Assembly: GCA_006503475.1 (NCBI GenBank)
Contig: RSEH01000332.1
Coordinates: 1 to 44,402 of the forward strand
Length of the DNA: 44,402 bases
Origin: Stentor roeselii
Taxonomy: Eukaryota; Ciliophora; Heterotrichea; Heterotrichida; Stentoridae
Direction: 5' to 3'
The notes under the pieces were generated by a model. It ran no database searches and had not been told where the DNA came from. It saw only the letters and a program-made list of their open reading frames with translations. Positions within the stretch are counted from its first letter, which is position 1, and each line of letters opens with the position of its first letter. Shown here in pieces: positions 1 to 44,402 of this stretch. The position numbers and the translations under genes were made by a program.

Positions 1-392
1 TCCTTCTTGTTTTAATATCTTCATCTGTCTTCTTAGCGCTTCAAACAATAATTGTGATTATTCCTTATGAAATAGTAGAGAAGTATTCACCTATAATAGA
101 CAGAGTTGTAATTTTATTCGTACTCAGTAATATAATTGGAATATTTGGGATTTTTTTCATAAAGACCTATCTACTATGGACAGCTTTGATTTTAACGATG
201 GGTAATATTGTCGGAAAATTCATGTTTTTCATCCAATACTATTCAATCGGAGTGACCATAGCCTTAGATTTTATAAACATTCTGATATATCTGTCAATCA
301 TATTCCAAATAAAAAGCACTCAAAGCTCAACGAATAAAAACCAGAAAAAACTCCTAAATCAACTGATTTTCAAGATCTTTTCATTTAGTTAG
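1..392 (+). CDS. 3' end of a multi-pass membrane protein (partial)
   Basis: The frame is open from base 3 to a TAG stop ending at base 392, giving about 129 residues; the start lies beyond the left edge. The visible part is very hydrophobic, with about four stretches able to cross a membrane: the extreme N-terminal piece, one after the sequence SPIIDR, one around TYLLWTALIL and one around LDFINILIYLSII. It ends in a short polar, lysine- and asparagine-rich tail. I recognise no family motif. The GTG at 54 is not the real start, because the frame continues upstream without a stop. Codon use is AT-rich but otherwise like its neighbours. Confidence 0.7.
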   Translation, partial: LLVLISSSVFLALQTIIVIIPYEIVEKYSPIIDRVVILFVLSNIIGIFGIFFIKTYLLWTALILTMGNIVGKFMFFIQYYSIGVTIALDFINILIYLSIIFQIKSTQSSTNKNQKKLLNQLIFKIFSFS

Positions 393-520
393 AAAGACTA
401 ATTAAATCAATAAATCTCAGTCTAAATCTCCAAATCCATTCCTTAAAAACCTTCCAGAATCAAGATAAAACCAATCAAGTACCTAAACACCTCAACACTC
501 TATAAACCCTATCTTAATCT

Positions 521-1282
521 CTAGTTATCATTATTTACCTCTAATCTACTCGCAGACCCAACACTTGAAGATCTTCGATTTTTAAAAATAATCATAAATC
601 CAACCCCTCCAACAAAAAGTGCGATTTCAATAGCAATTGCAATGGCTGGGCCATGACTAGCACAGATGTCAAAGTCATCGTCATTTGATCCAGCAACATC
701 TTCACAGTCTCCGAATTTGGCTTCAGTTGCACCGAACCATGCAGCTAGAGCTGCAGAATGAAGAAGAATTGTGAAAATAACTATGAAATACACTAAACAG
801 TCTTTCCAAATCTTCCTACCTTTTAGTATGAAACAAATCAAAATTGTCCAGATTACACAAAATGATAGAGCAAAGCTTTCTAGAACTACGAATGCTACTC
901 CACCTTGGTACAGTCGTTCTATTGTGTTTTCCCATCCTTTTATGTCGTAATCTTTAGCTTCTTTGAGAATTTTAGAGAAATAAAGACCTTCCCATTTTCC
1001 TTGGCACCCTCCACACTTAAGTATTCCAGCTCTCCACCTGAACTGGCCTTTGCCTTGAATGGCCCACCTCGGCGTTGACAAAGACCCAATCATAACACAA
1101 ATAATCCCGATAACTAAGATGATGAATGATAAAAACCAAAACTGAAGCGTAAACTTATAAACTTTGTTAGAGTCTGAGTCTTGATTAGCAGCTTTAAGAT
1201 GTGACCTCGCGCTAGATTCAGAATTGAGTATATCTTCTTCATCTTTCAAGATTTTTAAGTCATGATTATCCTCCTCAGTCAT
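521..1282 (-). CDS. Four-TM membrane protein, claudin/PMP22-like topology
   Basis: A 253-residue protein starting at an ATG and ending in TAG. The N-terminal 43 residues are acidic and polar and probably cytosolic. Four hydrophobic helices follow, at roughly 45-68, 127-153, 161-182 and 211-232. Between helices 1 and 2 is a long loop with tryptophans and a C-G-G-C pair (after GILK), and the loop between helices 3 and 4 has two more cysteines. A long first loop with Trp and two Cys recalls the claudin/PMP22/stargazin superfamily, but the W-GLW-C-C signature is not matched exactly, so this is only topology-level inference. The C-tail is short, basic and serine-rich. Function unknown. Confidence 0.75.
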   Translation of the reverse strand: MTEEDNHDLKILKDEEDILNSESSARSHLKAANQDSDSNKVYKFTLQFWFLSFIILVIGIICVMIGSLSTPRWAIQGKGQFRWRAGILKCGGCQGKWEGLYFSKILKEAKDYDIKGWENTIERLYQGGVAFVVLESFALSFCVIWTILICFILKGRKIWKDCLVYFIVIFTILLHSAALAAWFGATEAKFGDCEDVAGSNDDDFDICASHGPAIAIAIEIALFVGGVGFMIIFKNRRSSSVGSASRLEVNNDN

Positions 1283-1434
1283 TTTATGAATTAATGTCAG
1301 GAAATAAAGCCAAAAAAAGCAGTTAAGCCTAAAACAGATTTAAAAAATTTCAATAATTATTTCATAGAATTGATATCATTCAACCAATTAAAGAAATCAA
1401 GTTAAAGTTTACAATTCTCATTAACCATCTTAAA

Positions 1435-1917
1435 CTATCCCTTATTAAACTTACTTAATTTGATTTCAAGTTTTTCTATTTTTATGTCTTTTTTTTCTCG
1501 AGAGCTTCCACGTAAAAGGGACATAAGACCAAAGGTCTCACTAAAACTGTTGGTTTTCGGTCTAAATTTAAGTCTTGCGACCGTGTAATTCTTTTTAGAA
1601 CTTTTCTGAAGCTCTTCAGTTTTGAACTTGAAGGTGTTCTTAACGCTTGCTGGACTTAAGTCGATTTCAGGGACTTTAAATGGTTTTATCACGATTTTTT
1701 TTGTGTTTTGTCTTGGCGAGATTTGATAGGATGGGAAGAACTTTTCAAGTTTTGTTGCTAGGAACTTCTTTTGATTGATTAACGAAGTGTCCATATAACT
1801 TGATTTGGTCTTTGATCTTTTTTTACTTGCGAATGAACGACTCAGTAGTTTATTAAATAATTTGTTTATGGACCGATTTTTTGATCTTGGACTTAGAACA
1901 TCGCTTTGATCAGCCAT
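1435..1917 (-). CDS. Small basic protein, unknown
   Basis: A 160-residue ORF from ATG to TAG. It is strongly basic and serine-rich (runs such as SKKRSKTKSS near residues 31-40) and has no hydrophobic segment or cysteine motif. Several S-P sites (near residues 9 and 67) could be kinase targets. It sits between two other minus-strand genes, with 152 bp to the gene downstream of it and about 110 bp to the end of the PI3-kinase gene upstream. The composition would suit a cytoskeleton- or nucleic-acid-associated protein, but I recognise no family. Confidence 0.6.
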   Translation of the reverse strand: MADQSDVLSPRSKNRSINKLFNKLLSRSFASKKRSKTKSSYMDTSLINQKKFLATKLEKFFPSYQISPRQNTKKIVIKPFKVPEIDLSPASVKNTFKFKTEELQKSSKKNYTVARLKFRPKTNSFSETFGLMSLLRGSSREKKDIKIEKLEIKLSKFNKG

Positions 1918-2028
1918 TAGGCTAATTATAAGGATTTAAGGTTTTGTGAAAGGTATTTTTTAATATTTTTTTTTGTGATCATTAATTCTCAGAACTATCT
2001 ATTATTTAATTACACATAACCTTGATAT

Positions 2029-5000
2029 CTATCTCCAAACATGGATCGCATTATCAATACTTCTGAAATAGTTATTCAAGGCATTTTCAATCTCTGCAAT
2101 AAACTTGCTGCTAGCTTCCTTTTCAGTGAGTCTCATACTAAGCATTTCTCTTAAATATTTGATATCATCTCGATTTTTTAATTCAGGCATTCCAGCTGAA
2201 ATCATTAGAAGAAAAAGATTGATAAGCCTTTTCCCTTGTTTCCTGACATAGTTAAAAGCTTTGCAGCAGTAATCTTTAAATATCTGAAAACGATAGCCAT
2301 CCTTACCATCCATCACGTAAGCCATTTCTTGAGTAAGGACGAATCCACTTCTCTCTCTTTTGATACCGAATTTACTTTTGAAATTCCCTAAAAAATGGCC
2401 GAAGTCAATATGAAATAGATGCCCATTGTTGGTTAACATGATATTTCCATTGTGTCTATCTCCGATACCTAATACATAAGTTGCTACACAATACCCAGCA
2501 CAGCTCCTAACAAAATTATCAAAAGCTTTTTCAGTGATCTCTTCACTTTCTCCATTTTTCTCAAGTATATAATCCCTTAAAGTATTTTCCTTAAGTGCTC
2601 CAAACTTTCCATGTAAATTATGAATATCAGCAGTAGTCTTTGAATTCATGACAATTTCAATCATTCCAGACTGGTCTCCAGTTGCGACAACAAGATAAGG
2701 TTTCATTCTCAAGTCGAGTCCATTTTCAAGCCAAATGGTATCCATGACGGTGATCATTTGAAGAGTGACTATGTCTTGTCTTAGGTCGTCTCCATCTTTG
2801 AAAATGATTTGAATGAACTGTGAAGGAATTTCTGAATTTCTCATCGACATAAATAACGGCATCTTCTTTGACTTCATGATTCGACATTTTCCACCATCAA
2901 AGTCTTTCACTTCCATTGTTGAGTTTATTGGAAGGATGCAGGGCGTGTTGAAATGATTCACGAATTGTTTTATTACTGTTGGAAGGTATTCTCTTCTTTG
3001 CTCGTATTTTGGCTTTTCAGCTAGGATGTTACCCATGTTTGTTAGATTTTTTACCATGCAAAGTTCTTTAAACAATTCTTTCCTATATTCCCCACAAAAA
3101 TTCACAAATTGTTCTAAAAACAGTCCAAATCTCTCAGCAGTTGCTTTAACATGCAACTGACTTCTAATTCCCCAATAAATCGCATGGCCTACCTGAAAAG
3201 GGTTTTTTAAGCTTCTTTCAAGTAGCATTTCACTTAAAACAGAGAAATGACAGCATTCAAATGCTAAAGCTTGTATCAACTGCGGACTATACATGGCTAA
3301 ATCTTCGTCTGATAATTGGCTGACTCTTCTGACTGCATAAAGACGCACATTTTCATCTGGGTAGTCCGCGTTTAATAAAGCTAAAGCGTCTTCTGGCTTC
3401 ATTAGACTCCAGACGTTTAACACCTTGTAGGCCTCTTGAACTTGCAATGGGTGGGTCCAGTCAACTGACTTTAGAAATAAAGGCAGAGCGAGAGGAAGGG
3501 TTTTATAATGATTCCTACAAATAAACAATAACTTTTTATCCTCAGCATGCAAATCTTCCAAAGGATCAGTCATCAAAACCTTTTCCAAATAAGCAAGTTG
3601 TTCAATCTGAGGTCTAGCCTCCTGCAGTTTTTTATCATCCTCAGCACTAGCATCATTTCCAAAAGATCCAATAAGCGAAATATTATAATTCGCCAAGCTA
3701 CTTTTGCTCTTAATAGTAATAGTCGTATTCCTATAAGGTTCAGCCAAGCTTTTATACATACAATTCAAATACGAGAAATCCTTCAAACTCCAACAAACTT
3801 CCTCATTATCAAAAAGATCAAACTGCAAATAAATCCTGCAATACTCAAGAGTTCCCTTGACTTTCTTCTCATAATGATCAGTCTGCACCGCAAAAAAATC
3901 CTGCATACAAGCCAATCTTTCCTCAACTTTATAAAACGGCCAAATATTCATCTCCTGCAAGCCAGTACGAAGGACTCCAAATTCATCAAACAAAGCTCGA
4001 CATGAGCATCCAATTAAAAAACTATGTCCATTAGCCGAGACTGCAAAAATATTAACTCCAATTCGAGTTTCTTTAGGAAGGTCAGAAATTTTAACAGAAA
4101 AATTTATCCATTCCATGATTCTCGCTGAGTAGTTAAAAGGGCAAAATTCAGTTCTTTTTAAAGTATCTCGAATAACCGCATCTCCATAAATGAGCATCAC
4201 GTCAAAGCTGAGAAGATACGGAACAGCTGGAAGTGAATACTCAAGAGCAAGTTCATTTGCAGCTGTACTTTCTGCAGAGTGATTCAGATAAGAAGACTTT
4301 TTAGAATCGGTTGAGTTGCGGGTCATCATTTTAGAGATTTTGCTATATTTGATGAAAGGGACATTTGAACGTTTTTCCATTGATCCGGTGCTTCGACGAC
4401 GACCGTGACCGTGGTCTTTAGAGGACTTTACCTTTGGCTTTACTAGGTACTCTGGAGACTCGGTACCGTTGTTGGTCGCGATGCCTTTAAAGGCTTCTAA
4501 GAATAACTTGTACAAGTTTTCTACTCCGCAGAGACGAGCTCGGAAAGGCCAGTCACATTCTCCTGAAAAAGAGAATTTTTCAGGGTTTTTACCTTTTAAT
4601 AAAGCTTGGTTCGCTTCTTCTCGAAGATTTGATGGGTTTAATGAGTTTAACTTGAAAATTCTAGGCTTTTGGAGAAAGTTTCCAGATTTTTTCTCTTCTT
4701 GGGAAGAGTTGTGATGGAACAGGAAGTCTTTTTTTAGGCTTAGGTCGTCGGAAGGGGAGATTAAGTGCTTGTCGAGGTTTAGGTTGTTTTTTGGAACTTC
4801 GATCAGGTTTACTTCCATTAGTTGAGAACCTCGGAGAACGCTTCGGACGTATCGGTAGGCCAGAAGTGGAAAGTTTCCTGTGAAGTACTCACGTCGGCCT
4901 TTTACTTTGAAGGTTAAAATGTTGTTTGGGTCTTTTGGAGCTATTTTTACACGGTGTTCTTTGTAGGCTTGTCTTGACATTGTTTTTATTGACTCGTTGA

Positions 5001-5463
5001 CTGTGCTAATCAAACAAGCCTTGAATGAAATAGTTTTACTCGACCGATTAAGACTAATAGATCCAAAACTTTCATCTTTATTCTTCACCGAAAAAGACCC
5101 AGGACCCGAAGACGCTCCTTCAATATAATCCGAAGCATTAACAACTATTTTGATATCCGTGACATTAGAAAAGGCAGAACTTAATTCTCGAGAAGTAGTG
5201 AAAGCAGGGTATTCAGTAGTATAAGACCTTACAAGATGTGGCCAAAGAGCGCGCTTTTGATATCTTTTACATTCCAAAGACTCAAAATACCATCCAGTCA
5301 AATCAAACCCTTTCAAAGCCTGGACCTGTTTGATTTCGTTTTCAATTTCTTCAGCCTGGTCGTGATCAGCGATTTCTTGAAGAAAAGATTCATGAGTGGA
5401 GAGGTTATAAGTGAAAAGTTGTTTTTGTTCTGGGTCGAGAAAAAGGACATATTTTTGATCCAT
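2029..5463 (-). CDS. Phosphoinositide 3-kinase, class I-type catalytic subunit
   Basis: Phosphorylates the 3-OH of phosphoinositides at membranes. The 1144-residue protein starts at MDQKYVLF; the frame is open 27 codons further up, but without an ATG. In order: N-terminal region; a Ras-binding-type domain ending near 180-222 (LTFKVKGRREYF, YRYVRSVLRG); a linker rich in Ser, Lys and Asn; a C2 domain around 305-600; a PIK helical domain around 640-800; the lipid kinase domain around 880-1130. Visible kinase motifs are GDDLRQD (about 888), the catalytic loop GIGDRHNGN (about 1001) and DFGH (about 1021). The activation loop KSKFGIKRER (about 1030-1040) is the basic type that lets class I enzymes use PI(4,5)P2. 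No p85-binding domain is obvious. It is divergent from the gene at 5532, with 68 bp between the start codons. Confidence 0.95.
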   Translation of the reverse strand: MDQKYVLFLDPEQKQLFTYNLSTHESFLQEIADHDQAEEIENEIKQVQALKGFDLTGWYFESLECKRYQKRALWPHLVRSYTTEYPAFTTSRELSSAFSNVTDIKIVVNASDYIEGASSGPGSFSVKNKDESFGSISLNRSSKTISFKACLISTVNESIKTMSRQAYKEHRVKIAPKDPNNILTFKVKGRREYFTGNFPLLAYRYVRSVLRGSQLMEVNLIEVPKNNLNLDKHLISPSDDLSLKKDFLFHHNSSQEEKKSGNFLQKPRIFKLNSLNPSNLREEANQALLKGKNPEKFSFSGECDWPFRARLCGVENLYKLFLEAFKGIATNNGTESPEYLVKPKVKSSKDHGHGRRRSTGSMEKRSNVPFIKYSKISKMMTRNSTDSKKSSYLNHSAESTAANELALEYSLPAVPYLLSFDVMLIYGDAVIRDTLKRTEFCPFNYSARIMEWINFSVKISDLPKETRIGVNIFAVSANGHSFLIGCSCRALFDEFGVLRTGLQEMNIWPFYKVEERLACMQDFFAVQTDHYEKKVKGTLEYCRIYLQFDLFDNEEVCWSLKDFSYLNCMYKSLAEPYRNTTITIKSKSSLANYNISLIGSFGNDASAEDDKKLQEARPQIEQLAYLEKVLMTDPLEDLHAEDKKLLFICRNHYKTLPLALPLFLKSVDWTHPLQVQEAYKVLNVWSLMKPEDALALLNADYPDENVRLYAVRRVSQLSDEDLAMYSPQLIQALAFECCHFSVLSEMLLERSLKNPFQVGHAIYWGIRSQLHVKATAERFGLFLEQFVNFCGEYRKELFKELCMVKNLTNMGNILAEKPKYEQRREYLPTVIKQFVNHFNTPCILPINSTMEVKDFDGGKCRIMKSKKMPLFMSMRNSEIPSQFIQIIFKDGDDLRQDIVTLQMITVMDTIWLENGLDLRMKPYLVVATGDQSGMIEIVMNSKTTADIHNLHGKFGALKENTLRDYILEKNGESEEITEKAFDNFVRSCAGYCVATYVLGIGDRHNGNIMLTNNGHLFHIDFGHFLGNFKSKFGIKRERSGFVLTQEMAYVMDGKDGYRFQIFKDYCCKAFNYVRKQGKRLINLFLLMISAGMPELKNRDDIKYLREMLSMRLTEKEASSKFIAEIENALNNYFRSIDNAIHVWR

Positions 5464-5531
5464 TTGTATAAAACAAGACTTAAACTTAGAATTTTTTCGA
5501 GTTTTGGATATTTTTAAATTATTAATAAACA

Positions 5532-7730
5532 ATGGCCATTTCACCTCAGCTTGTAATCATGCCACAAGAGCCTGTCCGTGATAAGTTATTGTGGAGGGTT
5601 CAATCTGCGAAATCGATTGGAATGACGAAGTGCTCGACTATTTCTGGATTAAAGACAAAAAAATTCAAAGACCTTCTTAGTACTAAAAATGTTCCTCATG
5701 TAATAATTCATGAGAAAGAAAGACTTTATGAAGATAACCTTACTCTCAAAATCACTGTAAACTCACTCAATGAACAAATGACTAAACTAAAAACCAAGCT
5801 CCAAGCAATGAAAAACTCGGCGAAACGACAAGAAAAAAACGAAAATTCAGAAAACTTTTACATCCACTTGAAAAAGATTATAAAAGACCTAAATAAAAAA
5901 CTTTCAGACAAAGAATTCGAAAACAATGAGTTAAAAAAAAACCTGAAAATCACCAAATTTAAAGAAATAGAAAGAGAGCTCAATATTTATAAAGCAGAAT
6001 GTGACAGGCTAAAATTTCTTTTGAAAGGCTTTATTGATAAATCTGATTCAAATTCAAATATTTTCGACTTGGAACAAGAACTTTACGCAAAGCAGGGTAA
6101 AATAACAGCACTTCAAAAAGATAACTCTGAGCTGCTTAAAGAAATTTCTAGACTGAAAGAAGAAAATTCTCAATTTAAAGATAGTCACCCAAGACAAAGC
6201 AAAAGAAGCCCTTTAAGGACTTTTGAAACTTCAACCAATTGCAATAAATGCCAGGAATTGCAGGTCAATCTTGATCAGGCTAATTTTGAACTGGAAACTA
6301 ATGAAAAAAAATTTTTAACTCAGATCGAATCCGAAAAAGCTAAGATAAAAGAACTAGAAGAAGAATACCTAGATACATACAAAAATTGTGAAGACCTTAA
6401 AAAATCAGTTGAAACTCTCACAAAACAACTTTCCGAGGCTCGAAGCCAGACTTTCAACGCCGCAATTTTAACCGAAAAACCCAACGAAATTCCTACAAAG
6501 ACCTCAAAGCGTCCTCCAAAGTTATTCAAAAGAATCCACAAAATAATCAAAGAAAAGTTCATGTTTTTAACAGTTTTTCTATCTTTTTTAGATAAAAACA
6601 ACACTGGATACACTTATGAAGAAGACCTGAAAAAAGGAACAGCTTGGAATGGAAAAAAACTGAAAGACTCAGAAATTTCCCAAGCTTTGGATTTGATTCA
6701 ATGCAAGTCTCTTCAGATTCCAATAAAACTTTTAGAAGAATGGTATGAAAAGTTCACCTTTTCTGATAGTGACTCGGAGTCTGATAATTTTAAACAAGTT
6801 AAAAAAGTTGGAACTTTGACAAAATCGACGCAGTTTGAACAAAATTTCAATCAAAATGTGAAAGTTTCTCAGGATTTGATTCAGGATTTTGGATTTATGT
6901 TTGAACAAATCAAAATGTTGATGCTTGAAAGAAATATTCCTAGAAATAAAGTTTTTTTACATTTGTTTAAAGATGACTTTAGTCCTGATCAAATTGTTTC
7001 GGTTAAAATGTTGAAGGATTCGTTTGTTGCTTTTTTCACTGAGATTAATACTGAGGGAGTCGTTTTGAAGTTTTGTGAGTTTTTAGTTGAAAATGGAAAA
7101 GATTTTGGGAAATTTGAGACTGTTTTTAAAGAAGTTTATAGAAAATTAAATAGGCTTTTACCTGAATGGAAAATCATCGACAAATACCGAGCCCACTTAG
7201 AAATAGGTAAAACTCTTCTAAAGCACCAAAGCGAAATCCTCGAACTCTGCTTATTAAACCAAGAAACAACCAACAACTCTCTTCCCTTAAATATTTTTTC
7301 AGATATTCTGCAAGGTTTTGCAGACATAACCTCAGATTCCTTAGAGCATTTATATTTGATTTCATTCCAAAAGACCAAAAAAGTAAAAACAGTGAATTTT
7401 TTGAAAGTTTTTGAAGGACTTGAAGAAAACGAGGAGTTTTTATTAAGATTCAAGAGAAAATATGCAGAAATCATAAAAATCATCAGAAGTAAGATGAAGA
7501 ACAGTCTTGACGATCTTGATAATTTCATCGGATTCAGTTCAGAAATCGGAATTCCAGTGAATCAATTCACCAGTTCACTTCAAACACTTGGAATCAAGGC
7601 AAGTCCTGACTTCATCAATGAACTTACTCAAGGCCAGCCAAAATGCGACTTGAGTTTATTTAAAGCAATTTTGACAGAAGACCTGAATGAGTCATATGAA
7701 AGTGAGTTTAACTTTAACGAGTTAAATTAA
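5532..7730 (+). CDS. Coiled-coil protein with an EF-hand-like loop
   Basis: A 732-residue protein from ATG to TAA. The first ~45 residues are non-helical. Residues ~65-300 are heptad-rich coiled coil (Leu/Lys/Glu, for example ENLTLKITVNSLNEQMTKLK). Near residue 351 an EF-hand-like loop (DKNNTGYTYEED) follows a hydrophobic helix; position 12 is Asp instead of Glu, so calcium binding is uncertain. The remaining ~370 residues are helical, without an obvious family. The design resembles ciliary or basal-body scaffolds, but that is an inference. The stop codon lies 10 bp from the stop of the convergent gene at 7741. Confidence 0.85.
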   Translation: MAISPQLVIMPQEPVRDKLLWRVQSAKSIGMTKCSTISGLKTKKFKDLLSTKNVPHVIIHEKERLYEDNLTLKITVNSLNEQMTKLKTKLQAMKNSAKRQEKNENSENFYIHLKKIIKDLNKKLSDKEFENNELKKNLKITKFKEIERELNIYKAECDRLKFLLKGFIDKSDSNSNIFDLEQELYAKQGKITALQKDNSELLKEISRLKEENSQFKDSHPRQSKRSPLRTFETSTNCNKCQELQVNLDQANFELETNEKKFLTQIESEKAKIKELEEEYLDTYKNCEDLKKSVETLTKQLSEARSQTFNAAILTEKPNEIPTKTSKRPPKLFKRIHKIIKEKFMFLTVFLSFLDKNNTGYTYEEDLKKGTAWNGKKLKDSEISQALDLIQCKSLQIPIKLLEEWYEKFTFSDSDSESDNFKQVKKVGTLTKSTQFEQNFNQNVKVSQDLIQDFGFMFEQIKMLMLERNIPRNKVFLHLFKDDFSPDQIVSVKMLKDSFVAFFTEINTEGVVLKFCEFLVENGKDFGKFETVFKEVYRKLNRLLPEWKIIDKYRAHLEIGKTLLKHQSEILELCLLNQETTNNSLPLNIFSDILQGFADITSDSLEHLYLISFQKTKKVKTVNFLKVFEGLEENEEFLLRFKRKYAEIIKIIRSKMKNSLDDLDNFIGFSSEIGIPVNQFTSSLQTLGIKASPDFINELTQGQPKCDLSLFKAILTEDLNESYESEFNFNELN

Positions 7731-7740
7731 GTACCTATTC

Positions 7741-8787
7741 TTATAAAATCAAACATTTAGAACATACTGATGATCCTTTAGGGTCTTCTTTGTTGTTTTT
7801 TTCGTAGGTTTTAGATTCAGTTAGTGAATTCTTAATCATTTTTTTTTCAGTTGTCGAGTTTTTCACATCATGTTGATCTTTTCCTTTCTCCTCACTTTTT
7901 CCTTTGTTTTCATGATTTTTTCCATGATCATCATGATTTTTTCCCTTCACTCCATCAACCTCTTCATTTTTTTCTTGTTTTTTTCCTTTCACCCTCTCTT
8001 GATTCATCTTTTCCTCAATCAAATCACTAGGCAAGTAGCTCACAGCCTGTTCAACAATTCCAGGAGAGTCAACCTGATGATGATAAAGGTCACTAGGTGT
8101 AAATTTCTCAGGTTCTTTAATTTCCTTTAAAATCTCTTCATTACTAGAACAACTTGAACTACTAGAGCCATCCAAGCTATTTTCCATGACAACAGCTTTA
8201 TCAAGTTCATTCTTCTCATAATCCTCTCGAATTTCCTCATAATTAAACCCAGGCTCTTCTCTCTTCACAGGAGCAAAAGCATCGTCAAGCATTTGAAGGT
8301 CATTAACAGTGTCTTCATCACTAAAAACTTCTTCATTTTCCGAGTCTTTTCCCTCCAAGTCTTTACTAATAAACTCAAAGTCGAACTTTGGAGGGTTTCG
8401 GTCTTTTTCGCTGAATTCTCGACTTTTAGGAGCTGGCTTTAAAATGGGCGAGGATAAAGAAAACTTGTTGAAATCCTGGTCTTCGGACTCGATTTTTATT
8501 TTTAAACCTTCTGCTGGGGTGTCTGACAAGGATGAACTTGAACTACTTGAATGACTTGAGACGTTTGAAGGCTCTGCTATTGTAATTATTGGGTTTGGTG
8601 GAAGTTTTGTGGAGTTTGAAAAGTCAGGATTTGGTTTAGTTGGAGAAAAGTTAGTTGAAGTTAAATCGTGATTGGACTCTGAAGACTCAGAACTTGAGGA
8701 TTTCGATGAAAAACTTTGATTTTCTTCAGATTTCTTGGAAATGTTTATATCGATAGAATTCTTCACATTTTTGACGATTTCTCCCAT
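7741..8787 (-). CDS. Acidic low-complexity protein with C-terminal CaaX box (CLIL)
   Basis: A 348-residue ORF from ATG to TAA. It is rich in Ser, Glu, Asp and Lys with serine runs (SSSSSSSLSD near 82-90, SSSSSCSSNEE near 210) and a Lys/Glu/His-rich tract near 270-310. It has no folded domain that I can name and no membrane helix. The last ten residues include three cysteines and the protein ends C-L-I-L, a CaaX box whose final Leu is the class favoured by geranylgeranyltransferase I. This suggests a disordered, phosphorylatable protein anchored to a membrane by a prenyl group; that is inference from the last four residues. The N-terminal MG lacks the Ser/Thr at position 6 typical of N-myristoylation. 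Confidence 0.7.
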   Translation of the reverse strand: MGEIVKNVKNSIDINISKKSEENQSFSSKSSSSESSESNHDLTSTNFSPTKPNPDFSNSTKLPPNPIITIAEPSNVSSHSSSSSSSLSDTPAEGLKIKIESEDQDFNKFSLSSPILKPAPKSREFSEKDRNPPKFDFEFISKDLEGKDSENEEVFSDEDTVNDLQMLDDAFAPVKREEPGFNYEEIREDYEKNELDKAVVMENSLDGSSSSSCSSNEEILKEIKEPEKFTPSDLYHHQVDSPGIVEQAVSYLPSDLIEEKMNQERVKGKKQEKNEEVDGVKGKNHDDHGKNHENKGKSEEKGKDQHDVKNSTTEKKMIKNSLTESKTYEKNNKEDPKGSSVCSKCLIL

Positions 8788-8877
8788 GTTTATTAACTTT
8801 TTAAACTTATCCTAAACATCAATGAAAGAAATTTATTAAAGTCGAATAATGTCTAAGTCTTAAATTAAACTATTTGA

Positions 8878-9759
8878 TTATCCTGCTCTTTTCATGAACT
8901 TTTCCAAGTCAATCCCGCAGTCAAACGAAACTTTCACTTGATAAGGAGCCAAACTCTTCTGAATCAACTTGGAAGGCTTCTGATCAACTGAATCTGCATA
9001 AGTTTCAACACTTTGAGGTGTCAAAATTTCATCTTTCATGAATTTCGCTGTTGTGTCGATTTTTTTTATATTTTTTTCAGAAGGACTTGAAGCAAAAGTG
9101 AATTCTGCGAAATTTTCAGGTTCTTGAATCGAGTTTGTTGAGTTTTTTTTTAAGTTTCTAGAAACTTTTAGATTTTCTGGGTTTTTTTCTTTGAGTTTTT
9201 CGTAAAACTTTAGGTTTTCTTGAGGTTCGGTTGTTTTTACTATGATTTCGAAGTTTTCTTCCTTGTTATTAAAATATTCTTTACTTTTTGCTATGACTGA
9301 AAAGCCCAAAACGCTCTTGGCTCGCTTTTTTACTGGCCGTTGGTCTTGGTTAGCGAAAGGAACAGATTCGACTGTGATTTGAGGATGATTTTCAGTCTTT
9401 TCTTGAGGTTTTAAAGGACTTTCTTCTTTAAAATCCTTTTTTTCTGGTTCATTAACATTTATAGGGGAAAAATACTTTCTTTCGTGGATGTCGGCAAGGA
9501 CTCTTGATTTTTTTAGAATTTTTGGCTTAGCTTGTAATTCTTTTAGTTTGTCTTGCTCAACAGACTGTTTAAGGACTTCAAGTCTTCGATTTGCCTGGAT
9601 TTGATAGTTAATTAATCTATCTTCTATCTTGAGAGGACCTCTAGGAAGAGTTTTTTTCATAATATTTACTATCGCATCCTCTGGCATCGAAGATTTGCCG
9701 CCAGGACGGGAAGAAGAATGTGACCTGGTCCTAGCTGAATGGTGTGGAACGCGTGACAT
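8878..9759 (-). CDS. Basic, partly coiled-coil protein, unknown
   Basis: A 293-residue ORF from ATG (MSRVPHHSAR) to TAA. The N-terminus is Arg/Ser/His-rich. A helical stretch at about 45-95 (IEDRLINYQIQANRRLEVLK) is followed by lysine-rich, proline-containing linker sequence and a short ordered-looking C-terminus (KVSFDCGIDLEKFMKRAG). There is no recognisable domain, signal peptide or membrane segment. It is transcribed in the same direction as its neighbours on both sides, 90 bp from the CaaX gene and 169 bp from the B-box/kelch gene. The function cannot be told from sequence. Confidence 0.65.
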   Translation of the reverse strand: MSRVPHHSARTRSHSSSRPGGKSSMPEDAIVNIMKKTLPRGPLKIEDRLINYQIQANRRLEVLKQSVEQDKLKELQAKPKILKKSRVLADIHERKYFSPINVNEPEKKDFKEESPLKPQEKTENHPQITVESVPFANQDQRPVKKRAKSVLGFSVIAKSKEYFNNKEENFEIIVKTTEPQENLKFYEKLKEKNPENLKVSRNLKKNSTNSIQEPENFAEFTFASSPSEKNIKKIDTTAKFMKDEILTPQSVETYADSVDQKPSKLIQKSLAPYQVKVSFDCGIDLEKFMKRAG

Positions 9760-9928
9760 CTATTAATCAATAATAAATCAATATATTCCGTAAAAATAAG
9801 TCCACCACCACATCTCTCCACATCAAACCCCTAAACCCATGCACCCAACTCCCTAAACCAAGCATCCAAACTTACTTCCAAACTACTTCAAAATCCCAAA
9901 TTTCCATCCATATCTAAAATCCTAACCA

Positions 9929-11353
9929 TTAATCATTCATTTCCTTTCCATCCCACATTTCACTTCCAGGTCTCCAAAAATGAATCCCTCTATCAGCCGC
10001 TCCTTTAAAAACCAGACAAGCGACAAGCCCATCAACAAAAATCGGTTCATTAACAATGCACCCACCTTCAGTAAATTCCTGAACTTCTCGAACATTTAAA
10101 GTTTGTAAATTGACAACATTGCATTTTTTCATCTGTTGAGAGACTTCATTTTGACCTGCAAAGACAAGAACTTCATGTTCGCTGAACCTGACACTTCCCA
10201 GGACCATGCTTTGAAAAGTAAGGTTGAGTTCAAGAGTGACCCAGATGTTTTTTTCAATGAGGAACTTTTCACAGGACCTGGAGACTAAAGAGCCTCCATA
10301 TCGCCCGCCGAATAAATAAATTGATTTCTCGTTTTCATGGACCACGCCAGTTGATGAGTCTCGAGTTCTGTTCGTGGATGAAAGGATTTCCCAGATGTTG
10401 GCTTCTAAGGAAAACCTTTCCACTCGGTTTGTGTATTTGTTGTCATGGTCGCAACCACCGATGACGTAGACGTAGTCTTCGAAGTAAATCATGCAATGAT
10501 TCGCTCTTCCGAAGTGCATGTCTGGGAGTTGCTTGACTTGGAGACCAGGAAGTGAAATAAAAGTAGCTCGATGAAGACCTTTAGAATCTGCATCAACTCT
10601 ACCTCCACAGACAACGATTCCATCAGGGACGATAATACTTCTTGAAAAATGAGGAATCGTGTAATCCTTCACTTCTTCCTTACGACATCTAAACTCTTTA
10701 TCATAAAGATAAACGTATTTAGAGTTCCATTGAATCCAATGCAATACCAAAGGCCTTTCCTGAACTTTTCTCGGGTACTTCAAACCAGCAACGACCTTAG
10801 CCAAGTCTTTTCCCTGAAAATTTAAAACAAGTGATCGAAGAGTTTCACTGAATTTCAAGATTTTTTCCCTGCATTTCGAGTAAATGTAAGAAGAGCTTTT
10901 TTTTTGTAGTCGGGAAAAAAATCGAAGGAGTTTGTTGATGATTTCTTCGATTTCGCTTTTTTGTTCTTTGGCTTCTTGGAAGGCGAAACGGGAAAGGTAT
11001 TCAAGATTGTGAAGCTTTGGAACCATCTCAACTATCAGGTCTTCTATGCTTGAAAATGTGTGAGTGCTGTGAAGAGGCACGCAGAGTACGCAGAGAAGGG
11101 TGTTGCAGGTTGTGCAAACTAGTCTTTGCTTGTGGAAATGGAACTCACATTTGTCCCAGGAACCGATTTCGATTGTTGCTTGCTCTTTGATGTCGACTTG
11201 GATTGGAACTGGCTTTTTTGTTGATGGGAGCACAGAAGTAGCTAAACTCTCAACACAAGCATTACAAACCTTCTTCCCCTTGATCTCCGTGAAGCTTTCA
11301 GTCCTTTCAAAAATCGTTTTGACATCACATAAAAAACAGTGAGAAGTGGTCAT
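9929..11353 (-). CDS. B-box zinc finger protein with kelch repeats
   Basis: A 474-residue protein. I chose the ATG giving MTTSHCFLCD; the open frame extends only five codons further to a TTG. An N-terminal zinc-binding element uses C6, C9, C30 and C33. A B-box follows with C69, H72 (or H74), C80, C83, C88, C91, H95 and H98. Residues ~105-190 form a coiled coil, and the last ~250 residues hold kelch-type blades (for example VYVIGGCDHDNKYTNRVERF and IYLFGGRYGG). The order zinc finger, B-box, coil, beta-propeller is TRIM-like, although no complete RING is visible, so ubiquitin ligase activity is doubtful. A protein-interaction role is likely. It is divergent from the PKA gene, with 52 bp between the starts. 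Confidence 0.88.
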   Translation of the reverse strand: MTTSHCFLCDVKTIFERTESFTEIKGKKVCNACVESLATSVLPSTKKPVPIQVDIKEQATIEIGSWDKCEFHFHKQRLVCTTCNTLLCVLCVPLHSTHTFSSIEDLIVEMVPKLHNLEYLSRFAFQEAKEQKSEIEEIINKLLRFFSRLQKKSSSYIYSKCREKILKFSETLRSLVLNFQGKDLAKVVAGLKYPRKVQERPLVLHWIQWNSKYVYLYDKEFRCRKEEVKDYTIPHFSRSIIVPDGIVVCGGRVDADSKGLHRATFISLPGLQVKQLPDMHFGRANHCMIYFEDYVYVIGGCDHDNKYTNRVERFSLEANIWEILSSTNRTRDSSTGVVHENEKSIYLFGGRYGGSLVSRSCEKFLIEKNIWVTLELNLTFQSMVLGSVRFSEHEVLVFAGQNEVSQQMKKCNVVNLQTLNVREVQEFTEGGCIVNEPIFVDGLVACLVFKGAADRGIHFWRPGSEMWDGKEMND

Positions 11354-11405
11354 TATATCTTCCTTCAAATGGAACTTTAAAATAATTCAAACCTTCCTCA
11401 TATAA

Positions 11406-12377
11406 ATGAAACCAGCCAGAAACAAGTTCAACTTAGACGACTTCGAAATCCTTTCCACTCTCGGAACAGGTACCTTCGGGCGAGTTCGTCTCGTGAAGTT
11501 AAAAGCGAATCCAAAGTACCCTCCTTTCGCTTTGAAGATGTTAAAGAAAACTGTCGTGTTGAAATTGAAGCAGCTGGACCACATCAAGTCGGAAAAGTCA
11601 GTCTTAGAGCGAGTGAAGCATCCTTTTATCATCACCTTGCTAGCGACTTTCCAAGACTCGACCTTTATCTACATGTTGCTCGAGTATATCTGTGGAGGTG
11701 AGCTTTTTTCCAGACTTCGTCGAGAAGGAAGGTTTTCAAATGATGTGGCTTTGTTTTATATCTGTGAAATCGTCTTGGCTTTTGAGTATCTTCATTCTTT
11801 GAACATCGCTTATCGTGACTTGAAGCCGGAAAATATTTTGATTGATAAAGAAGGACATGTCAAAATCACTGACTTTGGGTTTGCTAAACATTTGAATGAT
11901 AAAACTTATACTTTGTGTGGTACTCCTGAGTATCTTGCTCCTGAAATCATTCAGAATAGAGGACATCATTTTGCGGTTGATTGGTGGGCTTTAGGGATTT
12001 TGATTTATGAGATGATTGCTGGGTTTCCTCCTTTTTATGATGAAACGCCGGTTAGGATTTATGAGAAGATTTTATCGGGAAGAATTGAGTTTTCTAAGGT
12101 TTTTAATAAAGTGGTAAAAGACATCATCAAGAAATTCCTTCAAGAAAACCCAAACAAAAGATACGGCTGTGGTGTAAAAGGAATCGATGCTGTAAAACGG
12201 CACAAATGGTTTCGTGGAGTAGACTGGACCGTAGTCCTCCGAAGAGAGATCCCTCCACCCTGGGTCCCTGAAGTGAGAAGCATGGACGACACTCACTTTT
12301 TTGACAACTACCCAGATTCAGTAGACTTTGTACCGCCACCTCCTCCTGACATCAATGCATTATTTAAAGATTTTTAA
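11406..12377 (+). CDS. PKAc: cAMP-dependent protein kinase catalytic subunit (PKA-C, AGC family)
   Basis: A Ser/Thr kinase of 323 residues, starting at the first ATG. Glycine loop G20-T-G22-T-F-G25; ATP lysine K44 in FALKMLKK; catalytic YRDLKPEN with D138; DFG at 156-158; activation loop TYTLCGTPEYLAPEI with T169 at the place of PKA Thr197. The C-tail wraps to an end of FKDF, the hydrophobic motif that terminates true PKA-C subunits, which argues against PKG or Akt. It lacks an N-terminal myristoylation site. The stop is 3 bp from the stop of the convergent K+ channel gene. A regulatory subunit is not in this window. Confidence 0.95.
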   Translation: MKPARNKFNLDDFEILSTLGTGTFGRVRLVKLKANPKYPPFALKMLKKTVVLKLKQLDHIKSEKSVLERVKHPFIITLLATFQDSTFIYMLLEYICGGELFSRLRREGRFSNDVALFYICEIVLAFEYLHSLNIAYRDLKPENILIDKEGHVKITDFGFAKHLNDKTYTLCGTPEYLAPEIIQNRGHHFAVDWWALGILIYEMIAGFPPFYDETPVRIYEKILSGRIEFSKVFNKVVKDIIKKFLQENPNKRYGCGVKGIDAVKRHKWFRGVDWTVVLRREIPPPWVPEVRSMDDTHFFDNYPDSVDFVPPPPPDINALFKDF

Positions 12378-12380
12378 TAG

Positions 12381-13862
12381 TTACTCTATTGAAAAAACAC
12401 TGCAAGAAGGACTTTTTCCAGTTGTTGGAGAGTTTATAGTTTTCCTCACAAACATTTTTTTAACAGCGATTTTTTTTCTCTTAGCGAAAACACGAATATC
12501 AGGAATAACCAAAAAACTTGATTTTTTTTCTTGTTCCTCGAAAAACTTCTCTAATACTCCAAGTCTATCCATGAAAAATTTCATCCTTCTGTGATTAACA
12601 ACAGAAGAATTTATCATTTTTCTCCCTTTTCTCAGAACATTTTCTACATTTTCCAGTAGTTTTAAACTAGAAACCATTTTTTTCGACATGATTTTTCCTG
12701 ATTCTTCAAGCTGGTCTTCTAAACTGAGGTTTATTTGATTTAAGTATTTTTTTCTGGACCATTTGAATTTTTTCGCAAGTTCTAGAACTTCGAATTTTTT
12801 TGAAACAGTTGAATGAAGACTTTTCCAGTATTTTTGAATGAGTTCAGCAGCTTTAGGAGCGAGTTTTTTCTGGACTTTCGCTTTGTACCTGATGAAACTT
12901 GATGTTTTTGCTTCTTTTTCTGATAAAGAAGTCATGTTTCTCACTGCAATGACACTGTAGGAAAAAATAAAAACTCCTAAAATTGAAGCAATTCCTGAAA
13001 TGCCTCGTCCGATGTGAGTCTTTGGAAAGACTTCCCCATAGCCGATTGTGCTTTCAGTGGTAAAAGCGAGCCACAGGCCGTTCCAAAGAGAAAGTTTTGA
13101 TTGTTTTTCGAAAACTCGCAAAAATGTTCCAAAGGCTGCTAAACTTGTTAAAAAAGTGAAAAGAAAAGATGTGAAAGTGTTTTTGAAGAGAAGGGCTTTT
13201 AGGATGAATTTTATGTTGTTTTCTTTTTCGAAAAATAAAGACATTAGGTTTGAATTGTGCCGTGCTTTGAAGGACTGCTGAGCTATGAATAGGATTATGA
13301 ATTTTAGCTTGAAGAAGTAAAAAGGAAATAATAAGTCGGAACTTGAGAGGATTGAATGGAAACCTAGCTGGGTGAAGGTTAAAGAGAAGGAGATACCTGG
13401 AGGATGATGTAACATGCTGATAGTCAAGTCATACAAAAGATACTTAAAACGAGGCCAACTTCGAAATAAATTCTTCACATTAGAAGATAAGCTACTATAA
13501 GCCTGGTCCTCAATCATCAAGTGAATAATCATCACATTAATCGAATGCATCAAAGAAATCATCAAATTAACCCCTCTAATCAAATTCACCGAACTTGTTA
13601 CTTTAAAATCTTGTTCAAAAACCTCTTCAGTTTCAAAATAAGACAAAACCAAAGAAGCAAGACTAAAACAAAACGATAAAAACCCCAACCATCTTAAATT
13701 TTGACTAGCATGTTGATAAATTCTCTTTTGAATTGATTTTCGCTCTTTAATTGTAACTTTCGATAAAACCACTTTCTGCGTTGTACCTGACTGAATCAAA
13801 GTATTGCATTTTCTAATAATTGTTCCTTTTCTACTTAATTTCCCTTGAACAGCAGGAATCAT
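12381..13862 (-). CDS. SK-type (KCNN) calcium-activated potassium channel
   Basis: A 493-residue channel subunit from ATG to TAA. It has a basic N-terminal tail, six hydrophobic segments between about 50 and 310, and a pore with selectivity filter TIGYGE at about 272-277. The SK features are the HHPPG sequence in the S3 region (SK channels have HPIPG) and a proximal C-tail beginning NMTSLSEKEAK, about residues 305-370, that matches the calmodulin-binding region of SK channels (ELTKAEKHVHNFM type). By analogy, Ca2+ acts through bound calmodulin and opens the channel independently of voltage. S4 lacks a regular arginine ladder. In ciliates, Ca2+-activated K+ currents control ciliary reversal; a role in that here is inferred. 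Confidence 0.88.
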   Translation of the reverse strand: MIPAVQGKLSRKGTIIRKCNTLIQSGTTQKVVLSKVTIKERKSIQKRIYQHASQNLRWLGFLSFCFSLASLVLSYFETEEVFEQDFKVTSSVNLIRGVNLMISLMHSINVMIIHLMIEDQAYSSLSSNVKNLFRSWPRFKYLLYDLTISMLHHPPGISFSLTFTQLGFHSILSSSDLLFPFYFFKLKFIILFIAQQSFKARHNSNLMSLFFEKENNIKFILKALLFKNTFTSFLFTFLTSLAAFGTFLRVFEKQSKLSLWNGLWLAFTTESTIGYGEVFPKTHIGRGISGIASILGVFIFSYSVIAVRNMTSLSEKEAKTSSFIRYKAKVQKKLAPKAAELIQKYWKSLHSTVSKKFEVLELAKKFKWSRKKYLNQINLSLEDQLEESGKIMSKKMVSSLKLLENVENVLRKGRKMINSSVVNHRRMKFFMDRLGVLEKFFEEQEKKSSFLVIPDIRVFAKRKKIAVKKMFVRKTINSPTTGKSPSCSVFSIE

Positions 13863-13986
13863 TTATGAAAGATTTTCCTGAATCAACTAAATCTAAAACC
13901 TCATCTGAAGATCGAAATATTTAAATGAAAACTTCTTTAAAAACAACTTCTTATCCTACAAAAATCCTTAATTAACTCTAACCTAA

Positions 13987-14442
13987 TTAAAACACCAGAC
14001 ACTTGTTAGTACAGCTGCAGTTAACTTCTTTATTATCAACATCTTGAAGATTCTGAGAATTTCCACAATTTTCTTCAAGGTTCTGAATCATTGTTTTAAG
14101 TTCTGAGTTCTGCTCTTTTTTTAACTGCAGAATTTCATTCGTTGAGCTGATATCGATGTTCATTTTATTGATATCGCTTTGAAGACTTGATATCTTTTTC
14201 ACCAGAATGCAATGTAAACAAGAGTCAGAAGCTGAAGGATTGTGCTTTAAAGGATCGTCTTCACTGATGATGGATTCTTCGATACCCAGTTCTTTGATGA
14301 GGTTTTTAAGCAGGGTGTTATCGTCGTTGTCTTCCATTTCTGGCTCGTAAGCTGGAGTCTTGCTGAGGATTTCATCTGTTGGGGAACTTGCTTTGCTGAT
14401 GGTGATCGTTGGAAGTGCCTGTTTATATGAAAAATTATCCAT
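13987..14442 (-). CDS. Small acidic coiled-coil protein with CaaX-like end (CLVF)
   Basis: A 151-residue ORF from ATG (MDNFSYKQ) to TAA. Residues 40-75 are acidic. Residues ~82-125 are a short coiled coil (ISSLQSDINKMNID), preceded by a C-x2-C pair (CLHC). The C-terminus is cysteine-rich and ends K-C-L-V-F, a CaaX-type tetrapeptide with Phe at X, compatible with geranylgeranylation. The ending resembles K-C-L-I-L of the gene at 7741. It has no other recognisable domain. It is divergent from the RCC1-repeat gene, with the start codons 83 bp apart (155 bp if the downstream ATG of that gene is used). Confidence 0.65.
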   Translation of the reverse strand: MDNFSYKQALPTITISKASSPTDEILSKTPAYEPEMEDNDDNTLLKNLIKELGIEESIISEDDPLKHNPSASDSCLHCILVKKISSLQSDINKMNIDISSTNEILQLKKEQNSELKTMIQNLEENCGNSQNLQDVDNKEVNCSCTNKCLVF

Positions 14443-14525
14443 TTATATAACTATCAGCAAAGGCATTAACAAGACGCTGAAACCTTCAAAGCACTTTTTT
14501 CTCAGTTTTCGAAAAATTTATCTTT

Positions 14526-15677
14526 ATGAAAAATTTTAAGTTTCATTCTCTTTTTCCAGAAACTCTTCATGTCTCAATCATCAATTTTCTTATTATTATG
14601 AACAAGGGAAAAGTTTACACCTTTGGCCTTGGAAAAAATGGAGAACTCGGAACTGCTTCAAAGTCAACAAAAGAAATCCTTCCCTATCAAGTGACCAAGT
14701 TACCCCCTTGCATCTCAGTAAGTGCAGGTGGAAGTTTCAGCTTAATCTTAACATCCACCGGTGAAGTCCTATCATCAGGTAAAGGAAAGCACGGAAGAAC
14801 TGGTTTAGGAGATGAAAGAAACGTATCAACTTTTACAAGAGTTCCAATTAACACAAGAATAACTCAAATATCAGCAGGTTACTGGCATTCACTTCTTCTT
14901 GACAGTGATTTTCAGGTCTGGTCATGCGGGTACAACAACTACGGCCAGCTGGGAATAAACTCGACAATCAGTTCATCATCCTTTCTCCCTACAGGAGTGC
15001 AAGCTTCGATGATATCAGCCGGCGGGCATGTTTCTCTTTGCATCTCTTTGGACTCTAAGCTTCTCTCATGTGGAAAAATAAGCGGCCACCCTTCAAACCC
15101 GAGTCGATTCTCACAAGTCGCACATCTCGACGAAGTTACTTTTATTGATGCAGGGCAAGTGCATGTCGCTTGTATTTCCTCTGGAAGGCTCTTTACTTGG
15201 GGCAACAACACCTGGGGACAACTCGGCCATTCAGGGACTCGAAGTGTCGAAGTCCCTACTCAAGTTAACACCCTGCAGGGAGTCGCTATTGTAAAGGTCT
15301 CTTGCTCGAAAGGTGAAAAAAACGCAAGTACTGGCTGCATTGATTGTGAAAGAAGAGTTTTCATGTGGGGGTCTGGGTATAAAGGAAAACTTGGACTTGA
15401 CTCGTCTTGGTCACATGAAGACCCTGCTGATCGCTTGAATCCTGAAGTGATTCAAGGATTTTTAGCTGATTCTATTGAATTAGGTGGAATTCACTCATCT
15501 GCTATTTCAGAAGGAAGAGTTTTCACTTGGGGCTGTGGAAGTGATGGAAGGATTGGACATCCTGAAGTGGAAGGACATCGATATTTGTATAAAGAACCTT
15601 TGCCTAGACCTATTGACGGGTTGACTGGCGCGATACAGATATCAAGTAGCTATTACCATAACATTATCTTAAGTTAA
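14526..15677 (+). CDS. RCC1-repeat beta-propeller protein
   Basis: A 383-residue ORF ending in TAA. Seven RCC1-type blades follow one another from residue ~27, with the usual W/F-G-x-G-x-x-G-x-L-G pattern: TFGLGKNGELG, SSGKGKHGRTG, SCGYNNYGQLG, TWGNNTWGQLG, MWGSGYKGKLG, TWGCGSDGRIG. The start is uncertain. The first in-frame ATG is at 14526, but the 24 residues it adds are T-rich in DNA and hydrophobic, and the propeller begins right after a second ATG at 14598 (MNKGKVYTFG), so 14598 may be the true start. Single-domain RCC1-like proteins act as Ran GEFs or as generic binding platforms; the Ran-specific role cannot be claimed. Confidence 0.88.
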   Translation: MKNFKFHSLFPETLHVSIINFLIIMNKGKVYTFGLGKNGELGTASKSTKEILPYQVTKLPPCISVSAGGSFSLILTSTGEVLSSGKGKHGRTGLGDERNVSTFTRVPINTRITQISAGYWHSLLLDSDFQVWSCGYNNYGQLGINSTISSSSFLPTGVQASMISAGGHVSLCISLDSKLLSCGKISGHPSNPSRFSQVAHLDEVTFIDAGQVHVACISSGRLFTWGNNTWGQLGHSGTRSVEVPTQVNTLQGVAIVKVSCSKGEKNASTGCIDCERRVFMWGSGYKGKLGLDSSWSHEDPADRLNPEVIQGFLADSIELGGIHSSAISEGRVFTWGCGSDGRIGHPEVEGHRYLYKEPLPRPIDGLTGAIQISSSYYHNIILS

Positions 15678-15742
15678 GTGATATTAGCTAATCCTGAAAC
15701 AAGGTAAATTTAACCTCTCGAATAAGATTTCCCATCTTTATA

Positions 15743-16888
15743 ATGAGTTTCATCGAGCCAAAGAGTGGAGTCGCTCCAAAGGTTGACACATCTTCCTGGC
15801 CTCTTCTATTAAAAGTAAAAGAAAGTTAGAATATAGAAGCATTGAATACTCGCACAAATCACTACACCCCCATACCTGCAGGGCATTCACCTCAGTCACG
15901 ACCTTTGAAAGAATATCTGAAATATGGAGTGATCAACTTGGATAAACCTTCGAATCCTTCTTCACATGAAGTAGTCGCATGGATTAAAAAGATCTTGAAA
16001 GTGGAAAAAACAGGCCATTCAGGAACTCTTGACCCGAAAGTGACAGGTTGTCTTATTGTTTGTATTGACAGAGCCACTCGTTTAGTCAAATCGCAGCAGT
16101 CTGCAGGGAAAGAATACGTCTGCGTCGTTCGACTTCATGAAACTCTTGATAGCGAAAAGACATTATTAAAAGCGTTATCTAAACTTACTGGCCCTTGCTT
16201 TCAAAAGCCTCCGGTTATTGCTGCGGTCAAGCGGGAACTTCGCATTAGAAATATCTATGATATGAAACTTTATGAATTTAAGACTGATTCTGACCTTGCT
16301 GTGTTTTGGATCAGCTGTGAAGCTGGCACTTATGTGAGGACTCTTTGTGTTCATTTAGGATTGCTTCTGGGTGTTGGAGCTCATATGCAAGAACTTCGCA
16401 GGGTTCGTTCAGGAGCTTTAACCGAGAATGAAACACTAGTCACAATGCACGATGTTCTAGACGCTCAATGGTTATACGAGCACACTGGTGACGAAAGCTA
16501 TTTAAGAAGAGTAGTAATGCCTCTTGAATACCTTCTAATCGGTTACCCTCGAATCGTAGTGAAAGACAGTTCAGTAAACGCGATTTGCTATGGCGCGAAA
16601 CTAATGATTCCAGGAGTTCTAAAGTACGCCGACGGTATCGAGCAAGGAAAAGAAGTCGTGTTGATGACGACGAAAGGAGAAGCCATCGCTTTAGGCATCG
16701 CTGAAATGACAACAGCAATCATTTCTGACTGCGACCACGGAGTGGTCGCCAAAATAAAAAGAGTCATCATGGACCGTGAGACTTACCCAAGACGATGGGG
16801 ACTAGGTCCAAAGGCTCTTGAAAAGAAACAACTCATTCTCGCTGGAGTCCTTGACCAGTACGGCCGACCTTTAAGTAGTAATTCTTAG
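15743..16888 (+). CDS. CBF5: Dyskerin/Cbf5, H/ACA snoRNP pseudouridine synthase (one 15-nt intron)
   Basis: Catalyses rRNA and snRNA pseudouridylation within H/ACA ribonucleoproteins in the nucleolus. Exon 1 is 15743-15814 (24 codons, ending [10 protein letters not shown]) and exon 2 is 15830-16888. Joining them restores the family sequence before NTRTNHYTP, which otherwise has no ATG. The protein is 376 residues. The TruB-type active-site segment [11 protein letters not shown] carries the catalytic Asp at 92; further family blocks are [23 protein letters not shown] and [10 protein letters not shown]. The PUA domain spans ~265-345. It stops shortly after [10 protein letters not shown], whereas human dyskerin is ~514 residues with a lysine-rich tail. 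The stop codon overlaps that of the convergent PGK gene. Confidence 0.96.
15815..15829 (+). other. 15-nt intron in dyskerin gene
   Basis: GTAAAAGAAAGTTAG. Starts GTAA, ends TAG, A at position 10. Removing it joins PLLLK to NIEAL in frame, as in the conserved dyskerin N-terminus; being 15 nt it is frame-neutral but carries an in-frame TAG. Confidence 0.95.
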
Positions 16889-18129
16889 CTAGTTGATAAA
16901 GCAGAGATTCCAGGAAGTACTTTCCCTTCAAGCAATTCTAAAGAAGCACCTCCTCCTGTGCTGATATGACTGATCTTCCTCGCCAACTCGCCTTGGCCCT
17001 GCACAAAAGAAGCAGTATCGCCGCCTCCAACGATGCTCACCAAGTTCGGGTGTTTTACAATCGCTTCGAACAGGCCTTGAGAGCCACTTTTATAAAGCGG
17101 GTTTTCAAAAAAGCCAGGCGGTCCATTCCAAATGACAGTACCTGCTCTATTTACTACTTCAGTGAACAATTTCACTGAAGCTGGCCCGATGTCAAGTCCC
17201 ATTAAGCCAGGAGGAATTTCAGTTGTTCCAAGGACTGGCTGGTCATTCGAGTCTCCACTTTTTCCACACCAAAAATCAACGGGAAGATGAATATTTTTAC
17301 CAGAGTTCTTCGCAGTTAACATGATATTTTCTATCGTTCCAGCAGAGTCTTTATCGAAAAGAGACTGACTGATGGAGTATTTTTGAAGAACTTGTTTGAA
17401 AGTAAAGCACATTCCGCCTGCGATGATCATTTCGTCTGATAATTTGATTAAATTCATGATTAAAGGGATTTTGTCTTTTACCTTTGCACCTCCGAGGATT
17501 ACTAGTAAAGGACGCTTTGGATTTTCAATGGCTTGTGAGAAGTAAGACAGTTCTTTTGACATTAAAAAACCTGCTGCTCGCACTTTTAAGTCGATTCCGA
17601 CGACTGAACTGTGGGCTCTGTGTGCTGTTCCGAAAGCGTCGTTTACGTAGATGTCTCCCAGTTCGGTGAGACTTTTACGGAATGCTGAGATATTTTCAGG
17701 ACTTGCTTTTTTTTTGGTACCGTCAGGCTGCTTGACGCTGCCTTCTTCTTCTAAGTGATAGCGAAGGTTTTCTAAGAGAATGATTGAACCTGATTTAGGT
17801 AAACGACAGGCTTCTTCAACCTCAGGACCGACGCAATCAGGCAAGAACTGAACTTCGGTGCCGAGCAGTCTATTGAGTTCTGGGATCAGAGGCCTCAGAG
17901 AGTACTTCGGGTTCACTTCCCCATCAGGACGGCCCAGGTGGCTCATTAAGACCACACTTTTCGCACCTGCTTGACGGACAAAATTAATTGACTCCAATGT
18001 TGATGTGATTCTGGTCAAGTCGTTGATTTTCCCGTTTTTTATTGGAACGTTGAAGTCTACTCGCATTAATACTCGGTTCGCTCTTAATTTTGGAACGATT
18101 TGATCAAGCCGTAGCTTGCTTGCCAGCAT
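16885..18129 (-). CDS. PGK: Phosphoglycerate kinase
   Basis: Glycolytic enzyme that transfers the phosphate of 1,3-bisphosphoglycerate to ADP. The 414-residue length is standard for the family. The start is the ATG of [11 protein letters not shown]; the open frame runs ten codons higher, but only to a TTG. N-lobe motifs: [11 protein letters not shown] (substrate-binding Arg and Asp), SHLGRPDG and LLENLRYH. The hinge and nucleotide lobe carry LGGAKVKDK, a WNGPPG block and the phosphate-binding GGGDTAS. No organelle targeting extension is visible, so it is probably cytosolic. Its TAA overlaps the TAG of dyskerin on the opposite strand by 4 nt in total. Confidence 0.97.
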
Positions 18130-18422
18130 TTTTTTATACCATTCATTTGGTATGATCAAGGTTTAATTAGAATTTTCTTTTATGATTTCCAAGAGATTGG
18201 TAAAGGAAAATGAAAAGGCTGAGATTTTTTTATTACTTGAAGGAGAAAATAAAGAATATTTCAAAAGAAAGACTTTCTTTATCTAGAACTCAGGATTTTT
18301 TTAAACAATAAGAATTGTCCAAAACTCAAAACAATTCAAAATTCTTTAAATATTATTTTCGAGTATTTTTTCAAAAAATCTGAAATTTTTTGTTTCAAGT
18401 CAGCAGATTATCTTCCAAATGT

Positions 18423-20696
18423 ATGAAAAATTTAGACTTAAAAGAAATGGAAAATTTGCTTCACTCTTTACCTGACGGAAGCTCCAAATGGCGACCTACA
18501 AGTCAACCAGTCAAAGTCGACCCTGAAGACTTTTGTCCTGATCCTGAAGACCTTTCATTCGATTCGAGCTGTGATTCAATAAACGAAGAAAACGTTTTCA
18601 TAAACAATATCTCTACAATGGCCTTAGAATCAACAATAATCCAGCGATCGCTTTGCATTCAACGCAACATTCGAGGCCAAAAAGCTTTGAATGTCCTTCG
18701 ATCTTTCCTTCAGCTGGTTTTGTTTAAAGCTAAAGTCGTTCAGATACAGTTGGTGGAACTTCAGGTCTTTCAGATGAGAAAAAAATCAGCTTCTCTTAAA
18801 ATTTACAAGTTTTTTTTAGAGCTTGTTGAGAACAAAAGGAAAAAAATACTGGAAAATAGAATTTTAAGGATCAGGGAAAATATTGCCTGCAGGAAAATTG
18901 GGAAAAATATTAAAGAATTTATTGAAAAGAGGAAAAATAGGATGGAAATAGTGAAAAAAAAAATTGCTGGAAGGAAAATATTGAAAAATATCAAAAAAAT
19001 GATAGAAAGAAGGAAAAATTTACTTCAAATTATTAGGAATAAAATTGCTGTAAGGAAAATTGTGAGATTTTTAAGAAGGATTATTGAGAAAAGGGTTTTT
19101 CTTTTGAATGAAATAAGAAGGAAAGTTGCTGCAAGGGTTATCTTGAGGTATCTTAAAATTTACAGGGAAAAAAGAAGAAATAACTTGAAAAAAATCAAGG
19201 AAAATATTGCTGCAAGAAAAATAGTCAAATTTATTCAAAATTTCCTCAAGAAGAGAGAATCTAATCTTGCTCAGATCAGAAGAAATATATGTGCTAGAAA
19301 AATTTTTAAGTTTTTGAGAAATGTTAGCATGAATAGAAATATTAGATTAGGTCAGATTAGACGGAAAATTGCTTCTCGAAAAATTCTCAATTTTTTAAGG
19401 AATTGTTTGAAGATAAAAAAAATTGCTTTAAGTAAAATAAAGGAGAAGATATGTGCTCGTAAAATTTTGAGGTGTTTTAAATTATTCAAGAAACATCGAG
19501 ACCTCAAGTTAACCCAAATAAAACAAAAAATCTCATCAAGAAAAATCCTAAAATTCCTTCAAAAATCTCTAAACCAGCGAAAATCCATTTTACATTCGCT
19601 AAAACAAAAAATCTCCTGCAGAAAAATACTAAATTTCCTTAAAAAACTCCTCGAAAATCGTAAACTGAAGCTATTAAAACTAAAACAAAACCTATACTCA
19701 AGAAAATTCCTAAAAAACCTTCGATTTTCTTTAAATCTCCGAAAGTCTTCATTATTAAAACTTCGCCAAAACATCTCAGCACGAAAAATAACAAATCTCT
19801 TCAAACTTTTCCTTTCTCACAAGAAGGCCTTTTCATCAAACCTCCTCGAAAAGTTCCGTTATCACTGCGCAGTATTAATCCAGAAGCATTTCCGAGGTTA
19901 TCTAATCCGAAAATCATTTAAATCCCTTCTAAAAGCGCGAGAGTCCAGATTAAAATCACTTCTCCTGGGTTGGAAAACTCGTCGAGTCTTAAAAAGTTCA
20001 GAAATAAGTTTTTTTAAGCTTCGCGCTCGTCACGACAGTTCTTTTCGTTTAGAATTCATTCAAAAAACTTACAATTTAATTGAAGGTCCTTGGGTGGTGA
20101 AGGCGAAACTACCTCCACATCGAAGAATTTTATATAAAAACTCAACAAAACAACTGCGAGTGAGTCATGAACGAAAACTTAGCAGTCAAAGTCTTGATGA
20201 TTCTGTTCAAAAAGAAAAGGAAATCAAGAAACAGGTGAAATTTTCGCTTAAACATCATGAGTCTCCCAAATTAAATGAACCGGATTTGAAAGCGAATCCA
20301 AAAAAATCGATTTTAAGGAGCAAGGGGAATAATCAGATTGTTGACTGGGAAAATTTTCAGGAAAAACTTGATAGGGTCTTTTTTGAAAGTGAAGGAAGAC
20401 TTTCTTTTGATGAATCTGGATTAGAAGGGTCGAAGGGAAGGAATTTGTTGTTTAGGAATCGCCCCAGGATGAAGAAAAAGCAGAAAAGATTGGAAATGAA
20501 AGAATGGAATGTTGATGATTTTGAAGTGGCTTGTGAGGAAGATACTCGAGATGTGAGAAGTTTTAAGTTTTTAGATGAAGGGAAAGTTCCTGTTTTAAAT
20601 GAGGGTTCGAGGTTCTGGAAGGAAATTGAAGTGAATTCTTTGTATATTAGTTTGAAAAAGGAATATAATTTCCTTAAGAGTGGTAGTTCAGCATAG
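18423..20696 (+). CDS. Protein with twelve 27-residue basic repeats and an IQ motif
   Basis: A 757-residue protein from MKNLDLKEMENLL to TAG; the frame is open 11 codons further up but without an ATG. After an acidic N-terminus and an IQ-like segment (CIQRNIRGQKAL) comes one degenerate repeat. Then residues 152-475 consist of exactly twelve 27-residue units with no insertion or deletion, consensus roughly x-x-I-A-x-R-K-I-x-x-F-L. Each unit is predicted helical and basic, so the array should form a long helical or solenoid rod. A good IQ motif follows (LIQKHFRGYLIRK), the calmodulin/myosin-light-chain binding type. The C-terminal third is polar and acidic. The repeats may be degenerate IQ motifs; I know no named family with this repeat. 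Confidence 0.85.
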   Translation: MKNLDLKEMENLLHSLPDGSSKWRPTSQPVKVDPEDFCPDPEDLSFDSSCDSINEENVFINNISTMALESTIIQRSLCIQRNIRGQKALNVLRSFLQLVLFKAKVVQIQLVELQVFQMRKKSASLKIYKFFLELVENKRKKILENRILRIRENIACRKIGKNIKEFIEKRKNRMEIVKKKIAGRKILKNIKKMIERRKNLLQIIRNKIAVRKIVRFLRRIIEKRVFLLNEIRRKVAARVILRYLKIYREKRRNNLKKIKENIAARKIVKFIQNFLKKRESNLAQIRRNICARKIFKFLRNVSMNRNIRLGQIRRKIASRKILNFLRNCLKIKKIALSKIKEKICARKILRCFKLFKKHRDLKLTQIKQKISSRKILKFLQKSLNQRKSILHSLKQKISCRKILNFLKKLLENRKLKLLKLKQNLYSRKFLKNLRFSLNLRKSSLLKLRQNISARKITNLFKLFLSHKKAFSSNLLEKFRYHCAVLIQKHFRGYLIRKSFKSLLKARESRLKSLLLGWKTRRVLKSSEISFFKLRARHDSSFRLEFIQKTYNLIEGPWVVKAKLPPHRRILYKNSTKQLRVSHERKLSSQSLDDSVQKEKEIKKQVKFSLKHHESPKLNEPDLKANPKKSILRSKGNNQIVDWENFQEKLDRVFFESEGRLSFDESGLEGSKGRNLLFRNRPRMKKKQKRLEMKEWNVDDFEVACEEDTRDVRSFKFLDEGKVPVLNEGSRFWKEIEVNSLYISLKKEYNFLKSGSSA
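18876..19847 (+). repeat. Twelve tandem 81-bp coding units (27-residue protein repeat)
   Basis: Aligning on the R-K-I core (ENIACRKI, KKIAGRKI, NKIAVRKI through to QNISARKI) gives twelve units of exactly 27 codons, 12 x 81 = 972 bp, counted residue by residue. The DNA copies are strongly diverged, so the period is preserved at protein level, not by recent DNA duplication. Confidence 0.9.
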
Positions 20697-20833
20697 TTGA
20701 TTTGTATTTAAAACTAAACTTTATTTCTAATCTTTATATCCTTGTTTTTTTTTCTCATCAAATACATATTTAAGCTTTCCAAGTCTAATACTTCTATTAT
20801 CTCTCAATTTACCTGATATAATCTTCTAATTAA

Positions 20834-21757
20834 CTACTTATGCCTCCCCTGGAAGGTATTCATTGAATGCTGGAAGCCAAAGGTATCTGAAAGTAAATCA
20901 CTGACCCATATAGGCAGTAAAGCTTTAAGCAAATTAGCAGTTTTCATGAAATTCGGCATCAAAAGCATTTCTTCATCAAACTTGACAGCTTTAACAATCC
21001 TCTTACCGACCCAGTCCTCATTCAACATGGGTACCAAGAAGTTAAATTTAGTTGTCACTCCTTTAAACATGCCAGTGTTGATGTAATAAGGACAAACGCA
21101 CGTCGTCTTCACAGCCGATTTCAAACTTTTCAACTCGTTTCGAAGAGAGTCGTCGATTCCAACAGCAGCGAATTTAGATCCGCAGTAGTCAGTCATTTTG
21201 CTTACTCCTCCAAGGCCGGCAACTGAAGCGATTGTCACGATGTGTCCTTTGTTTTTCTCTAGCATGCTTGGAAGGAATTCTTTTATCGTATAAAAGTGAG
21301 AAATCGCGTTTACTTTGAACGTTCGCTCGATTGACTCGTAGGGAATCTCCGTGATTAGTCTTCCTGATACTATTCCGGCGTTGTTGATAAGAATTGTTAT
21401 TGGTCCAAATGCTTTTCGACCAGCTTCAGCAGCAGCTTTGACAGACTCAATTGAAGTGACATCACACAAGACTCCTACAGCCATATCTTTCGAGATATTC
21501 TTGCATTCATAAGCTACCACCCTAGCTCTCTTATCATCAATATCAGCAATGATGACCTTCGCGCCTTGTCTGACGAATTCAAGAGCCATCTGTCGGCCAA
21601 TGCCACTTGCACCCCCTGTGATGAAAACGACTTCTCCAGCGAGTGACTTTCCTCTTCGAAATAAACCCAGCAGAGTTTTTAAGAAGAAGAGACCTATCAA
21701 GGCAGAGATAATGTAGTGGGAAGATGCATAAGACGTGATTCCTTCGACAATATCCAT
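20834..21757 (-). CDS. Short-chain dehydrogenase/reductase, SDR16C (retinol dehydrogenase/17-beta-HSD)-like
   Basis: An NAD(P)-dependent oxidoreductase of 307 residues, probably acting on a retinoid, steroid or other lipid alcohol. A single membrane anchor at about 14-33 is followed by the Rossmann core: TGGASGIG (47-54) for the cofactor, NNAG (125-128), catalytic S178 in TIASVAG, and Y191-x-x-x-K195 (YCGSK). The C-terminal segment CVCPYYINTGMFKGV matches the SDR16C/HSD17B11 branch (RDH10, RDHE2, HSD17B13), which are ER or lipid-droplet proteins. An Asp at the end of the second strand (ADIDD) favours NAD(H) over NADP(H). The substrate cannot be decided from sequence. Confidence 0.92.
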   Translation of the reverse strand: MDIVEGITSYASSHYIISALIGLFFLKTLLGLFRRGKSLAGEVVFITGGASGIGRQMALEFVRQGAKVIIADIDDKRARVVAYECKNISKDMAVGVLCDVTSIESVKAAAEAGRKAFGPITILINNAGIVSGRLITEIPYESIERTFKVNAISHFYTIKEFLPSMLEKNKGHIVTIASVAGLGGVSKMTDYCGSKFAAVGIDDSLRNELKSLKSAVKTTCVCPYYINTGMFKGVTTKFNFLVPMLNEDWVGKRIVKAVKFDEEMLLMPNFMKTANLLKALLPIWVSDLLSDTFGFQHSMNTFQGRHK

Positions 21758-21820
21758 TATTTGTGGGTGAAAATAGATAAGGTAAATATGAAAGAATTAC
21801 CAGAAAATTTAAGTTATCAC

Positions 21821-22146
21821 TAATCAATCCACAAGTTTCTTATAATGAAATTGGAAAAATGCATCAAAAGTAAATCCACAATTTTCTTATAAAAAATTAA
21901 AAATAATAAAGAATCATTCAATAATCCAAATAATCAACCATAATTATCTATCACTTCTAAATTCAATCCACAATTTTCTTCTAAAAGCTGAAAAAATAAT
22001 CCATTATAAATTCTTAAAAATCCAAATAATCAACCATAATTATCTATCACTTCTAAATTCAATCCACAATTTTTTTCTAAAAGCTCAAAAAATAATCCAT
22101 TATAAATTCTTAAAAAATCCAAATAATCAACCATAATTATCTATCA
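21821..22146. repeat. ~96-bp tandem repeat covering the 3' end of SPT6
   Basis: Two clear copies (21961-22056 and 22057 to about 22146, periods 96 and 97) and two increasingly degenerate copies to the left. Each contains TCCAAATAATCAACCATAAT and ATCTATCA. The last copy includes the SPT6 stop codon and its last codons, so the stop and 3' UTR have been tandemly copied outward. Confidence 0.9.
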
Positions 22147-25100
22147 TCTCTATTCCCTCTCTCAGTACAATCCTTCGCTAAATGTCCAGCTCCTCCACAA
22201 TTAAAGCACCCTTTTCCTTTGGCTTTACAATCCTTAGCAAGATGTCCTAAATTTCCACAATTTTTACAACTTCTATCATCCCTTTTTTCAAACCTTTCAT
22301 TTTTTTCAAACTTTTCAGGTTTTCCACCTCTAGGAGTTCTTTTTCCTCTTTTATCCTTGCGATCATCAGGAGTTAAATAATGATCAGGAGTGCGATCTCC
22401 AGCACTTAATCCTTCATACTCATCGCCCCTGGGGGTAGACTGAGAAGGATGCAGAGGAGTTCTAGGTTTTTCCTGCCTTCCCTTGATAGCCATATGACAA
22501 GAGGTGTCCATTGCAGGTGGTTTAGTCTTTTGCAGTTGAGTCTGATAAACTTTTTCCATCTGATGTCTTTTGAACCAGCCAATCAAATAATTAAGACTCG
22601 TGTGATAAGCTTCATGAAAGAACAGTCCTCTGGGTTTCACTTTAATGTACTCAGTGACAGTCTTTTCCTTGGGGATGTAATGAAGTAGCAGGAACTGAGG
22701 GTACTGTTCATTTATTGTAAAATAATAAGGAATTCTGCTTGGATTCGCTCTTTTTTCTTGTTTTAGCATCTGCACGATATTCACTGAATTATCTCGAAAC
22801 TTCGGGTTCGCCACTACATCTTTTGTGAGTTTCTCGCAAGGCATGATGTACCTGTCGATGATTTCTTGAAGTGAGTCATAAGTTTCATCTGAAATTCGAA
22901 AACGAGTGCCGAGCATGTTGATAGCAGGTTTGCCTTCTTCTATTATATCAAGGTGGGCGAATACATTCGTGTAGAACTTCCAAGTGCATGTCAAATGGTC
23001 CTGCCCTCGACTACTCGGGCGGAAAAGGCACTCGCCGATGTCCTTATCATCAAGAATGGCACAAGCTGACTTCAAGTTAATATTTTTAAACCTGACGTGA
23101 TTTACCACTCGAGGAACGTACTTCTGCCCTTGTCGGTATTCATCGTCTTCGAGACCTGCTTTTTCGTTCCAGTCTTCATCGAGTCTTTTAAAGGAATCGT
23201 CGAGTTTTTGAAGGAATTTTTTGTGGTCTTTGATGTCTTCGTCAAGAACACTCAGCCGAATGCGGAACATGTCGTAAGGCTTGATCTCGATTTTTATTAC
23301 ACGTGCTGTTAAAGACATGCCTTTGATGAAACCTTTCATGTCTTCTTTGGAAGGCGTGTGGTCGTCGAATATTTTAGTACTGTCGATGGAACCTCGTAGT
23401 CCACTTTCCAGTTTCACGACCAGGCAAGTGTTTTTCTCGTCGTAACCGATTACGGTACAGTTTACTAGCTTTTCTTCACCAAGCGTTTCACGGGTTTCTC
23501 CTGAGACTAGGTATAAAAGGTCTAAACCGTCTGGCTCTTTGAATTTGCACTCGCGCTGACCGCGCTCGTTTTTAGAAGGGGCTTCGAGTTCTAGCTTTAT
23601 AAATGCGATTATTTCTTTTATGTTTTCGTACTCTGGACGTTGTTCCAGTTTCTCCGTATAAAGCTGCAGGTCCAAGGTATCAATCAATTTAGGTTCTCTC
23701 ATAATTCTACTGATCGCTTCTTCCTCTTTAGTCCCTTTCGACTCCAGGGCGGACATAGCAATCATAACCGCATGTTTATAATGCTCAGGGTGTATCCTAG
23801 TAGAATCCAAAGGTTCATTCATTTCCTCATCCCTAGGAATATAAATAAACCCTGCAGCATTTTCAAATACTTTCGGTCCAAGACATTCTTTAGCAATAAG
23901 ACTTGCCCTCATTTTAAGTTTTCCTCTAAACTTCTTAAAAATCATTTCAAGCAATTTATACGCTTTTGCCTGGCCAAGTCCAGCGACATAAGCCAGAGGT
24001 GCCTGAAGGTGAGTATGAATGATGATCCTATTAATATCGACCTGTTCACTACAAACCACTTGACAAGCAACATTTTCCAGTTGCCATTCAAGTCTTTTAG
24101 AATTAACCAATTTCTGCATCGGGTCAAGATTGAGCAAAAGAGTCAAGTTTTCATTAGGATCCGATGACAGTGACAAAGTCTCAGCGACTGGAAAAAGACT
24201 GACCCTTCCAAGTGAAACAGCGATTTTCAGCAGGACATCTGAATCTGGCAACATCCCTTTGGCCCTTTGAGACGAAGCGAAAAGTTTAGGGACTTCAATT
24301 CCATGCATGAAGATTCTTTTTGTCAGTTCTTCTGAACGATCTGTGAGATTTGAAGTCTGGTCTTTTATCAGCTCGTTTAAATACCGGCGGATTATCAGAC
24401 TGTGAAGACAATTCGCTGCGATTATCACGGCGAACGGGTAGTGGTCTGTGATGATCCTGATTATGTCGGCTTTTTCTTTGTTGTAGATGTTTTTGTCAGT
24501 GGTCTTTAAAGTGTCGAACTTCCTGCAGGTTATTGTTCGGTACTCGTTGATCTCTGTCACATGCCCGTTGGAATCCATGACGATTACAACTGTTTTTCCG
24601 AAAAACTCCTCGTTTGGATCTGTCACGAAAACAAGGATTTTCCTTGATTTGTCAGAATCTTCTTTACAGAATAATGATGGCGCTGCAACTATTTCTCGGT
24701 ATTTGGACTTGCATCTTTCTATCACGATTTCTTCGGTTTTGTTGCAGAATTCGTTGTAAAGCTCTGTTGCGAAATCTTTGTACATCTCGATTAATGATTG
24801 TTGTAACACCTCGATTTTGAAGTCGTTCCAACTTATTTCAGAGTCGCTTGGCTCGTCGAATAAATAAAGAGGCTGGATTAGTGAAAGGATTTTGTCTCTT
24901 CTGGAATCGTCTGATACCATTACTTTGAACTCAGCGGTGATCCAACCGTTTTTCTCTGCTTTCCAAACGTCTGCCCAAAAGTCCAGGTCTATTGAATTTA
25001 AGGCCTTTCCTTCGATTGACTTTACTCGATATTGAGGGTGGTACAGTTCAAGAGCATGTCTTCCTGTTTCAGTAGGAGACGTGTAAAGTCTGACATACTT

Positions 25101-26525
25101 TTTGCACTCCTCTCTCACAAACTGACGAATATAAGGTAAACTAGCAATATCCCTCTTACAAACATTAACAGCAACCGACAGTACTTTAGTCACATCCTTA
25201 AACGACTCACCCAAAAAATCAAAAGCAAGACTTTCAGGAGATTCAGAAGACTGAGCGCATTTAAAAACCAAACTTCTTTCTCTCAAATTTTCCGAAAGTT
25301 CCAAAGGACTCATTCCAGAATTTTTCAAAAATCTCGGAATTTTCTCATAAGTTGCCTGAAAAATAGAGTCATTAATTGAATTCGACTTGTAAGTATAAAC
25401 AAAACAATCAACCCACTTCTGCAGATCAGCGATATCCTTGTAAAATTCAGGTGTATACCCTCGATGAATCAGTTCCTTCACCTGTCTAGGAACAATTTCC
25501 TTACTTCCTTCATAAAATCGTATCAATTTCGTGTTATCCTTAACAAACTCCCCCTTAATCTTGCTAATTGTATCATTTTCCGCCTTATAAATACATTTTC
25601 TAAACTCTTCCTTACTAAACCAAACAAAAGCCCAGTCATAATCCCACTTTTCCAATTCCCAAAGTTCCTTCTCAGTGATTTCAGGCATAAGAAGGTGTTT
25701 CTTATAAACCGCCATATAAGTCACTTCAAAGTTTCCAACTCTATAAAATTCAAGAAACCTGAAAACTTTCGTAAAAACCTGATTAAAGCTGAAATTTTTT
25801 CTCTCATAATCCGAATTTAAAAGTCTCAAAGTAAGCCATTCACTTTCCGCTTGTAATTCTTGAGGTGAAGGATTTTCACGATTTTTAAACCGATATTGAA
25901 GTCTTTCAGGCATATCAATTTTCATGATTTTTGTGAACTCTTCAGTGCTAAACCTTTCTTTTTTCTCAGCAGGTTCGAATTGTGGTTCAGGTTCTTTTGT
26001 GACTTCTTCAATCGGCTTATGTCCAAAGATGGCGGCGAGGGTCTGAAGGTCTGACTCTTCATGCATTCGATGATTTTCCTCGTCTGAAGCCTCTTCCATC
26101 AGGTCGTCGCTGTGGTCCTCGACTTTCGGCTTTCTTTTGATCAGAGATTCTGACTCGCCTTCGAGGTGGTCGTTGATGAGTTGAAGGTAATCGTCGTCTG
26201 ATTTGCGAAGACGTTTTCGCTTTTTCAACTTTGACTTCTTGGATTTCGGCTCTTCCATCACGGGTCGAAAGGGAATTTGGTCCTCGTCTGAAACGTCCTC
26301 GTCGGCTACTACGAAGCCGTCTTCTTGGTATACGTTTTCGTCTGACTCTTCTGAATCGTCTGGCTCTTCGGACCGGGAAAGGTTCGGCGAAGAGGATGAC
26401 TCGGATTCTTTGGAGTTTTTGACGGAGTCTTTCTCTTGTTTCATGAAAAATTTCGACTTCTTTAGATGGGAAGATTTTGATTTTGAAGTAGCTGCTTCAG
26501 GTACCTCGTCACTTAAATCACTCAT
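22137..26525 (-). CDS. SPT6: Transcription elongation factor Spt6 with C-terminal CCHC zinc knuckles
   Basis: Histone chaperone and elongation factor that travels with RNA polymerase II. The 1462-residue protein starts at MSDLSDEV. Acidic, disordered N-terminus (1-190, DE-rich as in all Spt6); core with a YqgF-like region (~640-760); helix-hairpin-helix at ~853 (AYVAGLGQAKAYKLL); S1 domain at ~1041-1110; tandem SH2 at ~1155-1325 (for example CLFRPSSRG, the phosphate-binding Arg of the first SH2). After a Pro/Thr-rich linker with T-P sites (~1350-1400) there are two CX2CX4HX4C zinc knuckles at 1420-1433 and 1440-1453. These knuckles are not part of animal or fungal Spt6 and suggest added RNA or DNA binding. 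Unspliced and 4.4 kb long. Confidence 0.96.
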   Translation of the reverse strand: MSDLSDEVPEAATSKSKSSHLKKSKFFMKQEKDSVKNSKESESSSSPNLSRSEEPDDSEESDENVYQEDGFVVADEDVSDEDQIPFRPVMEEPKSKKSKLKKRKRLRKSDDDYLQLINDHLEGESESLIKRKPKVEDHSDDLMEEASDEENHRMHEESDLQTLAAIFGHKPIEEVTKEPEPQFEPAEKKERFSTEEFTKIMKIDMPERLQYRFKNRENPSPQELQAESEWLTLRLLNSDYERKNFSFNQVFTKVFRFLEFYRVGNFEVTYMAVYKKHLLMPEITEKELWELEKWDYDWAFVWFSKEEFRKCIYKAENDTISKIKGEFVKDNTKLIRFYEGSKEIVPRQVKELIHRGYTPEFYKDIADLQKWVDCFVYTYKSNSINDSIFQATYEKIPRFLKNSGMSPLELSENLRERSLVFKCAQSSESPESLAFDFLGESFKDVTKVLSVAVNVCKRDIASLPYIRQFVREECKKYVRLYTSPTETGRHALELYHPQYRVKSIEGKALNSIDLDFWADVWKAEKNGWITAEFKVMVSDDSRRDKILSLIQPLYLFDEPSDSEISWNDFKIEVLQQSLIEMYKDFATELYNEFCNKTEEIVIERCKSKYREIVAAPSLFCKEDSDKSRKILVFVTDPNEEFFGKTVVIVMDSNGHVTEINEYRTITCRKFDTLKTTDKNIYNKEKADIIRIITDHYPFAVIIAANCLHSLIIRRYLNELIKDQTSNLTDRSEELTKRIFMHGIEVPKLFASSQRAKGMLPDSDVLLKIAVSLGRVSLFPVAETLSLSSDPNENLTLLLNLDPMQKLVNSKRLEWQLENVACQVVCSEQVDINRIIIHTHLQAPLAYVAGLGQAKAYKLLEMIFKKFRGKLKMRASLIAKECLGPKVFENAAGFIYIPRDEEMNEPLDSTRIHPEHYKHAVMIAMSALESKGTKEEEAISRIMREPKLIDTLDLQLYTEKLEQRPEYENIKEIIAFIKLELEAPSKNERGQRECKFKEPDGLDLLYLVSGETRETLGEEKLVNCTVIGYDEKNTCLVVKLESGLRGSIDSTKIFDDHTPSKEDMKGFIKGMSLTARVIKIEIKPYDMFRIRLSVLDEDIKDHKKFLQKLDDSFKRLDEDWNEKAGLEDDEYRQGQKYVPRVVNHVRFKNINLKSACAILDDKDIGECLFRPSSRGQDHLTCTWKFYTNVFAHLDIIEEGKPAINMLGTRFRISDETYDSLQEIIDRYIMPCEKLTKDVVANPKFRDNSVNIVQMLKQEKRANPSRIPYYFTINEQYPQFLLLHYIPKEKTVTEYIKVKPRGLFFHEAYHTSLNYLIGWFKRHQMEKVYQTQLQKTKPPAMDTSCHMAIKGRQEKPRTPLHPSQSTPRGDEYEGLSAGDRTPDHYLTPDDRKDKRGKRTPRGGKPEKFEKNERFEKRDDRSCKNCGNLGHLAKDCKAKGKGCFNCGGAGHLAKDCTERGNRDDR

Positions 26526-27118
26526 TTTTAAGACTTGGTGGGAGAGGGATTTTTGGGTTAGGGTTTTAAAGGTTATATGGGTGAGAATGGGGAAATGTGC
26601 AGAAGGAGGAATGGAGTGATTGGTTGGGGAAATTGGGAAATTTATTGTTTTTTGATGATTTTGGAATTTTTTGGATTAGTTTAGAATTTATATATTTTTA
26701 ATTTGGTGTGATTTTAAGGGTGAGTATATTTAGGAGTTTGTAGTAATTTTTCTTTATTGAATTAGGGTGTTAATGAGATATATAATGAAATTTAAGATTG
26801 GAGAAACTTTGGTATTATTATTTGAAGATACTCAAGTTAATTGTCATAAAGTTTCTCAATATGAAAATGCTTGTTTTAAAAATAATATTATTATATTTGA
26901 AGTTTTTGAAACTTTTCGAAAAAATCAAAATAAGCTACCTTATAAATTCCTTTTCGGGTACATTTAAAACTTATATTTAACTTCATCTTCTTCATTAATT
27001 AATAAAAAACCGAAAACTCAAAATCATCTTAAGTTCAACACTTCAGAGTTTTTTTGATTCAAAAAGAAAAATTATCAGATAAATCAGTTTGTAAATTCTA
27101 TCTTATAATTAAAAAATT
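26526..27118. other. Intergenic, divergent spacer between SPT6 and the 27119 gene
   Basis: 593 bp. The SPT6-proximal 250 bp is G-rich and C-poor on the + strand, then AT-rich. The only ORFs (from about 26767, 60-66 residues) are low-complexity and have no strong support. No RNA gene or repeat seen. Presumably holds both promoters. Confidence 0.5.
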
Positions 27119-28339
27119 ATGGAAGAAAAGAAGTTTCCATGGCTTCTCCGTCTATTAAGTACAAACTCTAGTTGTGTGCACATGCTAGAAACCTATGCAA
27201 TACATAAAGAAAAAATAATCTCAAATTTTATCAACGACTCAAACTACTCTCTAACACAAAAAACTTCAAAATCGCTTCCATTTTCATCCTTATCCCCACT
27301 AATAGACTACCTTAACACCCAGTCAACAGGTGCAAGTACATCCTGCATAAAGCACGTTTTTTTCATCTACAAGTCAAAACGCACAGAAATTCCTCACTCA
27401 TTACTCAGATCATATTCCATAAAAAAGAAATCAGTTCCTCAAATCTCCTACATCCAACTAACCCGAAGTCCTCTAAAATCCCTAATAAAATGGGAAGTGG
27501 AATACACAAGAACAGGTTACAAATCTTCAATTTTTCCTGAAAGCTCTTCTCAAAATTTCTTAGAACAAGCAAAAGAAATCTCAAAAGAAATAATTTCTCT
27601 AGTCGAACTTCACGAAACCAAAAAAATCCAAAAACTTTGTTTAGAGTTTTTCGTTGACTCCTGCTTGAAACTCGTTTTAAGCTACATGCCTTTATGTGTC
27701 CTGTCCACCAAAGAATATCTTCACAAGTCAAGCTCGAATTTAAACCCAAATCTTTATATTAAAACCAATGAACTCAATGATATTGTCAATGAACTCAGTA
27801 GTCCTTCAAGAGTTCTCAAAAGGCAGCCTTCAATTATTCGAATCGTCGATCGCAAAAACTCTTTTTTTGAAAAAGTCGAAATCGACTCGCCAGTCATCAA
27901 GAATCAGCCGAATTCAAGTGAAAGTCAATCAAGTCTTGATAATGAACCTGAAACTGCTTCGAAAGATCAGAGTCCTGAGCAGAAGACGAAATATGATAAA
28001 AATTTTTTAGAGATTTTATGCAAAATGAGAATTATTCATAAATCTGGAAGCAAAAAACACTTTTTTACTGATAAAGAGATTCAGGAGGAAAGAGATACCA
28101 TTGCGGATCTCTTGCAAATGGCAAATAGAAAAGAGGCTGAAAAAATGAAGCATAAGAAATCGATTGAGTTTAGAAAATTCGACTCAGGAAAGTTTCAAAA
28201 GGCGAAAGTTAGTGCTTTGAATTTGATTAGTGGAAAATTTATTAATAAACGGTCAGGGTCTTTGGAAGAGTTGGCCCTGCCTGTTCTTTCTTCAAGGTCG
28301 ATTAAGAATAAGAGTATTTTAAGCAAAGGATGGAATTAG
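27119..28339 (+). CDS. Hypothetical protein, 406 aa
   Basis: Starts at ATG (MEEKKFPWLLRLLS) and ends in TAG. The N-terminal ~215 residues are mixed polar and hydrophobic and look folded (segments such as HVFFIYKSKRTEIP, LIKWEVEYTRTGY, EFFVDSCLKLVLSYMPLCVLS). Residues ~215-290 are Ser/Asn/Gln-rich linker, and the last 110 are basic and helical (EERDTIADLLQMANRKEAEK). It has no signal peptide, clear membrane helix, zinc pattern or catalytic motif that I recognise. Within-gene strand skew switches from C-rich to G-rich at around 27750, as in many genes here. Confidence 0.75.
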   Translation: MEEKKFPWLLRLLSTNSSCVHMLETYAIHKEKIISNFINDSNYSLTQKTSKSLPFSSLSPLIDYLNTQSTGASTSCIKHVFFIYKSKRTEIPHSLLRSYSIKKKSVPQISYIQLTRSPLKSLIKWEVEYTRTGYKSSIFPESSSQNFLEQAKEISKEIISLVELHETKKIQKLCLEFFVDSCLKLVLSYMPLCVLSTKEYLHKSSSNLNPNLYIKTNELNDIVNELSSPSRVLKRQPSIIRIVDRKNSFFEKVEIDSPVIKNQPNSSESQSSLDNEPETASKDQSPEQKTKYDKNFLEILCKMRIIHKSGSKKHFFTDKEIQEERDTIADLLQMANRKEAEKMKHKKSIEFRKFDSGKFQKAKVSALNLISGKFINKRSGSLEELALPVLSSRSIKNKSILSKGWN

Positions 28340-28542
28340 ATGTTAAATAAAGTATTTAATTTTAACAAGTTTAATTAAAGATTTGTGAGAATAAAGTGGA
28401 AGAAATTGGGTTTTTAGAAATGATTTGAAAGATTTTGTGATGAAAGCACTTTTTTTGAGAATTTAAAGATATTGATAGGGTTTTGGTTGGGGATTATTTG
28501 ATTTTATTTCAAGATTTCATAAAGAGTTTAATAATCTACATT

Positions 28543-29829
28543 ATGGCCCACGCTATTCTTCTTCCTTTAGAGTACATAAACTTTGAAGATATTGGGAACT
28601 GTCTTAAAACTTATAAGCTTCTAAATCTTGATAGTCAGATTATTTCAACTCCAAGTAATCAACACTTGTCAAGTAAACTAAGTGAACATCTAAAAGTCAA
28701 GTGCACATTTCACGAAGATTTTGATTCAATCGAGACTCTGAACACCCTGATCAAAAACAACAAAAACATAATACTATACGAGCCCTCAAGCACTCTAAAG
28801 TCTTTACTATCCTTTCTAATTAACTACAAAGATGAGCTACCCTTAGAAGGAGTAGGCTACACATTAAACCAGGACGAAACCAGTCAAAACTGGGTTGAAT
28901 TCCAGTTAATCCTCGAGAACTTCCCCACTTATTTTTCGGACTCAGAGGAAGAAGACGATCCTTTAGACCTTCAAAGCAACTTAAAAGTGGTCCATCAAGA
29001 ATGGCTTGATTACAGTCGAAAAGCTTCTGAGTCTTTAGTAAGAAACCTCGAAAAACTGAAAACAAACCTGATTCTAACCTCATTCATCTCAAGCAGCACA
29101 GAAAAAAAAATAGAAAAGGTCCAATCACTGATAGAAAATCACAAAAATCAAGAGAACCCTAGTCTTCCTGAAGTCATTTCAACAGCTGAAAGAGCTGAAA
29201 AATTAAAGGAAAAAATTCAAGAAATCAATGAAAAAGTTAAATCTGTTGAAAGTCTTTCATCTCCGGAACAGGCTGACTTATCAGAACTTGACACAAGTCA
29301 GCCTCTTTACGAAATAGGAACTTTGACCTGGACACATGAAAAGTCCCAAGATCATCGTTTTCATTGTTTCACGATAACGAATACTTGTAAGTTCAACCTG
29401 AAAAATGTTTCTCTTTATAATAACGTTCAAAGTCCTAGACTTGTTGATTTTACAATCGAACCTTTTCAAACAAAGCAAATTGAATACGATTTCATGAATG
29501 ACGAATTGAAAAATGATGGAGCTGTTGTTTTTGATTTGTTTTATTGTAGCTTTAAACTTGCTGAAAGTATCAGAGTTTATCCAGTGAAGATCAGTCTTCA
29601 ACCTATTGATATTGAAAAGTCCAAGTTTAAAGTTAATTATGAAAACCTGGTCACTGCGATTAAAGGCGCATCAGTTATGGCTAATGAGGTAATTAAAACG
29701 AAAATTGATTTGAAAATTTATGATAAGAATGTAGTTGTTGTTTCCTTAGGGCAGTTCAAAGGACAAGCGCACATCTGCTTAAGCAAGGACAATAAAGTGA
29801 TATCAAATACAGAAACCATAATAATTTAG
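28543..29829 (+). CDS. Hypothetical protein with coiled coil and beta-rich C-terminal half
   Basis: A 428-residue protein from MAHAILLPLEYINF to TAG; the frame is open 20 codons upstream but only from a TTG. The N-terminal 115 residues look like a small alpha/beta fold (IILYEPSSTLKSLLSFLINY). An acidic stretch (DSEEEDDP, ~130) leads into a coiled coil at ~150-240. The C-terminal ~180 residues are beta-rich (GTLTWTHEK, FTITNTCKFNLKNVSLYNN, ESIRVYPVKISLQ), compatible with an immunoglobulin-like sandwich. No family recognised. It is a confident gene by length and codon use, with unknown function. Confidence 0.8.
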   Translation: MAHAILLPLEYINFEDIGNCLKTYKLLNLDSQIISTPSNQHLSSKLSEHLKVKCTFHEDFDSIETLNTLIKNNKNIILYEPSSTLKSLLSFLINYKDELPLEGVGYTLNQDETSQNWVEFQLILENFPTYFSDSEEEDDPLDLQSNLKVVHQEWLDYSRKASESLVRNLEKLKTNLILTSFISSSTEKKIEKVQSLIENHKNQENPSLPEVISTAERAEKLKEKIQEINEKVKSVESLSSPEQADLSELDTSQPLYEIGTLTWTHEKSQDHRFHCFTITNTCKFNLKNVSLYNNVQSPRLVDFTIEPFQTKQIEYDFMNDELKNDGAVVFDLFYCSFKLAESIRVYPVKISLQPIDIEKSKFKVNYENLVTAIKGASVMANEVIKTKIDLKIYDKNVVVVSLGQFKGQAHICLSKDNKVISNTETIII

Positions 29830-30046
29830 GATCGATTAAAGCCTTCATATCATTTTCATATTAATTAAATCTTAAACTTCTTGCCCTATCCGGTAAGTTC
29901 TTCTTCAAATAATCCTCGATACAATAATCCCATTGAAACATATTATTTAAATATAATACAATAAATCCAAAGGAATCTAATATGAAATTCACAACAATTA
30001 TTGGTAAAATATGCTCCAGGCCCAAACCTCTCTAGAATCATATTTA

Positions 30047-30682
30047 CTAACTATCAAGACCTTCAAAACTCACTCCTTTATGAGCCTTCAAAGAATGTTC
30101 CTCAAGCTCGAACTCTCTTCCACGTTTCTTGACAACTTTAAATAAATTCAAATCATCGCTCTCTTCAGGGTTTTCAATAAAAATATCAAGAATAATCGAG
30201 TCCTCAAGTGCTAAAATACTATGAATGTTGCGATATTCACGAGTGCAAAACAAGACAGCAGACATATTTGCAGTCCCTTTTTTAGACAACAAGAATCTGT
30301 TCCTTTCAATTTTCTCTAACGTCATGTACTTGATTTTTCCGTAAAGCACTCCAGTGCAGACCACCTGATTGTTATGGTCATGCAGCGGGAAACTGGAACC
30401 TTTTGGCATAAAAAAACATTTGATTCCTAGTCTTGGAGAACTGTGAATGTCGAACTCAGTGATTTGCTGGCTTTGGAAGAAAAAACTTAAAAAATCTGAA
30501 ACGATTCCGAGGTTGTCCAATAGTTTTCTCTTGAAGATCGATTTATACATACTGCATAATGCACCGTTTGATCCATTTTTGATTTCTTGTTTGAATTCTG
30601 AGATCAAGTTATCATCATTTACAACTGTACTCGAGATTTTTATAAGTTTTAACAATGCGTCATTCTGTGAATTGATGTTCAT
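30047..30682 (-). CDS. Thiol dioxygenase, ADO/PCO family (2-aminoethanethiol / N-terminal cysteine dioxygenase)
   Basis: A 211-residue cupin enzyme from ATG to TAG. The metal-binding cupin motif is visible in CFFMPKGSSFPLHDHNNQ (H-D-H within the family's G-x-x-x-P-L-H-D-H) and the third histidine in YRNIHSILALED. After that the sequence ILDIFIENPEE corresponds to the ADO/PCO segment after the NxHxI block. Family members use Fe(II) and O2 to oxidise cysteamine or the N-terminal cysteine of proteins, so they can act as oxygen sensors through the N-degron pathway. Whether this one acts on small thiols or on proteins cannot be told. It is divergent from PRA1. Confidence 0.85.
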   Translation of the reverse strand: MNINSQNDALLKLIKISSTVVNDDNLISEFKQEIKNGSNGALCSMYKSIFKRKLLDNLGIVSDFLSFFFQSQQITEFDIHSSPRLGIKCFFMPKGSSFPLHDHNNQVVCTGVLYGKIKYMTLEKIERNRFLLSKKGTANMSAVLFCTREYRNIHSILALEDSIILDIFIENPEESDDLNLFKVVKKRGREFELEEHSLKAHKGVSFEGLDS

Positions 30683-31241
30683 AAATTATGTACGAATGAA
30701 AGAATGGAGTTTATTCAAGTTAATTTTTGACGATTTGTATTGGATTTTAAGATTTTCGGAAAAGGAGAGTTTAGAGGGCTGATTGAATGTTCTGACTTAA
30801 AACGGATGACTCATAATCATGATAGAAGAATTAACCAATTCTGAAGATGACTTCTTTTAGTGTATTAAAGAGATAACCTCTTAAAATATAGACCAGGCTA
30901 TTCGAATCCTTGATTTCTTTCAATAACCATAGATATTCCAGGTATTCCAATGCATGAAATAGTCATAAACATGACTCCACCCTCAAATTTTCCAACAATC
31001 CAATTCAAACTTCTCCTAAACTCCCCTCCTCCTCCGTCCCCCTCCCTCCCCATCAATCCTCCAAAAAAAAAGGTTCAAATTAACCAAAGGCTGAGAATGC
31101 AGTCATTTTTCGTCATCAAATCCAATAAATGGCAGATTTCCAATACATTTAAGAATTTATATAAAACTATTCAAATATAGAGTCCAACTATTCTAAGCCA
31201 AAGTCATTACTTTTCTCTCCAGGTAAAATAAAGAATTATAA
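30683..31241. other. Intergenic, divergent spacer between dioxygenase and PRA1
   Basis: 559 bp, AT-rich. A 76-codon ATG ORF at 30950-31180 has a proline/serine run and a polylysine patch, made by a C-rich low-complexity tract, with no recognisable product; I do not call it a gene. No RNA gene seen. Confidence 0.5.
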
Positions 31242-31745
31242 ATGGAGTCAATCAAAACCAAAGCCAAAGCTCTTGTCTCGAACTTGAACCTGAAGCTTCA
31301 AACGATGCAATCAAGCATCGCGACTTCCCGGCCGTGGTTCGGCGACTTTTTAAACCCGAGTAAGTTTTCAAAGCCTTACAAAAGAGAAGCCTGCAAGCGT
31401 ATTAAAGAGAATTCATTGTATTTTCTAAGGAACTACCTGATTACTTTCGCTGTTTTGTTCGCGATTATGACGTAAGAGATATTTAGACTTTCAAAGCCGT
31501 TCTTTTTGATGATTTTTGTGATGCTTTGTGTCATGTGGTGGTACTTTTATACTTCTAATGGGATTAAAATTGTTGGAAAAACACTTCCTTCTAATTGGTC
31601 TTTTGCTGGGATGACTTTGTTCACTGCTGCCATTTGTCTTTACTTTGCATGGGAAACTCTGTTGACGGCTTATGCGATTATGAAGTTCTTTATTCTTTTT
31701 CACTCGCTTTACCATGAACTACCTCCCAATACTATTAGCGTTTAA
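31242..31745 (+). CDS. PRA1 family protein (prenylated Rab acceptor), one 15-nt intron
   Basis: Exons 31242-31471 and 31487-31745; the joined product is 162 residues ending in TAA. The first part carries the PRA1 signature SRPWFGDFLNPSKFSKP followed by RIKENSLYFLRNYL. After the splice (IMT|LSKPFFLMIFVM) come the hydrophobic hairpins typical of PRA1/Yip3, which sit in ER and Golgi membranes and bind prenylated Rab GTPases. Without splicing, the first exon ends at an in-frame TAA six bases after the splice junction, and the second hydrophobic half would be lost. Reading frame and family alignment both support the junction. Confidence 0.92.
31472..31486 (+). other. 15-nt intron in PRA1 gene
   Basis: GTAAGAGATATTTAG, phase 2 (AC|A gives Thr). 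Starts GTAA, ends TAG, A at position 10. Its removal fuses two halves of a recognisable PRA1 protein. Confidence 0.95.
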
Positions 31746-32094
31746 TTAGAATTATCGTAGTTGAGTTAGCGTTGGCTTTGGGGGTATTTGATTAGGTTTT
31801 TTGTATTCAGTAAAGTTTGGAGTTTGGAAAAATCAATAATCTTTTCGGGTAATTTTTATTAGATTTTAATTGTTGATTCTTCCATATAATTCTCCTTTAA
31901 ACATTTAAGAGACTTATCCTATTAATCTAAAATTTCCAACAATCAATTCACTCTCCCATAAAATCTCCCAACCCACAAACCTTAAAAAAATTCCCTCCAA
32001 AAAAAACCTTCAACAAAAAACCATTCTATTCTTTTCACAACCAGTCCAAAACTTCTCCGATCCAGTTAAATTCATCATTCCAAATAATCCAAAA
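31746..32094. other. Intergenic spacer between PRA1 and the 32095 gene
   Basis: 349 bp. The left third is T/G-rich and the right half is strikingly C/A-rich on the + strand with almost no G, an example of the skew switches seen across the window. No gene or RNA seen. Confidence 0.6.
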
Positions 32095-33114
32095 ATGCTT
32101 CGTAGTTCAGTTTGTTCCTCAGAAGCAGGACTAAGTCCTCACACGCATGAGCTGAAAGAGTTAGTCGACGACCTCGAGCTGAGTCTTGACGTGAACAAAA
32201 GTCTTTTCACCGACATAATTTCCTCAAAAAAGGCGAAAAGCCAGCAAAGTTCAGAAGAAACTCAGACACAACTGCTGATTTCAAGCAAGTCTTTAGAAAT
32301 CGTTCAGTCTGAAAACCACAGAATCCAGGAAGCGCTGACAAGGATGAACTGTGAAATCGCTCATGCGAATACATTGATAAGCATTTCAGAAGAAAGAGCT
32401 TTGCAAAGCCGAAAAAGAAGGAAAGACTTGCATAATAAACATTCCGCTGAATTGATTGGATTAAAGGCTCAGTTGCATAAAAAGGAGGAAGAAATAAGGA
32501 AAATTGAAAAATATGCATCGACTCTTGAAGATCTTTTGTCGAAAAGTCTTAAAAAGGAAACTCTTAATCCTGCGGATATTATTAGTGAAGGGAAAAAAGT
32601 CATCTCGAAAGTTTCGAAACAACTTATTGAGGCTGAGGTTTTGAAAAATGTTGAAGAGAAAAAATGTAGGGATTTGGAACTTGAATTGAAAAAGATTCAA
32701 AATTCGGTTAAAGTTGCTAATCCAGCTGTTACTTTAACCACTGATCAGATCCTAAAGAAAAACTTTCTACTCGACTTAAATTTTGAAAACTTCTGGTTCG
32801 TAGGTTCAGCAATGTTAGACGATAACTCAGAATCAATCCGTTCCTCAGACAGTTCAGTCCAAGACCTTCAATTCCCAAACAAATTCGAGTTTTCAAGCAA
32901 GCCAAAGATAAAAGTTCCAAAACTAAACTTCCCAGGTAGTCCTCAAAAGCAATCAAAAAACGAGTCACCTGAGGTGAAATTAAACCGTCTTGAACTAGCC
33001 TACCAAATAAAATGTGAAGAAATCCAGTCCCTTCAAAGAGTTCTGACAGACCTTCAAGCAATTGAAATGACTTTATCCAAAAGTATCGACCCAGGTAGTT
33101 TTTCAAATTCTTAA
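32095..33114 (+). CDS. Coiled-coil protein, unknown
   Basis: A 339-residue protein from ATG to TAA. Residues ~15-215 form an almost continuous coiled coil (for example HTHELKELVDDLELSLDVNK, ELIGLKAQLHKKEEEIRKIE), broken by a short linker. Residues ~230-285 are Ser/Pro/Lys-rich, followed by a short C-terminal helix with Leu/Gln heptads (LNRLELAYQIKCEEIQSLQR). The sequence resembles ciliary or centrosomal coiled-coil proteins only in general character. Its stop codon lies inside the first unit of the 44-bp tandem repeat that fills the gap to the CHID1-like gene. Confidence 0.82.
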   Translation: MLRSSVCSSEAGLSPHTHELKELVDDLELSLDVNKSLFTDIISSKKAKSQQSSEETQTQLLISSKSLEIVQSENHRIQEALTRMNCEIAHANTLISISEERALQSRKRRKDLHNKHSAELIGLKAQLHKKEEEIRKIEKYASTLEDLLSKSLKKETLNPADIISEGKKVISKVSKQLIEAEVLKNVEEKKCRDLELELKKIQNSVKVANPAVTLTTDQILKKNFLLDLNFENFWFVGSAMLDDNSESIRSSDSSVQDLQFPNKFEFSSKPKIKVPKLNFPGSPQKQSKNESPEVKLNRLELAYQIKCEEIQSLQRVLTDLQAIEMTLSKSIDPGSFSNS

Positions 33115-33244
33115 AGTAAATGTTTTAGTCTTTTAATAATACCTCTTTTTTCCTTTAAAGTAAATGTTTTAGTCTTTTAATAATGCCTCTTTTTTCTTTT
33201 AAAGTAAATTTTTTAGTCTTTTAATAATGCCTCTTTTTTACTTT
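33110..33244. repeat. Three 44-bp tandem copies of a gene spacer, including stop and start codons
   Basis: Units begin at 33113, 33157 and 33201, each opening with AAAGTAAAT and containing TTTTAATAAT followed by CCTCTTTTTT. The stop codon of the upstream gene is at the left edge of unit 1. The start ATG of the CHID1-like gene is in unit 3; the matching codon is ATG in unit 2 (33183) and ATA in unit 1. Confidence 0.93.
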
Positions 33245-34270
33245 CTGTTTACTTGGACAGCACTTGCAAGTCTTCAAGCAGAGATCCTGGCAAGTCACTC
33301 AGAATGCAAAGAAGACCACAAGCACTTCAAAGGTGAGACTCTTGCCTACCTAACCCCTTGGAACACCCAAGGCGAGAAATTTGCCTTGAAGTACCCTTCC
33401 AAGTTCACCTTCGTGTCTCCAGTCTGGCACGAACTCAACCTTCACTATTCCGCAGGAACCACTGACTTCGCCCTTTCAGGCGAAAAAGACGAAAATTTCA
33501 TAAAAAACTCTAAAGGCAAGTTCAAACTAACTCCAAGAATCATCATTTCCAGAACTCATCCCAGAGCCTTTTTAAGTCTTCTTCATGACGATGAACTCAT
33601 CGATCGACTTGGTGAGTCTCTTGTCAGATTCTGCAGAACTAACTCTTATGACGGCCTTGTTTTTGAATTCTGGCTTCAAGGACTTGGAATAATTCAGGGC
33701 TTCGAAGAAATGCCTGAATATCGGAAACTTCTCCAGAGAATGATGGGAAAAATTGCGAAAAGGTTTAAAAATCGAGGACTTTTATCGATTTTAACACTAC
33801 CGCCTATGAGAAATCAAGAAATTAATGCGAAAGAATTTGCGTTTTTTGCTCAAGAGTTTGATAGGGTGAATTTAATGACTTATGACTTTTCACCTGCTCA
33901 ACCTGGACCTAACTCGCCTTTGCCTTGGATCGCTGAGACTTTAAGTGAATTGATTGAGGATAATGATGTGAAAAGTGAGAAGATCTTGTTGGGAGTGCCT
34001 TTTTATGGATATGATTATCAGGGTGGAAGAGGACGTCCTGTCACTGGCAAGGAGTTTATTCAGATTTTAGGAAATCGGGTTGTTGATCACTGGGAGGAAG
34101 ATGAGAAAGAACATTCTTTTCATTATGAACAGATGGGGAAGAAATGTGTGGTCTTTTATCCGACTTTGGAGATGATTCAGGAAAGACTTGAATTTGCAAA
34201 TAAGAGAGGGTATGGAGTCGGAATTTGGGAACTTGGGCAGGGGCTTGAGTACTTTTTTACGTTATTTTAA
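33227..34270 (+). CDS. CHID1: CHID1-like GH18 (chitinase-domain-containing) secreted protein
   Basis: A 347-residue protein of the GH18 family, CHID1/SI-CLP branch. An N-terminal signal peptide (~1-18, hydrophobic, ending near LASLQAEI) is followed by the barrel. Family blocks are ETLAYLTPWN, FTFVSPVWHEL, SYDGLVFEFWLQ, VNLMTYDFSPAQPGPNSPL, ILLGVPFYGYDYQGG, VVFYPTLEM and GVGIWELGQGLEYF, nearly matching the animal protein to its last residues. The glycosidase motif DxxDxDxE is replaced (YDGLVFEFW), as in human CHID1, so chitin hydrolysis is unlikely and carbohydrate binding in the secretory or lysosomal system is more probable. The start is fixed by the third repeat unit; an upstream duplicate ATG gives only a 13-codon ORF. 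Confidence 0.92.
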   Translation: MPLFYFLFTWTALASLQAEILASHSECKEDHKHFKGETLAYLTPWNTQGEKFALKYPSKFTFVSPVWHELNLHYSAGTTDFALSGEKDENFIKNSKGKFKLTPRIIISRTHPRAFLSLLHDDELIDRLGESLVRFCRTNSYDGLVFEFWLQGLGIIQGFEEMPEYRKLLQRMMGKIAKRFKNRGLLSILTLPPMRNQEINAKEFAFFAQEFDRVNLMTYDFSPAQPGPNSPLPWIAETLSELIEDNDVKSEKILLGVPFYGYDYQGGRGRPVTGKEFIQILGNRVVDHWEEDEKEHSFHYEQMGKKCVVFYPTLEMIQERLEFANKRGYGVGIWELGQGLEYFFTLF

Positions 34271-34441
34271 GAGTTTAGAGGATTTAGGATTTTAAGAGAT
34301 TGAGATTTGTATCTGGTTTTAGGAAATTTTAGATGATATTGAGGAATTTATTAATTTCAGCGATATGAGATTATCTTGAGGAGATCATATTATTTAAGTA
34401 ATACTGAGAAGATCTTGAGAATTCATATTAATGGACTATCA

Positions 34442-35143
34442 TTATCTACATTGTTCACAACTCCTCCCACAGCCAACAAAGCAATAATAACAAGCACTAT
34501 GAGCACACCCCACAAATTTACAAGGGCTGACCATTTCTTCATCTCCACAAACGACACAAGCATCTCCAGTTTCAGCTAAAATATTAGCTTCCGAGTTAAA
34601 AAACTGTAAAATTCTATCAAGTTGTATTTGCGGCAGGACAGCCTTAGCAGTATCCGACAGAACATTAAAAAAAATCGCTCTTTTCGTGTAAAAATAATCA
34701 ATATTCAAAGGTTTCTGAGGATTTCTCAACTTCATGCTAATCCTTCCTATTCTTTCAGGCAAAGACCTGTAATCCCCTCTAACCAAAAACAACACCCAAT
34801 TAAAAAATCCCAGAATTCCCCAAAAAGTCGCAAAATTTCCAAGTCGATCCTGAAAGTTTTCAAAGAAAACCTGAAAAATTTCAGCAAAATAATTCAAAAC
34901 AATCATTTTTTTCCCTTTTACATCAAACACAACATTATAAATCAAATTTCCTTCAGTATCTCCTTTTTTCCAAAGTCCAGAATAAAGATACAAAGTCCTG
35001 ACAAGACCCGAAGCAAGAAACCGTTTAACCTTATCATAAGGAAACCCTTTCAACAGTACCTCTAAAATTTTCTCCTGATAAAAAGAGTCAAGTAAAAGAG
35101 CATCCAATTGTTGAACCCTAAAAAATTCCATTATAGTCCTCAT
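34442..35143 (-). CDS. PEX2: PEX2, peroxisomal RING E3 ubiquitin ligase
   Basis: A 233-residue peroxisomal membrane protein from ATG to TAA. Family blocks are RVQQLDALLLD near the N-terminus and GFFNWVLFLVRGDYRSLPERIGRI in the middle, the conserved Pex2 hydrophobic segment with R-G-x-Y/F-x-S/T-L-x-E-R, then a FYTKRAIFF block. The C-terminal RING has all eight ligands: C196, C199, C213, H215, C218, C221, C229 and C232; the protein ends one residue later. With PEX10 and PEX12 it forms the ligase complex that ubiquitinates the recycling receptor PEX5. It is shorter than human PEX2 (305 aa). Its start codon is 22 bp from that of the divergent 35166 gene. Confidence 0.9.
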   Translation of the reverse strand: MRTIMEFFRVQQLDALLLDSFYQEKILEVLLKGFPYDKVKRFLASGLVRTLYLYSGLWKKGDTEGNLIYNVVFDVKGKKMIVLNYFAEIFQVFFENFQDRLGNFATFWGILGFFNWVLFLVRGDYRSLPERIGRISMKLRNPQKPLNIDYFYTKRAIFFNVLSDTAKAVLPQIQLDRILQFFNSEANILAETGDACVVCGDEEMVSPCKFVGCAHSACYYCFVGCGRSCEQCR

Positions 35144-35165
35144 TAATCATCACCTTCTTATAAAC

Positions 35166-35933
35166 ATGGTCTCCCTAACTTACCACGACGAGCATGTTGC
35201 CTGGCAACAGCGAGTCCAAAAAGAAATAACTCAAGCCCACCGATTTCAAAAGTAACATCTACCCAGTTCTCACACCGACTCATTCAAACTCAGTGCAAGT
35301 CCTGTCAAACGATCCAATAACCGTTCAAATGCCAAGGGAAGGGCGAGAAGCACAGTTTATTCCAACTTGCCAGCAGCGAACATCAACCTTGGAGCTATGA
35401 ATGTTTATGCGGAAGTCAGAGGCAAGTACTCAAGAAACGCCAACAAGACCATCAACTCTTTGCCTCAAGTCTCAGGAGTTGTATCGAGACCTTCAACTTC
35501 TGGAAGTCTTGTCAGTTATTCCAGGAAGTATCAACCTGAAGAAGTGAAAAAACCTGAAGTTGTTCTTGAACAGAGACCTTCTAGACCTTTGAAGGAAGAG
35601 GTTAAAGTTTCAGTTAGAGCTAAAAAAGAACTTGAAAAAGATGAAAATGAAAAGGAAGAAGATTTACTTGTTGTTGATCATGATAATCTTGAAGGGTCTG
35701 AACAGGGTTCGAAAACTGATGAAGAAGAAAATGATAAAGTTGATGATTTGGAAAATGTTGTTAATGATGAGGACAGGGTGACTGAAGTGAGTTTCAAAAC
35801 AACCAGCAGTCAAAGAAGATACATCGAAGAACTAGAAAAGCTATTAAAAGAAGAACGACTTAAACGTATCAAAGCAGAAGAAAAGCTAGAACGCATAAGC
35901 ACTAGTCATAGTAAAAAAAGGACTAAATCCTAA
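35166..35933 (+). CDS. Acidic protein with C-terminal coiled coil, unknown (one 15-nt intron)
   Basis: Exons 35166-35251 and 35267-35933; the joined product is 250 residues ending in TAA. Exon 1 encodes a distinctive N-terminus (MVSLTYHDEHVAWQQRVQKE), and the splice gives FQ-N-SHTDSFKL. Unspliced, exon 2 has no ATG until residue 96 or so of the product, and a TAA lies at the junction. The middle is Ser/Arg-rich, then strongly acidic (KTDEEENDKVDDLENVVNDE), ending in a 35-residue coiled coil (YIEELEKLLKEERLKRIKAE) and a basic tail. No family recognised. It shares a 22-bp divergent spacer with PEX2 and has stops 25 bp apart with the p24 gene. Confidence 0.82.
35252..35266 (+). other. 15-nt intron in the 35166 gene
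   Basis: GTAACATCTACCCAG, phase 2 (AA|T gives Asn). The only intron here ending CAG instead of TAG; still GTAA at the start and A at position 10. Removes an in-frame TAA and supplies the missing start exon. Confidence 0.88.
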
Positions 35934-35958
35934 CCATCTTGTTAACTATTCTACCTAC

Positions 35959-36531
35959 TTAAATCATCTTCTTCGCCCTGAAAAATCGCTTTAAATAAAG
36001 TACCTGGATACCAGCTAAAGCCACCAGGAGTACAAGTGTACAGAGACTAAAAGCAATAACTCTTGAGTGAATCGTCAAATTCGTGTTCCTCATCTGTTCC
36101 TCGCGTTCTCTTAATACTTGCATTCGCGAATGAATCTGCTTTATCAGGTCTTCATACATTTTTACACGGTAGTCTATTTCCTTCATTTCTTTCGTTGAAG
36201 CCAGTCCTGAGTAGTCCTTTGCCCTGACTCCTGTTTTCACGTCGAAGTCAACTGATACCAGGTGAGGCGCCTGGTTGTGCATGCAGATTGTGTAGGTCCC
36301 GTCGTTTAGAGCTGCGAATGAAAACTTCGCGAAATTTGTTTGGCTCTTGGAAAAGATTATCTCGTGCTTCGGGTCTTGGATGAAGATGTTCAGTGATTCT
36401 AAGTTTATCATGTTTTGGATTGAACCTACGAATAGGGTTTGGGCACTCAACTCTTCTGATAAGCAGAGAGTTTCTTGGGTACCTAGCTCCAGCTCGAAGG
36501 AATGTACACTGAGGATTAGCAAAAGTATCAT
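35959..36531 (-). CDS. TMED: p24 family cargo receptor (emp24/gp25L/TMED)
   Basis: A 190-residue type I membrane protein of ER-Golgi vesicles, from ATG to TAA. Signal peptide (~1-11, MILLLILSVHS); GOLD domain (~12-100) starting FELELGTQETLCLSEEL, with the paired cysteines C23 and, near TYTICMHN, C95 or so; luminal coiled coil (~115-150); transmembrane helix (~157-178); short tail FFRAKKMI. The tail has the diphenylalanine COPII signal and a C-terminal K-K-x-x COPI retrieval signal. It matches the p24 family in length and order. The subfamily (alpha to delta) is not assigned. Confidence 0.93.
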   Translation of the reverse strand: MILLLILSVHSFELELGTQETLCLSEELSAQTLFVGSIQNMINLESLNIFIQDPKHEIIFSKSQTNFAKFSFAALNDGTYTICMHNQAPHLVSVDFDVKTGVRAKDYSGLASTKEMKEIDYRVKMYEDLIKQIHSRMQVLREREEQMRNTNLTIHSRVIAFSLCTLVLLVALAGIQVLYLKRFFRAKKMI

Positions 36532-36907
36532 ATTTTGTTATTGAGGATTTTTTTGGAATGGAGGAGGATTATAGTGGGTTTGAGGAAGTGAATGATTGAT
36601 ATTGGAATAGTTTTGGTTGTGAATATTAGAGAGATTTTGGTTTTAGAGAGAGATTATGATTTTTTTAGATTTATAGTTTTATGATGAAAATTCTTTAGAG
36701 AATATTAAAATTGAAATTTGATGGTGTTTAATAGTCTAGTAGATACTATTCAACTAAAAACCTTGAAAATAAAATAATTAGAGGTCAAATAATTCTTACA
36801 GTGATAAATCGCTTAAAACCTAAAACAATTAATGAAATTCGTATCACTCAATTTCTTTCTAAAATCATATAAACATAAATACTTTAATTCTTCACATTAT
36901 ATAAGAA
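36532..36907. other. Intergenic, divergent spacer between p24 and XRCC4-like genes
   Basis: 376 bp. The left part is G-rich on the + strand (GAGG, TTGGAATGG runs) and the right part is AC-rich. A short imperfect palindrome AATAGTCTAGTAGATACTATT-like lies near 36728. No coding or RNA gene seen. Confidence 0.5.
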
Positions 36908-37603
36908 ATGAACAGTGCCGATGAAGCTTACTATCTAATCAAAGACTACCAAAACACTCAGTTACACATTTGCAGTTTTTGGTACGAAATCCCTGATTCA
37001 GGTATTTTCCCACTATGCAAACTGTGGATTCTCCAAAACGACCAACTCTTCTACTCCGACAGCGAAATCCTTTCATCAAGCTGCAACACTTCCCTGATCC
37101 TTGCCAATTTTTACACAAAACTAAAATCCTCCTTCAACTCAAAATCATCAGAATTCGGTTTTCACTTCCAAACCGAAGACGAAGAAAACACAGCAAACCT
37201 TGAACTAAGACTTATAATAAATGCAGCAAAAGACTCTTACGTCTCAGTCTTCAAAGTGACTTTAATTCGTAGTTTCCGAGGAAACAATCAACAAGAGTTC
37301 ATGAATAAAGTATTTGAAGTCTGTTTGATAAAAGATGTAAAATTTAATTAGAAAAAAATTGAAAGTCAATCACTTGAAATTCTGAAATTTTCCAGTCTTG
37401 ATGAAAAAATTAGAAAAACTCAACTGGATGTTCAGGTCATGAGAGATGAAACTGGAGTTAAACTTGCTGCGAAGTTTATGGTTTTGATGAATCAAATTAA
37501 AGAAAAATCACTTTCACAGAGGGTTGTTGAGGAGGGTCAAGAAGTTGATATCAACTTTTTAGAGCTTCAGAATAAGAAAAAGATTAACAAGAATAAGTTT
37601 TAG
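36908..37603 (+). CDS. XRCC4: XRCC4-like DNA end-joining protein (one 15-nt intron)
   Basis: Exons 36908-37336 and 37352-37603; the joined product is 226 residues ending in TAG. The N-terminal ~135 residues look like the XRCC4-superfamily head, with alternating beta-strands including KLWILQNDQLFYSDSEI (compare the strand with Trp followed by S-E-S-E-I in XRCC4). A long helix follows from ~143, with LAAKFMVLMNQIKEKSLSQR resembling the vertebrate stalk segment that carries K-R-F-x-x-V-L-N-x-K-K-x-K-I-R. XRCC4 scaffolds DNA ligase IV in non-homologous end joining, which in other ciliates also repairs cuts made during programmed genome rearrangement. The assignment rests on remembered family pattern, not on a search; PAXX or XLF are the alternatives. 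Confidence 0.6.
37337..37351 (+). other. 15-nt intron in the XRCC4-like gene
   Basis: GTAAAATTTAATTAG, phase 0, with an in-frame TAG as its last codon. Unspliced translation would stop after the head domain; splicing adds 83 residues of coiled-coil stalk in the same frame. GTAA start, A at position 10. Confidence 0.9.
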
Positions 37604-37784
37604 AAGTTTTTAGTGTTATTTGAATAATGGTTTCGAATAACTTTTGAGGTTTTGTCTTAGTTTAGTGTTTTTTCAATAGAGATTAACTCCAGTTAAATAA
37701 ATACTTTCTTATTTACTTTAAATTTGAATGCTTGTTGAATTTGTAACATTCATCGTCTTAAATCTTGAAATAAAAACTTCGTTA

Positions 37785-40166
37785 ATGAAAACACAAGACC
37801 CACTTAAAAGTCAAAGTGCTGATCTCTCAGGAGTCGATCCGAATGACCTTTACAAATATATCTCGCCTCCGAACCCATTAGTAGAGCGAAATAAATACGT
37901 AGATGACCTCCCCCGTTCTTATTTTTCAATGCTGTAATGATCATCTAGTCGTTTAAACCGTTTATCAGGTCTAGAAAAAGATTACCCAATAGGAGAAAAC
38001 ACTCGTTACTCCTCTCAACTCGGTCCAGAAATTTCCCTTTTTTCCTTATGTGAAGGGAAGTAAATCCTAAATAGGAACTCTAACGTAGTCTTCCGTCGAG
38101 ACCCTGCTTCACCTCCATACAACTCCAACCTATTAGACCTACGAAAGTTCCTTCAAGGTTCATCAAAGCCATCGAAGTCAGAGCCAGTATCCGACTTTTA
38201 CATCCCTTCAGCTGGTGACAAGACTTTAGTCTTCGAAAGCAGGTTCGAATCAGGTAATTTAAGCCTGGGCATTAAAGTCTCAGATAACGAATACAACTTA
38301 GTCCTTCAAAATGATGTGAACTCCAAAGGAAACACCCAATGGTTTTATTTTCGAGTAAAAAACACGACAGAAGACCTTGATGTAAGATTTAATATTGTGA
38401 ACTTCACAAAAAAAGACTCTCTTTACAACTACGGTATGAAAGTTCTGGTCTTTTCTCAAATAGAAAACCAAAAAAAACAACTTGGATGGTTTCGTGCAGG
38501 GACAGGAATCGGTTACTATCAAAATAATATCCGTAGAGTAGGATCAAGTAAATGTTTTTACTCTTTATCCTTTTCCTACAAATTCGAACACACTGATGAT
38601 GAAGTTTTCTTCGCTTACTGCTTTCCGTACACCTACTCCGACCTAATGCAAGACCTGATGTCTTTAGAACAAGACCTATTCATCCGTAGCATAATGAGCA
38701 GAAAAACAATTTGTCATAGCATCGGAGGGAATAAATGTGAGATGCTTTCAATAACAGCTCAAGGGACCCCAGAAGAGCTAAACAAACGGAAAGGAGTAGT
38801 CTTAACAGCGCGAGTCCACCCAGGCGAAACTGTCGGCTCATGGATGATGAAAGGTTCCATCGAGTTTCTCCTCAGCAAGTCTCCAGAAGCTGAACTTTTA
38901 CGACGTGCTTACATTTTTAAAGTCATTCCCATGCTCAACCCGGATGGGGTGATTTACGGAAACTATCGATGCGGCTTGGCAGGGGTGGACCTTAACCGTC
39001 GGTGGAAAAATCCTAACAAAAGTCTTCATCCAACGATTTTTCATGCGAAAAGAACGATCAAGTCATTCGCCAAACTGTTTAAAGTCGACCTGATCTGTGA
39101 CATGCATGGACATTCAAGAAGAAAAAACATTTTCACTTATGGGTGTAACTTAAACGACTCCCCTGAAGTGACCCGTGCTTATCCTTTCATTCTTTCAAAG
39201 ATATCTCCTTTTTTTTCCTATCGTTTCTGCTCATTCAAAATGCAAAAAGCGAAAGAGTCAACTTTAAGAGTGACGTTATTTAAAGAAATAACAAGTCCTT
39301 TCGTTTACACCCTGGAAGCTTCTTTCTGTGGTCCTGATATTGTAAGAAATAATTAGGGGGTCTTTGCTGGGCTTCACTTCACATCGTCTCATTTGAAAGA
39401 TATGGGAAAGCAGGTCTGTCTCGCCCTTGTCGTGACGGGAGACTTGAACATTTTGACTGACGAGCCTCAGCCTCAGCCTGAAGGTGTTTCGATTTGGTTC
39501 AGCAAGAAAGACGTGATGGCTGAGTTGAAAAACAACTCAGAACTTTTGCAGGACAACGACGATGACTGTAGTTCAGGAAGTGAATCAGACCCTTCTGAAG
39601 ACAACTTGGACCCTGAGGAAATCTGCTCGGTTTATCCTGTCACCTTGGCACCTAAACTTAAACCAGGAGATAAAAAAAAGACAGTCTTCGCAACGAGCAA
39701 TAAACTTCGAGCGGAGTCTAACAGGTCACTCACTTCGCAGAAGGAAAGGACGAAGATTGTCTTGAAGTGCAAGGTTTGTGGAGAAAATGAAATAACTGGA
39801 CATATATGTCAGAAGGTTAAACCTAAACAGCCTCTTAAACCTATTGTTAAACCTGTTGGAAACTTTAATTTAATCAATCAGCCTTATTATAATGCGGCTG
39901 GAAAAAAGGTCAGGGATCAGGCAACTCAAACTCATCCACTTGTTAATACACCAGGACTTAGAGAAGAAATTAAAGTACCTCAGGAATCTAGAAATAATAC
40001 CATTTCACCAGTTAAGAAGGAAATTAGAAATGCGTTCAGGGCTAGCAGCTCTGATGAACCACCTTTGATTGGAAAAATGTGGAGGCAGGATAGGGCTTTT
40101 CATAGCTTTAGTAAAGCCTCGAGGCAGAACTCTGCCTGGAAGTATGGAGAATCTTTGAAAAAGTAA
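37785..40166 (+). CDS. AGBL: Cytosolic carboxypeptidase CCP (AGBL2/3-like), tubulin deglutamylase family; three introns
   Basis: M14 zinc carboxypeptidase that trims glutamate side chains from tubulin. Exons 37785-37933, 37949-38058, 38074-39341 and 39357-40166; the joined product is 778 residues ending in TAA. A start at 37728 would add 19 hydrophobic residues unlike a cytosolic enzyme. The N-terminal CCP domain contains LVFESRFESGNL and TQWFYFRVKN. Zinc ligands H335 and E338 lie in HPGE and the third is H431 (DMHGHSR); substrate residues lie in PMLNPDGVIYGNYRC and DLNRRW; the catalytic Glu is E501 in TLEASFCG, completed after intron 3 by GVFAGLHF. The SWMMKG after HPGE matches CCP2/CCP3. 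The ~220-residue tail is acidic then basic, with a C-x2-C...H-x-C cluster (CKVCGENEITGHIC). Confidence 0.94.
37934..37948 (+). other. 15-nt intron 1 in CCP gene
   Basis: GTAATGATCATCTAG, phase 2 (CT|T gives Leu). Removes an in-frame TAA directly after SYFSM. A at position 10. Confidence 0.92.
38059..38073 (+). other. 15-nt intron 2 in CCP gene
   Basis: GTAAATCCTAAATAG, phase 2 (AA|G gives Lys, CEGK|NSNV). Removes an in-frame TAA and links to the conserved CCP N-domain. A at position 10. Confidence 0.93.
39342..39356 (+). other. 15-nt intron 3 in CCP gene
   Basis: GTAAGAAATAATTAG, phase 0 with in-frame TAG. Splits the conserved block ...ASFCGPDI|GVFAGLHF... just after the catalytic Glu; without splicing the enzyme would be cut short. 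A at position 10. Confidence 0.96.
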
Positions 40167-41029
40167 TGATTAGATTATTATTGTTTTAGGTTATGAATAG
40201 GTTAATTTTTTTATGATTGAATTAGAGGATTAAAGAAGATCTTAAGTAGATAAAATATTGACTTGATTTAGGTATTGTTTTTTAGAAAATAAGTGAAAAG
40301 TTTAGTGTTTCAGGCTCGATATCAAATTATTTGATTATTTAATATGAATTCTAAATCAACAATTTTTTAATTTTTCAAATAAAGTTCCTAGATTTTTTAC
40401 TCAGATTTTAGGAGTATGATTTTGAATATGATGATTAGATGATTGGATTATTCTAGTGATGCTTTGAAAGAGCTTAAATGGATAAAGAGTACAATTTGAA
40501 GTTTATTTATATAGGATGAAGTGTTTTTTTTCCTTTCCTTGACTTCTTATATACTTTTTTGAAAAAAGGTAAATAAATTTAATAAATTGAACGTAATGTT
40601 AAAATATATCTAAATAATTTTATTCCATTTACACAGTATTCGAAAATTTATATAAAAACCTCAGATTTATTCTAAAATTCAAGAAAACCCTTCCAAAAAT
40701 GAAAGTAAAGTAATAACTTAAAATTTTCAATTCTAAAAGCATAAAAAAAATAATAGAGACTATCTGTTTTTAGAAAATGCGAAAAATGATCTGAAATTTC
40801 TTCTTAAGTATCATTATCAAATTTCACGTTCCTTTAAAATAGATAGTCCATCTCAAATATCCATTTTTTAAACTGGATATAAGAAATCAGCCATTGTTTA
40901 ACTATTTCTTAAATGCTTAACAAGCTAAGTATAATTATATAAACCAGTTTCTAGAAATAGTTAGGAACAATATTTTTCAAACATTCAAAAAATGTCAAAA
41001 TCATCCATAAACCACCTTAACCCTCTATT
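40167..41029. other. Intergenic, convergent 3' spacer
   Basis: 863 bp, the most AT-rich stretch of the window, between the CCP and C2H2 stop codons. Stops occur densely in all frames; no ORF, RNA gene, repeat array or domain fragment seen. It is far longer than the other convergent spacers here. Confidence 0.6.
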
Positions 41030-41425
41030 CTAAAAAGTGGAATTAAATGTACTTAACCCTGGAAGCTGCACTGAACTTTGAGTGCTTCTCACAGAGGGTA
41101 AATTAACATCAGCAGCCGTAAAAGGTCCTGCAGGTATAGAATACTCTTCATTTCTCTCACTCTCGAAAAGTTCGAGTAACAGCAATACAAAGCTCTTAAG
41201 ACACGAAAAATCAAGCCGATTAGGAGCATTTTTGATATGCAATGTCTTATGTGAGGAAAGTTGACTTGCATGTTTGAATGACGCTGAACATCCAGGGAAG
41301 GAACATTTCAAGGGTTTCTCACCAGTGTGAATAGTGATATGCTGGAAAAGGTTCTGCTTAGAAGTCAACTTTTTGCCGCAGATGCCGCACTTGTAAGTCA
41401 AATGCGATGGTTTTGCGTGTTTCAT
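41030..41425 (-). CDS. Small two-finger C2H2 zinc finger protein
   Basis: A 131-residue ORF from ATG to TAG. Two C2H2 fingers lie near the N-terminus: finger 1 with C13, C16, H29, H33 and finger 2 with C41, C46, H59, H63 (the C-x4-C form), joined by the classic TGEKP linker at 34-38. The linker is typical of DNA-binding fingers, so a transcription factor or nuclear regulator is likely. The remaining ~65 residues are Ser/Leu-rich with no known domain. Two fingers give limited DNA specificity on their own. The start codon is 24 bp from that of the divergent 41450 ORF. Confidence 0.85.
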   Translation of the reverse strand: MKHAKPSHLTYKCGICGKKLTSKQNLFQHITIHTGEKPLKCSFPGCSASFKHASQLSSHKTLHIKNAPNRLDFSCLKSFVLLLLELFESERNEEYSIPAGPFTAADVNLPSVRSTQSSVQLPGLSTFNSTF

Positions 41426-41449
41426 TATTATAAGGAGTGCTAGGAATAG

Positions 41450-41695
41450 ATGGATATCGAGATATGGCTGAAATGTCTGGATATCTCAAGAATTTTTAAA
41501 GAATCGACTCAAGAAGGGTCTGAAGAAAATTAGAAGCAAGTCAAAAATCATGCATGTTCCAAAGCAGGACTTAAAGATTTAAAGGTTTTTGGAAAACTTC
41601 AGAATTTTAAAGAATTGTCGACCCAAGTCAGTGATTTTGATATTAAGGATGATGATGCAAATGGAAAATGTTTGGACTTGGTTTCATTTTATTAG
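41450..41695 (+). pseudogene. SAM-like ORF interrupted by an in-frame TAG
   Basis: From an ATG at 41450 the frame reads 27 codons (MDIEIWLKCLDISRIF...), meets TAG at 41531-41533, then continues open in the same frame for 53 codons (KQVKNHACSKAGLKDLKVFG...) to TAG at 41693. The two halves together resemble a SAM domain: an E-x-W-L-x-x-L first helix and a D-L-K-x-x-G...L-x-x-F-K-E-L last part. No 15- or 16-nt GTAA...AG intron covers the stop; the only GT nearby would give a 16-nt segment that breaks the frame. Either a decayed small gene, a readthrough TAG, or chance. Confidence 0.35.
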
Positions 41696-42347
41696 TGAAT
41701 AGGGTTTTTTGAATTGAGAGCTTGATCAATTTTAATTTTATTCAAGATTTTAGGATTTCGGACTGGGTTAGATTTAGTTTATGAGGGATTTTGGAATTTA
41801 AAGATATAATTACTTTGGAGTTTTAGGGATGTTTGGGATTCTGGAAATTTTAGATATGGTTCAATCTGAGATAAGGTTGGGGAGTCTCAAGTATTTTTTT
41901 TTAAAGAAAGATCATTTATTATATTAGTTTTTTGGGTAGAAGGTTTAGTATTTTATTATTTCAGACATTTATATAAGAAAATGATTAAAGTTAACCTAAT
42001 CAAATTATATTATTAGTATTTCATAAATTTCAATATTCTCAGCATACCTCTAAATCGTTTTCTGCTTCGATAAAAAGTTTAATTCAAATCAGGTTTATTT
42101 TCCTAGTAGCAAAGTAAATCTATCAAAGCATATCAAAATTAGAAATACTCAAAAATTTCTATATCTAAAAGAGATTCCAGAAAGTTCTATCAACTAACTC
42201 TTAAATAATTCTTTGAAATCCTCTAATTAACTTATATTAAAAGTCAAATAAGTAATTTGTATGAGTTTGAATCATTCTAAAACTAATAAAATCAAACCTT
42301 TAAAACAAGCATCTGATAATAATTCGATAAGATTTTCTACAATATAA
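41696..42347. other. Intergenic spacer before the right-edge gene
   Basis: 652 bp, AT-rich. The first ~250 bp is T/G-rich (GGATTTTGGAATTT-type), the rest A/C-rich. Nothing recognisable; no RNA gene or repeat seen. Confidence 0.5.
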
Positions 42348-44402
42348 ATGCACAACCCTTTATCTCTGAACGACTCAAGATATGATGATAGTATGATTGA
42401 ACAGAATCAAGTCAAAAAGAGCTGGTTTACAAGACTCAAAGAAAAATGCCATAGATCTAAAAATAACTCTCTACAAGAACGTTTAGTAGACGATAAAAAT
42501 TTCGAATCACAAGTGTCTTCATCGAATAATAAAAACCAGGTGCCAGAAAAACCTACTAAAAACTACCAAGATCTAAAAAAAAATAAAAGAATAACCTTTA
42601 CAAAACTTAGTGATAAAGATATTCTTGAACAATTCAGAAAAACTGGGGAAATGACTACAGTTTCAAATATTATAAAATATTATTTAAATCAACTCAAGCC
42701 GATCCCTAACAAATTTTCACGTTCATATAAAACTGGAGTTTTTCTATCTAAGAATAATGAGTATGATTTCAATAAGTTATTTGTTGTTGACTTCGACGGA
42801 AAATCCGAATACTTAAAAATTACGGAATCTGCTGATAAACTTGAAGTCTTAACAAAAGAGTCACAAAATGATGAAAATGGATATTTTGAAGTCTTAGAAA
42901 TGCTATTCGGTATAGAATCTAATGAGAAAATCTTTGAAGTATTTGAAATAAATCAAAAAAAGATGTTGAATTACAGTGGAAGTTCCAAAAGAAATGAAAT
43001 TCAGGAAGATAGTCTATTAGATATATATCAAGAAATGATTATTGAAGACACTATGATTATTAAAGATAAAGTAAAAGTTTTAATAACGCAGAAACAGTTT
43101 TTATATATCGGTAACGTAAGGAAAAATGAGGAAAAATGCATTATTGATATTGAAAATACTTATAAAATTAAAGTTAATGATAAGAACGCTACTGAAGAAA
43201 TAATAGATATGAAAAATAGAAGATTAGCAACTTTTTCAGATGAAGGAAATTTTCTCAATATCCTGTTTTCAAATCATAAAAATATAAATGTGGGTATTTT
43301 AAGCTTTCCGATTAGCTTATCTAACCAAGATATTGACATTTCAAATGCTACCAAAGTGTATAATATTTCAGTTGAGGAAAGAACCAGTTCAATGATTTAT
43401 ATTGAAATTAAAAAAGTGTTAGTGATTGGTACAAGAGATGGTGAGATTTTTTTCTATGATCCTATAATAAAAGAAAGAAAATTTCGATTGCAGGCTCACT
43501 CTTATAATATTTCAAAGTTAATCTATATGAATGAAGGAAAAATCATTTCCTTTAGTGGAGACAAATCAATAAATATAACAAATTTACCGAAACAACTATC
43601 ATATCATCAGAATATAGGAAATGATCAAAATAATTTAGGTGATAAAAAACCTGGTGAAAAACCCAAAAAGGGTCAAGATCTCAAATCTAAAGGAAACTTC
43701 AAAAAAAATATCAAAGCTAAAACTGAAGAAAACTTTGAAATAACCAATAAATTACCCAGAAAACAACATGAATTTAGAAAAAAACAATATTATACAGAAC
43801 TTAGTGATGAGATTGAGAGTAATTCAAAATATACTTCTTTTTGTATAATAAGTAAGCAGGTTTCTCAAGGAAAAGATGGAAAATACTACTTTTATTGGAT
43901 AGCGTGTGATAATCGCGAAATCCATATCCGGAAACAACTTAAAGAAAATGAAATAAATCAAAATAAACTTGAAGGATGCAATAAAAAAGAAAAAATTGAT
44001 ATAAAGTTTCCAAAAATTCATACAATAAAATGCATAAACGGCGTAGCTATGTATTTAGAAACTTTATATGCTGTCAAAGATTCTAAACAAGATTTCAAAA
44101 ATGAATTTGTTCTGTCATTTACTATGTTAGGAATTGTTAATTGTTATAGTTCAAAAACTTTTACAGTTTTATTTACAATAAAACTATATGGGCCTATTCA
44201 AGAGGTATCAATTGACGATGATAATAATATATTTTATAATAGATTTCCTGAATCTGGAAAATCTCCATCTAATGATTCATATAAATACCAATTAAAAATC
44301 AGAGATGTCCACGAATTGCCAATTAAACCTTCTGAAGAAGAAATGAAAGCAGATGGAAAATCTCAGCAAGATTATAAAACAGCGCGATTAATATATGAAC
44401 AA
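42348..44402 (+). CDS. Large Lys/Asn-rich protein with a WD40-like segment (partial, runs off right edge)
   Basis: Reading by eye from the ATG at 42348, all 685 codons to the end of the window are open, so the 3' end is missing. The first ~90 residues are polar and low-complexity (MHNPLSLNDSRYDDSM). Residues ~105-250 look folded. Around residue 357 VLVIGTRDGEIFFYDP followed by HSYNISKLIYMNEGKIISFS has the rhythm of WD40 blades (D-G near a W/F-Y-D ending). Residues ~425-475 are a lysine-rich linker (KKPGEKPKKGQD) followed by another beta-rich region (FYWIACDNREIHI). No closer family recognised. Codons are AT-richer (AAA, AAT, ATA) than in the other genes, and no intron is needed. Confidence 0.75.
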   Translation, partial: MHNPLSLNDSRYDDSMIEQNQVKKSWFTRLKEKCHRSKNNSLQERLVDDKNFESQVSSSNNKNQVPEKPTKNYQDLKKNKRITFTKLSDKDILEQFRKTGEMTTVSNIIKYYLNQLKPIPNKFSRSYKTGVFLSKNNEYDFNKLFVVDFDGKSEYLKITESADKLEVLTKESQNDENGYFEVLEMLFGIESNEKIFEVFEINQKKMLNYSGSSKRNEIQEDSLLDIYQEMIIEDTMIIKDKVKVLITQKQFLYIGNVRKNEEKCIIDIENTYKIKVNDKNATEEIIDMKNRRLATFSDEGNFLNILFSNHKNINVGILSFPISLSNQDIDISNATKVYNISVEERTSSMIYIEIKKVLVIGTRDGEIFFYDPIIKERKFRLQAHSYNISKLIYMNEGKIISFSGDKSINITNLPKQLSYHQNIGNDQNNLGDKKPGEKPKKGQDLKSKGNFKKNIKAKTEENFEITNKLPRKQHEFRKKQYYTELSDEIESNSKYTSFCIISKQVSQGKDGKYYFYWIACDNREIHIRKQLKENEINQNKLEGCNKKEKIDIKFPKIHTIKCINGVAMYLETLYAVKDSKQDFKNEFVLSFTMLGIVNCYSSKTFTVLFTIKLYGPIQEVSIDDDNNIFYNRFPESGKSPSNDSYKYQLKIRDVHELPIKPSEEEMKADGKSQQDYKTARLIYEQ

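Follow-up and report, generated by a model that had tools for sequence, protein, structure and literature searches.

Strand composition of the window

The window analysed here (44,402 nucleotides of Stentor roeselii DNA, contig RSEH01000332.1) carries open reading frames (ORFs) on both strands, including a minus-strand PI3K gene and a series of genes with recognisable Pfam domains (Table 1); introns are tiny (15 nt), a feature pointing to a heterotrich. The initial annotation held that the plus strand flips repeatedly between G/T-rich and C/A-rich blocks, citing six G:C counts over 60-bp pieces; on recount all six are exact, and each of its three pairs straddles a fitted step from G/T-rich to C/A-rich sequence (at 19478, 7157 and 5004). 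The spacer at 31746-32094, also cited as switching, likewise contains a step, fitted at 31877 but placed only to within 115 bp.

As a control, codons were shuffled 100 times, preserving every protein and the codon usage of each ORF. Relative to these shuffles, skew variance at 60, 100, 300 and 500 bp was in excess by z = 13.5, 15.0, 19.1 and 14.2 for GC skew, by 18.2, 21.3, 20.1 and 17.1 for the keto measure (G+T-A-C), and by 7.3, 7.6, 6.0 and 3.3 for TA skew. A good part of the raw keto variance at 100 bp (0.0351) is already present in the shuffles (0.0248); the excess over them is synonymous by construction. The claim of the initial annotation was thus not refuted by the synonymous-shuffle permutation test that it had called for, with GC and keto excess standing at 13-21 SD.

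Table 1. Steps in strand skew and related features of the window (GT-to-CA, up-step; CA-to-GT, down-step; called at z≥4.5)
Feature	Position	z	Support width	Setting or composition
Counted pair 1	19441-19500; 19501-19560			G14:C5; G2:C15
Counted pair 2	7081-7140; 7201-7260			G13:C1; G7:C15
Counted pair 3	4741-4800; 5041-5100			G21:C6; G6:C16
GT-to-CA step	3502..3503	5.0		inside minus-strand PI3K gene (PI3K domains matched)
GT-to-CA step	5004..5005	6.7	12 bp	inside PI3K gene; pair 3
GT-to-CA step	7157..7158	5.4		inside plus-strand ORF 5529-7727; pair 2
CA-to-GT step	8377..8378			sole down-step; position unrefined
GT-to-CA step	9800..9801	4.7		between ORFs
GT-to-CA step	11228..11229	5.8		kelch/B-box gene (Pfam)
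GT-to-CA step	12113..12114	6.4		protein kinase gene (Pfam)
GT-to-CA step	13392..13393	6.4		ion-channel gene (Pfam)
GT-to-CA step	16417..16418	4.9		TruB/dyskerin-type gene (Pfam)
GT-to-CA step	19478..19479	5.4		IQ-motif gene (Pfam); pair 1
GT-to-CA step	23643..23644	4.6		SPT6-like gene (Pfam)
GT-to-CA step	25041..25042	5.8		SPT6-like gene
GT-to-CA step	31877..31878	5.0	115 bp	spacer 31746-32094
GT-to-CA step	32748..32749	6.3		ORF 31909-33111 (coiled-coil-like by eye, from translation)
GT-to-CA step	34433..34434	4.5		just beyond 3' end of minus-strand ORF 34442-35146
GT-to-CA step	36728..36729	5.7		between ORFs
GT-to-CA step	41953..41954	4.5		between ORFs
Illustrative unit	4454..5554			~550 bp each side of 5004 step (extent from 55-step mean profile, unfitted here); left arm low in plus-strand C, right arm low in plus-strand G

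Sharp steps mostly of one polarity

Sharp steps were called in the window, where 16 are GT-to-CA, and in 20-26 other stretches of this genome (together 260,687 bases, ~0.6% of 44.4 Mb); we refer to GT-to-CA changes, read 5' to 3' on either strand, as up-steps and to CA-to-GT changes as down-steps. At z of at least 4.5 there are 55 up-steps against 11 down-steps, the corresponding counts being 95 and 59 at z≥3.5, 26 and 2 at z≥5.5, and 11 and 0 at z≥6.5, and with synonymous sites alone the z≥4.5 calls number 43 up and 10 down. The median support width of the 55 up-steps is 30 bp. Skew therefore steps sharply from GT to CA and then relaxes slowly; the repeated flips of the initial annotation are real and structured, but they are not the simple alternation it described. 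Counts in 300-bp windows are nearer even (80 up, 57 down), as predicted from a gradual return.

The same asymmetry appears in the skewness of skew increments, which is +0.42 to +0.52 at lags of 120-180, 0.43 +/- 0.11 inside single genes of both orientations, and 0.54 +/- 0.12 to 0.62 +/- 0.15 at distances above 450 bp from any ORF end; it was -0.03 +/- 0.05 and -0.08 +/- 0.10 in E. coli, 0.07 +/- 0.09 and 0.14 +/- 0.06 in phage G, and -0.07 to -0.17 in three codon shuffles. Within genes, the template strand alone gave 0.12 +/- 0.15 at 120 bp and 0.26 +/- 0.10 at 180 bp, and the coding strand alone 0.26 +/- 0.10 and 0.23 +/- 0.12, each weaker than the strands combined.

Might such steps arise from chance, amino-acid composition or assembly error? 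Lone 60-bp counts can be extreme, and at z≥3.5 the controls do yield steps (5 to 12 per shuffle, six in E. coli, one in phage G). At z≥4.5, however, they are nearly empty: five codon shuffles together yield one step, and 50 kb from each of E. coli and phage G yield none, even with noncoding sites added; steps at this threshold are present in 17 of the 27 Stentor sequences (absent from the other 10), and neither control genome has a comparable skew autocorrelation. We consider this reading already refuted, its remaining probability being next to nil.

Averaged over the 55 steps, the flanking arms mirror each other with opposite sign; the effect is strong over 200-300 bp and has vanished by about 525-650 bp. 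The mean profile also dips, for no evident reason, 1.1-1.3 kb right of the step. The autocorrelation of skew crosses zero near 335 bp, reaches a minimum near 550 bp and returns to zero near 1.1 kb, and a simulation with sources placed at random and tapered 700-bp arms recovers it, such that true periodicity is unneeded. Increment skewness in that noise-free simulation is 1.9, larger than observed. The switches do act on units smaller than genes, as the initial annotation had it.

A replicative origin would have the steps mark fixed points of fork convergence, with dispersed initiation giving the gradual return and the lagging template losing C. A terminus-type switch of skew does have this polarity, and the replication-linked N-domains of vertebrates are also sawtooth in form with one kind of step sharp, although their polarity is opposite and they are far longer. 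Convergence every few kilobases, with effects that fade within about 600 bp, would however imply an implausible replicon size, and we regard this explanation as improbable.

Both DNA strands and noncoding DNA carry the signal

Around up-steps called on coding-strand C sites alone, the template C fraction (C not after G) is 0.144 on one side (1103 sites) against 0.500 on the other (1085 sites), and around down-steps the two values are 0.231 and 0.353. Steps called on one strand hence predict cytosine on the other, so the process works at the level of the DNA strand, whether or not the sequence is coding; together with the excess over codon shuffles, this bears out the proposal of a strand-asymmetric, largely synonymous switch. 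In noncoding arms, C/(C+T) is 0.132 against 0.404, these bases having also helped to call the steps; past stop codons, C/(C+T) follows the coding C of the adjoining gene end with a rho of 0.50 (n=65), and before ATGs the rho is 0.485 (n=104). Oppositely oriented neighbours share a DNA-strand signal (+0.113 +/- 0.056 at 30-60 bp, +0.073 +/- 0.035 at 90-150 bp and +0.052 +/- 0.023 at 150-210 bp), which agrees, though noisily, with the suggested independence from gene orientation; the signal is about zero at 15-30 and 210-300 bp, and a cruder test of it found nothing.

Selection on codons, through tRNA reuse or mRNA structure, could in principle generate runs of C-ending codons. Such runs are conspicuous, and in some classes pairs of sites for the same amino acid are more strongly correlated than those for different ones (0.126 against 0.071 for F/C; 0.139 against 0.079 for fourfold C/T). 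For HNDY pairs, however, the values are nearly equal (0.204 same, 0.195 different); Leu and Arg first positions and every C/T class tested intercorrelate, noncoding flanks follow the coding signal, and the template strand mirrors the response with a similar context rule. Tests of five pairs of paralogues, 44-70% identical, show no shared block positions (r from -0.12 to 0.21, none outside the shift null). We therefore find codon selection very improbable; tRNA reuse in particular is disfavoured by the correlation between different amino acids and by the noncoding flanks. A protein-domain cause of the blocks was rejected on the same paralogue comparison.

There is also a component anchored on genes: averaged over genes, Y-site C is about 0.50 over the initial 300 bp and has fallen to 0.30 by the gene end, and flank G/(G+A) is 0.218 before the ATG and 0.332 after the stop (117 ORFs with a start). 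Unicellular fungi are reported to have opposite GC skews at gene 5' and 3' ends, with a coding strand that is on average C-biased 5' and G-biased 3', reaching fourfold sites, promoters and UTRs, and for which a mutational explanation has been proposed (PMC3315797). This type of gene-end bias is present in S. roeselii. The fungal pattern as reported is, however, an average gradient along the gene (PMC3315797), whereas here we find repeated sharp steps, many of them intragenic and only weakly tied to ATGs, which have arms and follow a context rule; there is no single gradient per gene anchored at start and stop.

Steps might be sites of bidirectional transcription initiation, flanked on either side by C-biased coding strands as at the 5' ends of fungal and plant genes. 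The polarity agrees, as does the fall in Y-site C along genes. Up-steps nonetheless show only a weak preference for the region before ATGs (9 within 200 bp upstream, about 5 expected; 0 in the first 100 bp past the ATG, 2.5 expected), and on this account transcription starts fit less well; moreover, 38 of the 55 up-steps fall in ORF interiors, close to the 32 expected from their share of sequence (0.578), and the sawtooth is no weaker at distances above 450 bp from ORF ends. The skew described at plant and fungal transcription starts similarly involves a coding-strand C excess beside a point, but is bound to those starts, unlike the steps here (PMC555766). We judge this explanation unlikely, though deserving of some weight.

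A context rule for cytosine

On both strands, cytosines after A, C or T respond, whereas those after G barely do so or respond oppositely. The slope for C after G is +0.315 +/- 0.049 on the template strand, in the opposite direction, and +0.212 +/- 0.045 on the coding strand, weakly in the common direction; template C after G is 0.490 on the losing side and 0.314 on the other (147 and 169 sites). The strongest context is C before G. The C/T choice responds more than the A/G choice at K/E/Q codons; part of the difference arises because every K/E/Q site is a template cytosine followed by T, which is a weak context. The interpretation in the initial annotation is partly supported; this rule, the arms on both sides of a step and the sharpness in one direction only are additions to it. 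The cause may lie in R-loops inside genes, in breaks or in past DNA joins.

Several simpler descriptions were set aside. Pure keto/amino alternation failed the first twofold-site test, with a short-range Y/R cross-correlation of almost nil; independent C and G fields were dropped on gene-centring and context, the K/E/Q context being weak and the gene-level codon effect opposite; and a TpC preference, apparent over all bases, gives way at coding-strand synonymous third positions, where odds ratios are higher for C and A before the site than for T. Plain cytosine deamination (C-to-T only, with contexts of the same sign) is contradicted by the opposite template response of C after G. Decay of 5-methylcytosine at CpG was rejected, as a profile search of the genome found no C5 DNA methyltransferase (PF00145; control matched in 10 of 14). 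A search for APOBEC_N (PF08210) gave no match, its control being silent too; PF00383 had four matches and PF03167 one.

A proposed model of recurrent breaks with resection

The polarity, antisymmetric arms, both-strand context, noncoding extension and synonymous concentration that we observe could reflect point sources of a strand-specific, context-dependent C/T bias, and we tentatively favour, at somewhat short of even probability, a model that takes these sources to be double-strand breaks (or nicks or gaps) that recur, with resection of 5' ends and deamination. At many points, fixed over evolutionary time, resection would expose 3' single strands, in which cytosines would be deaminated to T, leaving the plus strand C-poor to the left and the minus strand C-poor to the right, across genes and spacers alike; selection would keep protein-changing sites intact, and a preference for C, translational or other, where the process is absent may raise the spared strand. 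The sources could be genome-editing sites, chromosome-fragmentation sites or germline break hotspots.

Support for the polarity comes from yeast, where bidirectional 5' resection is reported to give clusters with mutated C to the left and G to the right of one switch point, the reverse being described as absent or very rare (PMC6786661). Our steps share this polarity in composition rather than in observed mutations; the yeast clusters are fresh, following gamma-induced breaks, whereas ours is an inherited pattern in which C after G behaves oppositely. The same report, in its account of cancers, describes no such order bias and holds that resection does not make the clusters there (PMC6786661).

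The unshared positions of paralogue blocks count against the break model, because its points would need long persistence. The one recent duplication (93.7% identical) lies where strong blocks are few; its C/T and G/A differences are not directionally clustered (p 0.74 and 0.34) and have no strand excess (109 against 104). The model is further weakened by the opposite template response of C after G, the lack of a clear motif or TA preference at steps, the want of an APOBEC_N match, the 10 of 27 sequences with no step at z≥4.5 and the dip in the mean profile. Because the germline nucleus of ciliates is largely silent, a transcription-dependent version would need further assumptions.

The steps could instead be joins, formed where removal of internal eliminated sequences (IESs) cuts the middle out of a smooth germline wave of skew. 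In Blepharisma, about 40,000 IESs are reported, 70% of them intragenic and with a median length of 255 bp (PMC9942856), in a somatic genome of 41 Mb (PMC9942806), or about one per kb. Called steps are sparser than this (55 in 260,687 bases, 16 in the window), though more go undetected; TA is not enriched at the 55 steps (observed/expected 1.05, of low power at a median support width of 30 bp), a search for the PiggyBac domain (PF13843) found no match, its control also being silent, and a cause of the germline wave would still be required. We think it rather unlikely that joins explain the steps.

Strand-asymmetric composition is also described next to the chromosome ends of ciliate nanochromosomes, in Halteria, where the authors discuss deamination of single-stranded DNA (PMC7858049), and in Nyctotherus, where it is mainly a purine skew (PMC2633312); here it takes the form of repeated steps inside genes on long contigs. 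Our literature search found no description of this step pattern among the papers listed, and neither Blepharisma paper (PMC9942856, PMC9942806) uses the word 'skew' in its main text; the second of them reports 46,705 potential alternative telomere addition sites.

We further speculate that heterotrich-like genomes may record sites of repeated breakage, many intragenic and by extrapolation numbering in the thousands, to within a few tens of bases, with strand-specific, context-selective C-to-T change spreading outwards on resected DNA; a doubtful extension as it stands. If the steps are breaks or joins, they could be located to about 30 bp from genome sequence alone, with no experiment, and one could then test at which places germline or somatic DNA of ciliates breaks and whether damage from editing is inherited; were they to coincide with sites of IES excision, fragmentation or telomere addition, damage from somatic editing would reach inherited DNA, or the germline would break there. 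Regardless of cause, it is largely a strand process, and not translation, that shapes synonymous codon choice here over stretches of some 500 bp, such that codon usage read as expression or selection may mislead, and the differing behaviour of C after G provides a fingerprint with which candidate enzymes can be compared.

Sequence at the steps

No clear motif was found at the steps, at low power. Two six-mers are weakly over-represented (GCCTGA, 3 against 0.1 expected; TCAAGA, 7 against 0.9), before any correction for how many were tried. For inverted repeats spanning the steps, the figure is 1.0 seven-mers against 0.43, an excess that may be due to complementary composition.

Skew blocks beyond chance

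The initial annotation had described, from 60-bp hand counts, G/C skew that flips sign within genes, and all six of its counts were reproduced exactly. Across the window (contig C267, complete, of an assembly of 44.4 Mb and 522 contigs), skew variance at 60 to 500 bp was higher than in 100 codon shuffles that preserved every protein and the codon usage of each ORF, with z of 17-21 for a ‘keto’ measure (G+T versus A+C), 13.5-19 for GC skew and 3-8 for TA skew. Another 20 to 26 stretches from elsewhere in that genome bring the data to at most 260,687 bases, with 136 ORFs that have at least 150 codons, or ~0.6% of a single genome. Autocorrelation of synonymous skew (126 ORFs, 26 pieces) was 0.116 at 0-75 bp, crossed zero near 340 bp, reached a minimum of -0.039 ± 0.007 at 525-600 bp and returned to zero near 1.1 kb; 40 codon shuffles gave 0.014 declining to 0, and 50-kb controls gave no more than 0.013 (E. 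coli) and 0.010 (phage G), neither with a negative lobe.

Sharp steps mostly of one polarity

Whichever strand is read 5' to 3', the composition turns sharply from G/T-rich to C/A-rich (‘up-steps’) and gradually back again (‘down-steps’). Increment skewness was +0.42 to +0.52 at lags of 120-180 bp, 0.23-0.25 at 300 bp and about zero at 400-500 bp; inside single genes it was 0.43 ± 0.11 (one orientation +0.48 ± 0.15, the other +0.36 ± 0.16), and over 450 bp away from ORF ends it was 0.54 to 0.62. Three codon shuffles gave -0.07, -0.15 and -0.17, with control values of -0.03 ± 0.05 and -0.08 ± 0.10 for E. coli, and 0.07 ± 0.09 and 0.14 ± 0.06 for phage G.

Called steps in 27 sequences numbered 95 up versus 59 down at a call strength of z≥3.5, 55 versus 11 at 4.5, 26 versus 2 at 5.5 and 11 versus 0 at 6.5 (synonymous sites only: 72 versus 50, 43 versus 10 and 21 versus 2 at the first three thresholds); thresholds and site weights were chosen after inspection of the data, and the controls, run with identical settings, yield hardly any steps at z≥4.5. 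In five codon shuffles the total at that threshold was 1 versus 0, and each gave 3-8 versus 2-6 at 3.5. Synonymous sites of E. coli and phage G gave 2 versus 4 and 1 versus 0 at z≥3.5, and no steps at z≥4.5, alone or with noncoding sites added. Steps at z≥4.5 occur in 17 of the 27 sequences; the window holds 16 up and 1 down, and the four places singled out by the annotation all prove to be up-steps (see table). Position support has a median width of 30 bp, and across the 48 of 55 steps placed to within 63 bp, C+A moves from ~0.40 to 0.60 inside 20 bp with G+C staying within 0.34-0.39.

The mean profile of the 55 steps is antisymmetric, at ~0.5 over 200-300 bp and falling to zero by about 525 bp (right arm) or 650 bp (left arm), and it has a negative dip at +1.1 to +1.3 kb; its inner arms rest on the step-calling sites and are partly circular, as are odds ratios across the steps of 10.9 (coding) and 4.3 (template). 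In a non-circular check, steps were called from coding-strand C sites alone (z≥4; 37 up, 12 down): these up-steps predict template C (G-preceded sites excluded), which is 0.144 on the arm depleted of C (1103 sites) and 0.500 on the spared arm (1085), and the down-steps gave 0.231 (355) versus 0.353 (371). Simulated sources at random positions with tapered 700-bp arms matched the autocorrelation, and we therefore claim no periodicity.

Sites, context and spacers

Between the lowest and highest local classes, the C share at synonymous C/T sites rises from 0.20 to 0.76, Leu CTR/(CTR+TTR) from 0.18 to 0.55 and Arg CGN from 0.20 to 0.67, and fourfold T falls from 0.48 to 0.26; synonymous sites with C on the template strand give the mirror-image response within genes. 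Logit slopes (109 ORFs) by 3' base G, A, C and T were 3.9, 3.2, 2.6 and 1.6 at twofold-type coding sites and -2.8, -2.0, -1.0 and -0.5 at template sites; coding fourfold sites (3.5, 2.05, 1.2, 2.3) follow another order. By 5' base A, C and T, slopes were 0.86, 0.64 and 0.60 (coding) and -0.39, -0.54 and -0.38 (template). After G, the coding slope is weak (+0.21) and the template slope reversed (+0.315 ± 0.049); around the 55 steps, too, C directly after G behaves unlike all other C, and oppositely on the template strand, a possible fingerprint of an enzyme or polymerase.

The pattern extends beyond coding sequence and runs through genes and spacers alike. C/(C+T) 3' of stop codons follows C in the last part of the coding sequence (rho 0.50, p 2e-5, n=65); for C/(C+T) upstream of ATGs, rho is 0.485 (n=104). 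G/(G+A) in these flanks runs opposite (-0.27 after stops, -0.46 before ATGs). DNA outside ORFs of 60 or more codons, which may hide small exons and has no shuffle null, gave 0.049 (C-C), 0.040 (G-G) and about -0.03 (C-G) at the shortest distances. Opposite-strand neighbouring genes have a common DNA-strand signal of +0.113 ± 0.056 at 30-60 bp, +0.052 ± 0.047 at 60-90, +0.073 ± 0.035 at 90-150 and +0.052 ± 0.023 at 150-210 bp, then -0.058 ± 0.020 at 300-450 and -0.069 ± 0.018 at 450-600 bp; a cruder test for such a signal found none (rho -0.07, n=71). Codon selection ranks fourth among the rival explanations.

A speculative model and its rivals

What we observe, then, are points with bilateral antisymmetric arms, and a C/T bias that is strand- and context-specific, largely synonymous, and present across genes and spacers. 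We suggest that step points may break, that 5' ends would then be resected and cytosines in the exposed 3' strands deaminated, that the change would run from C to T, and that the points would persist. Step polarity here is that of bidirectional resection in yeast, which, in the available part of PMC6786661, leaves clusters in which mutated C lies to the left of mutated G, with the opposite order absent or very rare; the same part reports that cancers lack this order bias. Searches of the genome gave four cytidine/dCMP deaminase-family matches, one of the uracil-DNA glycosylase superfamily and none for APOBEC_N, for which the control search was also silent. No C5 DNA methyltransferase-family match was found in the genome, in agreement with the portion of PMC11441545 stating that none of canonical type has been identified in ciliates.

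For the break and resection model it is a weak point that an effect can be inherited only if it reaches the germline nucleus, which in ciliates is mostly silent during vegetative life. Divergent transcription starting at the steps comes first among the rivals. Somatic joins at excised DNA, in second place, seem an unlikely cause, their odds lowered in view of the density of called steps, which falls short of one per kilobase; convergence of replication forks at the steps is third.

As for known relatives, fungal genes are, in the part of PMC3315797 available, on average C-biased at the 5' end and G-biased at the 3' end; a comparable gene-end mean is present here, but 38 of the 55 sharp steps lie inside ORFs. 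Ciliate nanochromosomes, in the source portions available, have skewed subtelomeres. Repeated intragenic steps were not found described in the literature searched.

Duplicated and paralogous genes

In five old paralogue pairs (PI3K, SPT6-like, AGBL; 44-70% identical) block positions do not coincide. Over that much divergence, therefore, the blocks change place, and protein structure does not determine where they lie. A 7.1-kb segmental duplication (93.7% identical by BLAST) has 388 differences in 7,110 aligned bases, 109 C/T and 104 G/A, with no clustering found in their direction (p 0.74 and 0.34). In its more skewed half, differences per cytosine not after G were 41/327 for the losing strand against 46/593 for the spared one (Fisher p 0.025), and rates per pyrimidine site were equal (0.028 and 0.029), as a maintained equilibrium predicts, in one region with few strong blocks. 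The duplication holds a fused P4-ATPase and guanylate cyclase gene; one copy seems to be decaying, given 148 nonsynonymous and 61 synonymous codon differences and 2 stops. Inside the duplication, at least 750 bp in succession carry no differences, perhaps through gene conversion.

Gene models and further features

Gene models were intron-free open reading frames. All three standard stop codons end ORFs of 250 or more codons (TAA 42, TAG 28, TGA 13). A scan for short GT..AG introns peaked at 15 nt (10 cases, with 0-4 at each other length from 10 to 40), and the available part of PMC11441545 gives ~95% of heterotrich introns as 15-nt, so that a heterotrich origin, as implied by the annotation, is plausible. 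A paralogue of the M14 carboxypeptidase gene on another piece (L026) lacks the stop that splits the window's copy, and its frame continues. The genome has 23 tubulin-domain matches in total.

Positions of steps and other features in the window and in further contigs of the genome
Sequence	Position	Feature
Window	1-77	Identical to opposite-strand start of contig C230; contig overlap left unmerged
Window	5004	Up-step
Window	7157	Up-step
Window	19478	Up-step
Window	31877	Up-step
Window	39342-39356	15-nt GT..AG stretch GTAAGAAATAATTAG, probably a tiny intron; in-frame TAG (39354) splits M14 carboxypeptidase ORF
Window	40001-44402	G+C falls to 26-27% in three of the four last full kilobases; long ORF leaving window end, WD40-type matches weak, under curated cut-offs
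Contig C50	6730-13884	Segmental duplication, one copy
Contig C513	155543-162676	Other copy of the duplication
Contig C152	19386-21851	Two adjoining tubulin-family ORFs
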